In this document: positions 1 through 64,000 of the stretch, piece after piece
Layout: each line of letters starts with the position of its first letter
How positions within the stretch are numbered: the stretch's first letter is position 1
IMG/VR virus record: IMGVR_UViG_3300027917_002335
Location: 35,502-99,501 of that record
DNA: 64,000 nucleotides
Source: a virus
Reading direction: 5' to 3' (one strand)
The notes under the pieces: generated by a model
Seen by the model: the letters and a program-made list of their open reading frames with translations, nothing else
Database searches by the model: none
Told to the model about the DNA's origin: nothing
Made by a program: the position numbers and the translations under genes

Positions 1-1289
1 GCTTCATTTATATCCTTAAAAACATGTGAATTAACACCTGTTTCTATTGCTTTCATTAAATCTAATGTTTCTTCAAATATTAAATTGCTCCATTCTACAT
101 CTATATCAGTTGGCTCTATTTCTTTAATTCCATGATAGGGTAATAAAACATTTGCATAAAAATCTGTTAATAATAATTCATATTGTCTTCGTATACCAGA
201 TATAAATCTCAACCATCCTTTTTCCAATATTCTGGATGTTGCTAATTCATTTCCAGTAGCATCTCTCTGACCCATTGAGCCAAAGATTGTATACATTATT
301 TGTTTATCTAATTCTTTTATGTATGTTACATATATTTCGGAACTTCTTGAAGTTTGTTTCTCCAAAGTTTCGAAAGTATAATCTCCAGGAACTGCTGCTC
401 CTCCAAATGATGTTATTTGTTTAACAAATAGACTAGCATTATCTATTGCTTTTTGCATTTCTTGTGGACTAGTAGGATAAGTACTAGTTCTTGGATCTCC
501 AATTTTTATTATTACAAAAGGAGCCCAATGCTTTTGCGAATATTTTCTCATAAACCAAAGAATCCATCTTTTATATACAATGTAGTGCATCGCATTAGCG
601 ATGGGTGGTTTTTCGAAGAAATCACCATATAATACATTGTGTAGTTCGTCTGGTATATGTATTTTGTTTGCAATGTTGTCTCTTTGTCTAAAGTCATTGC
701 CGTAATTAATTGATTTAGAGTCCCATTTTTTCCAGTCATGCTCATTATCCTTACCTGCCTGTCTGTAAAACTGTTTCTTTGTCCTATAGTAACTAAAGTT
801 ACCAACATGTTGAATAAATTTCCGGTATCCCATTACAGGATCTTCTCTTATTTCAATTGATTTAGGATCTAGTCGCTGAACATCTACATTATTATATTCT
901 GGTGTCCTGTCATCAACTCTCCACATAAACTGTTTATGAATAATTGCGTCAAACCAACTATCTCTTATAAAGTCTTCAACTGTTTGTCTTTTAACATTGA
1001 TTCTCCTATTCCAGTCATCTATAATCTTTTTAGCATTATCATTTTTATCAAGTCTTATTCGCAAACCATCGCCAATGATGACATGTGCCGTTATATCTGT
1101 AAAACTGGTTGATATCGAGTCATTCCAAAAAGCCTCTTCAAGATTCATGTCATTCATTTTAATCATAACCTTTTTAAGGTTCTTGAGATCTTTGTCTAAC
1201 TCATACTCATCGGCCGCTATATTTGCTACAACAGCCTTATGGCTTGGTAAGTATTCAGGTTTATTCTCCTTTTCTCTCCTTATCGGCAT
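1..1289 (-). CDS. Portal protein (C-terminus cut by window edge)
   Basis: The frame is open on the minus strand from an ATG at 1289 to the left edge, giving about 429 residues. Portal proteins form the dodecameric ring through which DNA enters the capsid. The call rests on position directly after the large terminase and on a portal-like C-terminal half: a helical stretch containing QIMYTIFGSMGQRDATGN, followed by RILEKGWLRFISGIRRQYELLL-type helices interrupted by short loops (residues about 330-380). The start overlaps the preceding small gene by 29 bases, as is usual in this module. The fold cannot be proved by eye, but a long acidic/basic mixed protein at this place is most simply a portal. 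Confidence 0.75.
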   Translation of the reverse strand, partial: MPIRREKENKPEYLPSHKAVVANIAADEYELDKDLKNLKKVMIKMNDMNLEEAFWNDSISTSFTDITAHVIIGDGLRIRLDKNDNAKKIIDDWNRRINVKRQTVEDFIRDSWFDAIIHKQFMWRVDDRTPEYNNVDVQRLDPKSIEIREDPVMGYRKFIQHVGNFSYYRTKKQFYRQAGKDNEHDWKKWDSKSINYGNDFRQRDNIANKIHIPDELHNVLYGDFFEKPPIANAMHYIVYKRWILWFMRKYSQKHWAPFVIIKIGDPRTSTYPTSPQEMQKAIDNASLFVKQITSFGGAAVPGDYTFETLEKQTSRSSEIYVTYIKELDKQIMYTIFGSMGQRDATGNELATSRILEKGWLRFISGIRRQYELLLTDFYANVLLPYHGIKEIEPTDIDVEWSNLIFEETLDLMKAIETGVNSHVFKDINE

Positions 1290-1491
1290 CCGAAAAACCA
1301 CCCATAAATCTTTTTATTTCATCAAACAATACATCAAATGGATTTTCGCCTGGAGGAACTTCAACAACCCTAACTTTAAATTTAGGTCTTTCAGGCTCTA
1401 CCGCTATGCATGGCATACCATCAACCCATACGATTTTTGTTTTATCTAATTTATTTAATTCTTCCTCAGTTAATTCTTTTTCTTTTTCCAT
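1261..1491 (-). CDS. Small acidic protein between terminase and portal
   Basis: 76 residues, rich in Glu and Lys, with a proline-rich middle (VEPERPKFKVRVVEVPPGENP) split by short strands. It starts at the base where the large terminase stops and overlaps the portal start, so it is translated as part of the packaging operon. No family recognised. Candidates are a head-completion or terminase accessory factor, from position only. Confidence 0.7.
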   Translation of the reverse strand: MEKEKELTEEELNKLDKTKIVWVDGMPCIAVEPERPKFKVRVVEVPPGENPFDVLFDEIKRFMGGFSDADKERKGE

Positions 1492-3167
1492 TATCTTACA
1501 CCATATATATCAAAACTTAAGCCTCTTGGCTTAACTTGATGAACAATAATAGGTTTTTGTCTGTGACCCCATAAACTAAGAGCAAATGCAATAACTCTAT
1601 CATCGTGAAATGATTGAGTTCCGTATTTAATATAATCAGTTCCTGGCATCACTTCTGCTTCAAATCTTAAGCATTCCTCCCTAAATTCTCCAATTTCTGG
1701 TTCACTAGCTGGAGGTATTTCAATTAATCCTTTTGAAAACATCTTAATTACTTCTCCTATTAGATCAGGTTTATTTGCACGGGAAATTATAAATCCTCGT
1801 GAATTCATTTTATTGTCAAAAATTTTAGTATTAATATCTTTATCAGTTCTAAGTATATACTTCTTCCCATCCTCTTTAAATACCAATATTTTTTCTCTTT
1901 GTAAAGTTTTTATGTCATCTTCGAATAATTCTACAAGAGGATCTCCCAATCCTGTGGCGTCCAGGACTGCTAAATATGGATTAAATTTTTCAACGACCAT
2001 CATTAATTTTCTTCGAATATATTTATAAGTTCTTCTTAAGTCATTGTCACCTGCAACTGATAAAGCATAATCAAGAATAACATGACCAGTCTTTTTATCT
2101 CTATGTGTTACATAAAAACAAGAAGCATCATGTTTTCTACCATAATCTACACCTAATACATAAGCCTCTTTTTCATAAGAAACAAATGCATTTCTTAATT
2201 TTTGATTTGTACAATTTGTAAGCCACTGTCCTAAGATAACCATTGAGGCATCTGAGACAATTTCTCCTAAATATTCTTGTCTTCCCCATGGAGTCCAACC
2301 GTCATCATCTAATAAATCTTTTACATCAGCAGGATCTCTTAAACCATCATTCCAAGGATCAACCCAAGGAACTGAGAATCTTCCTATTCCGTATTTGTAA
2401 TCTAAAGCACCACAATCAACACAAGGATACATTTCGTCTAGTGGCATTCTTCCATTTGGAAAATTATCAACATTAAATGCAGATTGATGGTATTCTGAAC
2501 CACAATTGTTACAAATTATTGGTCTTGTTTCTAAACCTCTATAATAATAATCAATGAATTTTCCTTTTGGACCGTATGGAGTTGATAACATTATCCAACG
2601 CTCTCCGTGAGTGGTTGTTGGCAATGCTGCTGCGAATAAGATCTCTTCTTCTATTTGGGCTGCTTCGTCGGCAAACAGAAATGTATATGTCGACCCCCGA
2701 ATGTTGTCGGTGCATGGCCATACTTCTATATAATTCCCGTTGGCGATCTCTAAGAAATCTACTCTTAATGATTTCTGAACGACATATTTCCAAAATATTG
2801 AAAACCTCAAAATTGCTTTAATTTTACGATATAATTTCTTTGCTGCTTTATCTGATGCTGATATAATTCCAATTGTACAATTTGGAAACATTAATAAGAA
2901 AGCACAAGCAGCATAAGCACAAGCACTGGTTTTTCCAGTTTGTCTTGGCCAAATCATTACAGATCCTTTAGGGATTCTTTTTGCATCACTAAATTTATAT
3001 TGTGATAGAGGAAATCCAAATTGAATTGAATCAATTGCATCTTTTTGAGCCTGAGTTAATCTACATTTATGACCAGAATGATAAATATCTGGTAAGAATT
3101 CTTCTATAAAATCAACGGCTCTAAATGCAACATCTTGAAGATGTTGGATTTCTTCTGCACTAATCAC
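1491..3167 (-). CDS. terL: Terminase large subunit (ATPase-nuclease)
   Basis: Packages viral DNA into the prohead by ATP hydrolysis and cuts it at the end of packaging. The 558 residues carry the whole motif set: Walker A PRQTGKT (74-80), Walker B TFLFADEAA (162-170), coupling motif STPYG (195-199), first nuclease aspartate in LGVDYGRKHD (about 341), a second in VLDATGLGD (about 402), and the C-terminal SFHDDRVIAFALSLW. Between the ATPase and nuclease parts lies a zinc-ribbon-like insert with cysteine pairs at about 219/222 and 249/252. The length is normal for the family. The upstream 117-aa gene overlaps its start by 8 bases. Confidence 0.95.
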   Translation of the reverse strand: MISAEEIQHLQDVAFRAVDFIEEFLPDIYHSGHKCRLTQAQKDAIDSIQFGFPLSQYKFSDAKRIPKGSVMIWPRQTGKTSACAYAACAFLLMFPNCTIGIISASDKAAKKLYRKIKAILRFSIFWKYVVQKSLRVDFLEIANGNYIEVWPCTDNIRGSTYTFLFADEAAQIEEEILFAAALPTTTHGERWIMLSTPYGPKGKFIDYYYRGLETRPIICNNCGSEYHQSAFNVDNFPNGRMPLDEMYPCVDCGALDYKYGIGRFSVPWVDPWNDGLRDPADVKDLLDDDGWTPWGRQEYLGEIVSDASMVILGQWLTNCTNQKLRNAFVSYEKEAYVLGVDYGRKHDASCFYVTHRDKKTGHVILDYALSVAGDNDLRRTYKYIRRKLMMVVEKFNPYLAVLDATGLGDPLVELFEDDIKTLQREKILVFKEDGKKYILRTDKDINTKIFDNKMNSRGFIISRANKPDLIGEVIKMFSKGLIEIPPASEPEIGEFREECLRFEAEVMPGTDYIKYGTQSFHDDRVIAFALSLWGHRQKPIIVHQVKPRGLSFDIYGVR

Positions 3168-3513
3168 TAATTCTCGCCTTTACTTTAATTTTATCTTTAA
3201 TTACAATATATTCATCGGTACCTAACATTACTAATACATCGTATTGATATGTTCTTGGATCAATTGTTTTTGTATCAGCTGGTTTTAAATGAATTCTAAA
3301 TTCAGAATTTGGTAAATCTGTATCTTGAATTTCATCTGCTCCTCCACCAGCATCAGTATTTCTTTTTAATAATACAATTTCAGCAGAATCATCTTCTTCA
3401 TCTTCTTTCATTGTAAAATAAATTTTAGCGCCAGTTAAAACAACGGCTCCTCCATTAACAGTTACATCTAATTTAACTGTAGTACCTTGAAATATTTCAA
3501 TATAATTAGTCAT
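3160..3513 (-). CDS. Beta-rich structural protein, BppU-N/Ig-like
   Basis: 117 residues of alternating strands without long helices. The pattern (FQGTTVKLDVTVNGGAVVL, then AKIYFTMKED, then YQYDVLVMLGTDEYIVIKD) resembles the N-terminal Ig-like domain of baseplate or fibre proteins such as BppU. It sits between terminase and fibre genes, so a virion role is likely. Family membership is inferred from strand pattern only. Confidence 0.65.
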   Translation of the reverse strand: MTNYIEIFQGTTVKLDVTVNGGAVVLTGAKIYFTMKEDEEDDSAEIVLLKRNTDAGGGADEIQDTDLPNSEFRIHLKPADTKTIDPRTYQYDVLVMLGTDEYIVIKDKIKVKARISD

Positions 3514-3709
3514 CTAATTCTCCCTCTAATTGTTCTGTATAGGTTAATGTTCCTATTAATTCTTCTACTTGCTCAAGAGAGCCAGTTAATACCTCTGCTT
3601 GTTCTATAATTCCTGTTAAATATGTTACCACTTGTAAACCACCTTCTCCACCTTCTCCAAATCCTCCTCTCCAACCACGAGTGGCTTTTCTTAAAGTTAT
3701 AAATGGCAT
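3506..3709 (-). CDS. 67-aa protein with 10-residue repeats
   Basis: After a glycine-rich N-terminus (GWRGGFGEGGEGG) the rest is about four copies of a ten-residue unit with Leu at position 1, Gly at 3 and Glu near 9 (LTGIIEQAEV, LTGSLEQVEE, LIGTLTYTEQ, LEGELDD). This could form a short beta-solenoid or fibre tip. GGAGG lies 8 bases before the ATG. It overlaps both neighbours by a few bases. Function unknown; a virion part is inferred from location. Confidence 0.6.
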   Translation of the reverse strand: MPFITLRKATRGWRGGFGEGGEGGLQVVTYLTGIIEQAEVLTGSLEQVEELIGTLTYTEQLEGELDD

Positions 3710-3840
3710 TTAAATTTCCTCCAACTTATTTCTTTTTTATTTCCTTTTCCGTCTTGTGTATAAAATTTCATATATCGAGCATGAAAATTCCTGTTTTCTC
3801 TGTCTTTCTTAGTAATTTCTGATTCTCTTTGATAAGCCAT
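3697..3840 (-). CDS. Small basic protein (47 aa)
   Basis: An ATG at 3840 opens 47 codons that end 13 bases inside the next gene. The product is charged and aromatic, with several Arg/Lys and one Cys near its end. It fills an otherwise empty gap in a tightly packed operon and its 3' end carries the ribosome site of the next gene. Unrecognised. Confidence 0.5.
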   Translation of the reverse strand: MAYQRESEITKKDRENRNFHARYMKFYTQDGKGNKKEISWRKFKCHL

Positions 3841-5046
3841 TTAATCACTCTCCTTCACAAGATATGGATCGGTGTCTCCTAAATTTTTATACCATAAGTA
3901 TAATTCTTGTATTTCTACACCAGAAACTGTCCAATCTGGATCTTCTGTTTTTTTATACTTGAAAATTACTTTATCTACAACACCAGAAGCTACATTTCTT
4001 GGTGCATAATCTGTTAATGCTTCTATGAATTCATAAGAAACATTACCTTCTTTTAGCATGTCTATTGTTTTCATAAGTACTCCATATGTGTTTGGAGTCA
4101 TATGAGCTGATAATAATTCATCCCACACAGCATTTGTTATATCGTCTAATGAATGTATATGTTCTGCTCTAACTTCAAAATCATCACCGTTGGCGGGTGC
4201 TTGTGGTAATGGTTTTACTAAATGAATATTATGTGTTGCTGAATCGTAATGAGCTATTATTCTTACAATTCCTTCTAAAGCTCCACTTGTAAAGTATATA
4301 TATTGATCGTCATAAAATCCATCAATGGATTGTGTTAAATCTGTTATAAAATCTGTTGTCGTAGGTGATGGATCATTAATTTGTCCTACTTGTACTTCTC
4401 CTAAAGCTCTTAATCTTCTTCCAGCTGAATATTGAACATTATGAGTTATTGCTGTTAATGGTTCATCCCATATTTTATCTACTAGAGCGTCTTCGTCAAT
4501 AGTAACGCCACTTGCTCTATAATCTTCAATGTTTTCTGATGGAACTAATTTTTGATTTTTAGCTCCAAATGTACTAGGCGTGTTGTGTGCTGATATTGCT
4601 TGATCCCATACTAATCCTGCTATCTCAGTTTTATCTTCTGGAAGTACTGCACTTCCTACTTCTACTGTTTGGGTTAGTGGTGATGTGTCAAACCTTACAA
4701 ATACATTACAGGCTCCAGATGGTTTAATATGTATTGGTTTTGAAATATCAGCTGGATATAAATTTCCAACGATTGTTAATTCGTAATCTCCACACCAAGG
4801 AACTATTCTCCATCCTTGAACTCCAGAAGCAATATTTTGATTCTGAAACATGTAGTAGTCTCCTGCTAACCTACCTCCTCCTAGTGGATTACCTCCAAAT
4901 GTGTCAAACATAGGATGAAACATTGCGCCTGAACCAGATTTAACCCATTCTTTCCAATCTGAGTATAAATCAATTTGAGTATCAATTTCTACTACTCCTG
5001 TTATGATTCTAGCGTAATAGTTCTTACCATCAAAATTTATTTTCAT
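3841..5046 (-). CDS. Fibre/minor structural protein with VWDE repeats
   Basis: 401 residues. A beta-rich N-terminal domain (about 1-130) is followed by three copies of a short module, LVWDQAISAHNTPSTFG (about 150), DKIWDEPLTAITHN (about 195) and AVWDELLSAHMTPNTYG (about 315). This W-D-E/Q...S/T-A-H-x-T-P-x-T-[FY]-G unit recurs in phage head-fibre and tail-fibre proteins. The middle DDQYIYFTSGALEGIVRIIAHY is another module common in such proteins. A virion surface role is likely. The C-terminal residues overlap nothing. Confidence 0.8.
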   Translation of the reverse strand: MKINFDGKNYYARIITGVVEIDTQIDLYSDWKEWVKSGSGAMFHPMFDTFGGNPLGGGRLAGDYYMFQNQNIASGVQGWRIVPWCGDYELTIVGNLYPADISKPIHIKPSGACNVFVRFDTSPLTQTVEVGSAVLPEDKTEIAGLVWDQAISAHNTPSTFGAKNQKLVPSENIEDYRASGVTIDEDALVDKIWDEPLTAITHNVQYSAGRRLRALGEVQVGQINDPSPTTTDFITDLTQSIDGFYDDQYIYFTSGALEGIVRIIAHYDSATHNIHLVKPLPQAPANGDDFEVRAEHIHSLDDITNAVWDELLSAHMTPNTYGVLMKTIDMLKEGNVSYEFIEALTDYAPRNVASGVVDKVIFKYKKTEDPDWTVSGVEIQELYLWYKNLGDTDPYLVKESD

Positions 5047-5408
5047 ATTTTCTGACCTGTAAATGCAGTTGGTTCACATACAATTATTCCTCTTTTTTTC
5101 CAATAATCACTAAATCCGCCTCCAGCTCTAACCCATTCACCAGAAGCTACTGTCATAAGAGGAAACTGTGGATGAACATCCCATAAAAAAGTAAAGTTCG
5201 TCCAATCCATTAATTCTTCATTAACATACCTAAACTGCTTTTCAAAAATGATTTTGAGCCCTGGGGCTCGTTCTTTGTACCATTTATCAAAATCTCTACT
5301 TCTATTACTTCTAATACGATGAAGGATTTGTCTAACATTCCTTCTCGTAAGTTTACCAAGTTGAATTTCGCTTGTTACCAATTCCATAGAATCTATAACA
5401 TTCATCAT
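5043..5408 (-). CDS. Hypothetical structural-module protein (121 aa)
   Basis: 121 residues: a basic helical N-terminal half (TRRNVRQILHRIRSNRSRDF) and an aromatic, proline-rich C-terminal half. It overlaps the start of the 401-aa fibre gene by 4 bases, so the two are probably translationally coupled. Candidates are a head-tail connector or fibre attachment protein, from context only. No family recognised. Confidence 0.7.
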   Translation of the reverse strand: MMNVIDSMELVTSEIQLGKLTRRNVRQILHRIRSNRSRDFDKWYKERAPGLKIIFEKQFRYVNEELMDWTNFTFLWDVHPQFPLMTVASGEWVRAGGGFSDYWKKRGIIVCEPTAFTGQKI

Positions 5409-5413
5409 ATCAC

Positions 5414-7804
5414 CTAAGGATTACTGTAGTTCCTCTCCAATGGTGCTACTAATGAAAAGTTATTAGTCTTCGTTCTCTCAATAGTTCCAGTTGTTTTAAC
5501 GAAAGTTGCTGTTTGTAATCCAATTGCAACTATAGTTACTGGCGCGTCTTCTCCTGCTGATGCTTCTCCTCTTTGAACATTGCCATCATAATCATAGTCA
5601 AATGATATGCTTGGTGATCCGCCAACATTACCTTTAATTTCAGAAGTATCATTCTTTTGTACGATTATAGCATTTATTGTACCATAATCATAACCAGCGT
5701 CATCTCCTGCATCGTCGTTTGTAAAGAACATCCAATATTTAGCATTAGCATCTCCTTGCAAGTTAGTATTAAATGAAATGTTACCTGCTGCTATATATTT
5801 TTCAGTTCTTGAAACTCCAGTTGCATCTATATAAGTTATGTTGTTGGCATCTGCCGCATTCAAATCATCAATTACCATATCATAAGTTGTTGCTGTAGGA
5901 AAAGAATAAGCCATAAGAATATCAGTAATATCTCCTCTGCTTATTTCAGGTCCATGATCTATGTCAGTTGTTTGTCGTAATTGATGTTGACAATATTGAT
6001 AACAATCTCCAAGAGTGGCATCATTTCCTAATAATCTCCACTTAAATCCATAAACAACTGAATTAATTGTTCTTCTGAATCCACGATAAACATTCTTTGT
6101 ACAACTTACTGCTCCTTCATCAACTATTGTATCAGTAGAAACTACTGTTAATTTACTTGATGTAACTCCTGCTACTGTGAAAGAACCATTGTTGTTAGTT
6201 GTTCCTGAAATTACAATTATATCTCCAACTTCTACACCGTCAGATGACCAATCACCAGAAGCTCTTTCAATTGTACCATCTGTTGGATCAGCATCGTTAA
6301 ATGTTAAATTACCAGTTGCGGATAATGAGATTTCATCCCATTTATATTGTAGAAACATTCCAGGTTCTACTATGTAGAAATCTATACTTCCAACGGAAGT
6401 GAATGCTTTATCTTCAGTGTTTAGTACCAAAGTATCGTCATCTGTGACTGAAACTACTTTATAAACACCTCTGTGGTCAGAACCAGATTCAACAATTATT
6501 ACTAAATCGTCTGCGGATACAACACCTGAAAATCCTGCTGTTGCTGAGTCTAATGTACCAGTATCTCCATCAATATCAGCTAAAACTCCATCAGTTCTTG
6601 GAGTTTCTGCGTCAGCAATAATGAATCTTGTGTATAGAGTCCAAGTAAGAACTGTATCTCCAGTAAATAATCCACCACTGTGTTCCCAAGTATCACAAGT
6701 TAATGTGGTGTCGTTTACAACTTCTGTAACTTCCCAGTAACCTGCATCACTACCAGTTGTAATGTATAAAACATCTCCTACATGAGCTGTAGTTAAGAAG
6801 TTTTGTCCAGTTTCTGAGAATGTACTTGAACTTGCTGTGGTAACTCCGTTAGTTCCAGAATCGGCTGTGGTTCTTGCTGTATATGGACTTGTTCCCATAA
6901 TTTCTCCGTCAGTATCTACTATTGCTGCATCTGTGACATGAGATAATGGAAACTGGTAAAATGTATTTTCAAGAGCAACATATTCTTGTTCAGTATTCAA
7001 GTCATATGAAGAATATGTCTTGTATTTCTTTCTAAGAAATGCCTTGAAATAAGTTCTTCGATTGTCCATTGGCTCCCATATTAATACTGATTCGTTAACT
7101 TTTCCTGTGAATTCAAAATCAACAGGATCTTGTGTTGCTGAATATTGTTGATAATATGGTTGAGCGTCAGAATCCATATCGCCTAGTGAACCCATTCCTG
7201 CCCAAGATTGAACTAAACCCCCAGTTGAGTTCTTAGAATCCCAACCGCCATCTCTTATTTTCTTTCTGGTGTAATAATTGAAGAATTCCCAATCCCAGTT
7301 GTCGTCTCCGCCTCCAATTTCTGCTTGTTTAGGCGTAATCATTTCAAATGGAAACCAGTAACGGATCAAATCGTCTCCAGCGTATAATTCAGAGTCAGTT
7401 CTCCATTCAATTTTTGAAAATGAATAAAGACATTGTTCTGTAACACCGTCTTCAACTGCTCCTCCAGTTGGATCTCTAACTTCAAACCATAATCCACTTT
7501 CAGCCACATCTACAACATATCCTGTAATTGTGACTCCAGTTTCACTATCAACGCTTGCTATTCTATGATGTGCTGCTTGTCCCTTGTTAAATACTAAGAG
7601 AATATCATTTGGTGCAGCACCCCAACTTGAGAATGTTGCAGATGTTGATGTGAATGCGTTGGTAACTGGCCAGAATCTTCCGTCAATTCCAGAAGCTCCT
7701 GCCCCAACTAAACTTCCAACTGGCCAAATCGAAATTTCTCGGCTTTCTGTACCGAATATAACCTCTTTTCTATCCAGATTATCTGGATCAGTTACTTTTG
7801 CCAT
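5414..7804 (-). CDS. Large tail/fibre structural protein (796 aa)
   Basis: Almost wholly beta, rich in Thr, Ser, Gly and Asp. Residues about 315-580 hold three or four repeats of a module with the frame 'VGDVLYITTGSDAGYWEVTEVVNDTTLTCD', varied as 'ADDLVIIVESGSDHRGVYKVVSVTDDDTLVL' and 'VGDIIVISGTTNNNGSFTVAGV'; such modules are typical of phage fibre and decoration proteins. The protein ends in RNYSNP, almost the same as the end of the next gene's product (RNFNNP). A virion surface function, probably fibre or spike, is inferred. It has an ATG start and no truncation is seen. Confidence 0.8.
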   Translation of the reverse strand: MAKVTDPDNLDRKEVIFGTESREISIWPVGSLVGAGASGIDGRFWPVTNAFTSTSATFSSWGAAPNDILLVFNKGQAAHHRIASVDSETGVTITGYVVDVAESGLWFEVRDPTGGAVEDGVTEQCLYSFSKIEWRTDSELYAGDDLIRYWFPFEMITPKQAEIGGGDDNWDWEFFNYYTRKKIRDGGWDSKNSTGGLVQSWAGMGSLGDMDSDAQPYYQQYSATQDPVDFEFTGKVNESVLIWEPMDNRRTYFKAFLRKKYKTYSSYDLNTEQEYVALENTFYQFPLSHVTDAAIVDTDGEIMGTSPYTARTTADSGTNGVTTASSSTFSETGQNFLTTAHVGDVLYITTGSDAGYWEVTEVVNDTTLTCDTWEHSGGLFTGDTVLTWTLYTRFIIADAETPRTDGVLADIDGDTGTLDSATAGFSGVVSADDLVIIVESGSDHRGVYKVVSVTDDDTLVLNTEDKAFTSVGSIDFYIVEPGMFLQYKWDEISLSATGNLTFNDADPTDGTIERASGDWSSDGVEVGDIIVISGTTNNNGSFTVAGVTSSKLTVVSTDTIVDEGAVSCTKNVYRGFRRTINSVVYGFKWRLLGNDATLGDCYQYCQHQLRQTTDIDHGPEISRGDITDILMAYSFPTATTYDMVIDDLNAADANNITYIDATGVSRTEKYIAAGNISFNTNLQGDANAKYWMFFTNDDAGDDAGYDYGTINAIIVQKNDTSEIKGNVGGSPSISFDYDYDGNVQRGEASAGEDAPVTIVAIGLQTATFVKTTGTIERTKTNNFSLVAPLERNYSNP

Positions 7805-7816
7805 TTTCTAACCTCT

Positions 7817-9457
7817 TTAAGGATTGTTAAAATTTCTGTCTGTGCTTTGAAACACAGGTATACTTTGATTTGAGCTACTAAGAGTAGCACCAAATCTTAT
7901 GTACTCATAATCTATGTGAAGGACAGTTACCCATATGTCTATGTCTCCTGTCCAATTATAATTGTATTGAAAACTTGTACCTGAATTTTCAATACCATCT
8001 ATTTCAGAATTGTCAGATTTCTTAATTAATCTAACTTCTGAATTTGCTATTAAATCTGTAAGTGCAAATGTTACTGGAGTAACAAAATAAACTGTTCCAG
8101 TTCCAGTTGCTGTGAATGAAGAAGCATTTGAAGTTCCAACATTGTTGACTGTTAAATCTCCAGATGCTGCTGTGAAATAAACATCTTTTGTGTTGTCGAT
8201 AAATATTAAATCGTTATAATCAACTTCTTCGGAAACGGTATGTCTAATTGCGTATCCATTGTTAATGAATTTAGAGTCTTGAATGCTTAAATCCATATTG
8301 GTGTACCATAACAACGAACCATTAGAACTTGCGGTGTTTGAAAAGATTGTGTTTCGTATTTGTCCTGCGTATCCATTCATATCTACTTCTTCGCAATTGT
8401 CGAATACGCAACTGAATATATCTACATTTGAATTATCAATGAAGTAAACATAGCCATCTATTCCGAAAAATTTAGTGTTATATAAGAGAACATATGAACT
8501 TGAATTTGTTAAATTGCTACAATCGTAATAACAAGAAACATCAAGATTTCCCTCAAATGTGCTTCCATTTCGACCAGAATCAGTTCCTACTATAATTCCG
8601 TCAGTGTGTCTCGTGTAATAACTTCCATTATCTTCGTAATCAATTCCAAGGTAATTGTCATTAACCATTGGAGTCCAAGCAGAACTGTACCAATATACTG
8701 TTCTTATGAATTGAAAGTTTTTGCCAGAATCGGTTAAAACTGTGTTTGCTATTTGATCTGTGTCTCCTATTGTTAATTTTCCCATTGAATAAATAATTTT
8801 ATTAGAATCGTCGTATTGTATCATTCCCCAAGCTCTAGTTGCGTAGGCAGTACAATAATCTGCCGCATCAAATAATCCGTCAGTATCTGTTCCAGTAACT
8901 TGTATTCCATAGCCAACAGCTATGGTATCTATCATTACATTTTGAGTCTTTGAATTTGCTGTAGTCTCTATATGTATCCCTACCCAATTTATAGCTCCAA
9001 TATCACAACCGCCACCATTAGTTCTTGTTGGTGTAGTTGTAGGATCGAGAGCAAAACAAACAAAGCCTCCTTTCTTTCCTCTGAAGTTTCTTAGATCATC
9101 GTAGCCAGCTATTGTCCAGTCAGACCAAACCGTTGAACCAGAATAAAGTCTAATACATAAACCGTAATTTGCTACACTTTCTAAAATACCTAAAGTAGTA
9201 CATCCAATCCACATAAATAATAGTTGCCCTTCGTCTGCTCCAGATGTGTCGAAATCTAAATTTCTTCCAAATTCTGTTGCAACATCGCAGTAGAGTTCAC
9301 CAGCTTTGTTTGATGCTTGTGCTGAGACACAGTAAGAACCTTGAAGATAGAAATCTCCTTCTTGAGTTTCAGAACCGATAGTTACTGTGTTCCAATTGGT
9401 TGTTGTTTCCGCGTTAGTAATAACGCCAGTTCCATTAATAGTTACTGTTAGAGCCAT
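7817..9457 (-). CDS. Beta-helix spike/receptor-binding protein candidate (546 aa)
   Basis: The N-terminal 200 residues are a beta-sandwich-like region. Residues about 290-430 consist of short regularly spaced strands with Asn/Asp ladders (VDIFSCVFDNCEEVDMNG, IRNTIFSNTASSNG, SIQDSKFINNGYAIR), the pattern of a right-handed parallel beta-helix as in tail spikes. The C-terminus RNFNNP matches the end of the 796-aa neighbour. A receptor-binding or spike role is inferred. Its start overlaps the upstream YkgJ-like gene by 23 bases. Confidence 0.75.
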   Translation of the reverse strand: MALTVTINGTGVITNAETTTNWNTVTIGSETQEGDFYLQGSYCVSAQASNKAGELYCDVATEFGRNLDFDTSGADEGQLLFMWIGCTTLGILESVANYGLCIRLYSGSTVWSDWTIAGYDDLRNFRGKKGGFVCFALDPTTTPTRTNGGGCDIGAINWVGIHIETTANSKTQNVMIDTIAVGYGIQVTGTDTDGLFDAADYCTAYATRAWGMIQYDDSNKIIYSMGKLTIGDTDQIANTVLTDSGKNFQFIRTVYWYSSAWTPMVNDNYLGIDYEDNGSYYTRHTDGIIVGTDSGRNGSTFEGNLDVSCYYDCSNLTNSSSYVLLYNTKFFGIDGYVYFIDNSNVDIFSCVFDNCEEVDMNGYAGQIRNTIFSNTASSNGSLLWYTNMDLSIQDSKFINNGYAIRHTVSEEVDYNDLIFIDNTKDVYFTAASGDLTVNNVGTSNASSFTATGTGTVYFVTPVTFALTDLIANSEVRLIKKSDNSEIDGIENSGTSFQYNYNWTGDIDIWVTVLHIDYEYIRFGATLSSSNQSIPVFQSTDRNFNNP

Positions 9458-9944
9458 TTATTAATTCCTCTAAAAATTTTACTAAATGTCTATCTTCTCT
9501 TTGGTTCCATTTATCTACAATTTCGTTGTATTCTAATCGATCTTTTCGCCATTCTAAGGCTAAATTTTTTATATCAAATTCTTCACCTTTTCCAATTCCT
9601 GGACAAGAATTATCCCAAATTATTTGTTCTGTGAAACCGTCTTCATATTCTATAAAAATTGGATTGCAAGGATACATTCGACAGGCAGTTGGACGGTATT
9701 TATGAACAGAGCATTTATTATCTTTTAAGAAAATACATTGCTGATTTAAATGTTTTAAGATGAGAACTCCTTCGTAATCATTTCCTTTGACGAGTTTGCC
9801 TTTAGGATTATAAGAAAAAGGTACAAAGTCGATGCATTCAAATATGTTTGTGATTTCTGATAAGCGTTGAATGTCTCTTTTAGTTAGAGCAACAATTTTC
9901 TTTTTGCAACAAGAATCTTCACACATTTGACATTCAAACTTCAT
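9435..9944 (-). CDS. YkgJ-family cysteine-cluster protein
   Basis: 169 residues with the CxxC...CC pattern of the YkgJ/UPF0153 (CxxCxxCC) family: C5, C8, C12, C13 near the N-terminus, then QQCIFLKDNKCSVHKYRPTACRMYPC and a last Cys in NSCPG. The family binds metal, zinc or an Fe-S cluster, and its domain occurs in FliB, which methylates flagellin lysines. Its place inside a virion operon suggests it modifies or matures a structural protein, but that is inference. Confidence 0.8.
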   Translation of the reverse strand: MKFECQMCEDSCCKKKIVALTKRDIQRLSEITNIFECIDFVPFSYNPKGKLVKGNDYEGVLILKHLNQQCIFLKDNKCSVHKYRPTACRMYPCNPIFIEYEDGFTEQIIWDNSCPGIGKGEEFDIKNLALEWRKDRLEYNEIVDKWNQREDRHLVKFLEELINGSNSNY

Positions 9945-10347
9945 CGCGGTTCCTCTTCCAATTTTCTAAAGCTTCTTCAAACTTTTCAGGTTTGACTTTG
10001 GCTATTTCTAAAATTATTTTGGCTTTCGTTTCCAATGCTATTTTTTCGGCATCTTGCTGAACTTCTCCGCCAGCTAATTTCCAAATATCATTTTTCGTAA
10101 GACGGGCTTCTCTTATCCAAGCCAGAAGCTGAGGATTAACATGAGTCTTTTGACCAACCACAGTTCCTTCTTCATCTTTAAGTTCTTCAACTCTGGTGTC
10201 TTTGAGCAATTTTTCTATAACATCGTTGACAATGTCATAGCCCTTTTTCATCTCTTGCGCAACATCGAACGCCAGGGTTGGTGTTTCTTCGTATAAGGTC
10301 AAAGCTCCTTTTGTTTCTTTTTCCACTTTTGATGTTTTTTGCGCCAT
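9934..10347 (-). CDS. First gene of virion operon; possible terminase small subunit
   Basis: 137 residues, mostly helical and strongly charged. The segment NPQLLAWIREARLTKND-IWKLAGGE (about 70-95) has the look of a helical DNA-packaging adaptor. Small terminase genes commonly open such operons, but no definite small-terminase signature was seen, so the call is tentative. A TATA box 29 bases upstream places the transcript start at or next to the ATG, giving a leaderless mRNA. Its 3' end overlaps the YkgJ-like gene by 11 bases. Confidence 0.7.
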   Translation of the reverse strand: MAQKTSKVEKETKGALTLYEETPTLAFDVAQEMKKGYDIVNDVIEKLLKDTRVEELKDEEGTVVGQKTHVNPQLLAWIREARLTKNDIWKLAGGEVQQDAEKIALETKAKIILEIAKVKPEKFEEALENWKRNRDEV

Positions 10348-10370
10348 CTCTAATAGTATATTGATTTAAG

Positions 10371-10382
10371 GGTTTATAAAGG
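10371..10382 (-). promoter_or_regulatory. TATA box for the virion operon
   Basis: On the minus strand the sequence CCTTTATAAACC is centred 29 bases before the ATG at 10347. Archaeal TATA boxes sit about 26 bases before the transcript start, so the mRNA probably begins at or within a few bases of the start codon. No ribosome site is visible before that ATG, which agrees with leaderless translation. Confidence 0.65.
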
Positions 10383-10463
10383 TTGAGTTTATGAAAACAT
10401 AAATTAGTTCGTAATTCCATTGATTTTGATCCTCGTTTTCGCGTATTTGGGGATGTTTAGTTC

Positions 10464-10535
10464 AGGAAAAAGTAAAGAAGTGCCTAAAAGGTGACGAGTT
10501 GGGAAAAAAAGCTCGTTAATTTAGGAAAAAGTAAA
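10464..10535. repeat. Direct repeat AGGAAAAAGTAAA
   Basis: Two exact 13-base copies at 10464-10476 and 10523-10535, 59 bases apart, lie between the virion operon promoter and the palindromic element at 10549. They may be binding sites for a regulator. The stretch around them (10383-10548) shows no credible gene. Confidence 0.5.
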
Positions 10536-10548
10536 TAAATTTATAAAA

Positions 10549-10584
10549 ACATTTACCCCCCTATTATATAAGGGGAGTTAATGT
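10549..10584 (+). promoter_or_regulatory. Palindromic TATA element, copy 1
   Basis: A 36-base imperfect inverted repeat: outer arms ACATT/AATGT, inner arms CCCC/GGGG, and an AT-rich core containing TATATA. A second copy of the same length at 24115-24150 matches at about 25 of 36 positions, and both are followed by AATTTRAAAT and then AACTATRAATG at a similar distance. It is probably a promoter whose TATA box is covered by a dimeric regulator site. Confidence 0.6.
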
Positions 10585-10619
10585 AATTTGAAATGAATAA
10601 ATGAAAAGGTAAACTATAA

Positions 10620-10676
10620 ATGCCAAAAAATTTCCCGGGAAAGAAAAAAATATTTTTCCCCGGGGTGGGGATTTAA
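10620..10676 (+). CDS. Possible 18-codon leader peptide
   Basis: An ATG in the same position relative to the palindromic element as the gene start at 24182 opens only 18 codons (MPKNFPGKKKIFFPGVGI). The reading frame contains the CCCGGG palindromes, so it may be a short leader, a decayed gene, or chance. Weak call. Confidence 0.2.
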   Translation: MPKNFPGKKKIFFPGVGI

Positions 10677-10715
10677 ACAGACTCGCCGCCGATCGCGTGA
10701 AAAAAGAATTCTTTT
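10631..10715. repeat. Cluster of perfect short palindromes
   Basis: Three perfect palindromes in 85 bases: TTTCCCGGGAAA (10631-10642), CCCCGGGG (10658-10665) and AAAAGAATTCTTTT (10702-10715). They fit operator sites or a structured leader. No gene is seen from 10677 to 10817. Confidence 0.45.
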
Positions 10716-10817
10716 CTTCCAAAATTCAAAACCGGTAAATTTCTTACGAGATTTCAAGAAAAAAAAGAAGGAAAAAAAAGAGATTTAAATTCCGGATAAT
10801 TTCCTAAGAGATATTCC

Positions 10818-11336
10818 TTATTTCTCTTTTTTAATTATCCAGTTTTTTAATTCGGATTTATTAGTTGTCTTATTCTCTAGTATGAATTTCAGAATTCTCT
10901 TGGTACTGAAAACCGGTTGATTAGATTCAATTTCTTTCGTCTTAACTATCTTAAATTCATCCAATATTTGAGATCTTTCAAAATCGTTATTTTCATCTAG
11001 TAAATCTTTCATTTCTTTATTCGTCTTAGCGATCTGGCTGAATTCTTTTCTCAAATTTGAAATATCTTTAACGGATTTCATCTTAGTAATTAATCCGTTA
11101 ATCTGAGCGCTATATCCGAGAATTTCGACTTTATTAAGAGCCGGAATTTTAGTTTCTTTCACGGTTTCTTTCGATTCTTTGATCTGGTCAATCTGATGAG
11201 ATTTCAATAATTCATCTTTCGTAATTTTAAAGACGGCTAGGAGATCTTGAATTTCTTTATCCGAAAATTTAATCCAATTGCCCTTAGCGGCTATTCTGAA
11301 TTCAATTCCTAGGAATTTGACTAGTTTATATGGCAT
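10818..11336 (-). CDS. Hypothetical 172-aa helical protein
   Basis: Lys- and Glu-rich, mainly helical, with heptad-like stretches at about 80-140 and a C-terminal region (STKRILKFILENKTTNKSELKNWIIKK) that could be a winged-helix-like DNA-binding end. GGAGG lies 11 bases before the ATG. A 26-codon leaderless frame lies just upstream. It is alone on this strand between the virion operon and the control region, so a regulator is plausible but unproved. Confidence 0.65.
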   Translation of the reverse strand: MPYKLVKFLGIEFRIAAKGNWIKFSDKEIQDLLAVFKITKDELLKSHQIDQIKESKETVKETKIPALNKVEILGYSAQINGLITKMKSVKDISNLRKEFSQIAKTNKEMKDLLDENNDFERSQILDEFKIVKTKEIESNQPVFSTKRILKFILENKTTNKSELKNWIIKKEK

Positions 11337-11342
11337 TTTTAT

Positions 11343-11423
11343 CTATTCCTCCAATTTTTGATTTCGGACAATCCTATTAATGGATTCTATTTTTCCGAGA
11401 TTTTTATTAAATTTATCGTTCAT
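11343..11423 (-). CDS. Possible 26-aa leaderless peptide
   Basis: An ATG at 11423 lies about 29 bases from a TTTAAAT box and opens 26 codons ending at the GGAGGAATAG that also serves as ribosome site for the 172-aa gene. The layout fits a leaderless first cistron followed by a ribosome-site-dependent second one. It may also be untranslated leader. Confidence 0.35.
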   Translation of the reverse strand: MNDKFNKNLGKIESINRIVRNQKLEE

Positions 11424-11447
11424 TAATACCTAGTAAGATAAGCTAGT

Positions 11448-11457
11448 ATTTAAATCT
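11448..11457 (-). promoter_or_regulatory. TATA box upstream of 172-aa gene
   Basis: The sequence GATTTAAATA on the minus strand is about 29 bases before the ATG at 11423, the spacing seen for the virion operon. The core ATTTAAAT is its own complement, so it could also drive plus-strand transcription into 11475-11930. It is embedded in CTAGTA...TACTAG inverted arms. Confidence 0.5.
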
Positions 11458-11933
11458 TACTACTAGTAGAATGAGCCCCTGGAGCTCCTACTATCATTCT
11501 GTAGGAAATTGATTCTATTAAGAGATGGAGCTATCGTCCTGGTGCTAGTAGGGAGTCCCTAGTCTTAATCCGTGAAATGATCAAAATTGATCGTTGGATG
11601 ATCGATTTCGGCGGCCCCGTGATCAAAAGGATGGGATTCCAGACTCCTTCGTACTCCAAAATTTTCTTAGTAAAAAAAGCCGGCTTCTGACTCCAGGTCC
11701 AGGGAAGGTATTTTTTTTGGGATCTGACTCCGAATAGGGTGGTATAGAGAATGGGTTAAAAGCCAAGAACGGACCCTGTTTCTTCCAACATTTTCGTAGA
11801 ACCATTTTTGGCTTATGTCAGATTTCCCTATATTTTATAAGGCTCCGCACTCCGAACTATATAGTCAATAAACCGTCGTCTCTTATTTGTCTTACTCGCA
11901 TCCCGTGAATTCTCTTGTCCTAAAAAGGAAAAG
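11458..11933. other. Non-coding gap, less AT-rich than surroundings
   Basis: About 475 bases without a credible gene on either strand; a 60-codon minus frame at 11623-11805 is low-complexity and unsupported. The stretch is visibly less AT-rich than the flanks. It has inverted arms AGAATGA/TCATTCT near 11469-11503 and several copies of GACTCC/CACTCC (11640-11860). It could hold a structured RNA or control region; no known RNA family was recognised. Confidence 0.4.
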
Positions 11934-11943
11934 TTTAAATAGG
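11934..11943 (+). promoter_or_regulatory. TATA box for the 12000-16732 operon
   Basis: TTTAAATAGG preceded by the purine-rich AAAAAGGAAAAG (BRE-like) lies about 62 bases before the ATG at 12000. The transcript would start near 11964 and carry a leader of roughly 35 bases. Confidence 0.5.
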
Positions 11944-11999
11944 ATGCTACATTATAACCCCTAAAGCTATTCTATGAAGAGATCAGAGCTCTTGGTAGA

Positions 12000-12182
12000 A
12001 TGCCAACCAAAAATGAGAGATTGGAAATGAAAATTGTCGATAAAATTGCGGAATTGGAACAGGAAAAGAGAATAGCTCTATATCTTGTCTTTCGCTATCC
12101 GGCTTATTCGGATTATAGTTGGCAACAATTCGTTTCCATTTCTCGCCTTATAAAATTATGGAAACTAATGGAGGGAAAATAA
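12000..12182 (+). CDS. Hypothetical 60-aa protein
   Basis: First gene of the plus-strand operon; charged N-terminal helix, then an aromatic stretch (YSDYSWQQFVSISRLIKLWKL). Ends at the start codon of the next gene (TAATG). Unrecognised. Confidence 0.5.
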   Translation: MPTKNERLEMKIVDKIAELEQEKRIALYLVFRYPAYSDYSWQQFVSISRLIKLWKLMEGK

Positions 12183-12397
12183 TGAGAAAATTGTCAGATT
12201 TTATATTTTTTAAGAAGGAAAAAGGAATTAAGAAAGTTGTGAAGAAAATCTTATCTTTAATGGATTATCTTGACAAATTCGATTCTGAGCCTTACAATAC
12301 AATTTTTGATTCTTTAGAAGGAATTATTTCTGAGGATTTAGAAGATTGTATTTTCTATAAAGAAGTATGGGAAGAGTTATTGGAAGAAGAAAATTAA
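12182..12397 (+). CDS. Hypothetical 71-aa acidic protein
   Basis: The ATG at 12182 overlaps the previous stop. The protein has a basic N-terminal third (FFKKEKGIKKVVKKI) and a strongly acidic C-terminal half ending EELLEEEN. No family recognised. Confidence 0.6.
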   Translation: MRKLSDFIFFKKEKGIKKVVKKILSLMDYLDKFDSEPYNTIFDSLEGIISEDLEDCIFYKEVWEELLEEEN

Positions 12398-12415
12398 AAA
12401 AAGGAGGTAGATAAT

Positions 12416-12613
12416 ATGGAGTTAAACCAACAAGAGGAAAGAGCATGCCGGGCTATTATGATGGGAGCTCCACTTTCAGTAGTGGCTCTCTCAGAATCAA
12501 ATATGGAAGAACTCAAATCATTTACCAGATTTCACGCTCAAATCAGTCGTTGGGAAGAAATGGCAAGAGCCAATTTTTTCGCTGCGTTAAAGTCATTAAA
12601 TAAACCCGGATAA
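12416..12613 (+). CDS. Hypothetical 65-aa helical protein
   Basis: AAAAAGGAGGTAG lies 7 bases before the ATG, a strong ribosome site. The product is a single predicted helical domain with mixed charge and no Cys. Unrecognised; it precedes the MoxR/VWA pair. Confidence 0.65.
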   Translation: MELNQQEERACRAIMMGAPLSVVALSESNMEELKSFTRFHAQISRWEEMARANFFAALKSLNKPG

Positions 12614-12665
12614 TTTCCTCATAATCCTCTGATGGGAATCATCTCGATTCTCACAGGGGAAGATT

Positions 12666-12866
12666 ATGCCAGGATGCAACATTGAAATATATTGGAGGAA
12701 ACTCAAAGAAGCAACGGATCTTTGTATTCAATTATCCCAGCTTTTCGGCGTTTATTCCAAAAGGGAAGGCCCGGAATTTCTACTCAGAAAGCTGGAAACA
12801 ACAATCAACAATTTGGAATTTATCAAAGAATTTCTCCAATCAAATTTACCAAAAAAAGAGGAATAG
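12666..12866 (+). CDS. Hypothetical 66-aa helical protein
   Basis: The start ATG follows CAGGGGAAGATT. The sequence is two helices with Leu repeats (ATDLCIQLSQLFGVY and LRKLETTINNLEFIKEFL). It ends 4 bases before the MoxR-like gene. It may be a small partner of that ATPase; function unknown. Confidence 0.55.
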   Translation: MPGCNIEIYWRKLKEATDLCIQLSQLFGVYSKREGPEFLLRKLETTINNLEFIKEFLQSNLPKKEE

Positions 12867-12870
12867 AATT

Positions 12871-13728
12871 ATGTTAGATAAAAAATATATACAGGTAAAG
12901 AATGAATTTGATTACTTGTCAGAAGTAGTCGATAAATTCCCAGAAGGAAGAACGCTCTCATTCTTACTAGTAGGTCCGCCAGGATGTGGAAAGACATTAT
13001 TTGGTGTCTCTCTCGCCAAACATTTCTCTTCTTCTTACGAAATCATTGACGGAAGTCCTCAAATGGATCGTAGGGATATAGAAGGATGTTGGGAATTACA
13101 AAATGGTGAAACCGTCTTTACTTATGGACCTTTGGCTCGTGCTATGATGAAAGCCAATGAAGAAGGAATTTGTTTCGTCATTTTTAACGAACCTAACGCT
13201 GTAAGACCTAGTGAGCAAATCTCCCTAAATGCCGCTTTGGCCGAATCTCACATAAATCTTATTTCTAAAGCTGGGGAAAGAATCTCTCTTAACCCAGATG
13301 CTAAATTAGTAGTTATTGGAACTATGAATACTAATGTGCTTGGAATTAATAATCTCCAAGAAGCCTTCTCTGATCGTTTCTATTTAACATGGAAATTTGA
13401 CTATCCAGAAGAACGGAAAGAGATTGAGATTATTAAGGAAGTCACGGGTTGTAAGCATGGATTTGCTAGCGCGTTGGTAGAAATAGCTCAAGAATTACGG
13501 AAAGCAGCAATCCAAGATAAGGTATTAGCTAACACTTTTTCTACAAGATTATCAGTTCATTTCGCGGAAATAGTTCTTGGAATGAAGGATAGTTTTCTTA
13601 CGGAAAATATCAAAGGAATTATAGTTAATAAACTTACAACGGATGAAAGAGAAAGAAGATTTGTAAAAGATTTATTACAGGGCAAAGATTTTTTATGGAA
13701 AATAAAAGAATCGTTAAAGGATGAATAA
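12871..13728 (+). CDS. MoxR/CobS-like AAA+ ATPase
   Basis: 285 residues from the ATG at 12871. Walker A is VGPPGCGKT (34-42), the Walker B position reads CFVIFNEPN (101-109), sensor 1 is VVIGTMNTN (about 151-159) and a FSDRF arginine-finger region follows. MoxR/CobS ATPases work with a VWA-domain partner to remodel or load metal into client proteins; the partner is the next gene, overlapping by 8 bases. Oddity: the usual Asp of Walker B is Asn here (N-E instead of D-E), which may weaken hydrolysis. The frame can be extended upstream but that part matches the neighbouring gene in another frame. Confidence 0.85.
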   Translation: MLDKKYIQVKNEFDYLSEVVDKFPEGRTLSFLLVGPPGCGKTLFGVSLAKHFSSSYEIIDGSPQMDRRDIEGCWELQNGETVFTYGPLARAMMKANEEGICFVIFNEPNAVRPSEQISLNAALAESHINLISKAGERISLNPDAKLVVIGTMNTNVLGINNLQEAFSDRFYLTWKFDYPEERKEIEIIKEVTGCKHGFASALVEIAQELRKAAIQDKVLANTFSTRLSVHFAEIVLGMKDSFLTENIKGIIVNKLTTDERERRFVKDLLQGKDFLWKIKESLKDE

Positions 13729-15373
13729 AATGCGAGCTAAGCCAAGCAAGAAAAAACAACACGCTAATAGGAAATTAGCCGTGAGAATCTCAGGTAATAA
13801 GAATGTTGAGATCATCTACGGCAAAGGTCCTTGGGTTGAAGATAACAAAACTATCAATATCCCATATCGTGGCGTTAATTACGAAGAAATGCTTGGCTTG
13901 CTTGCTCACGAAGCTGGACATATCGGATACGGCTCTTTCTCAACCAAGATGAATAAACTACGGGATTATCTTCAGATGAAATACGGTTTATCCAATACGG
14001 AAGCACAATCATTAATGAATGTGGTAGAAGACTGTCGAATTAACAGAATTAATTCTAAAGTTTATCCGGGTTTTTATAGACCATTACGGGAAGTAGAAAC
14101 CAAGAATCTTAAAGAATTAAGACGGCAATTTGATTTTTTCACTCAACTGGGTTTATTCATGGAAGATCATATTCAATATTTCCCATACGATTTAGATATG
14201 GAAAAGATGGAAAAAGCTAAAAATCTAGTTTGGAAACATCAACATATCGGAGCTACGGTATTAGCCACAGATTTAATTGCTTCCGTAATCCACTCAGCTG
14301 GAAGAAAAGAAGTGGAAAATGATGATGGAAGGATGGGAAATCCAAGATCAGAAGGCAATTTATCTGATTCTAAACATCCAATAAATGATGACTTGGATAA
14401 ATTCATGGATAAAATGGAAAAAATGTCGGATGCCGAAAAAACCGAAGTTGTAGAAGAATTACTGAAAGAACCGGAAGAAGAAGAACGCGTAGAACCAGAA
14501 ATCAGAGAATTAGACAAGCCAAAAGTTATTCCGGAAGAGCTACTCAAGCTCGCTAAGGATTTTAATAGATGGCTTTACGAAGTTGTAGAACACCCAGAAG
14601 ATAAGAAAGAACGAATTTGCCGGGAAGAGACAATTCAAGAAGACCGTATGACACCTGACGGAGATCCTTATCATGTTGTTGTAAATCGAAATCGAAATGC
14701 CATTGAAATGCTAAGAAAATATTTCCAGCTTAAAGCAAAAGTTCCTACAACTATGCATAAATCCGGAAGACTAAATTCTACTTGGATTAAAGCCTACACT
14801 AGCGATTATAAATTTCCATTTACTAGAGATTGGGAAGCCGAAAAAGTTAAAATAACTTTGATGGTAGATATATCCGGTTCAATGAACGGATCAAAGATGA
14901 GAGCGGCCCGGGAAGCTATGATAGTTTTTAATGAGGGATTACAAGATGTGGCTGATTTACGCGTTATTTTATTTTGCGGAACAAGAGAAGCATTGAATAT
15001 TGTTGTAAAAGATTTCGGAGAAAAGACAAAAGAAGAGAATTTTAATGCCATCGGAAATAGATATGGAGAAGGAGAAAATATTGACGGAAGATCATTATTA
15101 TATGAAACGGAGAAAAATCCAAAAGGAACTATCATAGTCTTCTCGGATGGGAGACCATGCGGAGTAGATTATGGATTACATAAAGCGATTAAGGAATTTG
15201 AGCAAGCTAAGCCAAGATTGAAATCTTTGTGGAATTTCTCGATTGATGCTTACGGGGATCATTTAGAGAAATTATACGACAAAAATTTCGTGGAAGTTTC
15301 AGTGCGTAATAGAGACGATTGGATTCACAAATTTCTAAAATTAGGGAGGATGATTTGCGATTATCTGGGATAA
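13721..15373 (+). CDS. CobT-like protein: HEAGH metallo domain plus VWA
   Basis: 550 residues. The N-terminal domain has HEAGH (63-67) followed by MNVVEDCRINR (99-109), the zinc-site pattern of CobT-like phage proteins and minigluzincin-type peptidases. A long acidic linker follows (about 205-285, with PEEEERVEPE). The C-terminal VWA domain has the MIDAS motif DISGSMNGS (about 383-391) and a later FSDGRP segment. It pairs with the MoxR-like ATPase upstream. Role inferred: an ATP-driven chaperone or metal-dependent maturation system; protease activity is possible but unproved. Confidence 0.85.
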   Translation: MNKMRAKPSKKKQHANRKLAVRISGNKNVEIIYGKGPWVEDNKTINIPYRGVNYEEMLGLLAHEAGHIGYGSFSTKMNKLRDYLQMKYGLSNTEAQSLMNVVEDCRINRINSKVYPGFYRPLREVETKNLKELRRQFDFFTQLGLFMEDHIQYFPYDLDMEKMEKAKNLVWKHQHIGATVLATDLIASVIHSAGRKEVENDDGRMGNPRSEGNLSDSKHPINDDLDKFMDKMEKMSDAEKTEVVEELLKEPEEEERVEPEIRELDKPKVIPEELLKLAKDFNRWLYEVVEHPEDKKERICREETIQEDRMTPDGDPYHVVVNRNRNAIEMLRKYFQLKAKVPTTMHKSGRLNSTWIKAYTSDYKFPFTRDWEAEKVKITLMVDISGSMNGSKMRAAREAMIVFNEGLQDVADLRVILFCGTREALNIVVKDFGEKTKEENFNAIGNRYGEGENIDGRSLLYETEKNPKGTIIVFSDGRPCGVDYGLHKAIKEFEQAKPRLKSLWNFSIDAYGDHLEKLYDKNFVEVSVRNRDDWIHKFLKLGRMICDYLG

Positions 15374-15389
15374 TTTAAATTTTAACAAC

Positions 15390-15409
15390 TTTTTTTTATT
15401 TATTTTTTT
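15390..15409 (+). terminator. T-rich terminator after the VWA gene
   Basis: Two T-runs of 7-8 bases follow the VWA stop codon, as in archaeal intrinsic terminators. A TATTTAAAATTAAAA stretch directly after it may start the next transcript. Confidence 0.45.
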
Positions 15410-15442
15410 GTTATTTAAAATTAAAATATGGAGGAAAATATT

Positions 15443-15721
15443 ATGATGAAACCAACAGAAAATTGGGAAGAAGTTATGATGAAAATGGTGAGATACGAAA
15501 AAGAACGCGGTTTTGAATTTCTCTTATTACAACTCAGCGAATTTAATTATGCCACCTTACATCAGTATAGAGGATCTGGCTGGTATATACAAGAAATTGG
15601 TATGATTGACGAAGATATTGTGTTAAATTTAACCAAGAGAGAATTCATAGACGATCACGCAATTATTCACATAACACCCAAAAAATATACAAAAATTTGG
15701 CGTAATAAAGAATTTAGATAA
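15443..15721 (+). CDS. Hypothetical 92-aa protein
   Basis: The ATG at 15443 is chosen because GGAGG lies 9 bases before it; an in-frame ATG at 15428 would sit upstream of the ribosome site. Mixed alpha/beta composition with several Tyr and Trp. Unrecognised. Confidence 0.6.
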   Translation: MMKPTENWEEVMMKMVRYEKERGFEFLLLQLSEFNYATLHQYRGSGWYIQEIGMIDEDIVLNLTKREFIDDHAIIHITPKKYTKIWRNKEFR

Positions 15722-15734
15722 GGAGGTAAAAAAG

Positions 15735-15893
15735 ATGTGTAAACACAAATGGAGAATCTTGGAAGAATTCGTTCGTGATTCTACTCGGTTCGTGAAATGG
15801 ATTTGCCAAGATTGTAGAACAACAGCGGAGCGGGAAATTAAACCAAGGATGTGTCATCCTACTCCGCTGGTATTATTCGGAGGTGAGAAATGA
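15735..15893 (+). CDS. Small zinc-binding protein (52 aa)
   Basis: AAGGAGGTAAAAAAG precedes the ATG. C2, the pair in WICQDCR (24, 27), and C40 in PRMCH plus nearby His could bind zinc. Its end carries GGAGGTGAG, the ribosome site for the next gene. Confidence 0.65.
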   Translation: MCKHKWRILEEFVRDSTRFVKWICQDCRTTAEREIKPRMCHPTPLVLFGGEK

Positions 15894-16049
15894 ATGTGGG
15901 ATACAAGTTCTTTCTTACTCGGAATGATAGCAGGAATCTGGACTCTTGGAGGACTTATTTGTTTAAAACTCGCACTCGATATTTGGAAAATTAAAAGAGA
16001 AACCAAAAAAGCTAGGAGGGAATATGAAGAATGGAAGAAGAATCAGTAG
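15894..16049 (+). CDS. Single-span membrane protein (51 aa)
   Basis: The second ATG (15894) is chosen: it is well spaced from GGAGGTGAG and its product has one clear membrane segment (SFLLGMIAGIWTLGGLICL, residues 6-24) followed by a basic tail. The overlapping frame from 15890 lacks such features. Confidence 0.6.
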   Translation: MWDTSSFLLGMIAGIWTLGGLICLKLALDIWKIKRETKKARREYEEWKKNQ

Positions 16050-16174
16050 AATATTGTAAAGGAGAACATAAATGGGAAGAAGTGTCCAGGACTAACAGAA
16101 TGGGAACTGAAATAGTTTTCCATCAATGCGCAGAATGCGGAATATTTAAAATGGAGGTAAAGAAGGATGATTAG
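16031..16174 (+). CDS. Small zinc-binding protein (47 aa)
   Basis: C9/H13 and the CAEC pair at 33-36 give a plausible zinc site. It overlaps the preceding gene by 19 bases and its end supplies ATGGAGGTAAAGAAGG as ribosome site for the next gene. Confidence 0.55.
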   Translation: MEEESVEYCKGEHKWEEVSRTNRMGTEIVFHQCAECGIFKMEVKKDD

Positions 16175-16310
16175 AGAATTTTTCCAGGATCTAGTAAGCC
16201 TAGAATACATACTCGTAATACCCAATATATCTGATGAAGAAAAACTACGGCGAATATCAAAGGCAATCGTGGAAATTAAGAAGAAGTACAACAAACAATT
16301 GTTCGGGTGA
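16167..16310 (+). CDS. Hypothetical 47-aa helical protein
   Basis: ATG well placed behind GGAGGTAAAGAAGG. Two predicted helices, the second strongly basic (KLRRISKAIVEIKKKY). Unrecognised. Confidence 0.5.
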   Translation: MIREFFQDLVSLEYILVIPNISDEEKLRRISKAIVEIKKKYNKQLFG

Positions 16311-16432
16311 TTACAACGGAAGAATATTACGAACCAGAATACACTCCCGAAAGAGTGTGTTTTGAGTGTAGACAGGATTATCGCGGGATAGAACCGCCGT
16401 GCGATCAATGTAATCTGAATGAGGAGGAATAA
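16307..16432 (+). CDS. Small zinc-binding protein (41 aa), GTG start
   Basis: GTG overlaps the previous stop as GTGA. Cysteine pairs CFEC (18, 21) and CDQC (32, 35) form a typical zinc ribbon or rubredoxin-like knuckle. Its 3' end contains GAGGAGGAAT, the ribosome site for the next gene. Confidence 0.55.
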   Translation: MITTEEYYEPEYTPERVCFECRQDYRGIEPPCDQCNLNEEE

Positions 16433-16435
16433 ATA

Positions 16436-16732
16436 ATGAAGACAACAAGCTATATTGTGCGAATCACGACACCCGACTCCGAAGAATTTGACTCCGATCT
16501 CTTACAACAAATATTTTTTGATTGTCCCGAACTCGAAGACTGTCTAATAACCGTTAAAAAGGAGCCAATGAGATTGATAGATATATGCCTAATAGATGAA
16601 TCAGAATTGTCGGAAGATAAGAAAATAGAACACTGTGAATTAACCCTAATTTGTGAAGATTGTAAGTATTGCGACAAACAGGCTTACGAAAGAGCTTACA
16701 ATCACCTTAAATCAAAAGAGAAGGGAGATTGA
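16436..16732 (+). CDS. Hypothetical 98-aa acidic protein
   Basis: Strong ribosome site GAGGAGGAATAAATA before the ATG. Acidic throughout, with a late CEDCKYC cluster (about 74-79). Last gene of this operon; convergent T-runs follow. Unrecognised. Confidence 0.65.
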   Translation: MKTTSYIVRITTPDSEEFDSDLLQQIFFDCPELEDCLITVKKEPMRLIDICLIDESELSEDKKIEHCELTLICEDCKYCDKQAYERAYNHLKSKEKGD

Positions 16733-16748
16733 TTCTCTCTTACTCGCA

Positions 16749-16796
16749 ATTTTTTTCCTTTCTAATTTTGGGAACCATTTCAACAACGAAAAAAAA
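16749..16796. terminator. Convergent T-run terminators
   Basis: A 7-T run on the plus strand and an 8-T run on the minus strand (written as A here) lie between two convergent genes, consistent with terminators for both. Confidence 0.4.
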
Positions 16797-19148
16797 TTAA
16801 ATTAGTAAATACTTTTCCCTTGTATCAAAATTCTTCATATACAATAAATCGAAGACATCCATAAATAACTCTTTAAAATCTCCCGCTATTGCTACATCAA
16901 TTAACAATTTCAAAAGCGTAGATGTTTTAACCATTCTTTTATCCTTTGCTGATTCACTTAATCTTCTATATCTTGCATCCTCTTCAAATGTTTTGGTAAA
17001 CTTCGGCCACATATCAATATCTTTCTTTAACGGTTCAAATACAATATAAGAATCCCTATATTCGTGAAATGTTCTATCTCCATACTTCGTCCATTTTCTT
17101 ACTGGAATTATATTTAGATTATTTGCCATTAATTTAGCTACTGAAACCATCGGTCTATGAATAATTACTCGTCTTCCATAAGTAGATTTACAAAATTCAG
17201 TAAGAGGCTTAATTAATAATCTCGTTAATTCGGTAGTATCATACACTAAATTCTTTCTTATATGCCATAATGTCTTCTTTGTTGAATCATACCTCTTTAA
17301 CCGTCTAGGCATATTATGTAGAGCCTTAATAGAAGCATGGTATTTCAAAGACAACGCTTTTTTATTAACCTCTTCGACCTCATCAGAGTCCAGAATCTTT
17401 TCAATTCCCAAAGTTTCTTCTACCAATGATTGTATGTCATCAGAGATTTCCTTCATCTTCTTTAGTTTTTCCTTCTTTATAAAATTAACAAGATAAGGTA
17501 TTTCTGCTTTACACCTAACTATTCCAGTATTTACTATCCTATAAACGGATTCAATAATGCTACTACTAACAGTTTCCAGAGGATCTTCTGACTCCAATCT
17601 TAATAAAACTGGTTCTAATGCTTTAAAAAGACTAGGTATCTTATATTTTGTTGCTTGGAAGAATATTTCTAAATCGGAATCTTTACATCCGCCAAACAAT
17701 TTCATGTGATTGCCCCCTGAGGATAATCCTCCATCTTTATTATATCTTACTTTATGATGGAAGCTACCCCACAAAGATAAATACTCGTTTTTCTTATGCT
17801 CTTTCTGTAATTGTTGTATACTTCCTACTCTCTTTTTAGGTGGAAAATATATCTGATAAGGGTTAATGGTTCGATATGTAAAGCCGTCAGAATTAAATGG
17901 ATTATAATCTTTCTGAGCAGATAATCCAGTTAATTTCAATTTACTACAAAAAATAGCGTAATTCTGAGACATTCTAAATTGTGTGTTTATATCAGAATAA
18001 TATGGAAAATCAAAGTCGATCAGCACCTCAGCTTCGATTTCTAAGGGTTTTTTCGAAAGCCAACAATCTATTTTGTTTTCTAATCCTCTAATTGTCTTTT
18101 CGTTAAACCATTTTTTTGGAGCACAATAGTCGTAAATAAGATAGAACTTATTGCCTGTTGAGCCTGTTTTATATATCTTGACATTTGGATTCTCTTCCAT
18201 ACTCTTCCATAAATCCATAGCTCTTTTCTTTCCTTGTTTATATGTTAAATCAACTGTAATTGTATTAAGATTAAAATCCTTTATATCTAAACAATCTAAC
18301 TCTTCCATATAATCTAAGCAAACACTAGGTTCTCTGATTAATTTTGTTATATCGTCTCTTGCGCTGTAAAATTCATCAGGCACATGACCATATTTCTCAT
18401 ACAAAACAAATGCTTCAAAGTCTTTCCTTAATTGTTTGAGATACAATTTAATCATTTCGTCTTCCACTATGAATTTATTGTCAATTATATATTTTTTTAC
18501 ATCGTCCGAAATTTTCGCCGATTCGAGATGCGAAAGGACCGTTGATTCTAATTTTACCAAATCTTTTTTAACATCTGCCTTCTTCCGTCTTGAGGCTCGG
18601 TTAATAATTGGATCGGATAATCTAACCATCTCTTCTCTCAGGTATTTATGATACTCCAACAAGTCTACTAACTCATAAGCATCTTGGTTAATTTCTTCAT
18701 AGCTTTTGTTTTTCTTCTTTATTCTATCATACCAAACTTCTTCGCTTGTCAATACCTTCTCATCTTTAATGTATTTATAATTGTCTATTAACCACATTGG
18801 AATATAAGTTTTTATTCTTTCATCAATACATCTTTCTACGCATTTAATTGCGTGATCGACTATTTTCTGAAAAGAAGCAACTTTCTTATTGTTCTTAAAT
18901 TTGTACCTTAGTTGTTTCTCTAACTCGTATCTAATAAGATTCTTGACATTATCAATAGACAAAACTCCTAGTATCTTCTTACTTGATCTTTTAGTAAATG
19001 TATCAAAAAAGAAATCACAAGAAATTTTCGAACCATCTCTTAACCATTCGTTTATGATTTTTTTGATAGTTGCCTTATTACCAGCCATGATTTTCTTTGA
19101 AAGTTTGTCCAGCTCCTCATCTGGTATCTTCTTCATCTTTAGTTTCAA
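16797..19148 (-). CDS. 783-aa protein with PriS-like (archaeo-eukaryotic primase) traces
   Basis: No family is certain. Residues about 297-420 show, in order, the layout of the archaeal small primase core: a strand ending in TVDLTYKQG (motif I place, D-x-T instead of D-x-D), about 30 residues later YKTGSTGNKFYLIYD (place of SGxxGxH), then EAEVLIDFD, and SDINTQFRMSQ...KLKLTGLSAQ...YNPF (compare the VtxDvkRLiRlPgSLHGKTG...F.P region of PriS). The catalytic His is replaced, so activity is doubtful. The N-terminal 290 and C-terminal 330 residues are helical and unassigned. It starts with TTG (19148) or ATG (19136). It lies with a small membrane gene as a minus-strand island among plus-strand genes, next to a repeat-rich region. 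Confidence 0.75.
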   Translation of the reverse strand: MKLKMKKIPDEELDKLSKKIMAGNKATIKKIINEWLRDGSKISCDFFFDTFTKRSSKKILGVLSIDNVKNLIRYELEKQLRYKFKNNKKVASFQKIVDHAIKCVERCIDERIKTYIPMWLIDNYKYIKDEKVLTSEEVWYDRIKKKNKSYEEINQDAYELVDLLEYHKYLREEMVRLSDPIINRASRRKKADVKKDLVKLESTVLSHLESAKISDDVKKYIIDNKFIVEDEMIKLYLKQLRKDFEAFVLYEKYGHVPDEFYSARDDITKLIREPSVCLDYMEELDCLDIKDFNLNTITVDLTYKQGKKRAMDLWKSMEENPNVKIYKTGSTGNKFYLIYDYCAPKKWFNEKTIRGLENKIDCWLSKKPLEIEAEVLIDFDFPYYSDINTQFRMSQNYAIFCSKLKLTGLSAQKDYNPFNSDGFTYRTINPYQIYFPPKKRVGSIQQLQKEHKKNEYLSLWGSFHHKVRYNKDGGLSSGGNHMKLFGGCKDSDLEIFFQATKYKIPSLFKALEPVLLRLESEDPLETVSSSIIESVYRIVNTGIVRCKAEIPYLVNFIKKEKLKKMKEISDDIQSLVEETLGIEKILDSDEVEEVNKKALSLKYHASIKALHNMPRRLKRYDSTKKTLWHIRKNLVYDTTELTRLLIKPLTEFCKSTYGRRVIIHRPMVSVAKLMANNLNIIPVRKWTKYGDRTFHEYRDSYIVFEPLKKDIDMWPKFTKTFEEDARYRRLSESAKDKRMVKTSTLLKLLIDVAIAGDFKELFMDVFDLLYMKNFDTREKYLLI

Positions 19149-19177
19149 AATCGTATTAGCTCTTAATTCCGTAAGCT

Positions 19178-19432
19178 CTATGCCTTCTCACCTCGCTTGT
19201 ATAAGATATAAAATCTTACCATACAACCGACACACATTAAGCAATAAACAATTTCAAGGGATAGCATAAGATATAAGCCATTTTGATACGCTAATATTGC
19301 GTACAATCCGTTGGCTATGAATGCTATGAAATTGGTTATTATTTGTGTTTTAGGCTTGAGAATCCGTTTCGAAAAGCTAATGAAACCTAAAACGAAAAAC
19401 AAACCAGTGCCAATTATTTCAATGGTATTCAT
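19178..19432 (-). CDS. Three-span membrane protein (84 aa)
   Basis: Three hydrophobic segments (about 5-20, 31-48, 52-74) with a basic loop after the first and a basic C-terminus. Size and layout resemble half-transporters of the SemiSWEET or PnuC type, but no diagnostic motif is visible. GGAG lies before the ATG. It is upstream of, and probably co-transcribed with, the 783-aa gene. Confidence 0.65.
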   Translation of the reverse strand: MNTIEIIGTGLFFVLGFISFSKRILKPKTQIITNFIAFIANGLYAILAYQNGLYLMLSLEIVYCLMCVGCMVRFYILYKRGEKA

Positions 19433-19732
19433 TTTTTTTTCTCCATTGTTGGTAAATAGATAGTTTTTAGCGCTATCTATAATTAATATATAGCGTTCAT
19501 CCTATTTAAATCTTTCGATCTATATCTACTTTTGTTAAATTAATCGAAATGATTAGATCTTTAAATCTATTGACCAGATCGATTAGATCTTAAAAGATCA
19601 ATATCGAAAAAGGTGTATAATGGCGCTTAGCTTAACCAGCTAGTTCTCTCCTAGCACGGATTAAGAGATCAACTTTCTCATATATATAGTATAGAAAGAA
19701 AAAATTTACTATAAAATTTGGAAAGAAGAATT
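19433..19732. promoter_or_regulatory. Divergent intergenic region with repeats; possible origin
   Basis: About 300 bases between divergent genes. It contains CGCTAT/ATAGCG inverted arms (19471-19476, 19490-19495), GATTAGATCTT twice (19551-19561, 19581-19591), AGATCTTAAAAGATC (19585-19599), and TATATATAGTATA (about 19681-19693), a likely TATA region for the gene at 19733. A near copy of the AGATCT...AAAAGATC motif recurs at 23942. It could be a bidirectional promoter or a replication origin; the sequence alone does not decide. Confidence 0.5.
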
Positions 19733-20182
19733 ATGGCAAAATTAACCAAAGAACAGATCGATGCTCGTACCAAAGATTCGTCATACATCACTCTGGGATC
19801 GAAGGATCATATCTCCAAGATTGTTATGCAATTACAGGAGAAGGATCAAGTAAGATGCTTTGCTAGTTCAAAGACGATTAAACCATTATCCCTAATCGAA
19901 GCACGCGGATTGGTTGGATGGTTCCCAAATCTTGATAAGATTGACAACCGACCCCTATCAAAGATTCCCTTAAAAGATTTGTATGGAATCATCCAATCCC
20001 AACTAAAAACAAACAAAGAATTTGCTAAGTTTGTTGAGGAAGCAGGGTATGGCGAAGAGGCAACTGTTTCTAAAGAGACGGATGTACCTGGTGATTTTTC
20101 ACCAAGCGGTTTATGGGCAGTCCTGGACGATTTACTTCCAGATTTAGACCTAACTTCTCCACCTAAGAAGAAGAAGGAATAA
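19733..20182 (+). CDS. Hypothetical 149-aa protein
   Basis: The ATG at 19733 is taken; a TTG 15 bases earlier is in frame but sits inside the ribosome-site region. Mixed alpha/beta body, then a proline- and acid-rich linker (about 115-140) and a basic end PPKKKKE. First gene after the divergent control region, so probably early and well expressed. Unrecognised. Confidence 0.7.
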   Translation: MAKLTKEQIDARTKDSSYITLGSKDHISKIVMQLQEKDQVRCFASSKTIKPLSLIEARGLVGWFPNLDKIDNRPLSKIPLKDLYGIIQSQLKTNKEFAKFVEEAGYGEEATVSKETDVPGDFSPSGLWAVLDDLLPDLDLTSPPKKKKE

Positions 20183-20217
20183 TTCTGTAAAAGTTGTCCA
20201 ACTCAAATTTTAAAATC

Positions 20218-20233
20218 TTTTTTTTTCTTTTTA
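20218..20233 (+). terminator. T-rich terminator
   Basis: Nine consecutive T followed by CTTTTTATT after the stop at 20182; typical archaeal poly-T terminator position. Confidence 0.4.
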
Positions 20234-20246
20234 TTGGTGATGTAAA

Positions 20247-20531
20247 ATGTTAGATAACAGAGAAGCATTAATGATTTTGGATGGATTATATGGTGCGGTT
20301 GAAGAAATAATTAAAAATACTAAGAATCAATTTCTACAAAACGACCTAGGTTTTTATATAATCCGACATCTGAAGATGGTACTTCTTAAACATGGAATAG
20401 ACGAAGAGAAATTTTTCAAAGACTTTAATGGAGTAATCCTTGACAAGGAACATTTACAAAAATTTAAAAAAGAATGGAGGAAACAAATATGGAGTGCAAT
20501 TTTAAGTACCGTCAATTTAGAGAAAAAATAG
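20247..20531 (+). CDS. Hypothetical 94-aa helical protein
   Basis: TTGGTGATGTAAA precedes the ATG (GGTGA ribosome site). All-helical, mixed charge, no motif recognised. Its 3' end overlaps the next small gene by 43 bases. Confidence 0.6.
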   Translation: MLDNREALMILDGLYGAVEEIIKNTKNQFLQNDLGFYIIRHLKMVLLKHGIDEEKFFKDFNGVILDKEHLQKFKKEWRKQIWSAILSTVNLEKK

Positions 20532-20653
20532 TCTTCTTTTTACAAAAATGGTATAGAAGGAGAGTATTAGCCTGTGAGCAAAGAAGAATAAAATTTGCGA
20601 ATAAATTCTACTCACTCGGCGGTGGCTTAATATCGGATGTGAAATATAGATGA
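20489..20653 (+). CDS. Small basic protein (54 aa)
   Basis: ATG at 20489 behind TGGAGGAAACAAAT. Very rich in Arg, Lys and aromatic residues (KWYRRR, CEQRRIKF). It ends in ATGA, coupling it to the next gene. Possibly nucleic-acid binding. Confidence 0.5.
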   Translation: MECNFKYRQFREKIVFFLQKWYRRRVLACEQRRIKFANKFYSLGGGLISDVKYR

Positions 20654-20847
20654 CTGAATCAAACGAAATTACATTTGGATTTGGTATTTTCCACTTTATA
20701 TTTCTTATAGTCTTCTTCTGTGTGTTTTGGGGAAGGCAATTCGGAGCAATATATGTTTGGGAAATTTTTATGCTATATCTCTATTGCGTAATAATACCTA
20801 TACTAGTTATAATAATAATAATTTTTATAATGTGGGTGTTAAATTGA
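20650..20847 (+). CDS. Two-span membrane protein (65 aa)
   Basis: Two hydrophobic segments (about 9-29 and 37-64) with almost no charge between; ATGA and TTGA overlaps with both neighbours. Could be holin-like or any small membrane protein; not recognised. Confidence 0.6.
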   Translation: MTESNEITFGFGIFHFIFLIVFFCVFWGRQFGAIYVWEIFMLYLYCVIIPILVIIIIIFIMWVLN

Positions 20848-21032
20848 AAGTAAAAGCATTTAGCTCTAGCTCGTTTATGGAATTGACAAAAAAAATAAAC
20901 GATTTCTTTAATGGATTAGAAGAATATGCAATTTGGCACATCTCAAACATTATTGAAGTGGAAGAACGACACATGAATAAATACTTTAAAATTTTAATCT
21001 TCTACGATGAAGAAGTGGAAGAACTCAAATAA
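20844..21032 (+). CDS. Cse60-like small protein (62 aa), TTG start
   Basis: Begins at a TTG overlapping the previous stop. The pattern VKAFSSSSFMELTKKINDFF, then a strand FKILIFYDEE, resembles the short Cse60/DUF2758 family of unknown function. A T-run follows the stop just before the tRNA genes. Confidence 0.5.
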   Translation: MKVKAFSSSSFMELTKKINDFFNGLEEYAIWHISNIIEVEERHMNKYFKILIFYDEEVEELK

Positions 21033-21049
21033 TCTTTTTTTTTAATTAA

Positions 21050-21121
21050 GGGCTCGTAGTAAAGCGGAATTACATCTCCTTTGCACGGAGAAGAGCGAGG
21101 GTTCAAATCCTTCCGAGTCCA
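21050..21121 (+). tRNA. tRNA-Ala (UGC)
   Basis: Full cloverleaf by eye: acceptor GGGCUCG/CGAGUCC (one G-U), D-stem GUAA/UUAC, anticodon stem UCUCC/GGAGA with loop UUUGCAC (anticodon UGC), T-stem GAGGG/CCUUC with loop UUCAAAU, discriminator A. CCA is not encoded. No intron. Confidence 0.92.
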
Positions 21122-21128
21122 TAAAAAA

Positions 21129-21199
21129 GGGAGAGTAGTTTAAAGGTAGAACAGACAGCGTGAGAGCTGTTAACGAGGGCTCAATTCCCTCCTCTCCCA
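21129..21199 (+). tRNA. tRNA-like gene with odd anticodon loop
   Basis: Perfect 7-bp acceptor GGGAGAG/CUCUCCC, D-stem GUUU/GAAC, T-stem GAGGG/CCCUC with loop CUCAAUU, discriminator A. The anticodon stem is best paired as ACAGC/GCUGU, which leaves only a six-base loop GUGAGA; a seven-base loop with U at 33 breaks the stem. GAG, GUG and UGA are possible readings but none fits well (short variable region argues against Leu or Ser). It may be a non-decoding or degenerate tRNA. Confidence 0.7.
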
Positions 21200-21214
21200 A
21201 TTAAGGTGATAATT

Positions 21215-21364
21215 ATGATTTGGTATTGTGATAATTGTGGAACTGAAATCAAAGAAGGAGAAGACTTTTACACAGTTGAAAGCCGTAAAATGGGAAAGGA
21301 CGGCGAAATCGAAGAGTTTGAAAGTGTTCTCTTTATTTGTAAAAATTGTTTAAATATAGCGTGA
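21215..21364 (+). CDS. Zinc-ribbon protein (49 aa)
   Basis: AAGGTGATAATT before the ATG. CDNC (5, 8) and CKNC (42, 45) make a two-knuckle zinc ribbon around an acidic middle. Possibly a nucleic-acid or protein-binding adaptor. Confidence 0.65.
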   Translation: MIWYCDNCGTEIKEGEDFYTVESRKMGKDGEIEEFESVLFICKNCLNIA

Positions 21365-21368
21365 TATA

Positions 21369-21776
21369 ATGACAGAAGAAAAGAAAGAATCAATAATGGA
21401 CAAAGAAGTTGAAGACTTTTTTGAAAAATATAAAGAACAAACCAATAAGATGCAAGGTTTGTTTTTCCATTTTGGTAGATTTTATCAAGTCTACACTCAA
21501 GTACCATCACAAGCTATGGCAATCCTCTACGAAGAGATTTTTAAAGTTCACGAAGCACTACTCGGAACTTTTTTGGAAGAAGAAAAAGAAAAATTCCAAA
21601 AGATTAAAGACACAATGAAAGAATCTCTTACTACATTAATTGGATTGATTGATAAATTAGATCCAGAAGAAATGAAAGAGGAATGTAAAGCTAGGTTAGA
21701 TGTTATTAAGAAAGCTATACCTCTGATGGAAGAATTTTTCAAAAAAGAACAACGAAGAGATAATCTTTATATTTAG
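21369..21776 (+). CDS. Hypothetical 135-aa helical protein
   Basis: All-helical, with coiled-coil-like charged stretches (FLEEEKEKFQKIKDTMKE). Followed by AGGTGA, which is the ribosome site of the next gene. Unrecognised. Confidence 0.6.
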   Translation: MTEEKKESIMDKEVEDFFEKYKEQTNKMQGLFFHFGRFYQVYTQVPSQAMAILYEEIFKVHEALLGTFLEEEKEKFQKIKDTMKESLTTLIGLIDKLDPEEMKEECKARLDVIKKAIPLMEEFFKKEQRRDNLYI

Positions 21777-21785
21777 GTGATTTTT

Positions 21786-22121
21786 TTGACATTTAAAGGA
21801 AAAATTACTCATGTTCCGCCAGTACTCTTGGACTTAAAAACATATTTTCAGAGAGAAATTCGAACTGCAAAAGCATGTAATTGGCGGGAAGATGGAAAGT
21901 GGTATATTTGGATTAATTTAGATAAAATTCACGGTAACAGCAGTTTAAGGAAGATTGTAGAAGATATTAATGATCTCTACATACAAGAATTACTCTGCGT
22001 TATAATACGAGGAAATACTGTAGGAGAAATTCCTCCCTGTGAAAGTGATGAATTTACTGCTAAAGTATATTGTTCTTGTTATCAACCAAGAATGTTTTTA
22101 AAAATAAGTGAAAAATTATGA
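21786..22121 (+). CDS. Hypothetical 111-aa protein, TTG start
   Basis: TTG at 21786 is preferred because AGGTGA ends 6 bases before it; a GTG three codons earlier lies inside that site. Alpha/beta composition with Cys near the end. It overlaps the next gene by 4 bases. Confidence 0.6.
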   Translation: MTFKGKITHVPPVLLDLKTYFQREIRTAKACNWREDGKWYIWINLDKIHGNSSLRKIVEDINDLYIQELLCVIIRGNTVGEIPPCESDEFTAKVYCSCYQPRMFLKISEKL

Positions 22122-22393
22122 CTCATTTAAAAAAAGTTAGTAGAGAAGATCCAATGTTCTCAGGCAGAGCAATCTATTTTCAACCAATTTTGAAAGATGG
22201 TTCACCTGGTATTCCAGAAAAAATAGCAGATGTACCAGATAATGACATTATTTGTGACGGTTGTAATAATCTAATAGAAGATGACGAAGTTTACCTTCTT
22301 ATTCTCCAAGAAGGAGATGAAGAGCCTAGAATTTGGGGAACTCAATGTAAAGAATGTGTTGAAGAATACTATTCTGAGCTTGAAGTAAAATGA
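22118..22393 (+). CDS. Zinc-binding protein (91 aa)
   Basis: CDGC (47, 50) and CKEC (78, 81) pairs around a strand-rich region, like small FYDLN/HNH-less zinc domains. ATGA overlaps on both sides. Function unknown. Confidence 0.65.
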   Translation: MTHLKKVSREDPMFSGRAIYFQPILKDGSPGIPEKIADVPDNDIICDGCNNLIEDDEVYLLILQEGDEEPRIWGTQCKECVEEYYSELEVK

Positions 22394-22662
22394 TATTACA
22401 AAATTTTGGAAAGGTAACGCTCGAAGAGGCGGGTAATGGTAGATACATTGTTGCGGAAATTGACACAGAAGTTAAATACATTAAAGATAGGCTTAAAATG
22501 ATAGGTATTTATGAAGGAGCCTATATTGAGAAAGAATGGACACAAGAAGGAACTGGTGTGTTTATTATAATTAACAGAGAAACTAAACTAATAGGAATGG
22601 GCGTAGCAAAACAAATTATGGTAAAAGATTATAATAATCCTTTTGCTAGGGATATAGAATGA
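22390..22662 (+). CDS. FeoA-like SH3-fold protein
   Basis: 90 residues. KDRLKMIGIYEGAYIEKEW followed by TGVFIIINRETKLIGMGVAKQIMV matches the FeoA pattern (RLxxxGxxxGxxV...ixx..A..I.V). FeoA domains bind FeoB or occur at the ends of metal-dependent regulators; a stand-alone viral copy may be a small regulator. Not next to any feoB. Confidence 0.6.
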   Translation: MILQNFGKVTLEEAGNGRYIVAEIDTEVKYIKDRLKMIGIYEGAYIEKEWTQEGTGVFIIINRETKLIGMGVAKQIMVKDYNNPFARDIE

Positions 22663-22772
22663 CACACACATATTTTGGAAGAGACCATCTGGGGCATAAT
22701 GGAGTCGAAGGATGGTATGGCTTACCTAGTGTCTTTGGAGATATACTCCATTCGTCCAAAAAGAAAAGGTGA
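22659..22772 (+). CDS. Possible 37-aa protein
   Basis: ATGA overlap with the FeoA-like gene. His-, Gly-rich N-terminus and basic end SSKKKR. It ends directly before the structured RNA; it could be real or part of the RNA leader. Confidence 0.4.
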   Translation: MTHTYFGRDHLGHNGVEGWYGLPSVFGDILHSSKKKR

Positions 22773-22774
22773 CA

Positions 22775-23226
22775 GAAATTTTCTTTCGGTTTTTTAAGGT
22801 TTCAGAGCTGATGGTAGTACCGAAGTTTTTTGCCGAACAAAAAACGATAAAACAGAGACAGGAGTAAACTTTCGTCAGTTTTAAATACTCTAACAAGAAA
22901 GCTGTCTCAAATTGCGTATTGAAGCAACGCGTTATAAGAACAGAAGGTTAAGTTTATATCCTCAGCTTCCAAAAAAACTCAACTACTCATTGTCCCGTTC
23001 GTAAGTCGTAGAGAGAGAAATGTGAATGAGTGAGTAAATCGTTAGATGAAAGCGGAATTCCATTTGGCCGGACGCAATACGGTGGAGAGGTGAGTAGTTC
23101 AAACAATAAGTCGTACCCTGAGGGCGTAGGCTTAGTCTACATTGATGGGTTCTATAACAAATGAGATGACAGGTCCAATCTCAGCGAGTTATTGGATATG
23201 ATGGGTTAATATATAGAGGTGTATAA
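22775..23226 (+). ncRNA. Large structured RNA candidate (about 450 bases)
   Basis: No gene-like reading frame, and less AT-rich than neighbours. Many perfect helices: GTTTTTTG/CAAAAAAC hairpin (22825-22845); GAGACAG (22855-22861) with CTGTCTC (22902-22908) enclosing GAGT/ACTC and AACT/AGTT; AACTACTCA (22981-22989) with TGAGTAGTT (23091-23099); CCCTGAGGG (23116-23124); GTAGG/TCTAC (23126-23140); TGAGAT (23162-23167) with ATCTCA (23178-23183) inside ATAAC/GTTAT. ACAGAAGG near 22939 and TAGATGAAA near 23043 faintly recall RNase P motifs but in the wrong order. It lies 1.6 kb after two tRNA-type genes. No known class recognised. Confidence 0.65.
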
Positions 23227-23228
23227 GA

Positions 23229-23798
23229 ATGGATTTAGACAAAGAGTTTGAATTGTATCGGAAGTTGGAAGTAATGGCTTTTCGTTACTTTCGTATGGCA
23301 GAATTCTTAGAAATCTGCCTAAAAACGAACTTGAAATTAAAAGATGAACTCGGCACTATCCTTGATCCTAAAGGATACCGAAAACTGTCGTTCTTAGAAG
23401 GCAATAAATACTTTAAAGGATCGATACATATCCCTCACAATCCTTTTTACAATAATACCGAAGATCAACAACTTTGGAGAACGATCTATCCCGAAGACTT
23501 TACTTGGGTTACAAACACTAAGAAAGATATTGTTAAAGCATATCAAGAAGTGTGGCGCAGAATCAATGAAATTAAATTCTGGTTAGGAATTACTAAAGAC
23601 ACGCAATTTTGCGGGATTAGATTAGAGAGCAGATTAACCACATTATTGGAGAATCTACTCCGCACTAATATCCCTGAATTTAGATATGATTTTGAATTCA
23701 CAATTTTCTATGAAATTGACAGATACACAATTCAGAGATTCCTTAGAGTTATGAAAAATAGAAGCAGAAAAGGAAGGGTGATTCAACTAATAAAATGA
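23229..23798 (+). CDS. Hypothetical 189-aa protein
   Basis: AGAGGTG lies 7 bases before the ATG. Helical, rich in Arg, Lys, Phe and Tyr, pI clearly basic at the C-terminus (RVMKNRSRKGRVIQLIK). It directly follows the structured RNA and may bind it; this is inference from position and charge. It overlaps the next gene as ATGA. Confidence 0.65.
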   Translation: MDLDKEFELYRKLEVMAFRYFRMAEFLEICLKTNLKLKDELGTILDPKGYRKLSFLEGNKYFKGSIHIPHNPFYNNTEDQQLWRTIYPEDFTWVTNTKKDIVKAYQEVWRRINEIKFWLGITKDTQFCGIRLESRLTTLLENLLRTNIPEFRYDFEFTIFYEIDRYTIQRFLRVMKNRSRKGRVIQLIK

Positions 23799-23926
23799 TA
23801 ATTTGTAGCGAATGTGGTTTTACATTGGAGGAGGATAAAGCAGGAATGCATTATTGTCCTCAATGTGATATCGAACAATGGTTTTGGGAAGAACCTGACG
23901 ACGACGATTATTTCAAGTTCACATAA
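23795..23926 (+). CDS. Zinc-ribbon protein (43 aa)
   Basis: CSEC (4, 7) and CPQC (21, 24) in the first half, then a Trp and an acidic tail EEPDDDD. Typical small viral zinc ribbon. Confidence 0.6.
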   Translation: MIICSECGFTLEEDKAGMHYCPQCDIEQWFWEEPDDDDYFKFT

Positions 23927-24114
23927 ATGGGTGTAGGAAATAGATCTAAAAGATCGACTCAGATTTTCGGGTTTTGATATCAGATAAACAAATTTGTGAT
24001 AGTTAGAAAGATTCTACTCGCATTTTGGGATTTTTAAAGTCATTTGAAAATCTGATATCAGATATTCAAAATCTGAATTTCTGAGTTTATGTTTTTATTT
24101 ATCAATTTCGATTT
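23927..24114. repeat. Intergenic region with GATATCAGAT repeats
   Basis: Contains AGATCTAAAAGATC (23942-23955, near copy of one at 19585), GATATCAGAT (23976-23985) and the perfect 14-base palindrome ATCTGATATCAGAT (24050-24063) with half-sites ATCTGA around it. Likely regulator binding sites upstream of the palindromic TATA element. No gene seen. Confidence 0.5.
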
Positions 24115-24150
24115 ACATTAATTCCCCATATATATTAGTGGGATAAATGT
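24115..24150 (+). promoter_or_regulatory. Palindromic TATA element, copy 2
   Basis: Same 36-base layout as the copy at 10549: ACATT/AATGT outer arms, CCCC/GGG inner arms and an ATATATATTA core. The gene start at 24182 lies 31 bases after it, and AATTTAAAAT then AACTATGAATG are shared with copy 1. Probably the promoter of the long small-gene operon that begins here. Confidence 0.6.
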
Positions 24151-24181
24151 AATTTAAAATCGATCAATGTTTTGATTAACT

Positions 24182-24337
24182 ATGAATGAAAAAAATAAAA
24201 TTTGTCCATTCTTAATATTTCACAAGGAGCCTATTCCTTTTGAATATTGTGGATTGGAAAAGATAAAATATAAGGCAATCTGTAAAAATGGTAAATGGAG
24301 GAAATGTAGATTTGTCGTTTCTAATAGTAAAAAATAA
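24182..24337 (+). CDS. Small Cys-containing protein (51 aa)
   Basis: First gene after the palindromic promoter. Four cysteines (C8, C23, C34, C42) and a basic C-terminal half with GKWRKCRF. Looks like a degenerate zinc module. Unrecognised. Confidence 0.55.
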   Translation: MNEKNKICPFLIFHKEPIPFEYCGLEKIKYKAICKNGKWRKCRFVVSNSKK

Positions 24338-24521
24338 GAAACATCTACTCAAAACTCTTAAAAAGATTGGTGATGATATTGTTATTGTTAAGCAAGAAGC
24401 AGTGTATGCCTTTCCTAAGGGTATGTATGAACAGGTAAAAGATAACTTTGCTAAAGCTATTAAAAGTTATCAATATTACAGAGTAGATGAATTTGTTAAA
24501 AAAATTAAGGTGAAAAAATGA
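24312..24521 (+). CDS. Hypothetical 69-aa protein, TTG start
   Basis: TTG at 24312 is preferred, 9 bases after GGAGG; an ATG at 24288 in the same frame precedes that site. Basic, alpha/beta, ends as ATGA with the next gene. Unrecognised. Confidence 0.5.
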   Translation: MSFLIVKNKKHLLKTLKKIGDDIVIVKQEAVYAFPKGMYEQVKDNFAKAIKSYQYYRVDEFVKKIKVKK

Positions 24522-24916
24522 ACCTAAAACAATTAAGAGATTGGGAAGAAACACTCCTTAACAATATTGAGCAGGCTTATGAAGAATACGGTAAAAAATT
24601 TGTGGGGAGATTTTATATTAAGCGAGTTAGAAAAGGAATTAGGGGAACTACTTTTCGTTACTTAACCGCCATGAAAGACACAACAAAAGGAGTAGTTGAC
24701 GAACCACAGTTTAGAGGTAATTATATTTACATATATGGTGTAGATGGACAAAGATTACTCTGTATTAATTTTGAATGTGGTGGTATCCATAGTTGGTGGC
24801 TTATGGCGGAACAATTAAAAGAAAGTTGGGTTCAAATAACTAAGGAAGAAGGTATACAAAAATTAAAAGAATTACTCGCATATTTAAAAATAGAGGATGT
24901 GTTAAAAGTTGTTTAA
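24518..24916 (+). CDS. Hypothetical 132-aa protein
   Basis: N-terminal helix, then a beta-rich centre (NYIYIYGVDGQRLLCINFECGGIHSWW) and a C-terminal helix pair. Overlaps the next gene by 8 bases. No family recognised. Confidence 0.65.
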   Translation: MNLKQLRDWEETLLNNIEQAYEEYGKKFVGRFYIKRVRKGIRGTTFRYLTAMKDTTKGVVDEPQFRGNYIYIYGVDGQRLLCINFECGGIHSWWLMAEQLKESWVQITKEEGIQKLKELLAYLKIEDVLKVV

Positions 24917-25202
24917 AAATACATGGGAAATGTATGAAATGATCAGCAAAGTTAAGAAAACAGGATTTAAAATGCTTAGATTCTTAATGGGCTGGTCGGA
25001 AAGAAAGACAAAAAGACATTTGAAAAAATTACTCAAATATGGATTGGTACAAAAAGCAGAGGGATGTGAAATGTGTGGAAATGAAGAACCATTTTATTTC
25101 CCTACTCCGTGGTATGAACTTATAAACTGGAACGAATTTTTTAAAGAAGACGATGGAGATGATGATGTTCCAGACTGGGTAATGTGTGGAGGTAGTGATT
25201 AA
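24909..25202 (+). CDS. Winged-helix protein with Cys pair (97 aa)
   Basis: TTG start inside the previous gene. Residues about 12-50 (KKTGFKMLRFLMGWSERKTKRHLKKLLKYGLVQKAEG) read as a helix-turn-helix with a basic recognition helix, followed by CEMC (53-56) and an acidic tail DDGDDD. Likely a small DNA-binding regulator. Confidence 0.6.
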   Translation: MFKNTWEMYEMISKVKKTGFKMLRFLMGWSERKTKRHLKKLLKYGLVQKAEGCEMCGNEEPFYFPTPWYELINWNEFFKEDDGDDDVPDWVMCGGSD

Positions 25203-25321
25203 TGAAGAAGAAGAAAAATAGGTGTAAGAAATGGAAATGTAAACAATGTATCTTCTCTTATATCATTTTTAGGAAGAAAAGAAAGAAGAACAAAAGAGTG
25301 GTGAAATGTAGTCTTGACTGA
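25202..25321 (+). CDS. Very basic small protein (39 aa)
   Basis: More than 40 percent Lys/Arg, with C8, CKQC (13, 16) and C36. It could be a nucleic-acid-binding zinc knuckle. Overlaps the next gene by 8 bases. Confidence 0.45.
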   Translation: MKKKKNRCKKWKCKQCIFSYIIFRKKRKKNKRVVKCSLD

Positions 25322-25595
25322 TGTAGAAGAAGAGATTAAAGAATTGGCTAAAATCATAGATGAAACAATTCGAACTACTCCTAATCATCTAAGAGGTTTA
25401 TTAATTCCAGATAAACATATTGATAGATTCTTACATCTTTGTAATTATATGATGGGCAAAGCAAGAGATAGTGAAAAATATTTCAAGATGATGATGGAAG
25501 GAGAGGCTGTAAGAGAACAAATGAAGTTGGAACTTGTTACAAAACTTTGTAAACATTTTGCAACCGATGACAAAGAAGAAAAAGGATTGGAATAA
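25314..25595 (+). CDS. Hypothetical 93-aa helical protein, TTG start
   Basis: Acidic, all-helical. GTGGTGAAATG before the TTG offers a ribosome site. No motif recognised. Confidence 0.6.
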   Translation: MTDVEEEIKELAKIIDETIRTTPNHLRGLLIPDKHIDRFLHLCNYMMGKARDSEKYFKMMMEGEAVREQMKLELVTKLCKHFATDDKEEKGLE

Positions 25596-25869
25596 AATCC
25601 TAGAACAAACTTATGAATTACTTGAAGATGGAGATTGGTATATTGTTTCTTTAAAAGAAATAGATGAATTATACGAAGAACTTGCTGCGATGTCTGGTCA
25701 TTTTAATCCAGAGACAAAAGAATTCAAAGATGGTAAAGAATGGACAGAATTAGACCACAAAATCCATGATATTTGCTACAATTGGTACATCAGAATTATA
25801 GAGAAGAAACTGAAGATAACAAAATATTATGAGAAATACTATGGAAAATATTTAGGTGATAAGAAATAG
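25567..25869 (+). CDS. Hypothetical 100-aa protein
   Basis: ATG at 25567 chosen; earlier in-frame codons fall in the body of the previous gene. Helical, Tyr-rich, with charged N-terminus TKKKKDW. Unrecognised. Confidence 0.55.
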   Translation: MTKKKKDWNKILEQTYELLEDGDWYIVSLKEIDELYEELAAMSGHFNPETKEFKDGKEWTELDHKIHDICYNWYIRIIEKKLKITKYYEKYYGKYLGDKK

Positions 25870-25883
25870 ACTATTGTGAGTTT

Positions 25884-26120
25884 TTGAGAAAATTGTTCGA
25901 TATAGATTTTCCGTGTTGTGCTAGTTGTCACGATGAGTATGAATGGGGTTTGGAAAATGATGTTTATATTCCACTCTGCGAACATGGTGGAGATTGGGAA
26001 GGAGATGAATATCCTCATTTAGCTCTTTGTTGTGCTTTTAATGACTTCATGGATAATCTAACTGAAGAACAAAAACAAAAGATAAGAGATAATTATGACA
26101 AAGTTTTTCACTCTGGTTAA
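25884..26120 (+). CDS. Cys-rich acidic protein (78 aa), TTG start
   Basis: CCASC (11-15), C32 and CC (49-50) with His residues give a likely metal site in an acidic protein. Overlaps the next gene by 26 bases. Confidence 0.55.
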   Translation: MRKLFDIDFPCCASCHDEYEWGLENDVYIPLCEHGGDWEGDEYPHLALCCAFNDFMDNLTEEQKQKIRDNYDKVFHSG

Positions 26121-26502
26121 GGAAGAAGTATGTTTAGCATGGATGGATTTTCATAGTATAGGGCATTTTATAATGGGTCAATTGTGCTTTGCTGGAACTT
26201 ATTTAGTTCTACTCGGCGGATTACCATTCGAATTAAATTTGCCCTACTCTCTTATATCTTCAATTATATTTGGTGTATTATTTGAAGTAATTGAAAATGG
26301 ACCCTGTGTTAAACTGAAATTTGCTGGTCGAAAAGATTCTGTTGAAAATTCGGTTGCTGATATTGTTTTAGTGATATTAGGAGCAATCTTTGAATTTGTA
26401 TTAATTGGTTTTGCTTCATTAACAATTAATATCGTTTTAAACACGACAGTCTTTGTAGTTTTAATGATTTTGTATCTCAAATTGAGAATGTTAACATGTT
26501 AG
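26095..26502 (+). CDS. Four-span membrane protein (135 aa)
   Basis: Hydrophobic segments at about 22-40, 50-65, 88-110 and 113-130. Conserved-looking polar residues lie in DFHSIGHFIMG (19-29), EVIEN (64-68) and DSVENSVAD (81-89), a pattern like VanZ/DUF2585-type membrane proteins. Function unknown. Confidence 0.65.
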   Translation: MTKFFTLVKEEVCLAWMDFHSIGHFIMGQLCFAGTYLVLLGGLPFELNLPYSLISSIIFGVLFEVIENGPCVKLKFAGRKDSVENSVADIVLVILGAIFEFVLIGFASLTINIVLNTTVFVVLMILYLKLRMLTC

Positions 26503-26972
26503 TTAAATTACATTGCGGAGCAGAATATGACTTTCATACCATAAAAAGTATAACTGATTTAGGAAATGGAACGCTTGAGATAGTAGGAAATTTTAAACCT
26601 AGAGGTAAGTACCAAACAATTGTTATTTTTATAATCTCAATTGAGAATTGGGAAGAGGTTTCAAAAGAAAAGATATCATTAAAGCCTTATTTTTGTAGTG
26701 AATGTAAAAAACTCCATAAAAATGGAGAAATATTTGAGGCTCATAAGAAGTATTATATGAAAAAAGATGAAGCGATTCCAAGTGATAAAATCCTTGAGGC
26801 AGATTTAACAAAACTAAAAGAATTTAGTAAAAGACAGTTAAAAAGTCTTATGGATAGAATGAAGTGGAATCCGAATAAAACAGATTTATATACAAAAGAA
26901 ATAAACAAGCTATTAATATATGAAGGAGTGGTGACTGATGAGGAGTTTCTCGAAAATTACCAAATTAAATGA
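26496..26972 (+). CDS. Hypothetical 158-aa protein with Cys pair
   Basis: A beta-rich N-terminal half, then YFCSECKKLHKNG (about 66-78), a possible zinc knuckle, and a basic helical end. Overlaps the next gene by 35 bases. Unrecognised. Confidence 0.6.
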   Translation: MLVKLHCGAEYDFHTIKSITDLGNGTLEIVGNFKPRGKYQTIVIFIISIENWEEVSKEKISLKPYFCSECKKLHKNGEIFEAHKKYYMKKDEAIPSDKILEADLTKLKEFSKRQLKSLMDRMKWNPNKTDLYTKEINKLLIYEGVVTDEEFLENYQIK

Positions 26973-27144
26973 TAAAAAATTGTTGGAATTTATTGTCGAA
27001 AAATGCAATAATGATAACACATTTTACATGACTTTACTTGAAGAGTTGACTGATGATTGTCCCTTTAGGGAAAGTTGTGGAGAAGAATATATGGAAGATT
27101 ATGGAGGTAATTACGATGACGGCAGATATGATGCCTACGACTGA
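26938..27144 (+). CDS. Hypothetical 68-aa acidic protein
   Basis: GGAGTGGTGACTG precedes the ATG. Acidic, with C42 and C48 in DDCPFRESCG and a Tyr/Asp/Gly-rich end. Overlaps the next gene. Confidence 0.55.
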   Translation: MRSFSKITKLNDKKLLEFIVEKCNNDNTFYMTLLEELTDDCPFRESCGEEYMEDYGGNYDDGRYDAYD

Positions 27145-27268
27145 ATGTGAATATATTGGTGAATGTAAACATTTTAATGAGGATAGTGTTTTATGTTTTT
27201 CCAAATTAAAATATGCTTGTTCTCATTATCATTATAGAATGTATTGGGATGAAGATGAGAAAGATTAA
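27116..27268 (+). CDS. Cys-rich small protein (50 aa)
   Basis: Start set at 27116 because GGAGGTAA lies 8 bases upstream. C11, C17, C28 and C36 with His suggest a metal site. Ends inside the next gene. Confidence 0.55.
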   Translation: MTADMMPTTECEYIGECKHFNEDSVLCFSKLKYACSHYHYRMYWDEDEKD

Positions 27269-27587
27269 AAAACAAGTTAATAAATATTTTGAGGATTTAA
27301 AAATGAGTAAAGCAAAAGAAGAGAAGAATTTTTTGGCTGATTTTACGCCAAACGGGATGGAACCATCTAATGGAGTTAGACATCATCATTATAAACTTTC
27401 AGATGTTGTATGTAAACTTCTTACTAAGATGGAAGAAATTGAGAATACAATTGAAGTAGTGAAACATTTTTTGGGAGAAGAACTCTACTGCGCTATGAGT
27501 AAAAAAGTTAAGAGGATAAAACAACAAGAGAAGAAAATATTGGAAGAACAGCAGAAACTTGTTGAATTAAAGGGAGGATTATGTTAA
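27255..27587 (+). CDS. Coiled-coil protein (110 aa)
   Basis: ATG at 27255 chosen over an in-frame ATG at 27213 inside the previous gene. The C-terminal half (about 60-108) is a heptad-rich coiled coil (KRIKQQEKKILEEQQKLVELK). GGAGG near its end is the ribosome site for RNase HI. Unrecognised. Confidence 0.6.
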   Translation: MRKIKKQVNKYFEDLKMSKAKEEKNFLADFTPNGMEPSNGVRHHHYKLSDVVCKLLTKMEEIENTIEVVKHFLGEELYCAMSKKVKRIKQQEKKILEEQQKLVELKGGLC

Positions 27588-28033
27588 GACTATTTATTGA
27601 CGGGAGTGCAACACCAAATCCAGGACTAGGTGGAATTGGATTTGTGTTGTATGATGACGACAAACAAATTATGCACGGATATACATATCTTGGTGAAAAC
27701 ATAACAAATAATATGGCTGAATTCTTAGCTGTTCCTCACTCTCTTTTTCATATCATTAACGCATTTAAACCAAAGGAGTTAGAAATTAATACTGACAGTG
27801 AACTTGTTTATTCAGCATTTATGGGAACGAAACAAGTGAGAAATGTTAAACTTGTTGATATATTTGAAGCAGGTCTACAAACAACTTCTCTTATTTCAGA
27901 AATTCATTGGAATAAAATAAGTAGATTGCTTAATGGATATGCCGACAATTTAGCAAGAAGAGCTATTAATAAGAAAGATTCCGAGGTTTATATAAATGCG
28001 AGCAGAATTCCAAAAACTGGTAAAGAGGATTAA
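27581..28033 (+). CDS. rnhA: Ribonuclease HI
   Basis: Cleaves RNA in RNA-DNA hybrids, probably removing primers. 150 residues with the four catalytic acids in order: D7 (FIDGSATPNPG), E47 (NNMAEFLA), D72 (INTDSELV) and D122 (GYADNLARRA). Length is normal. It overlaps both neighbours and sits in the small-gene operon rather than with the polymerase. Confidence 0.92.
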   Translation: MLRLFIDGSATPNPGLGGIGFVLYDDDKQIMHGYTYLGENITNNMAEFLAVPHSLFHIINAFKPKELEINTDSELVYSAFMGTKQVRNVKLVDIFEAGLQTTSLISEIHWNKISRLLNGYADNLARRAINKKDSEVYINASRIPKTGKED

Positions 28034-28226
28034 GGAAGTATGGGAAATCTTGTTTATATTTGTTACTTTTGTTATTACTATGATTATTATGATTGTGTTT
28101 GTTGCTCATAGTAGTAATGATCTTGAACAAAATATAGCAATGATGATAGGAAGTGTATTTTATTTTACTATGATGGCGGTGGTATTAGTTGTATTGCCCA
28201 GAATGCGGAAAAGAAAGCGCAAGTGA
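27996..28226 (+). CDS. Two-span membrane protein (76 aa)
   Basis: Basic N-terminus, hydrophobic segments at about 17-37 and 48-66, then a very basic end PRMRKRKRK. Overlaps RNase HI and TFB genes by about 38 bases each. Unrecognised. Confidence 0.55.
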   Translation: MRAEFQKLVKRIKEVWEILFIFVTFVITMIIMIVFVAHSSNDLEQNIAMMIGSVFYFTMMAVVLVVLPRMRKRKRK

Positions 28227-29235
28227 ATATGTTTGTACTAATTGTGGATTAGTATTTGAAGATAAACCTATAACAAATCAACCACCTATTTCACCTGAGA
28301 GCGAGGTAATCAGAGGTGGGAAGTTTAGATCCAAGTATCTTAAGGATCTACTCTCTCCCACCAAAATTAATTTAAAACATGTAAATGACGATATGAAGAG
28401 AATCCTAAAAAAGAATACTCCGTTTTGGGATTTGAAAAGAACATTAATCATTCACAATGAAATCAAACGATTATGTTGTTTATTAAATTTAAATAAAAAT
28501 GTAGAAATAAGTTGTGTTTATTATCTTAATAAGATTAAGTCTAAGAGTAAAGAACTTGGATTTTCTCTATTCAAAAAAGGAGGAAGTTCACTCGAAAAAA
28601 TTGCTCACGCTATTGTTTTCTTAGTAGCCAGAGTAGAAGATTTACCACTTACTCTATATGATTTTGAAAGAATTGGATTAGATAAAAAGGAAGTATACAA
28701 ACAATATTCAAGGTTAAAGAGAGATTTAAAGATAAGATTTAAACCAACCGACGCAAGTGTTTATATTAATAAAATTTTAAAACAATTAGATTTACAAATA
28801 AGAGATGAATCATTGTTGTCTTTATGCGCCACTTCATTTATAATGAAAGTTGGTGTCTTAGAAGAATTAACAACTCATCCTCTTGGATTTAGAAATCAAA
28901 TTGTTAAAACAGCAGCAGTTATATATATGCTTGGAGGAAGTGTTTATCGTATTACTCAAAAAGAAATTTGTAATATAGTGGGATGTAATACACATGCACT
29001 ACGAAATAGAATTGAAGAAATAAAAGATTTGCTTTATAAGGTTGGTAAAATTCGTTTTGAAGATAAACACTGGAGAAAATTTAATAAAGAATATAAGCCG
29101 TTTATTGATAATATGTCGAAAATACTTGAAAGACCAAAATACTTTATAAGTGGTTTAGTAGATTTAAAATATCAAATGGAAATAACCAAAGCATTCAAAG
29201 GAATTATAGAATTGGAGTTTAAAGATGCTAGTTAG
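28189..29235 (+). CDS. tfb: TFB-like transcription initiation factor
   Basis: 348 residues from a TTG start. N-terminal zinc ribbon C3/C6/C16/C19 (CPECG...CTNCG), a linker in the place of the B-reader, then helical repeats consistent with the paired cyclin folds: about 75-180 and 195-300, the latter with a helix-turn-helix-like ITQKEICNIVGCNTHALRNRIEEI. TFB recruits RNA polymerase to TBP-bound promoters. A viral copy could redirect host polymerase to viral promoters. The cyclin repeats are divergent, but ribbon plus layout make the call firm. Confidence 0.8.
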   Translation: MYCPECGKESASEYVCTNCGLVFEDKPITNQPPISPESEVIRGGKFRSKYLKDLLSPTKINLKHVNDDMKRILKKNTPFWDLKRTLIIHNEIKRLCCLLNLNKNVEISCVYYLNKIKSKSKELGFSLFKKGGSSLEKIAHAIVFLVARVEDLPLTLYDFERIGLDKKEVYKQYSRLKRDLKIRFKPTDASVYINKILKQLDLQIRDESLLSLCATSFIMKVGVLEELTTHPLGFRNQIVKTAAVIYMLGGSVYRITQKEICNIVGCNTHALRNRIEEIKDLLYKVGKIRFEDKHWRKFNKEYKPFIDNMSKILERPKYFISGLVDLKYQMEITKAFKGIIELEFKDAS

Positions 29236-29380
29236 ATTTAAATGTTTTTGTGTCACAACCGACTGTTATAGTTGTCCATTTAGTAGATATGTCGATTGTA
29301 AAGTTATGGAAAAAACTGTATCATGGAAATGTGTAGAAATTGATTTTGAAGCCAGTTGGTCTTTTGGTGAGGAATTATGA
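29225..29380 (+). CDS. Cys-rich small protein (51 aa)
   Basis: Seven cysteines (CFC, C14, C17 in DCYSC, C25, C36) within 36 residues; probably zinc-binding. Overlaps the TFB stop and couples to the next gene through ATGA. Confidence 0.55.
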   Translation: MLVRFKCFCVTTDCYSCPFSRYVDCKVMEKTVSWKCVEIDFEASWSFGEEL

Positions 29381-29487
29381 AAAAAAGAAATATTGATGTT
29401 GGATGGGTGATTAGTGCACTTTTAAGCATAGCATTCATTATCGGCATTATATTATTATTTATATTTTTTATGGCGTTATTAGGATGA
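29377..29487 (+). CDS. Single-span membrane peptide (36 aa)
   Basis: Basic start MKKR, then one hydrophobic helix (residues 9-35). ATGA overlaps on both ends argue that it is translated. Confidence 0.5.
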   Translation: MKKRNIDVGWVISALLSIAFIIGIILLFIFFMALLG

Positions 29488-30032
29488 CGGAAGAGAGAAT
29501 TAAAAAATTAGAGGAATCTATCACAAAATTAACACAAATGCTGGAACACTGTGGCAAGAGGCTGATGAGGATGGAACACGAGATAAATGTGTTGCGTATG
29601 TCTTCTAAGGGAGGATTTACAGTAGCAACAGATCATTTGGAAAAATTGAAAATGGAAGTGAAACAACTTAGATATGAATTGGATGCTGTTATGTATGGAA
29701 CACCTCGTAATTTTATTGTAGAAGAAGTTAAAAATTCTTTAGAAGGAAAAATACGAGGATTAGATAACGAACTTGAAGCACACCATTATCAGTTGGATGA
29801 TATAAGAAAAGAGATAAGAGAATTAGTTGAACGGATGAATATCTTGGAGCAACCAGATTTATTTAGAAAGATAGAAGTCACTCGTGATTATCATTTAAAG
29901 CCAAGCGCTTGTCCTGTGTGTGGCGGAAGAGGAACCGTTTCTTCTGATTTTTACACCAAAATCCAAAGTACTGCTTCTCTTGAAGAAGTAAAATGTGAGA
30001 GTTGTAATGGAGCTGGTGTATTATGGGGATGA
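29484..30032 (+). CDS. Coiled-coil protein with DnaJ-type zinc ends (182 aa)
   Basis: Residues 1-130 are almost continuous coiled coil. The C-terminus has CPVCGGRGTV (about 145-154) and CESCNGAGVLWG (about 171-182), two halves of a DnaJ-like CxxCxGxG zinc finger. Possibly a chaperone adaptor. ATGA overlap with the next gene. Confidence 0.65.
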   Translation: MTEERIKKLEESITKLTQMLEHCGKRLMRMEHEINVLRMSSKGGFTVATDHLEKLKMEVKQLRYELDAVMYGTPRNFIVEEVKNSLEGKIRGLDNELEAHHYQLDDIRKEIRELVERMNILEQPDLFRKIEVTRDYHLKPSACPVCGGRGTVSSDFYTKIQSTASLEEVKCESCNGAGVLWG

Positions 30033-30211
30033 AGGAAAGGTATAAAATAGGAGAACATTTTTACTGGTGCAAACGCTGTGATGTAGATTTAACCATAACA
30101 AAAGTTATAGGTTATCTTGTTATTTGTGTTTGTAAATGTTGCGGTAAAGTAGTAGGTTATTATGATACATTAATGAAATTTTTAGATGAAGAAGATGGTA
30201 AAGAAAACTAA
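30029..30211 (+). CDS. Zinc-ribbon protein (60 aa)
   Basis: ATG at 30029 overlaps the preceding stop as ATGA. CKRC (14, 17) and CVCKCC cluster (33-38) form a zinc ribbon around a beta hairpin. Confidence 0.55.
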   Translation: MKERYKIGEHFYWCKRCDVDLTITKVIGYLVICVCKCCGKVVGYYDTLMKFLDEEDGKEN

Positions 30212-30332
30212 AGATGGATGTTGGCAATTTACCTATTGTAATGAATGTATGTTATATCCAATGGGATTGGGTTGTCCACATCAAGAGGAAGAAAATGATA
30301 AAGAAGACGATTCTGAAAGCAATAATTTATAG
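30195..30332 (+). CDS. Small Cys-containing protein (45 aa)
   Basis: C9, CNEC (15, 18), C27 with HQ following: plausible zinc site, then an acidic tail EEENDKEDDSES. Overlaps both neighbours. Confidence 0.5.
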   Translation: MVKKTKDGCWQFTYCNECMLYPMGLGCPHQEEENDKEDDSESNNL

Positions 30333-30495
30333 ATTAATAAGTTTTTGTGTAGTTTATCTACTCGTTTTCTTATTTACAGGACAATTAGTTCAAGCAACTT
30401 ATATAACAGTCTTGCTGGAAATGATTAAAACTATACAATATTTCTTATATGAATTATTATGGAAAAGGTTAAGTAAAAATGAACCAAAAGTGTGA
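30295..30495 (+). CDS. DUF2061-like membrane protein (66 aa)
   Basis: Start at 30295 gives KKTILKAIIYRLISFCVVYLL-V-FLFTGQ followed by a second span and LYELLWKRLSK. The K-A-x-x-Y-R-x-x-S start, GQLVQA middle and ExLWxRL end match the DUF2061 pattern of small two-span proteins. Function unknown. Confidence 0.65.
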   Translation: MIKKTILKAIIYRLISFCVVYLLVFLFTGQLVQATYITVLLEMIKTIQYFLYELLWKRLSKNEPKV

Positions 30496-30610
30496 AAATT
30501 GTGAATACTGGAGAGAAATTGGAGATAAAGTAGGTCATTGTTGTATTTTACCAGCATATACCGATTATTATTATTGGTGTGAGGAATATGAAAGAAGAAC
30601 ATCCTTATAA
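30479..30610 (+). CDS. Zinc-binding small protein (43 aa)
   Basis: CENC (5, 8), HCC (20-22) and C34 with aromatic residues. Resembles the small four-Cys proteins at 32495 and 29225 (CxNCxYW/F start), suggesting a local family. Confidence 0.55.
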   Translation: MNQKCENCEYWREIGDKVGHCCILPAYTDYYYWCEEYERRTSL

Positions 30611-30812
30611 AACAGGTTCGAATATTTATTCTATGAACCCCTACCTGCTCAAAAGTTTAGGAATAAACATAGACGAAAATTGTGTTGTGTGTGGCAAAGA
30701 TCAATCTTATAATATGTATTATGTTCACGATGGAATGATTCATTGTATTCCTTGTGCAATAAAACATAAACACATAACACAAGAGGAGGCAGATTTACAT
30801 GTTGATGAATAG
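30588..30812 (+). CDS. Zinc-binding protein (74 aa)
   Basis: CVVC (32, 35) and CIPC (54, 57) with several His. ATG at 30588 follows TGTGAGGAAT; a GTG at 30579 is also possible. Unrecognised. Confidence 0.55.
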   Translation: MKEEHPYKTGSNIYSMNPYLLKSLGINIDENCVVCGKDQSYNMYYVHDGMIHCIPCAIKHKHITQEEADLHVDE

Positions 30813-31062
30813 TTTTACAAATTACCAAAAATGTGATATTTATCACAGTAGTTTTTATCCAATAGAAATAAGAGCAAGAGATATGGATACAACCAAAAAA
30901 GTAATAATGAGAAATAAATGCGACTGGTGTGGATATTCAACTGGTTTGTTAAGAAAAGCAAGCCATGAATCTTATGTTATATTTTGTGAGAAATGTAGCA
31001 AAATATTAAAAATATTGGAGAGACAAATAGAAGCAGGAAACATTATATGGAGAGAAATTTAA
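30799..31062 (+). CDS. Zinc-binding protein (87 aa)
   Basis: CDWC (41, 44) and CEKC (63, 66) with basic surroundings and a helical end. Overlaps the previous gene by 14 bases. Confidence 0.55.
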   Translation: MLMNSFTNYQKCDIYHSSFYPIEIRARDMDTTKKVIMRNKCDWCGYSTGLLRKASHESYVIFCEKCSKILKILERQIEAGNIIWREI

Positions 31063-31220
31063 TGTATGAAAGAAAAATGTGCCCTATGTGTGGAGCAGTG
31101 GGAAAAGATTTAAGAGAAGTAGAAGATAGAAGACCAAGTAGAAGAATGTATAGAATTTCTACTGGAACTTTTATGTATCCTAAAAAGAATTATTGTAAAA
31201 AATGCGGGTATGAATGGTAA
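31062..31220 (+). CDS. Zinc-ribbon protein (52 aa)
   Basis: CPMC (7, 10) and CKKC (45, 48) flank an Arg-rich stretch (EDRRPSRRMYR). Stop and next start overlap (TAATG). Confidence 0.6.
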   Translation: MYERKMCPMCGAVGKDLREVEDRRPSRRMYRISTGTFMYPKKNYCKKCGYEW

Positions 31221-31663
31221 TGAGCTTACAAAGATTTATGGATGGAGTTTTTGAAGGAATTTGGGACACAAAAGATTTCAAAACAGATAAGTTTATTGCG
31301 TGGGATATAGGTTCGGAGATTGTAATTAATCGGAATTTTTTTCCCGATGATATAAGAATTTATACAGAATATAAAACAGTTCAAATGGTTTATTCTTATA
31401 AAACTGGCGTATGTATTGAATGGAACGGAAACTATTTCTTTGCTAATATGATAAAGAAATATATTGAAGAAGGATTTCAAAACAAACCTGTTGAAATAAG
31501 ATTTTTTAGGGCTGGTTTAGTTTATATGGAGTTTAAGATAGATGAAACTTACTCCTTTGTTGTTCAACAAATTATGGATTACGATGGTAAAGGAGATTTA
31601 AAACCAATACCATTTGACAAAGTATTTAAAAATGTAACAATTTCAAGTGATATGGAATTATGA
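31220..31663 (+). CDS. Hypothetical 147-aa protein with DMEL tail
   Basis: Beta-rich, with repeated aromatic strands and no recognised motif. It ends in ISSDMEL, the first of six proteins here with this C-terminal tail. The stop overlaps the next start as ATGA. Start ATG 31220 is chosen over 31214 because it overlaps the previous stop. Confidence 0.65.
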   Translation: MSLQRFMDGVFEGIWDTKDFKTDKFIAWDIGSEIVINRNFFPDDIRIYTEYKTVQMVYSYKTGVCIEWNGNYFFANMIKKYIEEGFQNKPVEIRFFRAGLVYMEFKIDETYSFVVQQIMDYDGKGDLKPIPFDKVFKNVTISSDMEL

Positions 31664-31869
31664 AATATAAGTCAAGTGAAGATGTATGGATAGTAATGTT
31701 TGAAAATGTAGGATATTCTTGGCTTCCTCAATACATTATTAGTGTGTTTGCTGATAAGAAGAGAGCGGAAGAAGAAGTTGCTTATCTGAAAGACAATCCA
31801 AGATTTAAATTTGTCCTACTCGAAAAACAGAAAGTAAATGCTGAAAAAAAGGCGAAGAAAGAAAAATGA
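31660..31869 (+). CDS. Hypothetical 69-aa protein
   Basis: Alpha/beta (WIVMFENVGYSW..YIISVFADKKRAEEEVAYL) with a Lys-rich end. Reads like a small DUF-type ferredoxin fold. ATGA overlaps on both sides. Confidence 0.55.
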   Translation: MKYKSSEDVWIVMFENVGYSWLPQYIISVFADKKRAEEEVAYLKDNPRFKFVLLEKQKVNAEKKAKKEK

Positions 31870-32033
31870 GCAAAATAGGAAGAATATTGAAATGGATTTT
31901 TGCAAGACCAAGATGCTTTTTATGTAGAAAGAGATTTCATAAAGGAGACCAAGTTGTAGAATTTTTTGGCGGATTTGCGCACTATACTTGTTTCGATAAA
32001 CAAATGCAAGAAAACGAAGAAAGAGGAAAATGA
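31866..32033 (+). CDS. Small basic zinc-knuckle protein (55 aa)
   Basis: CFLC (17, 20) and H40/C42 (AHYTC) could bind zinc, with a basic N-terminus. ATGA overlaps on both sides. Confidence 0.55.
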   Translation: MSKIGRILKWIFARPRCFLCRKRFHKGDQVVEFFGGFAHYTCFDKQMQENEERGK

Positions 32034-32320
32034 TACTAGGCGAATTATTAAAAACCGAAGGATTTGACAACTTTGAAGAAAAAGAAATAATAAGGCATAT
32101 ACTTTGGGGAATTTTTGAATGGGAAGTACAAAAAAGAATTTATAGAATAAACCGTGAAGGAATTGTTGCCTTAGAAAAATCAATTAACTCGGTTTTTGAG
32201 AAATTCATTAAACCAAGATATAAAGTTAGAGCAACAATTCTTGATCATTCCGACGATGATGCCGCTTGGGGAGTTGCTATGATGGAAAGAAAAATAGATT
32301 TTAAGTTGATAAAAGAATGA
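32030..32320 (+). CDS. Hypothetical 96-aa protein
   Basis: N-terminal helices, then a strand pair VRATILDHSDDDAAWGVAMMERKIDF. No family recognised. ATGA overlaps. Confidence 0.55.
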   Translation: MILGELLKTEGFDNFEEKEIIRHILWGIFEWEVQKRIYRINREGIVALEKSINSVFEKFIKPRYKVRATILDHSDDDAAWGVAMMERKIDFKLIKE

Positions 32321-32520
32321 GAAGACAACAATACAATCACAAACAATTAAGAAGGAAAAAGAAGCATAAGAAAAGGGATAATAAATATCAAATTCCTCAT
32401 TTGTATCCTTGTGCTAATCCAAAAGCTACTCGAAGATATTTGAGAGATCATAAATGTAAAGTATGTGGAAGATATTTTTATAAATGTGAGTGCGATGACA
32501 AAAATAAGAATAAATTATAA
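32317..32520 (+). CDS. Very basic zinc-finger-like protein (67 aa)
   Basis: Lys/Arg/His-rich first half, then C32, CKVC (47, 50), C57 and C59. Likely nucleic-acid binding. Confidence 0.55.
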   Translation: MRRQQYNHKQLRRKKKHKKRDNKYQIPHLYPCANPKATRRYLRDHKCKVCGRYFYKCECDDKNKNKL

Positions 32521-32650
32521 TGTGGTTTGTAAAAACTGTGAATATTTTAATGGTTTTCACAATTATTGTGTTAAATATCATGTTCCTACTCGCGGCGATG
32601 ATTGGGGATGTAATAAACACAAAAAAAATAAAAGAGGTTATTTATCTTGA
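32495..32650 (+). CDS. Zinc-binding small protein (51 aa)
   Basis: ATG at 32495. CKNCEYFNGF (12-21), C25, and C39 echo the protein at 30479. Basic end. Overlaps the previous gene by 26 bases. Confidence 0.5.
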   Translation: MTKIRINYNVVCKNCEYFNGFHNYCVKYHVPTRGDDWGCNKHKKNKRGYLS

Positions 32651-32898
32651 GTCCTTATATAAAACTAGAAGGAAGACCAGATATGGATGAAATTGTCGAT
32701 CTTATGGTTAAGAAAGGAGTAAAAGCCAATGGAGATTTAAACTATGTATTGTTTAAATTTGCCAAGTATCACATTACTCCGAGTTATAATAACTATAAGA
32801 ATTTCTGTGGCGAATTACAAGAATGCGCTGTTGAAATTAGACGACAAATTTTAGCGAAGTATGAAAATACAAAAATTAAAGAAAACGGCGATGTATAA
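32647..32898 (+). CDS. Hypothetical 83-aa protein, TTG start
   Basis: TTGA overlap with the previous stop. Helical, mixed charge, with KFAKYHITPSYNNYKNFCGEL in the middle. The spacing of the helices loosely resembles the 117-aa dCMP/phage DUF proteins, but no match can be claimed. Confidence 0.55.
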   Translation: MSPYIKLEGRPDMDEIVDLMVKKGVKANGDLNYVLFKFAKYHITPSYNNYKNFCGELQECAVEIRRQILAKYENTKIKENGDV

Positions 32899-32903
32899 TT
32901 AAA

Positions 32904-32996
32904 ATGACACAAATTATAGCAATATTGTATTTATTAGGAGCATTGTTCCTCTGTGCAGGAGCAATACTTGGATTAATACAAGCTTTTAGAGGTTAA
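32904..32996 (+). CDS. Single-span membrane peptide (30 aa)
   Basis: Residues 4-27 are one hydrophobic helix; ends AFRG. Comparable to the 36-aa peptide at 29377. Short, so uncertain. Confidence 0.4.
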   Translation: MTQIIAILYLLGALFLCAGAILGLIQAFRG

Positions 32997-32999
32997 AAA

Positions 33000-33272
33000 A
33001 TGGTAGATTACAACAATCCTCCTCCAGTTTGCCATTTATGTGAGAAGTTTTATACTCCTCTCAAAAATGGTATAGATGTTTTCTTAATGACTGGAGTGGA
33101 TAACAACGAAATATATATATATTGGAGAGCAGATGTATATGAATGTCCAGAATGCCATGTTCAAATTATAACTCGATTTGGTGCTCCACAACATTATTTT
33201 GAAAATAAGGAGAAAATAAAGGCAATATATAAATCTGCCAAAATGAGAGGAACTATAGTTGAAGTAACATGA
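33000..33272 (+). CDS. Zinc-ribbon protein (90 aa)
   Basis: CHLC (11, 14) and CPEC (49, 52) with a beta hairpin between, then a helical C-terminus. ATGA with the next gene. Confidence 0.6.
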   Translation: MVDYNNPPPVCHLCEKFYTPLKNGIDVFLMTGVDNNEIYIYWRADVYECPECHVQIITRFGAPQHYFENKEKIKAIYKSAKMRGTIVEVT

Positions 33273-33418
33273 AATTAGAAAAAGAAGAATACGCTAGTTT
33301 AGGAGATGGTAAGTTAATGAAAACTCTTGCTATTCACCTTATACCAGAAGATGAAGAAGACGAAAGAATTATAAGAGAAATACATATTTCTAAACTTGGA
33401 GATATGATATATTTATGA
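33269..33418 (+). CDS. Hypothetical 49-aa acidic protein
   Basis: Strand-rich acidic peptide (AIHLIPEDEEDERIIREIHIS) coupled by ATGA to both neighbours. Unrecognised. Confidence 0.45.
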   Translation: MKLEKEEYASLGDGKLMKTLAIHLIPEDEEDERIIREIHISKLGDMIYL

Positions 33419-33801
33419 ATGAACCAAGAATCTTATTAATTGGAAGATGGAGTCCATTTCATAATGGACATAAAGCCTTAGTCGATTCTTTCTTAAAAGT
33501 TGGAAAGAAAGTACTTATAGCAATAAGAGAAACGGAGGAGAAATATCCTGTGTCTCTTAGAATGATGATGATAAAACAAGTTTATCCTAGCGATGAAATT
33601 GTTCAAGTTATAAGTATTCCAGATATAGAGGGAGTTGCGATAGGCAGAGATGTTGGCTACTATTTTGTAGAAGTACCAGAAGATATAAAAACAATTTCGG
33701 GAACAAAAATCAGAGCAGGAAAGAGTATGGATGTTCCAGATGAAGTAAAAGAAATATTAGATTTTTGGGAATCTACCGGAGAAATGTTGGGATATTTCTA
33801 A
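33415..33801 (+). CDS. Nucleotidyltransferase, NMN adenylyltransferase-like
   Basis: 128 residues of the HxGH superfamily: GRWSPFHNGHKALVD (10-24, H16/H19) and the C-terminal ISGTKIR (about 95-101), the ISxTxxR loop that closes over ATP. In archaeal NMNAT these residues make NAD from NMN and ATP. The protein is shorter than the usual 165-190 residues, so other cytidylyl- or adenylyl-transferase substrates are possible. It ends the small-gene operon; a T-rich region follows. Confidence 0.8.
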   Translation: MNEPRILLIGRWSPFHNGHKALVDSFLKVGKKVLIAIRETEEKYPVSLRMMMIKQVYPSDEIVQVISIPDIEGVAIGRDVGYYFVEVPEDIKTISGTKIRAGKSMDVPDEVKEILDFWESTGEMLGYF

Positions 33802-33983
33802 AAATAAACTATTTAAATCTTTTCTTTATTTTTTTATTAATTAGTTAATTTTAGAATAATAAATATAGTATTTTTTATGCTCACATTTAAAAAGGTTTAA
33901 AAGAACTATTAATTAAAGAAAAAAGTAAAATTATAGATCAAAAGTAAATTCGTCTAATTTTATGTAAAAATTTGGGAGAAAAA
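33802..33983 (+). promoter_or_regulatory. T-rich terminator and promoter of the replication operon
   Basis: TTTCTTTATTTTTTTATT just after the stop is a likely terminator. TTTAAAAAGGTTTAAAAG (about 33887-33903) is a TATA candidate for the operon starting at 33984. GGGAGAAAAA is the ribosome site. Inverted ATTAATTA/TTAATTAA-type stretches occur but are low complexity. Confidence 0.45.
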
Positions 33984-35093
33984 ATGATGATAGAGAACGC
34001 CCTTAAAAGTCCATTGAAAACGCATTCTGATTATAGTTACCAGCGATTTTGTAAAAATGTTAAAAAGTTAGTTTTCCAAAATAGATTTACCATAGATGAG
34101 ATTGCTAAAATGACAAAGCGTTCTGTTGAAGAATGTGTCGAAGCATTTGAAATCTACACTGGGAAAAAATTACCTGCTACATTTCTGATTGCTGGAAATG
34201 AAAGGCAAATAAATGAACTCAGAAAACTCATCCTCCAAAAACAAAAAATCCTTCTCTTCGGAAAAAACGGGGTAGGTAAATCAACTATACCGAAAAAATT
34301 GGCTCAAGAATTAGGTTGGAGAATTGTTTATTCATACCCCACAAATAATGAAGAGCTTTTAGTAGATTTCTCTGAACTTCCCCTCAAGACAAAGAACACA
34401 ATCTTTGTTATTGAGGGGGACTCCTTTTATTGGAGGAGTTATGGATTAATAAATCACTATATTAAAGAATCTAAAAATCCAATAATTATTATTGTAGATA
34501 AATCTGATAAGGTTCACGCTACAGTAAGAAAACAATTAGTAACAGTAAAATTATCTTCACCAACAAGAGAAGATGTAAAGAAATGGGTGGAAAGAAAATA
34601 CCCAGATTGGAAGGGAAATATTAATGATGTGTATGACGAGAATATGCGAGTCACACTCCGAAATATTAAGTATGGGATAAAAACCTATAAACCTTCTAAG
34701 GAAGAGAAGCTGGACGCCCAGCAAGTAGCATACCGTGTGATACAAGGAAAGGCAACAGTCCAGGACTTCGAAAATTGTATACATCCTTTTGATTGGATAC
34801 TTAGTTGGATAGGATATAATGCCTATACTTTTTATTACGGCACAGATGTTCAAGATTTAATGTCTTGGATTGATGACAAAAAATATAATTTTAAACCTGA
34901 TTATCTCAGAGGTTGTCTTCTTAATTTGAGAAAGCCTGATAAAAGAGGAAAGTTAAAATTTCCTCCACAAGGATTTAAACCTAAAAAGGAAGATGAGGAA
35001 GATTGGATTAAAGAAAAACGAAAAATTAAAAAAATTAAGAAGGAAGAACCTCAACCTAAAGTTTTTAAGTTTGCAGGAGATATGGAACTGTGA
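33984..35093 (+). CDS. AAA+ ATPase, clamp-loader large-subunit-like, DMEL tail
   Basis: 369 residues from ATG 33984. Walker A is FGKNGVGKST (92-101); the Walker B place reads TIFVIEGDS (139-147), not the usual DE; then NPIIIIVDKSDK and VTVKLSSPTREDVKKWV follow as in RFC-L. An N-terminal extension (1-85) contains a helix-turn-helix-like part. The C-terminal 50 residues are a Lys/Glu/Pro linker ending FAGDMEL. It heads the operon that has the RFC small-like subunit three genes later, which supports a clamp-loader role. Another AAA+ function cannot be excluded. Confidence 0.7.
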   Translation: MMIENALKSPLKTHSDYSYQRFCKNVKKLVFQNRFTIDEIAKMTKRSVEECVEAFEIYTGKKLPATFLIAGNERQINELRKLILQKQKILLFGKNGVGKSTIPKKLAQELGWRIVYSYPTNNEELLVDFSELPLKTKNTIFVIEGDSFYWRSYGLINHYIKESKNPIIIIVDKSDKVHATVRKQLVTVKLSSPTREDVKKWVERKYPDWKGNINDVYDENMRVTLRNIKYGIKTYKPSKEEKLDAQQVAYRVIQGKATVQDFENCIHPFDWILSWIGYNAYTFYYGTDVQDLMSWIDDKKYNFKPDYLRGCLLNLRKPDKRGKLKFPPQGFKPKKEDEEDWIKEKRKIKKIKKEEPQPKVFKFAGDMEL

Positions 35094-35536
35094 TAATACA
35101 AAAAGAACATTGGGATAAAGATAAAGCTCAAGTTTTCAAAGACATAGACGCTATTAAGAAAAAAGTTGAAGCGTTTGGCTATGGTCATCCTATTGCTATG
35201 ATTAGAAGTGAATATCTTAAATCCTTAGAAAAAACAAGAAAAATGTTTGAGGACGAAATGAAAAAAGCCTCTGATAAATGGGCTTCTCCTTTCGCAGCAA
35301 TTACTCTTCCAGATGACATGAAACTTGAATTTATTGATCCGGCTTACGGAACAGGAGTTTTTGGATTAAGCGGAGTTGTAATGGCAGAAACAAGAGAACC
35401 TGATTTAACTATTAAAGTTAATATTACAGATCACGATGGAACACCTGTAGATTTACAAAACTGTGAAGTTAAAATTGTAGATAAAGAAAATGGTATTATT
35501 GAAATTACAAAATATAAAAAGGTAAAATTAAAATGA
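35090..35536 (+). CDS. Hypothetical 148-aa protein, GTG start
   Basis: Start GTG overlaps the previous stop (GTGA). N-terminal half helical; C-terminal half beta (LTIKVNITDHDGTPVDLQNCEVKIVDKENGIIEI). No family recognised. In the replication operon. Confidence 0.65.
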   Translation: MIIQKEHWDKDKAQVFKDIDAIKKKVEAFGYGHPIAMIRSEYLKSLEKTRKMFEDEMKKASDKWASPFAAITLPDDMKLEFIDPAYGTGVFGLSGVVMAETREPDLTIKVNITDHDGTPVDLQNCEVKIVDKENGIIEITKYKKVKLK

Positions 35537-35844
35537 GCTTTTGGGAAAAATTTAAGGCTGGTTGTAGTTGGTTGTATGGAAAGGCAAAAGCAGGAATTAT
35601 TGCCGCAGGTAAATGGTTAAAAAAGAAATTACCTATTTTAGGTGGGTGGATTTTAAGTGGATGTAAATTAGCAATTAAACTTGCTAAGGGAGCAATTTTT
35701 GGAGCTTATTATGGAATGAAAGATGGCTATAATGCTTGGAAAGAAACTCCTAGTTATGAACCATGTACTTGCATATCATTTGAGTATTTAGCTGATGATA
35801 TACTCGATGATCCTGAGCCAGAACCTGAACCAGTGATTGAATAA
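35533..35844 (+). CDS. Amphipathic/membrane-associated protein (103 aa)
   Basis: Residues 1-72 are repeating Gly/Ala/Lys/Trp helices (CSWLYGKAKAGIIAAGKWLKK, GGWILSGCKLAIKLAKGA) that look amphipathic and membrane-active; the tail is acidic with DPEPEPEP. Might be holin- or antimicrobial-like, or a membrane anchor; not recognised. Confidence 0.6.
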   Translation: MSFWEKFKAGCSWLYGKAKAGIIAAGKWLKKKLPILGGWILSGCKLAIKLAKGAIFGAYYGMKDGYNAWKETPSYEPCTCISFEYLADDILDDPEPEPEPVIE

Positions 35845-36479
35845 TGATTATAGGATTGTGTGGAAAAAAACGGAGCGGAAAAGACACAGCAGCAGAATAT
35901 TTGTGTTTTGCTTATAAATTTACAAGGTATGGTCTTGCTGATCCGATGAAAAAGGCAGTAAAAGAAATCTTCTTATTATCAGATGACCAATTGTGGGGAG
36001 ATTTAAAGGAAGCATTAGATGCTCGTTATAACACTACTGCAAGGAAATTACTCCAAGTTTTTGGTACTGAATTATTTCAATATGATATTTATAAGCATAT
36101 TCCAGAATTATCAGTAGAACCAAGAAAATTATGGATTAATAGATTTGTATTGTGGTATCGTTATAAACAGGGCGGTATTCCTATTCATTTCATTAATTCA
36201 TTAAATAATGAAATAATGTATAATGACGCCCCCTTGGATGTCGTTATAAGCGATGTTCGTTTTCCGCACGAAGTTGATGTAATCCGCGAAATGGGCGGAA
36301 TAATTGTGAAAATTGACAGAACATGCGTTGATTGTACTGACTGTCACGCTAGCGAAACAGAGATGGATAAAATAGAACCAGATTATATTATTGATAATAA
36401 TGGTTCAATAAAAGATTTAGAACACAATTTAGATATACTTATAGAGGGTATAAAACGAAATGAAAAGAATAGTAAATAG
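35844..36479 (+). CDS. Deoxynucleoside monophosphate kinase
   Basis: 211 residues with P-loop GLCGKKRSGKDTAAEY (4-19), a LADPMKKAVKEIF lid-like segment typical of phage dNMP kinases, and VVISDVRFPHEVDVI (about 132-146) carrying the Walker B and Arg region. It would phosphorylate dNMPs to dNDPs, possibly accepting modified ones. Lies in the replication operon and overlaps its downstream neighbour by 20 bases. Confidence 0.88.
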   Translation: MIIGLCGKKRSGKDTAAEYLCFAYKFTRYGLADPMKKAVKEIFLLSDDQLWGDLKEALDARYNTTARKLLQVFGTELFQYDIYKHIPELSVEPRKLWINRFVLWYRYKQGGIPIHFINSLNNEIMYNDAPLDVVISDVRFPHEVDVIREMGGIIVKIDRTCVDCTDCHASETEMDKIEPDYIIDNNGSIKDLEHNLDILIEGIKRNEKNSK

Positions 36480-37113
36480 ATTTGTAACTCCTCACGCCAT
36501 TAAATACAAGGCTCGTGAAAAGCTAATAATGGAGAGAACCAAAGCTGGTCATAGAGGACCTATTGGAGCTATTCGTCTAACTGCTGATAGAACTGTTGAG
36601 GCTTTTCTTGATTACTTTGATATGTTAGGCTCAGATGGTTGGATTTATTCTGGAATTTGTGAAGATCCAGATCTTCCCTATGGTGGGGTTCATGTATTCT
36701 ATAAATGGGTTGAAGACGATGGTTTTAAATCAACCATTGAAGAACCAGAAATTATAGATGAACAACCTCTTTCTGCTTCTGAAGTTTATGAAAGAGAAAG
36801 AGAGAGACAAGAACTTTTAAAACAAACAACCGATCCTAGACAAATATCGGATGCAAGATTAAATGCTGAGATGATGGCACGACAAGAACCAATTAAGGAT
36901 TTAGATGAAGATAGCGATATCTTAGAAGAATTAGATTATGCAGTTCATCACGAAGAAGTTATGGAAGACGAAGATCCAAAGAAAATTAGGTTTGAATTAT
37001 ACAAACAGTATGAAGAAATCAATCCTAATAAGAAAGCTGTTTTTAGAGGCAAAGAAACACAAGGATTTACAGAATGGTTGGAATCACAACAGGAAAAATG
37101 GGCTAAAAAATAA
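36460..37113 (+). CDS. Hypothetical 217-aa protein
   Basis: Basic N-terminal 45 residues, an alpha/beta middle (VEAFLDYFDMLGSDGWIYSGIC..GGVHVFYKWV), then a very acidic helical region and a basic end. Stop and next start overlap (TAATG) with the clamp-loader gene. Could be a replisome accessory protein by position. Confidence 0.65.
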   Translation: MKRIVNRFVTPHAIKYKAREKLIMERTKAGHRGPIGAIRLTADRTVEAFLDYFDMLGSDGWIYSGICEDPDLPYGGVHVFYKWVEDDGFKSTIEEPEIIDEQPLSASEVYERERERQELLKQTTDPRQISDARLNAEMMARQEPIKDLDEDSDILEELDYAVHHEEVMEDEDPKKIRFELYKQYEEINPNKKAVFRGKETQGFTEWLESQQEKWAKK

Positions 37114-38090
37114 TGAACCTTGATGTGAAATACCGTCCGAGAACCTTTAAGGAATTTAAAGGCAACGAACGGATTATTAGGGATATAAAAGCCTTACTCA
37201 AAGTTGGAGATTTACCACACCTTATGTTTGTTGGACCTCCAGGAACTGGTAAAACAACACTAGCACTTCTTATTGCTCGAACAGTATTAGGAAGACCTAT
37301 TCATATTAATACTCGTGATGGCGATCCAGATTTTAAAGAGTTAAATGCTTCTAGTGCAAGAGGAATAGATGTTGTAAGAGAAGTAATAGAAGAATACGCT
37401 AGGGTTAAACCATTAGAAGGTACTCCTTATAGATTTATTTTATTAGATGAAATAGATTCTTCTACTCAGGAATTTCAACACGCCCTACGACCTGTTATTG
37501 AAAAGAATGAAGATAGATGTAAGTTTATTCTATGTTTAAACAGGATTCAAGGAATAAAAGAACCAGCTTTAATTTCTAGGTGTGCAACATTCTTTTTTGA
37601 AAAGCCTAATACTGATGTAACAGCTAGCTTGTTACTTGAAATAGCTGAGAAGGAAGGAGTTAAATTTGAGGATGAACAATTAGCTTATGATGTAGCAGAA
37701 TATTATGAAGGAGACTTGCGCCATATTCTCAACGATTGTTTAGAAACATTAAGAGGATATGATGAGGTAATAACTAAAGATCATTTATGGAAAGTCTATG
37801 AGAAAAATGGAAAATCAGTTGCTTCAAGAGTATATGAATCTGAAAATCCAAAGGAAGAATTCTTTACAATATATAGGAAAGAAGCCTTTGATGTTAGAGA
37901 GTTTTTGGAAGAATATTTCAAGCTCTTAGGAGATAAAGGGATTCCGCACTCGAAAGAGATTTCCAAGATAGACGCAAGAATTAGAAATTATTGTAATGTA
38001 CCAATACAAATGAGTTATTTTTTCTCGTTATTTGAAAACGAAGGTGAAAAAGAGGATGGAATTAAGACTAAGTTTAAAAAACCCTTCTGA
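37113..38090 (+). CDS. rfcS: Clamp-loader small subunit (RFC-S-like)
   Basis: 325 residues with the RFC boxes in order: KYRPRTFKEFKGNE (6-19), Walker A VGPPGTGKTT (40-49), LNASSARGIDVVRE (77-90), Walker B ILLDEIDSS (109-117) and the arginine-finger SRC motif ALISRC (about 151-156). It loads the sliding clamp onto primed DNA. C-terminal collar region is present, length normal. Adjacent large-subunit-like ATPase and clamp genes complete the set. Confidence 0.93.
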   Translation: MNLDVKYRPRTFKEFKGNERIIRDIKALLKVGDLPHLMFVGPPGTGKTTLALLIARTVLGRPIHINTRDGDPDFKELNASSARGIDVVREVIEEYARVKPLEGTPYRFILLDEIDSSTQEFQHALRPVIEKNEDRCKFILCLNRIQGIKEPALISRCATFFFEKPNTDVTASLLLEIAEKEGVKFEDEQLAYDVAEYYEGDLRHILNDCLETLRGYDEVITKDHLWKVYEKNGKSVASRVYESENPKEEFFTIYRKEAFDVREFLEEYFKLLGDKGIPHSKEISKIDARIRNYCNVPIQMSYFFSLFENEGEKEDGIKTKFKKPF

Positions 38091-38358
38091 ATTGGCATTG
38101 TTAAAAGAAGTCACCAAAGCATTAGGAAACTATACTCGATTAGCTATTTTAGATTTAATTGCTAAAGATACCACAGGCAATTTAAACTATGGAGAATTGG
38201 CAAACAAATTGAAGAGAAGTCCTACTGCTATTACAAATCATATGGGTTTGTTAAGGAGAAGCAAGTTGACAGAGGATATGATAGTAGAAGGGAAAAGAGG
38301 TAAAATGCAAAAACTTCCACAATTAAAATATGACAAAATAGTTATTGAGTTAAAATGA
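38056..38358 (+). CDS. ArsR-type winged-helix regulator (100 aa)
   Basis: Start ATG 38056 (GGTGA 8 bases upstream). ALGNYTRLAILDLIAK (about 24-39), GELANKLKRSPTAITNHMGLLRRSKL (about 47-72) and a wing EGKRGKMQKL follow the ArsR/Archaeal wHTH layout. No metal-binding cysteines. Likely controls this operon or the viral cycle. Confidence 0.8.
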   Translation: MELRLSLKNPSELALLKEVTKALGNYTRLAILDLIAKDTTGNLNYGELANKLKRSPTAITNHMGLLRRSKLTEDMIVEGKRGKMQKLPQLKYDKIVIELK

Positions 38359-39197
38359 ATGACTACGACTTCATGCCACAAACTCCAGAAGATATAAACT
38401 CTCCTGTGTTAGTTCCGTTTGGTCACGATAGTACAATTATAAGATTGTTGCTTGATTTAGAAAAAGATGTATATGTGGCACCTCAATATAAATTCTGGGG
38501 AACAAGGTTGCAAATATTATTGAAGAGACATCCTAGTAAATATACACTCGATTATATTCAAGAGAAAATAAACAGTGAATATACTGGTGTAGTTACGAAG
38601 AGTAAATATAGACATCTATTCAATACTCTTTTTAATGAAGAAACTGCCGAGTTCATAGATAAAATTTACCAGATTGAATTCGATCAAAAAGAAAAAGATA
38701 TCGTTATTTTCTTATTAACCTATGAACTTGAACGAAGGAGTGATGATCTATATCAATTCAAAAAAACGACTCTAAATTTAGAAGTATTGAATGATATATT
38801 TGAAAATTTACTCGATTATTTTGATTTTCTAGTTGATGTTAAAAATATGAGAGTATATATCCTAAAAGATGAATTAAGCAATCAAAAGTTTGGTGGAGTT
38901 GTGGATTCTTTATATAGGAACGCAAGGTATTATACGCCACAATATTTAGGATTTGTTTCTGTATTTACAGGAGAAGTAGAACATGTAAAAAGCTGGGAAG
39001 ATAGACTCCAACATGTTGCAGAACATAATTTAATACATGGAGGAAGAATTTATTTGCCCGACTATCCAAGTGAATATAAAATTAAGATAGATAAAATGTT
39101 AAATAAATTAAATTATAAGAAAGAAAGTTTGTTTGTTTGGCGTAGACCAGATATCAAGGTAAATAAAATTACAAAAGGAATAAAAAGGTATTTTTAA
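38355..39197 (+). CDS. Hypothetical 280-aa protein
   Basis: Helical, rich in Tyr, Phe and Leu, with basic end KVNKITKGIKRYF. No motif recognised. ATGA overlap with the winged-helix gene, one base gap to the next gene; part of the replication operon. Confidence 0.7.
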   Translation: MNDYDFMPQTPEDINSPVLVPFGHDSTIIRLLLDLEKDVYVAPQYKFWGTRLQILLKRHPSKYTLDYIQEKINSEYTGVVTKSKYRHLFNTLFNEETAEFIDKIYQIEFDQKEKDIVIFLLTYELERRSDDLYQFKKTTLNLEVLNDIFENLLDYFDFLVDVKNMRVYILKDELSNQKFGGVVDSLYRNARYYTPQYLGFVSVFTGEVEHVKSWEDRLQHVAEHNLIHGGRIYLPDYPSEYKIKIDKMLNKLNYKKESLFVWRRPDIKVNKITKGIKRYF

Positions 39198-39198
39198 T

Positions 39199-40527
39199 AT
39201 GGAGCTAGATTTACACACAAAGAAAGTTTTAGAAAATTTAGCTAAGTCTTTTGAGAAAGATTTCTCCAAGGTGGTTGAACTTTTTGAATATGCACGGGAG
39301 AAAATCGCTGAAGAGACAGGCAAGAAAGAGCCCAAACTTAGCATCGCTGCTATACATGTAACAAGGGCTAAGCTAACAGAGCTTCAACAAGAAACTGGAA
39401 AAGAAATAAATATTATTATATTTGGAAAAGATCCTAGTAGAGATTCCAATGCTTCACTACGAAAACAGATTCTTGCTGACTTCTGGAATAATCCAGAATC
39501 AAGACGAAAAGTCGTTGAGCAAGGAAAAGTTATGGTAATGAAAGCAGGTAAGGGAGATCCTACTAAAGATTTTCATTCAGTTTATAAGCCTGTTACAAAG
39601 ATTATAGAATCAGTAGAAGTTGACGGAGAAACAGTCGTAACAAAGGGAGAGATTTGGGATCCTGCATTGGTTATCGATCCTATTTGTAGAGACTTTAGAA
39701 AGTTCTTAGATGATGACGAGAATGTAGAGAATTGGAATTATACCAAACCGTTATTAGAGAATTGGCGTACTACTTATTTTGGAATTGGTTATTTTGAAGA
39801 CACTCCAGATCTAACCAAGAAAGTTCAACTAAGATTTTTTGGTGATAGTGCTGATCCTCATAGTGGACAATTTGTAGGTAAACGAATTGATTTCTTTATT
39901 CCATATAAAGTGAAAGTAACAGTAAATGAAAATTTAAGCACAGAAGATTGTTATTCTGTATCTGCTAAAAATGTTCCTGTTCCATCTGGAGATGTTGATA
40001 TTGACATTATAGCAATGTTAGAAGCAATTAACACAATGCATAGAGCCAGATTAGAAGCAAAAGGAAAGAAACCATTAGATTTAATTCCTATTGTTGATAT
40101 GGCTGATTTAAAGAAATGGCATTTAGAACGCAGAGCTAGGAAAGATGTTGATGGAAACATAATGAAATCAGATTCCGGCTGGGATTTAACAAATTGGGAT
40201 GAATATTGTGTCATAGATCAAGTTACCTATCTTGGTTTGAGAGAATTTTCAGAAGGATACAAACCAGCAGTACTTCAACACGATTCAACTGGTAGGCGTT
40301 CTTTCTTTGTTAATTATGACAACGATATTAATATGAATGTTCCTGTACCAGCAGATATATTGATTTGTGTTAAGACTGGAAGAGGTCTATCTTCTTATGA
40401 TAGAGAATCAAGAACCAAAGTAGAACTTTCTGACGATCCAGATTTGTCAATTAACATTTGTGGATTGAAAACTTTAGAGAGTTATGAGAAGATTATCTTT
40501 CCAAAAGAGGTTACTGGTGACTTGTAA
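39199..40527 (+). CDS. Hypothetical 442-aa protein; possible ssDNA-binding role
   Basis: N-terminal helical domain (1-70), then a long alpha/beta and beta-rich body with strands such as FIPYKVKVTVNENL and RRSFFVNYDNDINMNVPVPADILICVKTG. No diagnostic motif. Its place between clamp-loader and RecA-like/clamp genes is where a single-strand-binding or OB-fold protein would be expected, but this is only positional inference. Confidence 0.7.
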   Translation: MELDLHTKKVLENLAKSFEKDFSKVVELFEYAREKIAEETGKKEPKLSIAAIHVTRAKLTELQQETGKEINIIIFGKDPSRDSNASLRKQILADFWNNPESRRKVVEQGKVMVMKAGKGDPTKDFHSVYKPVTKIIESVEVDGETVVTKGEIWDPALVIDPICRDFRKFLDDDENVENWNYTKPLLENWRTTYFGIGYFEDTPDLTKKVQLRFFGDSADPHSGQFVGKRIDFFIPYKVKVTVNENLSTEDCYSVSAKNVPVPSGDVDIDIIAMLEAINTMHRARLEAKGKKPLDLIPIVDMADLKKWHLERRARKDVDGNIMKSDSGWDLTNWDEYCVIDQVTYLGLREFSEGYKPAVLQHDSTGRRSFFVNYDNDINMNVPVPADILICVKTGRGLSSYDRESRTKVELSDDPDLSINICGLKTLESYEKIIFPKEVTGDL

Positions 40528-40679
40528 TGAGTGAAGAAGTAAATTTAGATATGGATAAAGACGAACTAGATGCAGTAGTTGGCAGAATGATAAAAAAATT
40601 TGAAAACGAAGACGAAAAACTAACCAACTTAGATGTAATTTTTATTTTAAAATCAATTAGAAGAGCATTGAGATGGTAA
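40527..40679 (+). CDS. Hypothetical 50-aa acidic protein
   Basis: ATGA overlap with the previous gene. Acidic first half, basic helix at the end (FILKSIRRALRW). Unrecognised. Confidence 0.5.
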   Translation: MSEEVNLDMDKDELDAVVGRMIKKFENEDEKLTNLDVIFILKSIRRALRW

Positions 40680-40681
40680 AT

Positions 40682-40843
40682 ATGGCTACAACTAATAGAG
40701 TTAGTCTAATTGCAAGTCTATTGGATGAAATGATAAACAATCCAAACTGTCAATACTTAAAGCTAAGTCTTTATTTTGATGGTATTAAATTAGATTTAAC
40801 TGCTAAAACAACTGTAGTAGAGGAAGATAATGAGCTTCAGTAA
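40682..40843 (+). CDS. Hypothetical 53-aa protein
   Basis: Helix then strands (YLKLSLYFDGIKLDLTAKTTVV). Ends 14 bases inside the ATPase gene. Unrecognised. Confidence 0.5.
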   Translation: MATTNRVSLIASLLDEMINNPNCQYLKLSLYFDGIKLDLTAKTTVVEEDNELQ

Positions 40844-41825
40844 ATTTACCAAACCTGCAGTACATGTTGATGATGAAGAATTAAAGAGAAGTATTTCTTA
40901 TAAGAAGATTCAACCTGATGCAAAGTTTGGTCTTAATATAGCTCTAATTGCGCCTGCTGGATTTGGAAAAACTCTCATGTCTACTGCTTTTGGCTATTTC
41001 AATTCAAAGTATATGGATAGATTGGACAAGGAGAAATTTCCTTACTCCATTCGTTTGTTAAAGGAAGGACACATGTCAGAAGTAGAGAAGATTGTTATCC
41101 ATGATTTAGATAATGGATACCACAAAGCAATGTCTCGTGGAACATTTAAGAGGATATTAGAACCTTTAGTTCCTATAATAGATGTTGTTGAGTTTGATAT
41201 TCCAGAAAGGGATGTAGAAGTTGAATTAGGAAAAACAAAATCTGTAAGAATAGATGAACTTTTAAAAGCAAAGAGAGAAGTAGAAGACGCGGCTAAAGCA
41301 GCAGTTGCTGATTTTGGCTCAGAAGTTTTATGGATAGTAGATTCTCTTAGTGAATATTACCAAGTCCTGGACTCTATGTTCTCTATTGTCTATGAAGCAG
41401 TCTATGATAAAGAAGTTGGTTCTCGTGTGGAGAATCAGAAAGACTGGCAAATCCGAAACGCTTGGTGGAATGAATATATGAAGCGTAAAAGGAAATATAA
41501 AGGATGGCAAATAGACAATGTTAAAGCAGTACCAATTCCACCTCATTGGGTTAAGAAAAATGATCCAGATCCATACAACATTAAATGGGCTGAAGGAAGT
41601 GGAGGCAATGCTTTTAATTTAGACCAAGTTTATAGATTACATAAAGACGCTGAAGGATTTCCTTATTTCAACTTAATAGATGGAAGATATAAAAGTAAGA
41701 TAGCAACAGATAATATAGAGCTATATTATGCGTATGACAAAAGAGATGTTGCTTTCTATATAATAGAACACATAGCAAAATATATAATTGAAGGATCAGA
41801 AATAAAAGAGGAAGAACTATGGTAG
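40830..41825 (+). CDS. RecA-fold P-loop ATPase, Sak4-like
   Basis: 331 residues. Walker A is IAPAGFGKTLMST (about 37-49), Walker B is VLWIVDSLSE (about 167-176), and the N-terminus begins directly with the ATPase core, as in Sak4/AAA_24 phage recombinases. Such proteins pair DNA strands with an SSB. The insertion at about 85-150 (with PERDVEVELGKTKSV) is unusual. Lies directly before the clamp gene. Confidence 0.7.
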   Translation: MSFSKFTKPAVHVDDEELKRSISYKKIQPDAKFGLNIALIAPAGFGKTLMSTAFGYFNSKYMDRLDKEKFPYSIRLLKEGHMSEVEKIVIHDLDNGYHKAMSRGTFKRILEPLVPIIDVVEFDIPERDVEVELGKTKSVRIDELLKAKREVEDAAKAAVADFGSEVLWIVDSLSEYYQVLDSMFSIVYEAVYDKEVGSRVENQKDWQIRNAWWNEYMKRKRKYKGWQIDNVKAVPIPPHWVKKNDPDPYNIKWAEGSGGNAFNLDQVYRLHKDAEGFPYFNLIDGRYKSKIATDNIELYYAYDKRDVAFYIIEHIAKYIIEGSEIKEEELW

Positions 41826-42067
41826 AATTTAGAAACCCAAGTGGAATAGAATTCAAAGACATAGATGATGAAGAATTCAGAGTCTATACTTTTGTTAGAG
41901 ACGGAAAAATCTTTTATGTAACAATTCGAGAACCTCTCAAAATAAATGTAAGCCAATCTGGAGGTCATAGATTATTTGACGCTAATGGAGATTGTCATTA
42001 TATTCCAGCAGGTTGGATACATTTAAGATGGAGAGCTAAAGAAGGATCAGATCATTTTAGGTTTTAA
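41819..42067 (+). CDS. Hypothetical 82-aa beta-rich protein
   Basis: Strand-rich with SGGHRLFDANGDCHYIPAGWIHLRW near the end. Possibly a small cupin- or Ig-like domain; no family assigned. Two-base gap to the clamp gene. Confidence 0.55.
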   Translation: MVEFRNPSGIEFKDIDDEEFRVYTFVRDGKIFYVTIREPLKINVSQSGGHRLFDANGDCHYIPAGWIHLRWRAKEGSDHFRF

Positions 42068-42069
42068 AC

Positions 42070-43011
42070 ATGACAAGATTTAGAATTAAAGGTAAAGAAT
42101 TCCAAAAGTTTTTGGATGGAGTGTCTTGCAGAGGGGTACTCCAATTTAAAAGTAAGGGGAAAACAGAAGCACCCCTTTTCTCTGCTTTTTATATTGATGT
42201 AGATAAAGATAATCAAAAGCTAACTGTTTTAACAATTGATACATTCTTTCAACAAATAAAGCAAGACAGTTCAATTAAAGCAAAGGTTGATGAAGCTGGA
42301 GTGGTTGAAATAACTAACAAGATAACCTTTGACAAAATCTTTAAATCTATGGATGTTGAAAAAGAAATAGAAGTTTGGGATGACCAAGACGCTATTTATA
42401 TTCAAACTGTGGATGGTTCAGATTGGTATAAGAGAAGGTTAACTGGAGACAAGGCTTTAGACGATGTTTATAGCCAGAAAGATTTGCTTTTTAATTGGAG
42501 AGATTCTCATTCTTATGTAGATGTTGTAGCCGATGATGGCGAAACAATGAAAGTAGCAAAATTCACGACTCCAAAAGGTTCTGCTTTATATCCTATGAGA
42601 ATAAAGTTAGACAAAAAAGATTTACTTAAACTCGTATCTGATTCAATAAATCTCACAAAAGATAATGATACTGTTATTTTTAGTGAGGAAGGAAAATTAA
42701 TTATATCTACTGGAAGACCTAATGCCACTAGTATGGCTCGTCATAAAATTACATATGAGAATTTAGGAAAAGAAATATTACCTTTCTCAATTAAGTTCTC
42801 TGCCTTACAAGCAATCATTCCTAATTTGTTAGATGAAATTATTTTTAATTTCAGAAAGCAAAAGAATGAGACAATGGTTTTAAGAATAGAGAGTATGGAC
42901 AAGACTATGGTTCAAGTGTTTTCAATTGGAAGTCAAGACAAAGATGGAGTCTTGTATGATGTAGATATAATTGAAGAAGTAGAAAGTATAGAAGATATAG
43001 AGGAAGAGTAA
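42070..43011 (+). CDS. Sliding clamp (PCNA-like)
   Basis: 313 residues, longer than the usual 245. Repeated beta-alpha-beta modules, with an early FQKFLDGVSCRGVLQFK and a late FSIKFSALQAIIPNLLDEIIFNF..MVLRIESM that fits the final DNA-clamp strand pattern. The C-terminus is an acidic tail. Assignment relies on fold pattern plus location between RecA-like and polymerase genes and near both clamp-loader-like genes. Confidence 0.65.
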   Translation: MTRFRIKGKEFQKFLDGVSCRGVLQFKSKGKTEAPLFSAFYIDVDKDNQKLTVLTIDTFFQQIKQDSSIKAKVDEAGVVEITNKITFDKIFKSMDVEKEIEVWDDQDAIYIQTVDGSDWYKRRLTGDKALDDVYSQKDLLFNWRDSHSYVDVVADDGETMKVAKFTTPKGSALYPMRIKLDKKDLLKLVSDSINLTKDNDTVIFSEEGKLIISTGRPNATSMARHKITYENLGKEILPFSIKFSALQAIIPNLLDEIIFNFRKQKNETMVLRIESMDKTMVQVFSIGSQDKDGVLYDVDIIEEVESIEDIEEE

Positions 43012-43012
43012 A

Positions 43013-43285
43013 TTGGAAAGAAATGTAGGAAATTTAGATATAGGTGAGAAACTAATGATAAGGAAAGCTAAGCGACATCCTTTATCCACCGATCTTTTTC
43101 CTTTTACTGATTTTGATATAGAAGATTTTGAAAAATCTGGTAAACATGCTATCTGGCGCGGAGTAGTAACAAAGCAATTTAAAGAATGGTATGATAACAA
43201 ACCAAAATTAGATCCTATTAGGATTAAGGAGAAAGAAAGGAGATTTAGAAACAAATTACAAAATATAATCAACGCAAGAAAATGA
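43013..43285 (+). CDS. Hypothetical 90-aa basic protein
   Basis: TTG start next to the clamp stop. Basic C-terminal half (RIKEKERRFRNKLQNIINARK). Might bind DNA at the fork; unrecognised. Confidence 0.55.
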   Translation: MERNVGNLDIGEKLMIRKAKRHPLSTDLFPFTDFDIEDFEKSGKHAIWRGVVTKQFKEWYDNKPKLDPIRIKEKERRFRNKLQNIINARK

Positions 43286-43443
43286 CTGATAGAGATATAA
43301 TTGTAATAAGAACTAAGGATTATGCTTTTGAACATTTAGAAGAATTCTCTCGTTTTGTAGAGCATGTTCAGATGTTCGATGACGACAAAACTAAATTTAT
43401 CGTTATACCAAACCAGATTGTAGAGGAAGTAGAAAGATTATGA
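43282..43443 (+). CDS. Hypothetical 53-aa protein
   Basis: Acidic alpha/beta peptide (IIVIRTKDYAFEHLEEF...KFIVIPNQIVEEV), coupled by ATGA to both neighbours. Confidence 0.5.
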   Translation: MTDRDIIVIRTKDYAFEHLEEFSRFVEHVQMFDDDKTKFIVIPNQIVEEVERL

Positions 43444-44717
43444 ACCTTAAGATAATGAATTATGGGTATTATAACAACAAGAGCGATGTTGAAAAATATA
43501 ATGCCCCAATTTTACTTTTATTTTGCAGAGATGAGAAGGGAAACTTTCATGTAGTTTATATTTGTGATAAGGAAAATTTAGCACCAGAAATGTATATACC
43601 AAAAAATGAAATACATATAGCCAAAGAGCTAGATAATATTATAACAATAACTGATGGACCACCATCAAATTATGGAGAGGAAACTCTTAGATTAACAACA
43701 ACATTTCCATGGGAAGTAAGAAGAAACAGGGATTTGTTTAGTCACACATTCTTGTCAGATATTAAATGGGAAAAAATGTGTATAGAGAAGATGGGAATTC
43801 GCACTCCTTACATCACAGTTTCGGACGATTTTAAAGATAGATGGTTGACTGTCAAAGACATCAAAGAATTAAATGAATACGATCATTTCTATGTCAAGAT
43901 TAGAACAGTTATATGGGATATAGAAACAAATGGAGAGCCAGTTTATCCTTTGTTTAATGGATATGATGATGCAGAAATATGCGATATAATAAGCATTACA
44001 GCATACGATAATTATACAGAGGAATATCATAGATTTATTTGGCATCCTCTTATTAAAGAAGACAGTCTTGAATTTGTTAAGAACTGGGAAAGAAGAGGAG
44101 AATATTATGTACCAGCTCTCAAAAAAAAGAAGAAATATTTCAATGTAAATAAAGTTTTTAATCATAATTTCACCAATGAAGTTGATATGTTGAAAAATTT
44201 TATAGACTGGATTGCTATGATAAGACCAGATGTTATGTTTGGTTTTAATAGTGAAGGAGGATATAAAATCTCAACTAAGAAAGGATATTCAAGAAAATAT
44301 TATCACGCTGGATTTGATATGCCTTATTTCTATAAAAGATGTAAGGCTCTCAAGATATTAGATTATATGGAAAAACTTAGCCCTCTTCCTAATACAATTA
44401 AAGGAGTTAAATGGAGAAGTCAAGGCAAGAAAGGAGGAGTGAGTATAGAAGGATTGTGTCAGATAGATTTCATATATACGAATGCCATCTTTATGTATGA
44501 TAAGAAATTTAATGAATTTAGAGAGGGCAACTTAGATGGATATATGAAATATTTTGTGGGATTTGGAAAGGTTCATCATAAAGAACATGTATGGGAACTT
44601 TGGAAGAATAACGAAACTTCTGATTATGATCCAACAAATCCAGAACAATATTTAATTAATAAAGAAAGAAATTTGGTGAAGGAATTATATACGAAAGCGA
44701 AGAAAATATTCGAGTGA
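43440..44717 (+). CDS. polB: DNA polymerase B, N-terminal part (exonuclease Exo I-II)
   Basis: 425 residues. Exo I is VIWDIETNGEP (157-167, D160/E162); Exo II is split over GFNSEGG (about 278) and HAGFDMPYFYKR (about 291-302) with the Asn and Asp in place. The protein ends soon after, before Exo III. Exo III and all polymerase motifs are on the protein at 45318, three small genes downstream. The two parts must assemble for a working proofreading polymerase. Start and stop overlaps with neighbours show that this is a settled gene, not sequencing breakage. Confidence 0.88.
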   Translation: MNLKIMNYGYYNNKSDVEKYNAPILLLFCRDEKGNFHVVYICDKENLAPEMYIPKNEIHIAKELDNIITITDGPPSNYGEETLRLTTTFPWEVRRNRDLFSHTFLSDIKWEKMCIEKMGIRTPYITVSDDFKDRWLTVKDIKELNEYDHFYVKIRTVIWDIETNGEPVYPLFNGYDDAEICDIISITAYDNYTEEYHRFIWHPLIKEDSLEFVKNWERRGEYYVPALKKKKKYFNVNKVFNHNFTNEVDMLKNFIDWIAMIRPDVMFGFNSEGGYKISTKKGYSRKYYHAGFDMPYFYKRCKALKILDYMEKLSPLPNTIKGVKWRSQGKKGGVSIEGLCQIDFIYTNAIFMYDKKFNEFREGNLDGYMKYFVGFGKVHHKEHVWELWKNNETSDYDPTNPEQYLINKERNLVKELYTKAKKIFE

Positions 44718-44827
44718 AATGTCCTTTTTGTCTTAGTGAAAAAGTAAATGATATAGGTGACATAGATCATCGAATATATCTCTGTGAAAAGTGTAATGAA
44801 ATGTGGTATGGAGAAGACTATGATTAG
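44714..44827 (+). CDS. Zinc-ribbon peptide (37 aa), GTG start
   Basis: CPFC (3, 6) and CEKC (24, 27). GTGA overlap with the polymerase N-part. One of three genes lying between the polymerase halves. Confidence 0.5.
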   Translation: MKCPFCLSEKVNDIGDIDHRIYLCEKCNEMWYGEDYD

Positions 44828-45068
44828 ATGTAAGAAATGTGGGCTTGAATTAAGGTTGTCTTGTGGTTGTACTGGTCATTTTGAATGCCCGAGGTGTGGT
44901 AGAGTAGATTCTGAAGCAACAAACTTAAGATGTCCAATGCATAATGTACCATTAGTACCATACAAACCAACATTAGGTTGGACAGCAAAGAATACATACA
45001 AATGTCCAGTTGCTGGATGTTTTCATATTATTCATATCCATAAAATGGAACCATTTAGGTTTGAATAA
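44820..45068 (+). CDS. Zinc-rich protein (82 aa)
   Basis: At least ten cysteines in CKKC, CGC, CPRC, C43 and C66/C71-type positions with His; two or more zinc sites are likely. It lies between polymerase halves and could bind them or DNA. Stop overlaps next start. Confidence 0.6.
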   Translation: MIRCKKCGLELRLSCGCTGHFECPRCGRVDSEATNLRCPMHNVPLVPYKPTLGWTAKNTYKCPVAGCFHIIHIHKMEPFRFE

Positions 45069-45346
45069 TGATACTGTCAGATATATTAAAAGAAGGAGAA
45101 AAATCATACGAGATACCTCCTGCTTATAGAACTATTGAGATACGACATCGTAAACTTGCGTTGACTATTGTAAAATATGATGTAATAATAACATTTGAAC
45201 AATACAGTAGTTTAATGAAAGACATGAAAGATGGTAGAGCCGTTTGGGTTGATGGAAAAGAAGCAATGATAGTTTATACAAGAGGAGTAAGTATGATTGA
45301 AGATATGATAAAAATAGATGAGATTAGATATGACTGTTTGCGATAA
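45068..45346 (+). CDS. Hypothetical 92-aa protein
   Basis: Alpha/beta, rich in Ile, Asp and Lys (ALTIVKYDVIITFEQYSSLMKDMKDG). Its last 29 bases overlap the start of the polymerase C-part. Unrecognised; third gene in the polymerase gap. Confidence 0.6.
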   Translation: MILSDILKEGEKSYEIPPAYRTIEIRHRKLALTIVKYDVIITFEQYSSLMKDMKDGRAVWVDGKEAMIVYTRGVSMIEDMIKIDEIRYDCLR

Positions 45347-46994
45347 GTTGCTCGACTATAATCTTGTAGATGTGGAAGGTCTTGTCTTATTAGACGATTT
45401 CTTTAAGATGATAGAAGACCAATTTGAACAAGCACATCTTGTGGTTGCTCCTCCAGACGATGGAATATATTCCAGCAAAATGCACGACCATGATATGATT
45501 AGAGATTATAGAGAGACAATGGTTTTTGATACAAAGTATCAGAAATGGGAGAGAAAACCAATAACAGGTAAGAAGCAGATTGGTTCTAAATTTACAATTA
45601 CATTGGAAGATTTAGTAGAAGTTAGGAAGAGGAGAGGAGATACTGAAGAAATTAAAAGTTTACATGATTTGCCAAAAATCGGGGGGTATGTGCCTGAACC
45701 ATTAAGAGCCGGGATGTTCGTATGGGTTATTACAATAGATTTTAACAAACAATATCCCAATGCGATAATGAGTTCAAACGCCGGAATAAAAACAGCAATT
45801 AATTTGTTAAAATATAACGATGAAGAAGTTTGGGATAAGGATGGAACGGTTTACCAACGAACGAATCTAATCGAAACGCCCATGGGCTTTTTCAGGAAAG
45901 ATATTGAATCAGTTAATAGAAAGAAATTTATGAAGTGGCTTGAGTTACGATTAAAAGCTCAAGAGATGGCTACAGCGTACTTAAAAGCTAAAAAAACTAT
46001 TGAAGATCCAATGTATAAGTTGTTAGATGGCAAACAATTTCGAATCAAAACTTTCACGAATGGAGGATTCGGAATCATGGGTTTACCAGCTGACAGGAAT
46101 TACTCAAAATTTATATTCAATAATTGTACTCTCATGTGTCAAGATTTGACTAAGAAGATGATGAATGTTTTAAAAGAACTTGACTATGTTGTTATTGGAG
46201 GAGATACAGATTCTTGTTTTGTTTGTTTAAAATGTAAAAATTTAGAAGAAGCAATAGAAGAGGGAAAAGAATTAGTAAATAAGATTAATAAGATAATAGA
46301 TAATTATCTTCGTAGAGTTTATAATATACAAGAACACACAATGAAAGTTGGATTAGAAACTATATCAGATAAATTCTGGGTTAAAGCAGCTAAAAATTAT
46401 GTTAAAAGAAATCTATGGAAGGATGGTCAAATTTTAGACAAGGCTGAATTAGAAATAAAAGGTATCTCTCAAAAGAAGAGAAACACATCTAAATTCTCTG
46501 CTGACTTACAATCTACTATGATAGATATATTGTTAGATTCTCCTAATGTAGAGGAAGATTTTAAATTATTGATGAAAGTTCTTGATTCAAGATTCGAAAC
46601 ATTACCTTGGACTTATATTGCACCTAAAGGAGCAATCAATAGTGAGATAGATGATTATGATTTAGGTAATAGAAATGCAAGAGGAGCTAGAAACACTCGT
46701 GATTATTTTAACAAATATTTTAATCCTGGCGACAATCCATATATAATGCCGTTCAGCCAGTTTCCTAAGAAGTTGAATGGAAAGTTTGTAACACCTTATA
46801 AAGGAGATACAATTGTGTTATCTTTTGATGAAGAAGATGTAGAAGAACTTAAAAATTTAGGATTCGTTCCAGATTATGAAGAATTAAAAAGAAGCCAGTT
46901 AAATGAGAAATCAAAACCGTTTCTCAGCTTAATGAATACTTCTTATTATCAAATGAGAGCATTAAATAAAGTGAGCAATGATATGGAATTATGA
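45318..46994 (+). CDS. polB: DNA polymerase B, C-terminal part (Exo III and polymerase), DMEL tail
   Basis: 558 residues. It opens with Exo III, DYNLVDVE (Y14/D18), then motif A VITIDFNKQYPNAI (137-150), motif B KTFTNGGFGIMG (244-255) and motif C IGGDTDSC (293-300, D296/D298). It ends VSNDMEL. Motif A has DFNKQYP in place of the common DxxSLYP. With the part at 43440 this makes a full family B polymerase, split between Exo II and Exo III. The C-terminal tail may bind a shared partner such as the clamp. Confidence 0.92.
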   Translation: MRLDMTVCDKLLDYNLVDVEGLVLLDDFFKMIEDQFEQAHLVVAPPDDGIYSSKMHDHDMIRDYRETMVFDTKYQKWERKPITGKKQIGSKFTITLEDLVEVRKRRGDTEEIKSLHDLPKIGGYVPEPLRAGMFVWVITIDFNKQYPNAIMSSNAGIKTAINLLKYNDEEVWDKDGTVYQRTNLIETPMGFFRKDIESVNRKKFMKWLELRLKAQEMATAYLKAKKTIEDPMYKLLDGKQFRIKTFTNGGFGIMGLPADRNYSKFIFNNCTLMCQDLTKKMMNVLKELDYVVIGGDTDSCFVCLKCKNLEEAIEEGKELVNKINKIIDNYLRRVYNIQEHTMKVGLETISDKFWVKAAKNYVKRNLWKDGQILDKAELEIKGISQKKRNTSKFSADLQSTMIDILLDSPNVEEDFKLLMKVLDSRFETLPWTYIAPKGAINSEIDDYDLGNRNARGARNTRDYFNKYFNPGDNPYIMPFSQFPKKLNGKFVTPYKGDTIVLSFDEEDVEELKNLGFVPDYEELKRSQLNEKSKPFLSLMNTSYYQMRALNKVSNDMEL

Positions 46995-47131
46995 TACCAG
47001 ATAATGTATGTATTTTATGTGGCAAAAGAGGATATTGTATAGATTTCAAGGAAGGTTCTTATGATATATATAGATGTCCTTATTGTAAAAGATTTTGGAC
47101 TATAATGGTAGATAAAAATGAAGATTCTTAA
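46991..47131 (+). CDS. Zinc-ribbon protein (46 aa)
   Basis: C7/C10 (CILC), C16 and CPYC (29, 32). ATGA overlap with the polymerase; overlaps the methyltransferase by 14 bases. Confidence 0.55.
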   Translation: MIPDNVCILCGKRGYCIDFKEGSYDIYRCPYCKRFWTIMVDKNEDS

Positions 47132-47789
47132 TTTATTCGCAGGAATAGGAGGAAATCGTGCTCTATGGGGAGACGAGCACGAAGTTACAGCGGTAGAACA
47201 TGACGATAGAATTGCTCGAATTTACAAAAGAAGATACAAGAATGATAGAGTAATTATTGCGGATGCTTATGATTACTGTCTTTGGTTCTATGATGAATAT
47301 GATTTCATTTGGGCTTCCCCGCCTTGCCCTACTCACTCTATTACCAACAATTTTCTACATGCTCAAGGTGTAAGGAGATATCCAGATATGAAACTCTGGC
47401 AGTTAATTATCTTCTTAAAATACTATTCAACTTATAATAATAATAATATCAACTGGGTAGTAGAAAATGTTAAAACCTACTATGAACCTATTATAAAACC
47501 ATCATTCATACTGGGCAGGCATTACTTCTGGTCTAATGTCCATATACCTAGGAAGAAGTATGAATACTCTACAATTACAGTTACTAATGTGAAATCTGCT
47601 ACAAGAAGAGATAATTGGGAATACTTAGCAGAGTTAGAAAAATATTTAGGAATTAAATTAGCTGATGATGTAACTGGAGAGAGAAGAAGACAATTATTAA
47701 GAAACTGTGTTAAGCCAGAAATAGGAAAATATATATTAGATTATATTATAGAAGGACCTAGTGAGATAAGTAATGATATGGAGTTATAG
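47118..47789 (+). CDS. dcm: DNA cytosine-5 methyltransferase, DMEL tail
   Basis: 223 residues, short for the family. Motif I is LFAGIGGNRA (6-15), the catalytic loop SPPCPTHS (67-74) holds the nucleophile Cys, motif VI is WVVENVK (about 112-118), and a later RRRQLLRNCVKP (about 198-209) fits motif IX/X. Target-recognition region is small. Ends ISNDMEL. It stands with two adenine methyltransferases and may protect viral DNA from host restriction. Confidence 0.9.
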   Translation: MKILNLFAGIGGNRALWGDEHEVTAVEHDDRIARIYKRRYKNDRVIIADAYDYCLWFYDEYDFIWASPPCPTHSITNNFLHAQGVRRYPDMKLWQLIIFLKYYSTYNNNNINWVVENVKTYYEPIIKPSFILGRHYFWSNVHIPRKKYEYSTITVTNVKSATRRDNWEYLAELEKYLGIKLADDVTGERRRQLLRNCVKPEIGKYILDYIIEGPSEISNDMEL

Positions 47790-48075
47790 AAGTAGGGAAA
47801 ATTTATTTAATAAGATAATGGTAAAGATAAGAAAAATTCTTTACTTTGTGTTGAAATTAGATATACATAAGAAATATGAAGCTGATAAAGATATTCAAGG
47901 ATTTATCCCGCTTCTTTCTTATAATCCAAAAACAAAATTTTATAGATTTAATTGTTATTGCAGAACTTGTCCTTGTAATTTTAAAGGATTATGTAGTACA
48001 CATTTCTATTCTATTCCGTATGTGTTATTACATGAATTTGATGGTGATAACATAATAAAAAATTTTTGTGGTTAA
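47773..48075 (+). CDS. Cys-rich basic protein (about 85-100 aa)
   Basis: Start unclear: ATG 47773 lies inside the DMEL coding end of the methyltransferase, ATG 47818 is the next in-frame choice. CYCRTCPCNFKGLC (in the middle) is a dense cysteine cluster, perhaps a zinc or Fe-S site. Unrecognised. Confidence 0.5.
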   Translation: MIWSYRSRENLFNKIMVKIRKILYFVLKLDIHKKYEADKDIQGFIPLLSYNPKTKFYRFNCYCRTCPCNFKGLCSTHFYSIPYVLLHEFDGDNIIKNFCG

Positions 48076-48076
48076 T

Positions 48077-48625
48077 ATGTATGATGAATGGAATAAAATA
48101 AAAGCAAAATGCCGTGACAGTGTAGTGGTAGATAAAGTGTTGTTCGAATCAAAATCTATTGAGTGGGGTACTCCTCAATGGTTATTTGACGAACTAAATG
48201 AAGAATTTGATTTTGTCTTAGATCCTTGTGCTAACGAAGAAAACCATAAATGTGAGAAATGGTATTCAAAAGAAGACAATGGTCTATCACAAGATTGGTC
48301 TATCTATAAAAGGGTTTTTATGAATCCTCCTTATGGAAGAGTAATAAAAGATTGGATGAAAAAGGCACACGAAGAATATTTGAAAGGAGCTACTGTTGTT
48401 TGTCTTGTTCCAGCAAGAACTGATACACAATGGTGGCACGACTATTGTATGAAAGCAACTGAGATTAGATTTATCAAAGGTAGGTTGACATTTGAAGGAG
48501 GAAAGCATTCTGCTCCTTTTCCATCAGCGATTGTCGTTTTTCAATTGAGAGATTATCCAAACTTTTTTGGAGAAGTAAGTAGATTTATTAAGAATAATGA
48601 AGTGAGATGCAGTAAATATGGGTAA
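48077..48625 (+). CDS. Phage-type N6-adenine DNA methyltransferase
   Basis: 182 residues from ATG 48077 (a GTG at 48068 is possible). TPQWLFDELNEEFDFVLDPC (about 30-48) and FMNPPYGR (about 79-86, the NPPY catalytic motif) define the phage Dam/DNA_N-6-adenine-methyltransferase family (PF05869 type). Overlaps the next methyltransferase by 8 bases. Confidence 0.88.
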   Translation: MYDEWNKIKAKCRDSVVVDKVLFESKSIEWGTPQWLFDELNEEFDFVLDPCANEENHKCEKWYSKEDNGLSQDWSIYKRVFMNPPYGRVIKDWMKKAHEEYLKGATVVCLVPARTDTQWWHDYCMKATEIRFIKGRLTFEGGKHSAPFPSAIVVFQLRDYPNFFGEVSRFIKNNEVRCSKYG

Positions 48626-49484
48626 TTGGATACAATCATTATTAGGATGGTATGGAGGAAAATATAATTTATTGGATTATATTTTACCTTTCCCAAGACA
48701 CACAACTTTTGTAGAAGTATTTGGAGGCAGTTCTGTTGTTTTGTTTAATAAGATACCCTCTGAAATAGAAGTTGTTAACGATATAAATTCACGATTAATT
48801 AATTTCTGGAAGACAATTCAAGAAGCACGAAGAGAATTTGTAGATTATTGTAAGAATGAAGGAGGAATAGATAGTCGTGCCTTATTCGATGAGTATAGAG
48901 AAAAGGCAGATAAGAAAGTAGAAGATGCTTTTAGATTATATTATGTAAATCATCACAGTTTTTCACAAATGAATAATGCTTATCATGGAATTTCATTTAC
49001 AGGAAGAGAACAATGGCATTCTCCTTATCTAAATAAATTGGAGCATATAGACGAATATTATAAGAGAATAAAACATGTGCAATTTGAATGTCAAGATTTC
49101 AGAAAATTATTAAAAAGATGTGATAGAGAAACGGCTTGTATTTATTTAGATCCTCCTTATTTTACAGGAGGAGAAGTTTATGAATATATGGCTGGAATAG
49201 AAACAGGCTGGAATCAACAAGATTTTGTAGATTTAAGAACACTATTGAAAGATATTAAGAAAGCTAAGTTCGTTCTTAGTATAGACGAGAAAGATTTTTG
49301 GTTAGAAGAAATGCCAGATTTATATGTGCAACCAATAGAGAGAGTTAATAATGCTTCTCTATCTATAGGTGAAGAGAAATCTAGGAGTATAGAATATGTG
49401 ATTAGAAATTATAATCCAAGAACTACTCCGACTATGAGAACTATGGCTGGTAAAAATAAAATAAAAAACGATATGGAATTATAA
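48618..49484 (+). CDS. dam: D12-class N6-adenine methyltransferase, DMEL tail
   Basis: 288 residues. GWYGGKYNLL (9-18), FVEVFGGSSVV (31-41, AdoMet site), and CIYLDPPYF (about 173-181, DPPY catalytic motif) place it in the D12 (GATC-type) group. It ends in a flexible, basic linker and IKNDMEL. Target site cannot be read from sequence. Confidence 0.9.
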   Translation: MGNWIQSLLGWYGGKYNLLDYILPFPRHTTFVEVFGGSSVVLFNKIPSEIEVVNDINSRLINFWKTIQEARREFVDYCKNEGGIDSRALFDEYREKADKKVEDAFRLYYVNHHSFSQMNNAYHGISFTGREQWHSPYLNKLEHIDEYYKRIKHVQFECQDFRKLLKRCDRETACIYLDPPYFTGGEVYEYMAGIETGWNQQDFVDLRTLLKDIKKAKFVLSIDEKDFWLEEMPDLYVQPIERVNNASLSIGEEKSRSIEYVIRNYNPRTTPTMRTMAGKNKIKNDMEL

Positions 49485-49804
49485 TGGGAGTTTATGATAC
49501 ACTACCAAATGGTAGTCAGGTTAAATGTTGGGGAAGTATGATGAGAATGCTTGATGTAGGCTCTAAAGTAGGAAAACTAGGAGATAAGAAAGACTATATT
49601 GTTTTACTACGAGAAGGCGGATATGTAAAAGTGATTAAGAAAAAGATTGTTAAAATTTCTAGTCATAGAGAAAAGAAATGTCCTTGTGATTTCAAACTAC
49701 CTGTGTTTGATAAATGGGGAGATAGAGTTTATTGTATGAACGATTTACATGGACTATTAGGTCCTTACGATATAGAGGATAAATATTATTATTGTGATAA
49801 TTAA
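49484..49804 (+). CDS. Hypothetical 106-aa protein
   Basis: TAATG overlap with the methyltransferase stop. Beta-rich N-terminus with Gly, then KKCPCDFKLPVF and a second Cys/Tyr-rich end. Possibly a small barrel with a metal site. Unrecognised. Confidence 0.6.
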   Translation: MGVYDTLPNGSQVKCWGSMMRMLDVGSKVGKLGDKKDYIVLLREGGYVKVIKKKIVKISSHREKKCPCDFKLPVFDKWGDRVYCMNDLHGLLGPYDIEDKYYYCDN

Positions 49805-50128
49805 ATGCTAACCGCAGAAGAATATTTTAAACAAGAACGAGAAAAAGCAGAGATAAAAGCAAAAGAACGAGAAGAAAAATGGACAAAAGAAATCATGGAA
49901 GAAATAAAAGAATGGGATTCTGATAAGCTAGAAGATGAATACATCAAACTAAGATTGTCAAGAATCTCTTATTACGATCCTATTACGCCTGGAATGGCTT
50001 GGGATTTATTCCATGAAGAATGTAGATTTTGTGGCTTAGAATATATTCAAGGAGAACACAACGATTGTTGTGATGATTGTTGGGAAGAAAATAAAGATAA
50101 AACTTTAAGTGATTTAGAAAATGGCTGA
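49805..50128 (+). CDS. Charged helical protein with zinc knuckle (107 aa)
   Basis: Residues 1-45 are a Glu/Lys coiled coil; CRFC (73, 76) and CCDDC (89-93) form the zinc site. Ends 8 bases inside the next gene. Confidence 0.6.
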   Translation: MLTAEEYFKQEREKAEIKAKEREEKWTKEIMEEIKEWDSDKLEDEYIKLRLSRISYYDPITPGMAWDLFHEECRFCGLEYIQGEHNDCCDDCWEENKDKTLSDLENG

Positions 50129-50279
50129 AGAAATAAATAATATATTGGATGCATTAGTAGATGATTTTAGGTATGTATTAGATCTTGCTATCGAATGGAT
50201 GGATGATCCAAAATCATTCGAGCCAGATTATAGAAAACTAAATGAATTATTAGATATTTTTGATAAGTGGTTTAAATGA
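50121..50279 (+). CDS. Hypothetical 52-aa acidic helical protein
   Basis: Acidic, all-helical, ATGA overlap with the next gene. Unrecognised. Confidence 0.5.
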   Translation: MAEEINNILDALVDDFRYVLDLAIEWMDDPKSFEPDYRKLNELLDIFDKWFK

Positions 50280-50500
50280 AATTGAACAACATATTAAAGG
50301 AATTGGCAACAGTCAAAGACTTGTTGCTACAAAAATATGGAGAAGTAGAAGAACTTCGAGAAATGAATGAAAATCTTAGACAATTAAACGCTAGATTATC
50401 TAAACAAGTAAAAGATTTAAAAGAGCATAGCGCTAAAGTAGAAAAAAATAACAAGATGTTGAAGGAGCATGTACAAGGAAAATCCGAAGACAAAGGGTAG
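50276..50500 (+). CDS. Coiled-coil protein (74 aa)
   Basis: Continuous heptads from residue 5 to 68 (EVEELREMNENLRQLNARL). Overlaps the radical SAM gene by 32 bases. Possibly an oligomerisation partner; function unknown. Confidence 0.6.
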   Translation: MKLNNILKELATVKDLLLQKYGEVEELREMNENLRQLNARLSKQVKDLKEHSAKVEKNNKMLKEHVQGKSEDKG

Positions 50501-51209
50501 TGGAATATATGCTGTAATTCCGCAAACAGGTCATTGTCCTAACAATTGTGATGATTGTTTCTTCCAATCAGGTCGTTCTTTCTTAGAACCTTTGGATGAG
50601 AATTTACCCAATCTTTACGATTATAAATATCTTGAAGAAATGTATAGTAAAGTGTTTAGGATAAATGATGGAAACGATAGTAATGTTGACAGAGAAACTG
50701 TTATGGAAAAGACAGGCAAATATCTGTTGAAATTCTATAATACTGCTATCCCAAGAGACTTAGAAGAGTTTGATGCTCCATTTGTTTTGACTATAAATCC
50801 GGGGTTTATGACTGATAGAAGTTGGCATAAACTTATAGAGATTCCAAAGAATTTAATGTTTGTAAGAATAAGAACGAACTGTTGGAATTTAGAACAAGTT
50901 GTCAAACCAGCGGTGAAATACTATACTGAGAAAGAAGTACCAGTTGTATTAACATTCATGGCTTACTTTGATACTCCTATTCCAGAAGGATATGAAGATG
51001 ATTATATATTTAGAAAGAGAACTCTTAACTCTTACAATGCTATAACTACACAAGCATGGGAAGAGATTATGAGAATGTTTAAATATAATGCTTATGTATA
51101 TTCTTGTGGAAAGATTGAAGGAGAAAAAGGAACAACCAAATGTGCCAGATGTGGTAATTGTATAAGAGAATTTTTTGTTACAATGGAACGAATGAAAGAT
51201 GAGTTATAA
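50469..51209 (+). CDS. Radical SAM enzyme
   Basis: 246 residues. GHCPNNCDDCFF (21-32) holds the CxxxCxxC triad for the 4Fe-4S cluster that cleaves AdoMet. A second cluster motif, TTKCARCGNCIREFF, lies near the C-terminus (about 225-239), so an auxiliary Fe-S or zinc site is likely. The substrate is unknown. Neighbours (deoxyribosyltransferase-like, sulfotransferase, methyltransferases) hint at nucleotide, DNA or protein modification. Confidence 0.85.
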   Translation: MYKENPKTKGSGIYAVIPQTGHCPNNCDDCFFQSGRSFLEPLDENLPNLYDYKYLEEMYSKVFRINDGNDSNVDRETVMEKTGKYLLKFYNTAIPRDLEEFDAPFVLTINPGFMTDRSWHKLIEIPKNLMFVRIRTNCWNLEQVVKPAVKYYTEKEVPVVLTFMAYFDTPIPEGYEDDYIFRKRTLNSYNAITTQAWEEIMRMFKYNAYVYSCGKIEGEKGTTKCARCGNCIREFFVTMERMKDEL

Positions 51210-51696
51210 TAGACGAATAGAAGAAGGATATAAAAAAATAGGAAAAAAATTAGATAAAGACGGCAATATTATGAAAAAAATTTATTTTGCTCATCCATTT
51301 GACAAATGGAATAGCAAACGAGAAGAAATGATAGAGCAAACATTATCAGAGAGAGGTTACGAAGTTATAAATCCTTTCAAAGAAGAGGATAGACTAAACG
51401 AAAAATATGGCGTTAATAATTACTACGAAGATCCAACCTATGAATTTGCCAGAGATATAGTTGACAAGGATTATCAGATGGTCAAAGATTGTGATGAATA
51501 TTTTGGTTGGTTTCCAAAAGATGTCACAATGATTGGTACTCCACTTGAACTGGCTTGGGCAAAAGATTTAGGTAAAAAGATTACAGTGCTTTGCTACAAA
51601 CCACAACCTTTCTTATGGATGTATGCTGATATATTTTATATAGGATACGACAATTTTAAAAATGATGTTAGATTCTACGATAAAGAAGTTCATTGA
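51199..51696 (+). CDS. Nucleoside 2-deoxyribosyltransferase-like protein
   Basis: 165 residues, with the core starting at an internal Met (51271): KIYFAHPF.., then EEMIEQTLSERGYEVINPF, DIVDKDYQMVKDCDEYFGWFP and MIGTPLELAWAKDLGKKITVL. This follows the Nuc_deoxyrib_tr pattern (YlA.P, acidic Asp, G-T-xx-E-xxxA). Such enzymes swap or cleave bases on deoxynucleosides. ATG 51199 overlaps the previous stop but its first 24 residues look like linker. Confidence 0.7.
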   Translation: MSYNRRIEEGYKKIGKKLDKDGNIMKKIYFAHPFDKWNSKREEMIEQTLSERGYEVINPFKEEDRLNEKYGVNNYYEDPTYEFARDIVDKDYQMVKDCDEYFGWFPKDVTMIGTPLELAWAKDLGKKITVLCYKPQPFLWMYADIFYIGYDNFKNDVRFYDKEVH

Positions 51697-52129
51697 ACTA
51701 TTTGGAGAATGTTTGGAAGACGATAAGAAAGACTTGCAAGAGTATGTTGTGCAAGCCTCCGCTTCTAGGATAGAGGGTATTATAGAGTTGAAAGGATTTT
51801 ATAAGACACATACTCCAAATGAAACATTTTATAGTTTTGCAGATTTACCAAGAATTATTGAGAAAAAGAATCAAGTTGTGGCTCTTGGTAATAAATTCTT
51901 TCCTTATGAAAGAGTTAGGCAAGTGTTAGAAAACTTCTTTGTTAATAATGTCGAAGTAGGTCTCTATCATGGAAAAGGAGCTTCTGCTCTTGTGTTTAAA
52001 CTTGATGAAGAATATGGAATTATGATGGCAAATAAAGTAGAGAAAGAAAAGAAAGATCCCAATGAAGTATTATATAGGTGGGATGATTTATTTTTCCACA
52101 AAAGTTTTGGAGATGATATGGAATTATGA
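51662..52129 (+). CDS. Hypothetical 155-aa protein, DMEL tail
   Basis: Alpha/beta protein without recognised motif, ending FGDDMEL. The stop overlaps the sulfotransferase start as ATGA. Its tail links it with the DNA-handling proteins that carry the same ending. Confidence 0.65.
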   Translation: MMLDSTIKKFIELFGECLEDDKKDLQEYVVQASASRIEGIIELKGFYKTHTPNETFYSFADLPRIIEKKNQVVALGNKFFPYERVRQVLENFFVNNVEVGLYHGKGASALVFKLDEEYGIMMANKVEKEKKDPNEVLYRWDDLFFHKSFGDDMEL

Positions 52130-52893
52130 ATTTTTTATTGACAAGTGAAATGAGAGTTGGTAGTAGGTGGATTCATTATTTACTCCAAGATATAACAGGA
52201 TATAAAGTAAGTCCAGAAATAGATGTATCCAAACTTGCTACTTCAGAAAAAACAGTTAGAGGATATTTCCATCAACAAAGAATTCCAAAGTATCATCACG
52301 CTACACAATTTCAAATACTCCGACATGTTAAACCACATGATTATAAGATAATTGGAATTGTTAGAAATCCCTTAGATAGGATTACTTCTCTTACATTTCA
52401 TCAACGATATAAGCCTCCAGGCAAAGGATTATCAAGTATAAAAGAGGCAGAAAACGATATAGATGCTGTGAAGGTTGCTTTCTATCACAACGATTATAGA
52501 AATGACGACGAAAGACAGTTTATCTTAATGACTCCAAGATGTTCAACAGTAGCTTATAGAAACGAATTCTCTAATTCATTAGATTGGAAATATATATGGA
52601 CAACTTATGAATGGCTACAAAGAGATACAGAAATGGAAATAAGAACTATATTAGATTTCTTAGGTTTTGAAATAGACGATGTTGTTATTAAGAATAATAT
52701 AAGAAAGCATTCATTTAGAAATAAAAGTGGTAGAGAACCTGGACAAGAAAAGAGAGTTGATGAGTGGAGAAGAAAGGGAGTTAATGATGACTGGAAGAAT
52801 TTCTTTACAAAAGAAATGTATGAAGACGGTAAATTAGCACAAGAAACATATAGAATGCTAACAGCAAATGAATTATATTTAGTGGTGGAATAG
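52126..52893 (+). CDS. PAPS-dependent sulfotransferase
   Basis: 255 residues. The 5'-phosphosulfate loop is TSEMRVGSRWIHYLL (6-20), the 3'-phosphate motif is GIVRNPLDRITS (77-88) and the C-terminal RKGVNDDWKNFFT (216-228) matches the RKGxxGDWKNxFT signature. It would transfer sulphate from PAPS to a hydroxyl or amine. The acceptor is unknown: a virion or cell-surface glycan, a protein or a modified base. An APS kinase at 55603 can supply PAPS. It belongs to the region with glycosyltransferases and modification enzymes. Confidence 0.88.
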   Translation: MNFLLTSEMRVGSRWIHYLLQDITGYKVSPEIDVSKLATSEKTVRGYFHQQRIPKYHHATQFQILRHVKPHDYKIIGIVRNPLDRITSLTFHQRYKPPGKGLSSIKEAENDIDAVKVAFYHNDYRNDDERQFILMTPRCSTVAYRNEFSNSLDWKYIWTTYEWLQRDTEMEIRTILDFLGFEIDDVVIKNNIRKHSFRNKSGREPGQEKRVDEWRRKGVNDDWKNFFTKEMYEDGKLAQETYRMLTANELYLVVE

Positions 52894-54057
52894 ATGGAAA
52901 GTGAATATAGATTTAGAGCATTACCAAAACAATCGAAGAGCAGGATAAATTCAATGTTTTATTTTTGTCCTTATCTTGCTTATTGCAATGATTATTTAGG
53001 AGAAGAAAGAGGAGAGGGAACAATAAGAACTTCTGTAGGAACTGATGTGCACATGATTCTTTCTGAGTTTTGGAAACAATTTGATATAGATTATTTATAT
53101 GAAGATATAGAAATTAATCCTAATAAAGATTTAGAAAACAACCCAATAACTTATTACTTCTATGGTATTTGTATGGAGTTAACTCCAGAATACGATAGAG
53201 AAGTTCAAGTATTACAGAGAATTTATTGGAAGTTTGCTAAGTTACAAACAGCAAGATTCTTATCTTTGTATCAAATGTTTAAAGGAAATAAACTAAGAGT
53301 GTATGAATATTTTACACCAATAGAAATTGAACAACACTATTATAATGAAGATTTGGAAATTTATGGCACTCTTGATTGTGTTTATAAGATTCCAGAGCTA
53401 GGAGAAACATTAACAGAATCATTATTTATTAGTGATATAAAGACTGGTAATATACCAGCCAGCGTTAGGAGAGGCGCTACAAATGTTAGCGATGAAACAT
53501 CAGTAAAAGTTCCTCCTAAATTTATGTTTGAAATTCATTTCTATGCTCTTTTGTATTTGACTCAACATGGATGGTATTTTAAAGACGAAAGAGTACAACG
53601 ATTTGTTTTGAATAATGAATATTATGACGAGGTATCAAAAACTTATAAGAGTTTTGGACTAGGAAAAACGAAAGAAGAAGAGCAAAATTTACAGAAGAAA
53701 AAGAAAAAATATATTAGTAAGATAGATCATAAACTACATATTTATAATTACGCACTTGAAAAAGAAATAGAATTAAATTATGGAGATTTAAATGTTGGTT
53801 ATCTGTTCTTAACAGGAGATCCTAGCATTAAAGATCCTGTTGTTGTTAAAAAGAAATTTACTTACTCTTCTTTTAAAACTGCTCTATTAAAAATTAATTT
53901 AGCAAGAGCTATTTGGTTTAATAGAAACGATGATAGATTCTATCTTGTTAGACTTATGAAGACAAGACCAGAATACAATCAATATCGTTGTGATAATTGT
54001 AGTAGAAAAGAAAAATGCTTAGCAGAAATTGAAGCAGAGTTTAAAGGTGAAAAATAA
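52894..54057 (+). CDS. Cas4/AddB-like PD-(D/E)XK nuclease with Fe-S cysteines
   Basis: 387 residues. Early Cys in FCPYLAYC (C25/C31), GTDVHMILSEFW (49-60, His of motif I), YGTLDCVYK (Asp), LFISDIKTG (DxK), FEIHFYALLYL (QxxxY-like), and C-terminal YRCDNCSRKEKC (about 368-379). This is the RecB-type nuclease layout of Cas4 and AddB with a four-Cys cluster. It probably processes DNA ends in recombination or replication. Longer than Cas4 because of an insertion at about 80-140. Confidence 0.85.
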   Translation: MESEYRFRALPKQSKSRINSMFYFCPYLAYCNDYLGEERGEGTIRTSVGTDVHMILSEFWKQFDIDYLYEDIEINPNKDLENNPITYYFYGICMELTPEYDREVQVLQRIYWKFAKLQTARFLSLYQMFKGNKLRVYEYFTPIEIEQHYYNEDLEIYGTLDCVYKIPELGETLTESLFISDIKTGNIPASVRRGATNVSDETSVKVPPKFMFEIHFYALLYLTQHGWYFKDERVQRFVLNNEYYDEVSKTYKSFGLGKTKEEEQNLQKKKKKYISKIDHKLHIYNYALEKEIELNYGDLNVGYLFLTGDPSIKDPVVVKKKFTYSSFKTALLKINLARAIWFNRNDDRFYLVRLMKTRPEYNQYRCDNCSRKEKCLAEIEAEFKGEK

Positions 54058-54170
54058 TGGAATGGAAAGAAATTAAATGCTTTTATTGTGGTAAAGTTTT
54101 TTATATACCCATTACAAGCGAAATAGAAAAAGGATTATGTGAAGAATGTTACAAATATTTAGGTGTTTAA
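54057..54170 (+). CDS. Zinc-ribbon peptide (37 aa)
   Basis: CFYC (8, 11) and CEEC (28, 31). ATG overlaps the nuclease stop. Typical of the tiny zinc ribbons throughout the window. Confidence 0.55.
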   Translation: MEWKEIKCFYCGKVFYIPITSEIEKGLCEECYKYLGV

Positions 54171-54171
54171 A

Positions 54172-54411
54172 ATGTGTTGGGAACATGAACAAGAGTATTG
54201 TGATATGTGTTTTGATTTCCTATGGAATGATTATAATTTATTTGACGGAGAATCAATTGTTCCTCTATTAAGAGGATATAATATAGAGTTTAAAGATCAT
54301 CAATCTGAAGTAGAATGTAAGAATAAATTTTTTGATTTCTTATCAAAGTGTCACGATGAAGGATTAATCAAAACTGTGGTAGAAGTAGAAGATTTTAATG
54401 AAGATGAGTAA
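54172..54411 (+). CDS. Hypothetical 79-aa acidic protein
   Basis: ATG 54172. CWEHEQEYCDMC at the start may bind a metal; the rest is acidic and helical. Directly abuts the primase gene. Confidence 0.55.
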   Translation: MCWEHEQEYCDMCFDFLWNDYNLFDGESIVPLLRGYNIEFKDHQSEVECKNKFFDFLSKCHDEGLIKTVVEVEDFNEDE

Positions 54412-55455
54412 ATGGTGTTTATTGAAACTGGTGTCTCTAATCGAACACCTTTTAGGAAGATGTTTACATCTCAACAGGATGCTGTTAAAGATTTCAATAA
54501 GTATAAAGAATTTACTAACATCTATCACTCTATTTATTGGTTCAAAAATAAAGAAGAGAAATTTGACGAATACGGTAATTTCATTAGATTCGGTCCCGAT
54601 TATAACACTGCCGTCATCACAAAGATTAGCCTTGACTTGGATTCGTACAGAACTTTGCGAGTTAATGGAGATATTGTGGAAGTATACACAGACGAAGGAT
54701 TAATTTCTCTTAATAAATTTGCTGAGTGGTGTGATAAACACAACTATATGAGAGAATATGTCTTTAGCGGAGGAGGGTTTTATGGGATTGTTGCTGCTGA
54801 AGGCAATTGTCTTAAATTAAGGGATGGAATGCTAAACCTAGGATTAGAAGCTGGCGTTAGTATAGATCCTGCTACTGTTGGAGACACAAGCAGAATGAGA
54901 AGAGTGTTAAACTCTTACAATTTTAAAGAACATAGAAAATGTTATTGCATTCCATTAACAGAAGAAGAAATTAAATTAGATTATCACGAAATAAGAAAAT
55001 TAGCTCAGAAACCTAGGTTTAGACAAAAATATGTTTACGGTTCTAAAACTTATAACTTAGAAAATTTCAAGATTGATTCTTACAAACTTGAAAAGAAAGA
55101 ATTGTTTGTTGAAATAGAAAAGAATCCAGATGCTGAGAAAATTCTGGAGAAGTATGGCTGGGAAACAAACGATTTTTGCGACACAATTAAACATCTTATA
55201 AGTAAGGATTATTTAGGTCATTATTTAAGATTTGAAATGATTAAATATTTAAAATCTGTTGTTAAGATGAAATTTGTTGATTGCGTAAATTATATAAATG
55301 CTTTGTTAGGTGCAGAAGGAAAGCATTCTCTTACTGAAGGACAAGCAAAATATGTTTATGGAAGAAACAGAGTATTTAATCCAACTAAACTAAAAGCATC
55401 TGGTTTATGTCCAGCCAATTGTTACAAGTGTTTAAGATTGAGGGATTTAATATGA
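54412..55455 (+). CDS. Archaeo-eukaryotic primase (AEP)
   Basis: 347 residues. Motif I is ISLDLDSYR (72-80, D75/D77), motif II is FSGGGFYGI (118-126, in the place of SGGxGxH), and DPATVGDTSRMRRVLNS (152-168) matches the conserved D..xGDxSRxxRvPgs block of viral AEPs. The C-terminal CPANCYKCLRLRDL adds a possible zinc knuckle. It makes primers and may also polymerise DNA. His of motif II is not conserved. A second, more doubtful primase-like protein is at 16797. Confidence 0.88.
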   Translation: MVFIETGVSNRTPFRKMFTSQQDAVKDFNKYKEFTNIYHSIYWFKNKEEKFDEYGNFIRFGPDYNTAVITKISLDLDSYRTLRVNGDIVEVYTDEGLISLNKFAEWCDKHNYMREYVFSGGGFYGIVAAEGNCLKLRDGMLNLGLEAGVSIDPATVGDTSRMRRVLNSYNFKEHRKCYCIPLTEEEIKLDYHEIRKLAQKPRFRQKYVYGSKTYNLENFKIDSYKLEKKELFVEIEKNPDAEKILEKYGWETNDFCDTIKHLISKDYLGHYLRFEMIKYLKSVVKMKFVDCVNYINALLGAEGKHSLTEGQAKYVYGRNRVFNPTKLKASGLCPANCYKCLRLRDLI

Positions 55456-55610
55456 CTATGTTTGATGAAATAAACGAATATGCTGATGGTTTGAGAGATA
55501 AAGGTTATGCAGTTCATGTAGAACATTATGAAGATGGCAATCACGAATTAATTTCAATTACAGTTATAATAGATAAAAAAAGAAATAGAGGAAAAGATTT
55601 TTATGGATAA
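55452..55610 (+). CDS. Hypothetical 52-aa protein
   Basis: ATG overlaps the primase stop. A helix, then strands (YAVHVEHYEDGNHELISITVII). Unrecognised; overlaps the APS kinase gene by 8 bases. Confidence 0.5.
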   Translation: MTMFDEINEYADGLRDKGYAVHVEHYEDGNHELISITVIIDKKRNRGKDFYG

Positions 55611-56151
55611 AGCAGTTTGTATATGGTTTTTTGGTTTGTCTGGAGCAGGAAAAACAACAATTGCAGATAAACTTAAAGATGAATTTTTAGTAAGAGGATT
55701 AAAAGTTGAAAGATTAGATGGCGATATTGTAAGAGGAGCCTTAACAAGAGACTTAGGATTCTCTATTGAAGATAGATTTGAACACATAAGAAGAGTTGTG
55801 TTAGTAGCAAAGATGTTAATTAAGAACGGAATTAATGTTATAGCTTCTTTTATTACACCATTAAGAGCTATGAGGTATTATATTCAACAAGAGCTTGGAG
55901 ATAAGTGTTTACTTGTTGAGTGTCAGTGTGATATACATACTTGTATGGAACGAGACATAAAAGGATTATATAAAAAGTCATTAAATGGAGAAATAAAAGA
56001 TTTTACTGGATTAACACAACCTTATGAAGAAGGAGAAGGAGAAGTGTTTTGGTTCTTAAACACAAATTCTTATGAGCCAAATGACTCATTAAAAGATTTA
56101 TTAGAAACATTTAAAAGTTTTAAAGTATTTGAGTATTTGATGGAAAAATGA
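55603..56151 (+). CDS. cysC: Adenylylsulfate (APS) kinase
   Basis: 182 residues. P-loop FFGLSGAGKTTIAD (9-22), ERLDGDIVRGAL (36-47), DLGFSIEDRFEHIRRV (50-65) and a later INVIASFITPLR match the CysC family closely. It phosphorylates APS to PAPS, the sulphate donor for sulfotransferases such as that at 52126. No ATP sulfurylase is visible in the window, so APS would come from the host. ATGA overlap with the XPF-like gene. Confidence 0.92.
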   Translation: MDKAVCIWFFGLSGAGKTTIADKLKDEFLVRGLKVERLDGDIVRGALTRDLGFSIEDRFEHIRRVVLVAKMLIKNGINVIASFITPLRAMRYYIQQELGDKCLLVECQCDIHTCMERDIKGLYKKSLNGEIKDFTGLTQPYEEGEGEVFWFLNTNSYEPNDSLKDLLETFKSFKVFEYLMEK

Positions 56152-56915
56152 TCGTTATAGATGTTGGGGAACCTCCAGAAGTATTTGAAATGTTTGAGAA
56201 GAAAGGAATACCTTATGTTAGAGCAGAAATAAGAATGTTCTATTGTGCTGATTGTGAAAAAGTTTACATACACCAACCTGAAACATGTGAATGTGGTTCT
56301 GATGATATAAGAGCTGATAGAGTAGGTGACTTCACTAATACAGATAGAACATGGGTTATAGAAAGAAAGACAGAATCAGATTTTGTTGGTTCTATGCTTG
56401 ATAAGTCTTTACATGCTCAAGCAGCAAAGATGGCTAAATATTATTCTGGATGGAAATTTGTTTTTCTTCAAGGATTTATATCTGTTATGGTAGATGATCC
56501 TCATCATAAAGGAAATATAAAACCTTGGATAAGATCAATGAGAGTGACATTAAGAAAGTACGATGTATGTATGTGGCAATGTGATGATTTAAGTCAGTTA
56601 GTCGATGAGGTTTTTAGAGTTGAACAAAAAGCTGGAGAACAACCAAAGATATATGATAAGATAGATGATAAATATAAAGGATGGTCAGATTCTAAGAAGT
56701 TTATTTGTAAATTGATTGATGTATCAGATAAGAAAGCTGATATATTATTACAAGAATTTGGTAATCCAGTGGGAGTTCTTGAAGCCATACTATCAAGTGA
56801 AGCCACTTTTACTAGAACTGGCAATCCAAAAGGAGTTATTGGTCCTATGGAAAGTGTAAAGGGTTTCGGTCCCAAATTTATAATTAAAAATAAGAAGATG
56901 TTATATGGAAGCTGA
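56148..56915 (+). CDS. XPF/ERCC4-family nuclease with zinc insert
   Basis: 255 residues. The nuclease motif WVIERKTESDFVGSML (69-84) is the ERKxxxD core; D5 (IDVGEPP) is the upstream acid. A small zinc ribbon (C33/C36, C47/C49) is inserted at 30-55, which is unusual. The C-terminal 70 residues are helix-hairpin-helix-like (VGVLEAI..SVKGFGPKFIIKNKK). It would cut branched or flap DNA. Neighbouring Fe-S helicase and APS kinase genes overlap or lie within 200 bases. Confidence 0.88.
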   Translation: MIVIDVGEPPEVFEMFEKKGIPYVRAEIRMFYCADCEKVYIHQPETCECGSDDIRADRVGDFTNTDRTWVIERKTESDFVGSMLDKSLHAQAAKMAKYYSGWKFVFLQGFISVMVDDPHHKGNIKPWIRSMRVTLRKYDVCMWQCDDLSQLVDEVFRVEQKAGEQPKIYDKIDDKYKGWSDSKKFICKLIDVSDKKADILLQEFGNPVGVLEAILSSEATFTRTGNPKGVIGPMESVKGFGPKFIIKNKKMLYGS

Positions 56916-57111
56916 AGAGAAACTAGAAAGGATAGAAGAGAGTCTATATTTATGGCTTATAGATACCAGTGCTGGAGATAGAGACGATTATGTTATTGGA
57001 GACCTATTTATATATAAAATAATCCACGAGTTCTTTCCAGATTTAGCTAAACAAGTAGAGGAAATAAAAAAGAACCCACCAATGAGAGTAAACTATCTTG
57101 GAGACAGTTAG
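56905..57111 (+). CDS. Hypothetical 68-aa protein
   Basis: Acidic helical peptide between the XPF-like and XPD-like genes and overlapping both, hence probably a partner of one of them. Unrecognised. Confidence 0.5.
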   Translation: MEAEEKLERIEESLYLWLIDTSAGDRDDYVIGDLFIYKIIHEFFPDLAKQVEEIKKNPPMRVNYLGDS

Positions 57112-58948
57112 AAACATAATTGCACAAGAATGTACAGATTTTGTGCGTTATGGTAAAGGAAATCTAGTGTATAGAACATTCACAGGTTCAGGCAAAACAA
57201 CTACAGTATTAAAGACACTGTATGAATCTAAGGATGGATTTAGCTGGATGTACTTTGCACCCTATCACAAAGTAATACAAGAGAATATGGAATTGTCAAA
57301 AGTGATAGAGTTTTCTAATGATTGGATTCATTTATTATCTCGAAAGTATTTATGCTTGGATAAAGACTTTAAAAAATTGACAAAACATGGTGTAAATATT
57401 CAACCTTTTTGTGAGAATTTTTGCACACTAAAAGATACTCGTTGTCCTTATTATGAGAATCTACGAAAGTTAAGAGACTATCCTTATTGCTTTGCTGGTG
57501 TTCATGCTCACATTCCAACATTATTACAAAAACTATTATTTGAGAAATGGAAAGGAAGAATGTTCTTTTCTTATTATGATGTCATTGTAATAGATGAGTT
57601 TCCTTATAGTTCTATTTATAGCCAATTGTCATTAGGAAGAAAAGACATAGCTAAACAAATAGATGTTTTAGATTTAATGGGGTTGGGCGGTAGATTAGAC
57701 CATGTAATAAGATATTTATTAGAAAGATTACTTCTTTCTGTTGATAGCGCAAAAGGATTAGACTATGATGATTTAGAAAGAGTCTTAACAGAAGCAAGAG
57801 GATTAAATGTAGATACATATAAGGAAGAATATGACTTACAAATGTTAGAGTTGGTTAGGAAGAAGAAAATTAAAAATCCACCTAAGGATATCTTACATTA
57901 TTTATTGGAAATTCTTAAAAGACATCCTTCGAGAGACAAATTAGAATGGATGATTCACAAGACAGTAGAAACTTCTTGGCACAATTCGAAATTATATCTT
58001 ACAATTTCTAATATACCACACTTTAAGAATTTACCTAATAAAGTTATAGCATTAGATGGCACAGCAGATTTACCTATTTGGAAAGCAATATTAGGAGAAG
58101 ATACAACAGCAATAACATTTGATTTACAATATAAAAATATGTACCAAATGATTGGTGCAAGAAATCCTACAAGTACAATAGTAAAAGCAGGAGAATTTTC
58201 TCCTTCTGGTGTGAGATTATATGAGATATTAAAAAGAATTTGTGAATATAAGAAAAGAAAATATAAAGTATCGGGTTATAAAGTAAAAGAAGTTAAAGTT
58301 TTAATTTGTTGTAGTTATAGGATACAAAAATTATTAGAAAAAGAATTTAAGAAGGATAAAGTAACAAATTTTGAGTTTGCTACTTTTTATAATTTACGCT
58401 CACGAAATTCATATTTCGAAGACTGTGACACTTGCGTTGTATTCCACGAGCCAAATATACCGCCGTTCCAAACAGAAATAATAAAGAATGTCCTGGACTT
58501 TGATTACGACACAATTAGATTAATTCATAGAGAAGACGAAATGAAACAAGGGATTGGTAGAGCAAGACAAAATATACCGGTAACTCCACAAGGAAGAAAG
58601 AGAGAGAAATTACGGGAGATATTTATATTCTCTTCTACTGGGTATAAGAAATTATTTCCAGAAGCAAGATACATGACTTACGAAGATATGCTTTCTTATG
58701 TGACAGGAGGAAAAAAGAGATTATATTTTGATACAGTCAGAGATTTTATAACAGAACATACACCAATTTCAAAGACAAAATTAGGAGAACATTTAGATTT
58801 ATCATACACAAAAGTAGATAGACTAGTTAGTATATTAGAAAAAGAAGGAGATGTAAAAGTAGAATGGGGCAAAATCACATGGATCAAGCCTCCTACTTTA
58901 GAGGATGAAGAAAGATATTTAATAAAAATAGGAGGCGTAGCATGGTAA
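57098..58948 (+). CDS. XPD-like Fe-S helicase with C-terminal winged helix
   Basis: 616 residues from TTG 57098. Walker A is TFTGSGKTTT (27-36), an Fe-S cysteine set C86, C105, C109, C116 sits between motifs I and II as in XPD/Rad3, Walker B is IVIDEFP (163-169), DGTADLP follows at about 325, and motif VI is QGIGRARQN (about 487-495). A winged-helix DNA-binding tail lies at about 550-600. It should unwind DNA 5' to 3' by family precedent. Pairing with an XPF-type nuclease recalls nucleotide-excision repair. Confidence 0.8.
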   Translation: METVRNIIAQECTDFVRYGKGNLVYRTFTGSGKTTTVLKTLYESKDGFSWMYFAPYHKVIQENMELSKVIEFSNDWIHLLSRKYLCLDKDFKKLTKHGVNIQPFCENFCTLKDTRCPYYENLRKLRDYPYCFAGVHAHIPTLLQKLLFEKWKGRMFFSYYDVIVIDEFPYSSIYSQLSLGRKDIAKQIDVLDLMGLGGRLDHVIRYLLERLLLSVDSAKGLDYDDLERVLTEARGLNVDTYKEEYDLQMLELVRKKKIKNPPKDILHYLLEILKRHPSRDKLEWMIHKTVETSWHNSKLYLTISNIPHFKNLPNKVIALDGTADLPIWKAILGEDTTAITFDLQYKNMYQMIGARNPTSTIVKAGEFSPSGVRLYEILKRICEYKKRKYKVSGYKVKEVKVLICCSYRIQKLLEKEFKKDKVTNFEFATFYNLRSRNSYFEDCDTCVVFHEPNIPPFQTEIIKNVLDFDYDTIRLIHREDEMKQGIGRARQNIPVTPQGRKREKLREIFIFSSTGYKKLFPEARYMTYEDMLSYVTGGKKRLYFDTVRDFITEHTPISKTKLGEHLDLSYTKVDRLVSILEKEGDVKVEWGKITWIKPPTLEDEERYLIKIGGVAW

Positions 58949-59322
58949 CGATCACGGATGAAGAGTTTAAAGAATATATGGCTCTCAAGAGAAAAGAGGT
59001 TGAGAGACAAGAAGCAATCGACAAGACATTATCTAAAGGGGTAGAGGCAATAAGAAGATGGAGAAGTGATTTAAAAACTCCACGAGGTTACGCCACAATA
59101 TTTGCAAATATATTAAATGAAGAATGGAAGAGAAGAGATTACCCAGAAACTTTCATTCTTGATAGATGGAAAGTAGTTAAAAAATATTTAGCTCCTGTTA
59201 TATATGTTAAAGACGGAGTGCATAATATTCGACATACATTTAGACGATATATGAAAGAGTATGGTTGGTATATGAGAATCAATCGTACCTATGGTCTTTT
59301 TGAAGTAATGAAGATTATTTAA
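58942..59322 (+). CDS. Hypothetical 126-aa basic protein
   Basis: Helical, Arg/Lys-rich (AIRRWRSDLKTPRGYATIFANIL). Last gene before a promoter gap; overlaps the helicase by 7 bases. Unrecognised. Confidence 0.6.
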   Translation: MVTITDEEFKEYMALKRKEVERQEAIDKTLSKGVEAIRRWRSDLKTPRGYATIFANILNEEWKRRDYPETFILDRWKVVKKYLAPVIYVKDGVHNIRHTFRRYMKEYGWYMRINRTYGLFEVMKII

Positions 59323-59368
59323 ATACCTATATTTAAAAAATAATAAAACAACAACTATATGAATAAAT
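59323..59368 (+). promoter_or_regulatory. Promoter candidate before glycosyltransferase genes
   Basis: TATATTTAAAAAATAA (about 59328-59343) ends about 26 bases before the ATG at 59369, so the transcript may start close to it. No ribosome site is obvious, which agrees with a leaderless start. Confidence 0.45.
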
Positions 59369-60631
59369 ATGTTAATTGACAATACTAGAAATAGAATTGT
59401 GTGTTTATCACAAGATCCAAAAACGATATTCAGCTATGGACTTCAGGTTCTGGAGTTGATTAAAGGACTTCCTAAGTTCCAGTTTCATGTAATCAGCTCA
59501 CAGTATCAATACGGTCGTCCATACGAGGATAAGGATTACCCGTATGTAACTTGGGCAAATGAGGGAGACGGAGCAAGAACAACATCAACCTTGAAAAAGG
59601 TTATTGAGTACACTTATCCTGTTTGTGTTTTTTCTATGGGTGATATACATCACCATCCAGGAGTTAATATCGGCAAACCTCTACAAGTTCCTTGGGTTTC
59701 TTGGTTTCCTTGGGATAACCACGATGTACCTGCAATGCTTAGAGCACAACAAGCAATACTATCACCTGATATAAAAATCACAATGAATAAATTCTCTTTC
59801 GATTTGATGAATAAATACAATCTACAAATTGATGATTGGATTTATAACATTGTTAATACTCAAGTGTTTCGACCATTAACAAAAGAAGAATTCGACAAGC
59901 AACAAATGATTTTACAAAATCCAAAGATTGCTGATAAGAAAATTTTATTGTTTGTAGGAAGACCTTCTTGGAGAAAGAACTTAGAATTTTTAATGGGTGC
60001 TTTTAAAGAATTATGTAGAAGAAGAGATGATGTATTGCTTTATCTACATGTTGACTTCCAAGATCAGGGAATACCAGATAAACCAGATTTAAACAAGATA
60101 ATTCACGGCTTAGGATTGAAAGATAAAATGTTGTCTACTGAACAAAACAGATGGACAACTGGAGTAGATTCATCTTTTCTTAATAGACTCTACAATCTTT
60201 GTGATTTATATGTTTCTCCACATGGAGGAGAAGGATTTGGTTTGCCTGTTTGTGAAGCAATGGCAACAGGAATACCGTTTATAGCAACTGATTGTACTTC
60301 TATGCCAGAATTTGCAGGTAATGATGAAAGAGGTCTCTTAGCAAAGCAAGAAAAAAGTGTTAGAGAGAAGGGCGTTTTGAGACCTTGGGTTGATGTAAAA
60401 GACTTTGTTAATAAGATAGATTATCTCTTAGATAATGATGATGTAAGAAAGAAAATGGGTCAAAATGGAATGAAATGGGTTAAAAAGAATTGTTCTCATA
60501 ATGTAGTCATTCCTAAATGGAGAGATGTATTTACAAGATTAGAAATACCATTTTGTAGTGTTGATAAGAGGGCTACTGAAGTTGAGTGGTCAGAAAAATA
60601 TGCAAGTATGGAGATGGTGCCAGAACAATGA
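59369..60631 (+). CDS. GT4-type glycosyltransferase
   Basis: 420 residues with a two-domain GT-B fold. LLFVGRPSWRKNLEFLMGAF (about 192-210) and SPHGGEGFGLPVCEAMATG (about 284-302, the E-x7-E sugar-nucleotide site) are typical of GT4. The sugar and acceptor are unknown. Coupled by ATGA to a second glycosyltransferase. Probable role: adding sugars to virion protein, host surface or DNA. Confidence 0.9.
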   Translation: MLIDNTRNRIVCLSQDPKTIFSYGLQVLELIKGLPKFQFHVISSQYQYGRPYEDKDYPYVTWANEGDGARTTSTLKKVIEYTYPVCVFSMGDIHHHPGVNIGKPLQVPWVSWFPWDNHDVPAMLRAQQAILSPDIKITMNKFSFDLMNKYNLQIDDWIYNIVNTQVFRPLTKEEFDKQQMILQNPKIADKKILLFVGRPSWRKNLEFLMGAFKELCRRRDDVLLYLHVDFQDQGIPDKPDLNKIIHGLGLKDKMLSTEQNRWTTGVDSSFLNRLYNLCDLYVSPHGGEGFGLPVCEAMATGIPFIATDCTSMPEFAGNDERGLLAKQEKSVREKGVLRPWVDVKDFVNKIDYLLDNDDVRKKMGQNGMKWVKKNCSHNVVIPKWRDVFTRLEIPFCSVDKRATEVEWSEKYASMEMVPEQ

Positions 60632-61695
60632 TTGATGTAACTTGGCTTAATAACTTTGGTCCTAACGGATATGGTATTTGTGGAAGAGGATATGTGAAAA
60701 TTCTCAGAGATCTCGGTTATAATATAAAGATATTTCCTTATCCTTATATGGATGAGAAAGATGAATTATTCCCTCTTACAAAAACTAAAGTAGAAAATCC
60801 TTTAGATGTTTATCACGCCATACCAACTGTTTTAAAAGAAGCATTTTATACAGTTACCGAAGTTAGAACGCCTCCAGATTTTATGGCTTATCCATTAAAA
60901 GAAGCAAAACTTATTTTGACACAATCTAAATTTTGTAAAGAATCATTCAGTAAAGTTACTGATCCTAAGAAAATACATGTTGTTAATTTTCCATTCTTTA
61001 AAGATGAATTTCAATCAGTTGGTCCAGTATACAAGTTACACATGAATAAAAAACATAAGTTTAAATTCTTTAGTGTGGCTAGGGTTGATGTAAGAAAGAA
61101 TGTGGATGTATTAATGAGAGCATTCGCTGAAGTGTTTGGTAATAATAAAGATGTGTGTCTAATAATGAAAATGGGAAGTGATAGATATTGTATTCCTAAA
61201 ATGTTTTATGATTTAAAACTTCCTAAGAATATTTATTGGATGACTGAATATGTTGAAGATACTTCAATGCTTTATAGAGCAATGAATGCTTATGTTACTG
61301 CTGATTGTGGAGAAGGATGGGGCGCACCAACAACTGAAGCAATGTTAACTGGTTTACCAACAATTGCTCCAAGACATTCTGGTCATTTAGATTATATGAA
61401 CGACGATAATTCATTTATGATAGAAGTTGGAGATTGGGAATACATTGGTTATAGAAAAGATAATTTGTATCCAGATTTGTTAGCTCCTCAATTAGAGTGG
61501 AAAAGACCAGATGTAGAATCATTAAAAGCACAGATGTGGGATTGCTACCAGAAATTTAAAGATAGAAACAGGGATTCAGTACTAGAAGAACCAATGATTA
61601 AAAATGCTTTAGAAGTTAGAAAAATTGTCAACAAAGATTATGTTGGAGCACAATTAAAACAAGCATTAGATTGGTATGAAGGTGAATATAGATAA
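60628..61695 (+). CDS. GT4-type glycosyltransferase 2
   Basis: 355 residues from ATG 60628 (overlap ATGA). FFSVARVDVRKNVDVLMRAF (about 148-167) and DCGEGWGAPTTEAMLTGLP (about 228-246) carry the GT4 nucleotide-binding and acidic residues. Similar in layout to the previous enzyme but not a close copy. It may add the next sugar of the same chain. Confidence 0.88.
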   Translation: MIDVTWLNNFGPNGYGICGRGYVKILRDLGYNIKIFPYPYMDEKDELFPLTKTKVENPLDVYHAIPTVLKEAFYTVTEVRTPPDFMAYPLKEAKLILTQSKFCKESFSKVTDPKKIHVVNFPFFKDEFQSVGPVYKLHMNKKHKFKFFSVARVDVRKNVDVLMRAFAEVFGNNKDVCLIMKMGSDRYCIPKMFYDLKLPKNIYWMTEYVEDTSMLYRAMNAYVTADCGEGWGAPTTEAMLTGLPTIAPRHSGHLDYMNDDNSFMIEVGDWEYIGYRKDNLYPDLLAPQLEWKRPDVESLKAQMWDCYQKFKDRNRDSVLEEPMIKNALEVRKIVNKDYVGAQLKQALDWYEGEYR

Positions 61696-62699
61696 TGCCA
61701 AGAGAAAAAATAAGAATATCGTTAGAAGAAATAGAGGAAGCAAAGTCTAAGTTTCATACCTACACCGAACAAGCAAAATATTTAGGTGTAAGTGATGATG
61801 TTTATAGACGAGAAAGAGAACGAGCAGAAAAGCTAAAGCAATTCCAAAATAAGGTTCAATACTTAACAGAGAGAGATCCTAAGTTAGAACTAACAAAAGA
61901 GAAAAGCATAGCAATTCTTAAGAAAGAATGTGAAGAAATCTATTCCAGATCGAGAAAAACTATTGGTTATAATGAAGTCACATTTGACTTAGGAGACGAT
62001 GACGCAGGAGTTAAATTAGATTGCGACTGGCATATAGGAAATGAAATGACAAATCTACCATTGTGGGCACAAGATATAGAAACAACAATAAAAATACCAA
62101 GATTATTTACTGTCTTAGATGGGGATTACACAGATAATTTAGATGCAATAAGCAAAGGATATGAATCTATAATAACTGTGCCAGAAGCTAAGGATAAAGT
62201 TAAGGACGCAGTTATGATGATGGGCAGAAAGATTCTTGGCACAGTTCAAGGATGCCACGATGAATGGTTCTTTAAACAAGATTCATGGGATATCTCACAA
62301 TATTTAGCAGATCATTCCGATGGATACTGGCTTGGCTTTAGAGGAATATTAAATCTAATTATCGGTGAACAAAAGTATCGAATCTATGTAAGGCACAAAT
62401 ATAGAAGACACTCTACTGACAATGAAACATGGGGTATGTTGTATAAATTTAGAAAATTAAAAGAACCTGTTGATATTATGATGGGTGCACATCACCACCA
62501 TCCAGTAATTTCATCTGTATTCGAAAGAGGTCAGCTGGTTTATCTTTGTCAAGGTGGTTCTTATAAGCCTTATGACAGATTTATAGAACATAGGGACATA
62601 GTGGAAGGAACACCCTTAATGCCTGCTTTCCTGTTGAGAGCCGATAGACACGAGATTATCCCATTTATTGATTTCAATGAGATAGAAGATTATTTATAA
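61695..62699 (+). CDS. Calcineurin-like metallophosphoesterase
   Basis: 334 residues. The metal sites are DCDWHIGN (109-116), VLDGDYTDN (140-148), GCHDEW (186-191, place of GNHD/E), VRHKYRRHS (about 233-241) and GAHHHHP (about 262-268). N-terminal 90 residues include a helix-turn-helix-like part. Such enzymes are phosphatases or nucleases (Mre11/SbcD type); target not readable. Adjacent to glycosyltransferases. Confidence 0.85.
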   Translation: MPREKIRISLEEIEEAKSKFHTYTEQAKYLGVSDDVYRRERERAEKLKQFQNKVQYLTERDPKLELTKEKSIAILKKECEEIYSRSRKTIGYNEVTFDLGDDDAGVKLDCDWHIGNEMTNLPLWAQDIETTIKIPRLFTVLDGDYTDNLDAISKGYESIITVPEAKDKVKDAVMMMGRKILGTVQGCHDEWFFKQDSWDISQYLADHSDGYWLGFRGILNLIIGEQKYRIYVRHKYRRHSTDNETWGMLYKFRKLKEPVDIMMGAHHHHPVISSVFERGQLVYLCQGGSYKPYDRFIEHRDIVEGTPLMPAFLLRADRHEIIPFIDFNEIEDYL

Positions 62700-62740
62700 T
62701 TGTTTATTTCTTTTAAAAATAAGAAAATACGCTTTAAATA

Positions 62741-63028
62741 ATGTTAAAACAACTATATAGTATGAGCTTTGATATACGGAATTTGCAGGGAAACGAAATT
62801 GTAGTCTTTAAAGAGATGTTAAAGAAGTATACAGGCTACGACAAAATAGATTTATTGATACACAAGACACTAAAATGTCTGGGGATTTCAAAAAATGATT
62901 TTCTTAACCGAAACGCTAAACAAGAAAAGAAAGAAGAGTATATCAAGCAAAACGCACCTGCTCCAGAACTTTACTTTTGTGATGGTGATAAGTGTGAATT
63001 TGATCCTACTAAGTTAGGAAAGTGTTAA
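62741..63028 (+). CDS. Hypothetical 95-aa protein with C-terminal Cys cluster
   Basis: Helical N-terminus, then ELYFCDGDKCEFDPTKLGKC with three Cys at the very end. ATG preceded by TTTAAATA. Possibly metal-binding. Unrecognised. Confidence 0.55.
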   Translation: MLKQLYSMSFDIRNLQGNEIVVFKEMLKKYTGYDKIDLLIHKTLKCLGISKNDFLNRNAKQEKKEEYIKQNAPAPELYFCDGDKCEFDPTKLGKC

Positions 63029-63274
63029 CTCCTCTTATTTTTAACAAAAACTATCTTTTTTTTCTTTTTTAGAAGCTTTTTTTATTTTTTAATATCAAAT
63101 ACTATTAAAAAATTTTTATTGAACTGTGTTTGTTTTTGAATATTGATATGAAAAGAAGCTCCCTACTATAAACATGTAATAGTCTGGGGATAAAAAAATC
63201 AGCGTTTTAAAACGAGCTAGGTTAAATGATGATCAGAGCTATAACTTTTTCTTGCAAAAACTATATTTATTCTC
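63029..63274. terminator. Convergent T-rich gap
   Basis: About 245 bases between convergent genes. Long T-runs after the plus-strand stop (63050-63090) and A-rich runs serving the minus strand suggest terminators for both. No gene seen. Confidence 0.45.
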
Positions 63275-64000
63275 TCATTCTGTTGAGACTTGGGCTATAA
63301 AATTACTTGACTTTAGTAAAGTTTTAAAGGTACCTGCATCTGACCAAAATTTATCTAATATCCTATACTTTACATTTACATTCTTAATATAACAATTATT
63401 TACATCGGTAATTTCTAATTCTCCTCGTTCAGAGTAACCAACTTCTTCCATGATTGTTTCTATTACTTTAAAAATTGCGTCGTCATAAAAATATAATCCA
63501 GTTACGGCAAGACTTGATTTAGGAAATTGTGGTTTCTCTTCAATAGAAACAATTAGATCATTATGTATTTCTGCAACACCAAATCTATTAGGATGATCAA
63601 TTTCTTTTAAGAATAAGTAACAACGACCATAATCATTTTCAAATTCTTTTACTTCTTTTTCAAAAGTTTCTTCAAATATATTATCTCCTAATATTACAGC
63701 TATATTGTGTCCTTCTACTATGTTTTTAGTAAGATATAATGCTTCTGCTATTCCGCCAGATTGTCTTTGATAAACATAATTCAAATTACATCCTAATTGT
63801 TTACCATCACCGAGTAGTTTAATGAAATCACCAACAGATTCACCACCTAAAACAATAGTTATATCTGTAATACCAGAATCAACTAAAGTTTTAATTGGAT
63901 AATATATCATTGGCTTATCATAAACAGGAAGAAGGTGTTTATTTGTAACTTTAGTAAGAGGATGTAATCTACTTCCTGTTCCTCCAGCTAATACTATTCC
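63275..64000 (-). CDS. rmlA: RmlA-like sugar-1-phosphate nucleotidyltransferase (N-terminus cut by window edge)
   Basis: The frame is open from the right edge: GIVLAGGTGSRLHPLT lies at 64000-63953, the nucleotide-binding loop of glucose-1-phosphate thymidylyltransferase, and NKHLLPVYDKPMIYYPI follows. Later VVLGDNIFEE and FGVAEI match the family. It activates a hexose as dNDP-sugar, the first step in making donors for glycosyltransferases such as the pair at 59369-61695. The rest of any sugar pathway would be outside the window. 241 residues present, near full length. Confidence 0.92.
   Translation of the reverse strand, partial: GIVLAGGTGSRLHPLTKVTNKHLLPVYDKPMIYYPIKTLVDSGITDITIVLGGESVGDFIKLLGDGKQLGCNLNYVYQRQSGGIAEALYLTKNIVEGHNIAVILGDNIFEETFEKEVKEFENDYGRCYLFLKEIDHPNRFGVAEIHNDLIVSIEEKPQFPKSSLAVTGLYFYDDAIFKVIETIMEEVGYSERGELEITDVNNCYIKNVNVKYRILDKFWSDAGTFKTLLKSSNFIAQVSTE

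Follow-up and report, generated by a model that had tools for sequence, protein, structure and literature searches.

Between two small genes of an archaeal virus lies a run of roughly 450 bases in which no convincing gene can be recognised, and the question it raises is whether these bases encode a structured RNA. The window, that is, the whole stretch of DNA that we analysed (64,000 nucleotides), is taken from a 99.5-kb virus record, of which it covers 35502-99501. Judged by gene content, the virus is archaeal and tailed. The genes concerned are the following:

1491-3167, minus strand: large terminase
27581-28033: RNase H
28189-29235: TFIIB-like factor
37113-38090: RFC-like AAA ATPase
43440-44717 and 45318-46994: family B DNA polymerase, split over two genes

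Because a relative of the terminase is carried by a contig (L032) of a Heimdallarchaeota MAG, Asgard (Heimdall-type) archaea are the likely hosts, although this assignment is indirect and depends on the binning of that contig. Using the terminase and the polymerase, we picked up six related viral contigs from IMG/VR:

G001: IMGVR 3300005264_000006, approximately 85% protein identity to the virus of the window
G002: IMGVR 3300027814_000057
G003: IMGVR 3300027888_000010
G004: IMGVR 3300002053_000022
G005: IMGVR 3300027901_000002
G006: IMGVR 3300027917_000038

G001 to G004 are fragments that lack the part of the genome holding the stretch. In G001 (L019, L020), DNA polymerase B and the homologues of 57098-58948 and 61695-62699 each have an in-frame, intein-like insertion, and near 12.7-14.0 kb there is a TnpB/OrfB-like gene; the virus of the window has none of these.

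A G+C-rich stretch without coding signal

The non-coding stretch is 456 nt long, or at most about 565 nt if a doubtful 37-aa ORF at its 5' side is included, and is flanked by ORF 22390-22662, which has a borderline match to the FeoA domain (PF04023, E 9e-5), and ORF 23229-23798. Its features are:

22663-22772, plus strand: likewise G+C-rich and likely to extend the candidate at its 5' end; overlaps the doubtful 37-aa ORF 22659-22772
22773-23228, plus strand: non-coding, G+C-rich stretch, candidate RNA; no frame with coding signal, G+C in the top few per cent
22879-22887, plus strand: archaeal TATA-box-like word TTTTAAATA, inside the stretch
23229-23798, plus strand: downstream gene for a basic protein of 189 aa; conserved in two related viruses, with no such stretch before it

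The original prediction described the stretch as non-coding and less AT-rich, and both descriptions hold. No frame in 22773-23228 scores clearly over shuffled sequence: the coding score of the best ORF (44 aa, 23030-23164) was equalled by 49 of 500 shuffles, and scores from a hexamer model, for which this group of viruses was the training set, put the stretch in the lowest few per cent. ORF 22659-22772 begins, like its upstream neighbours, with an ATGA overlap, has a weak coding score (4.0) over its 37 codons, and yielded no relatives. The G+C content of 22773-23228 is 38.7%, compared to 32.4% across the window (top 2.7% of windows), and rises to 45.6% in 22980-23150 (top 0.2%). The G+C-rich part starts upstream of the span first proposed, with 22663-23226 in the top 0.8%. 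At 39-46% the stretch resembles the tRNA genes of the window, while most other gaps without coding sequence are short or A+T-rich. The TATA-box-like word might mark a promoter.

Folding energy and local helices

The expectation of many perfect nested helices beyond chance was not borne out. The minimum free energy had a z-score against shuffles of -0.10 for the originally proposed span (-0.12 was also obtained) and -0.75 for 22663-23226, and none of the sliding windows inside the stretch had a notable folding energy. This lack of an energy excess over shuffled controls is the first outcome that the original prediction had named as speaking against it. The opposite strand, compared to its own shuffles, scored slightly better than the plus strand (z -1.66).

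We counted as local helices those that are perfect, have at least 6 bp and at least two G-C pairs, and span no more than 110 bases. The proposed span contains 9 such helices against 5.2 in shuffles, a level reached by 73 of 1,000 shuffles. For 22663-23226 the count is 13 against 6.6, reached by 16 of 1,000 shuffles and also by 36 of 450 ordinary windows of the same genome. A chain of side-by-side closing helices as good as that of the stretch occurred in 20 of 500 shuffles and in 22 of 338 genome windows, and two closed modules of crossing helices were reached by 3 of 1,000 shuffles and 3 of 338 genome windows, with a filter that was set up post hoc, when the helices had already been seen. The helix excess is modest and the helix statistics are only mildly positive.

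As a yardstick for the energy test, two Asgard RNase P RNAs had z-scores of -1.1 and -1.9, and the tRNAs of the window -2.6 and -3.9. Because RNase P RNAs score so weakly, the test has little power for large RNAs and its null result for the stretch is not decisive; the candidate does score weaker than the yardstick RNAs. The stretch may therefore still be a structured RNA, which folding energy and helix statistics neither establish nor exclude.

The helices quoted in the original prediction do exist: GAGACAG (22855) with CTGTCTC (22902-22908), AACTACTCA (22981) with TGAGTAGTT (23091-23099), and TGAGAT (23162) with ATCTCA (23178-23183). The first was said to enclose two further nested stems; both stems are present, but GAGTA/TACTC and CTTTC/GAAAG are not nested: they cross each other and would be a pseudoknot or alternative stems. 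The helices can be grouped into four putative domains, all on the plus strand:

22673-22761: putative domain 1, TTTTGGA/TCCAAAA around ACCATC/GATGGT, crossed by AATGGAGT/ACTCCATT; local fold z -1.3
22855-22908: putative domain 2, GAGACAG/CTGTCTC around GAGTA/TACTC, crossed by CTTTC/GAAAG; local fold z -2.6, with boundaries picked once the helix had been seen
22981-23099: putative domain 3, 9-bp closing helix AACTACTCA/TGAGTAGTT; local fold z -1.6
23104-23194: putative domain 4, closing helix CAATAA/TTATTG with hairpin TGAGAT/ATCTCA within; local fold z -1.2

Known RNA classes and homologues

The stretch belongs to no recognised class, as had been proposed: Rfam gave no match to it, either at the gathering score or with the threshold relaxed to E 10. 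This includes the models for ROOL and GOLLD and those for group I and group II introns. The archaeal RNase P RNA model (RF00373) had no match in the candidate; of three Asgard genomes, two had genes that this model recognised. The candidate is like RNase P RNA in its length and in the weak folding-energy z-scores found in Asgard genomes, and unlike it in lacking a model match.

Nucleotide relatives were found neither among 50,697 phages and 72,556 plasmids nor in the six related viral contigs, and BLAST against 227 Asgard-phylum genomes gave only one marginal 27-base match in an unrelated context, in searches that are blind to an RNA conserved in structure alone. Two exact 20-mers of the stretch occur nowhere else in IMG/VR. 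Six-frame fragments had no protein relative in the related viruses, and searches through the adjacent gene, with the single sequence and with a three-sequence alignment, found no further relatives.

The original prediction drew a parallel with large phage RNAs on the grounds that the stretch follows two tRNA-type genes:

21050-21121: tRNA-type gene, upstream of the stretch
21129-21199: tRNA-type gene, upstream of the stretch

These genes do lie upstream, but 1.6 kb away and with five ORFs between. ROOL is a phage-borne, multi-domain RNA with pseudoknots, often near tRNA islands and without a known protein partner, and GOLLD is a large phage RNA of unknown function, also often near tRNAs, of which many members are longer than 800 nt, with a conserved 3' region in common (PMC12286853). 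The candidate differs from ROOL in having no model match even at E 10 and no homologues, in belonging to an archaeal rather than a bacterial virus, and in the 1.6 kb and five ORFs that separate it from the tRNA-type genes. It differs from GOLLD in its lack of a match and in its length, which does not exceed about 565 nt. The parallel is therefore weak.

The second tRNA gene (21129-21199) has a 6-nt anticodon loop (GUGAGA), and ARAGORN assigns it no name. Its anticodon would be GAG if read with U33 and A37; the gene is without the long variable arm of tRNA-Leu, and its D arm looks glycine-like. In G006, the non-coding region 53681-54070 (L043:13681-14070), near tRNA-Ile, ends with a T arm and acceptor like those of a tRNA (GGAGGTTCGATTCCTCCACTGCC) and is possibly an intron-containing or degenerate tRNA gene.

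Possible filler between two small genes

The strong rival to an RNA is that the stretch is neutral filler with no RNA function: DNA of foreign origin, what is left of a decayed gene, or the scar of a recombination event. With a null energy test and no conservation to point to, we consider this nearly as likely as an RNA. There is no folding excess, relatives lack the stretch at this position, and the genes next to it are gained and lost among them as well, and the short ORF 23030-23164, with some coding-like score, could be a remnant. Decay, however, would not give a G+C content far over that of the coding and most spacer sequence of this virus. There is otherwise no coding signal in any frame, and no fragment has protein or DNA relatives. 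Moreover, viruses seldom retain 450 idle bases.

The downstream gene

The product of 23229-23798 is basic (pI 9.4), as the original prediction said of the next gene. It has no Pfam or PHROGs match and is predicted, with low confidence, to be all-helical; its structure model (pLDDT 53) is too poor for a fold search. The family is present in three related viruses, and their alignment shows the motifs CGI..ESRL...LEN and EFRYDFE.

The stretch ends with a ribosome-binding site, GAGGTG, directly before the ATG at 23229, and the genes here are all on the plus strand, as would suit a long cis-acting leader controlling translation or stability of the 189-aa gene. We consider such a leader unlikely: the homologues in G005 (48% identity) and G006 (51%) have no comparable leader and no RNA-sized gap in front, the preceding ORF ending about 60 bases or less upstream. 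Since both viruses keep the gene without the stretch, the stretch is, on this comparison of sequences, lineage-specific and not a required partner of the gene; gene gain and loss are frequent in the small-gene array around it. A type III toxin-antitoxin RNA was also considered and dropped, since tandem repeats are lacking and relatives have the downstream gene but not the stretch.

Non-coding regions elsewhere

It is improbable to a greater degree that the stretch acts as DNA, as a secondary replication origin, a protein-binding array or a packaging site. Direct repeats of 9 nt (two pairs) and several short inverted ones do occur in it, but the repeats are few, and origins are usually A+T-rich. 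A better candidate is the divergent non-coding region at 10.3-12.1 kb, which has counterparts in relatives. This large region between divergent genes (11337-12118 and 10348-10817) contains palindromes, reaches 47% G+C locally, and is a candidate origin or control region; on the corresponding terminase side, large gaps occur at about 68.0-68.6 kb in G005, 58.9-59.4 kb in G004 and about 43.1-44.6 kb in G006.

Least probable of all is an intron or insert splitting a small gene that begins at 22659, with its 3' exon near 23030-23164: the 22659 ORF has an ATGA overlap like its upstream neighbours and then stops after 37 codons, and a close relative has inteins and a TnpB-like gene, but intron models remain unmatched at E up to 10 and neither putative exon has relatives.

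One related virus has a gap that invites comparison:

G005:40213-40529 (L038:213-529), minus strand: G+C-rich non-coding gap, about 320 nt, 46% G+C, between small genes

The gap is like the candidate in belonging to the same kind of virus, in being G+C-rich and flanked by small genes, and in having no Rfam match; it is placed in the same variable half of the genome. It is unlike the candidate in its exact genome position and in showing no similarity above shuffles; alignments of the stretch to other gaps were likewise not above shuffles. It contains crossing helices (GCTCTG/CAGAGC and CGGCCTC/GAGGCCG) and has no folding-energy excess, and most of the G005 and G006 sequence had no Rfam match at the gathering score. 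An HDV-like ribozyme, which has a similar helix order, was dropped for this gap: the P3 loop is far too long and Rfam gave no match.

A candidate orphan RNA

The stretch is non-coding, G+C-rich, without a recognised class, and not conserved at the same place in relatives. Our preferred reading, which we hold tentatively and at somewhat less than even chances, is that it encodes an untranslated, lineage-specific RNA on the plus strand with a trans-acting accessory role, an orphan candidate whose transcription, fold and trans action we infer. In favor of an RNA are some 450 bases without coding signal, the high G+C, the mild excess of local helices, the two crossing modules, and the G+C-rich gap of G005. 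Against it are the null folding energy, the slightly better opposite strand, the lack of any homologue, the retention of the downstream gene without the stretch in G005 and G006, and a G005 gap that cannot be aligned above chance.

The candidate RNA would be transcribed from the plus strand, either together with the operon or under a promoter of its own. The accessory genes around it are small and change quickly, and the tailed virus that carries them probably has an Asgard (Heimdall-type) archaeon as its host. Folded locally, the RNA would have about four domains in a row, of which two may be pseudoknotted, and it might act in trans, for example by interfering with a host factor or defence.

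In bacteria, large and elaborately folded phage RNAs have been described, with their function open. To our knowledge, almost nothing has been established experimentally about viruses of Asgard archaea. It is a long shot, though one worth stating, that this is the first large pseudoknotted untranslated RNA of an Asgard tailed virus, trans-acting in infection and belonging to a class with no relation to ROOL, GOLLD or OLE, and that related viruses have diverged or analogous RNAs of their own, G005:40213-40529 being an example. The present case is a single-sequence orphan, a candidate RNA only, and is worth flagging: if true, it would mean that such RNAs arise outside bacteria too, in viruses of Asgard archaea.

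Follow-up and report, generated by a model that had tools for sequence, protein, structure and literature searches.

The window analysed here, by which we mean the whole 64,000-base stretch of DNA, covers bases 35502-99501 of the 99,501-base record of a large tailed virus that is uncultured and has replication genes of archaeal type. Six of its genes, all on the + strand, encode proteins that end exactly in DMEL with V, I or F at position -7, just as the original prediction had claimed. Two encode small proteins with no Pfam or PHROG match, one of 149 amino acids (31214..31663; tail ISSDMEL, 31640-31663) and one of 155 amino acids (51662..52129; tail FGDDMEL, 52106-52129). Between them lie an AAA+ clamp-loader-like ATPase (33972..35093), which carries the tail FAGDMEL (35070-35093) after a Lys-rich linker and has weak matches to Pfam AAA (4.8e-5) and the PHROG clamp loader (2e-4), the C-terminal, polymerase half of PolB (45318..46994; tail VSNDMEL, 46971-46994; Pfam DNA_pol_B, 1.3e-20), a C5 cytosine DNA methyltransferase (47118..47789; tail ISNDMEL, 47766-47789; Pfam DNA_methylase, 1.8e-6) and a D12 N6-adenine DNA methyltransferase (48618..49484; tail IKNDMEL, 49461-49484; Pfam MethyltransfD12, 9.5e-27). 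With PolB, the ATPase and two methyltransferases among the six carriers, the expectation that the tails sit mostly on DNA-handling proteins is borne out. The description of the carriers as unrelated needs amending for the two small proteins, which align at ~20% identity with a similar layout and may be distant paralogues. The structure model of the 155-amino acid family is fair (pLDDT 81), and its Foldseek matches are not significant, with clamp proteins recurrent among the weak ones; a single clamp-like domain in this family is a lead only.

Across the whole record, six ORFs end exactly in DMEL, and GAYATGGARYTN followed by a stop occurs six times in the 99,501 bases, always on the + strand, and 0 times in the reversed control of the record. 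From the virus's own amino-acid composition, 0.0013 DMEL ends are expected among 86 genes; the probability of at least six is 5e-21, or ~8e-16 when corrected for the full set of 160,000 4-mers, and no second C-terminal 4-mer was found twice among the 86 listed genes. A relaxed search for [VIFLMYW]-x-x-[DEN]-[MLIFV]-x-[LIMFV] at the end of all mechanically called ORFs of 35 amino acids or more gave one extra match in the window, a spurious 59-amino acid ORF, and zero further credible tail carriers. Near matches to the DMEL-coding sequence in other contexts, sought as a repeated DNA element, were few and scattered.

The virus encodes its own replication machinery alongside these genes, including a clamp (by fold), a clamp loader and a split PolB. 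The RFC small-subunit-like clamp loader (37113..38090, + strand; PHROG clamp loader, 1.6e-40) and the N-terminal, exonuclease half of the polymerase (43440..44717, + strand; Pfam DNA_pol_B_exo1, 1.8e-11) are both without the tail. The gene at 42070..43011 (+ strand), 55-59% conserved in relatives, had been guessed to encode a sliding clamp and is the proposed receptor of the tail. Searched against the PDB with Foldseek, its model gave 322 matches at E<=1e-3 (best 8e-7, probability 1.00), and the fifty of these that were listed comprise bacterial beta-clamps and PCNA. The model is poor overall (pLDDT 51), with the N-terminal part alone confident, and no Pfam family matched the protein, the PCNA_N model included. 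The guess is supported by this predicted sliding-clamp fold. At 32.4% GC, the virus resembles the published description of magroviruses, which have genomes of ~92 kb and 31.5% GC and encode RFC-S, PCNA and a split PolB (PMC10768690).

DMEL-type tails were sought in related viruses from IMG/VR scans, with PolB identities of 62-69%, and were present on the same protein families and in the same place in three lineages, represented by the near-identical loci L008/L009, by L023/L034 in the 99-kb record G004, and by the near-identical L024/L025; a further locus, L007, belongs to the window virus itself. The tail, in the form Phi-x-x-D-M-x-L at the exact end, is kept in 11/11 homologues from these three other lineages, covering PolB (VSDDMQL, ISNDMIL, VSSDMIL), the D12 methyltransferase (VTDDMEL, IGDDMIL, IKNDMIL), the 51662 family at 28-36% identity (FSSDMIL twice, FASDMIL), the 31214 family (ITSDMVL in G004, 40% identity) and the clamp-loader-like ATPase (FTGDMVL in G004, preceded by R, 59% identity). 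The G004 ATPase tail reads QATLLRFTGDMVL, and a PIP-like QxxLxxF overlaps it. Together the 17 tails give the motif [VIF]-x-[SNDG]-D-M-x-L-COOH, in which position -2 may be E, Q, I or V (all E in the window virus, all I or V in G004 and all I in G006). In the linker, taken as the 23 columns that precede the tail in the alignments, from 3/23 to 10/23 are invariant, with insertions and deletions and differing length, and a conserved end on such a divergent linker is the pattern typical of a short linear motif. No common tail was found at the distant PolB loci L026-L030, nor were cellular relatives in the genome contigs searched. The PolB of these distant loci ends in a PIP-like TLEDFFA.

Taken together, we are confident that the tail is a real, conserved, protein-level feature. 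Selection acts mainly on the protein, since homologues in other viruses keep the tail while the linker diverges and the phage relatives of the cytosine methyltransferase are without it. The original prediction had named, as evidence against its reading, homologues that lack the tail but keep the nucleotides before the next gene; homologues in the three other lineages retain it even where a different gene follows, as for the D12 methyltransferase in L009, and PolB retains it despite a change at -2 (DMQL). The earlier argument from silent codon variation is weak alone because the variation is slight in the window (Asp GAT 6/6, Glu GAA 5/6, Leu TTA 5/6), and it is the other viruses that bring out selection at the protein level. 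The repeat could instead stem from a DNA- or RNA-level element, such as a copied junction sequence or a signal for ribosome binding or translation coupling, with DMEL as a by-product. In keeping with this, 4/6 tails lie at 4-nt ATGA/GTGA overlaps, and GAT (17/17, P ~0.003) and ATA (7/7, P ~0.008) exceed codon usage when the copies are taken as independent. However, orthologous copies are not independent, the six founders show no GAT excess (P 0.26), and TTA is not in excess when only codons ending in A are compared (P 0.33). The sequence is also missing from 15/19 four-base gene overlaps, and genomes with DMIL or DMQL have lost the SD-like GGA. The tail ending at 35093 uses CTG for Leu. Three tailed genes (the one ending at 47789 and the G004 homologues of the ATPase and of 31214) stop with TAG or TAA, and no ATG overlaps the stop. 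Position -7 is always V, I or F, written with at least seven codons. With most overlaps lacking the sequence, GGA lost, and codons and stops varying, a translation-coupling or SD element was rejected, and we regard the DNA/RNA-level reading as largely refuted and very improbable. The residual GAT and ATA excess could come from recent common origin or from tail DNA copied between genes.

The cytosine methyltransferase offers a view of how a tail may be acquired. Among the related records, some of which are fragments, it is found in the window virus only. Alignment with its bacteriophage homologues, which are without the tail, stops at residue 208-212 of 223, and none of the bacteriophage D12 methyltransferase homologues inspected has a tail. 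Its tail has E at -2, like every other tail of the window virus, whereas this position is I, V or mixed in other lineages. The simplest inference is that the cytosine methyltransferase is a seemingly captured gene that gained the local tail.

A parallel is found in the Druskaviridae, which are more distant relatives of the magrovirus group (PMC10768690). In the haloarchaeal druskavirus HVTV-1, 7/169 proteins end in [VP]L-x-[FYW] vs 0.24 expected (P 6e-9, with the motif chosen post hoc). When the pattern was sought at eleven other distances from the end, each gave 0 or 1 matches. The carriers are RFC-L, which ends in the PIP-like QSVLDF, the D12 methyltransferase, PolB, and GNAT, HNH, HTH-like and DUF6610 proteins, all encoded within or near the replication cluster; in HCTV-1 they are RFC-L, GNAT, PolB, HNH, an HTH-like protein and the DUF6610 counterpart. 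As in the window virus, one tail is shared by DNA-handling proteins in these viruses, here RFC-L, the D12 methyltransferase (in HVTV-1), PolB and others. Unlike the DMxL tail, theirs is aromatic-ended and PIP-like, and the comparison covers tails and carriers. HVTV-1 gene 101 was considered as a possible PCNA and set aside when profile comparison with the 42070 protein gave no match. That an RFC-type ATPase, a D12 methyltransferase and PolB carry a shared tail in both systems is the best evidence that DMxL may be a clamp-docking tail.

With a probability of roughly two in three, we propose that the tail is a docking peptide for the viral sliding clamp at 42070, with a new consensus. [VIF]-x-[SNDG]-D-M-x-L-COOH would be a short linear docking motif that sits in the ligand pocket of the clamp. 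Each enzyme ends in this plug, joined to it through a variable linker, and the V/I/F, M and L side chains would make the contacts together with the free carboxylate. The split PolB, the ATPase, the D12 methyltransferase, the two small proteins and, in the window virus, the cytosine methyltransferase would in this way be tethered to the clamp on newly replicated DNA, so that the synthesis of viral DNA would probably be coupled to its methylation. As a partner for the tail, the clamp is the strongest candidate, judged from the Druskaviridae parallel and from archaeal and T4 precedent. Against clamp docking stand a tail without the PIP-box Gln and aromatic pair, the low overall confidence of the clamp model, the absence of the tail from further replication proteins, among them the RFC small subunit, and two carriers without an assigned function. 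The tail might alternatively dock on another receptor, either a viral replication-compartment or ssDNA-binding protein (for example the conserved products of 39199, 38355 or 40830) or a host factor. Clamp binding of the tail stays putative, several conserved proteins with no assigned function lie in the same cluster in relatives, and the two tailed small proteins have no assigned clamp role. Nonetheless, we consider a different receptor unlikely: the tailed set consists of clamp-client types (PolB, clamp-loader-like ATPase, methyltransferases) and the Druskaviridae put a PIP-type tail on the same protein types. PDZ_6, a domain that commonly reads C-termini, has no match in G000, G001 or G004, and a PDZ-type receptor was rejected. 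Hydrophobic C-terminal tails may also serve as degrons, and a degron or protease-processing signal common to early proteins would account for a shared end. This is highly improbable for a tail limited to a small, mostly DNA-handling set with fixed Asp and Met and V/I/F at -7, and the replicative polymerase would be an odd target for degradation. More tentatively, the tail may be an address tag particular to each virus, with all copies in a genome evolving together. Added to newly captured genes, for example that of the cytosine methyltransferase, it would route any enzyme to the viral replisome, and its receptor pocket, whether or not on the clamp, would differ from any known clamp pocket.

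If the tail does dock on the clamp, DMxL offers a way to list, from sequence alone, which proteins of uncultured viruses are likely clamp clients, those with no assigned function among them. The carriers suggest a link to the replisome for both viral DNA methyltransferase classes, in which case new viral DNA would be methylated during synthesis. Captured genes may be recruitable merely by gaining a tail, and the lineage-specific tags (D-M-x-L here and [VP]LD[FY] in Druskaviridae) suggest that tag and receptor change together.

No published description of the DMxL tail was found in a literature search that covered a minority of subscription journals, and its nearest counterparts are known clamp-binding peptides. 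The short beta-clamp-binding motif of bacteria, a QL[SD]LF-type pentapeptide by consensus, likewise recruits polymerases and other enzymes to a clamp, and the fold of the 42070 protein matches beta-clamps too. The tails do not have this pentapeptide, being without Gln and without the Leu-Phe ending. In archaea and eukaryotes, PCNA clients bind the interdomain pocket of the clamp through a PIP-box. Its canonical form is Qxx(L/M/I/V)xx(F/Y)(F/Y), and the PIP motifs surveyed in Sulfolobus solfataricus, Pyrococcus furiosus and Archaeoglobus fulgidus proteins all lie at the extreme C-terminus (PMC6881253). The DMxL tail shares this position with the surveyed archaeal examples, as well as similar clamp clients and hydrophobic residues spaced over about one turn, but Asp-Met is fixed, the end is Leu-COOH and there is no conserved Gln or aromatic pair; Gln together with the aromatic pair was found in 0/17 tails. 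In phage T4, gp43, gp55 and gp33 carry common, interchangeable C-terminal clamp-binding peptides, with a divergent linker of variable length in gp55 (PMC2988020). As with these proteins and the T4 clamp gp45, here a short tail with hydrophobic and acidic residues sits at the very end of several viral proteins that are unrelated to one another, the replicative polymerase PolB among them, on divergent linkers of variable length, in a virus with its own clamp and loader. The differences are the D-M-x-L consensus, clients that are a clamp-loader-like ATPase and DNA methyltransferases rather than transcription factors, and binding that is putative here. The tail would work like a T4-type or PIP-type tail but departs from the PIP-box sequence. 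Overall, it is most likely a known trick, the clamp-docking C-terminal peptide, written in a new sequence.

The DNA polymerase of the PolB family (43440-46994) is encoded in two halves, exonuclease and polymerase, with approximately 600 bases containing two small ORFs lying between them, and the DMEL tail is carried on the polymerase half only, the exonuclease half being without it. Among the other tailed proteins, the product of 51662-52129 may be a single clamp-like domain according to its structure model (pLDDT 81), for which sliding clamps recur among the matches, all of them non-significant. This gene also contains an out-of-frame near copy, AATATGGAATTATGA, at 52011-52025, approximately 100 bases upstream of its tail, which is probably due to chance.

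Besides the DMEL tail there may be another type of conserved C-terminus, the KGIK[RK][FY][FY]-like ending of a conserved uncharacterised protein found in three viruses, namely the window virus (38355-39197, GIKRYF) and the related loci L009 (2365-3174, GIKRYF) and L023 (2906-3721, GIKKYY). The window virus also encodes a sulfotransferase (52126-52893) and an adenylylsulfate (APS) kinase (55603-56151), which suggests that it makes and uses activated sulfate. A second tRNA-like gene (21129-21199), for which ARAGORN gave no anticodon call, adjoins tRNA-Ala(TGC).

Shared tails are also seen in the haloarchaeal Druskaviridae (HVTV-1, KC117377.1; HCTV-1, KC292029.1), where [VP]L-x-[FYW] is common to approximately seven C-termini of DNA-handling and other proteins, the carriers being RFC-L, D12 methyltransferase, GNAT, HNH, HTH-like, DUF6610, and PolB.
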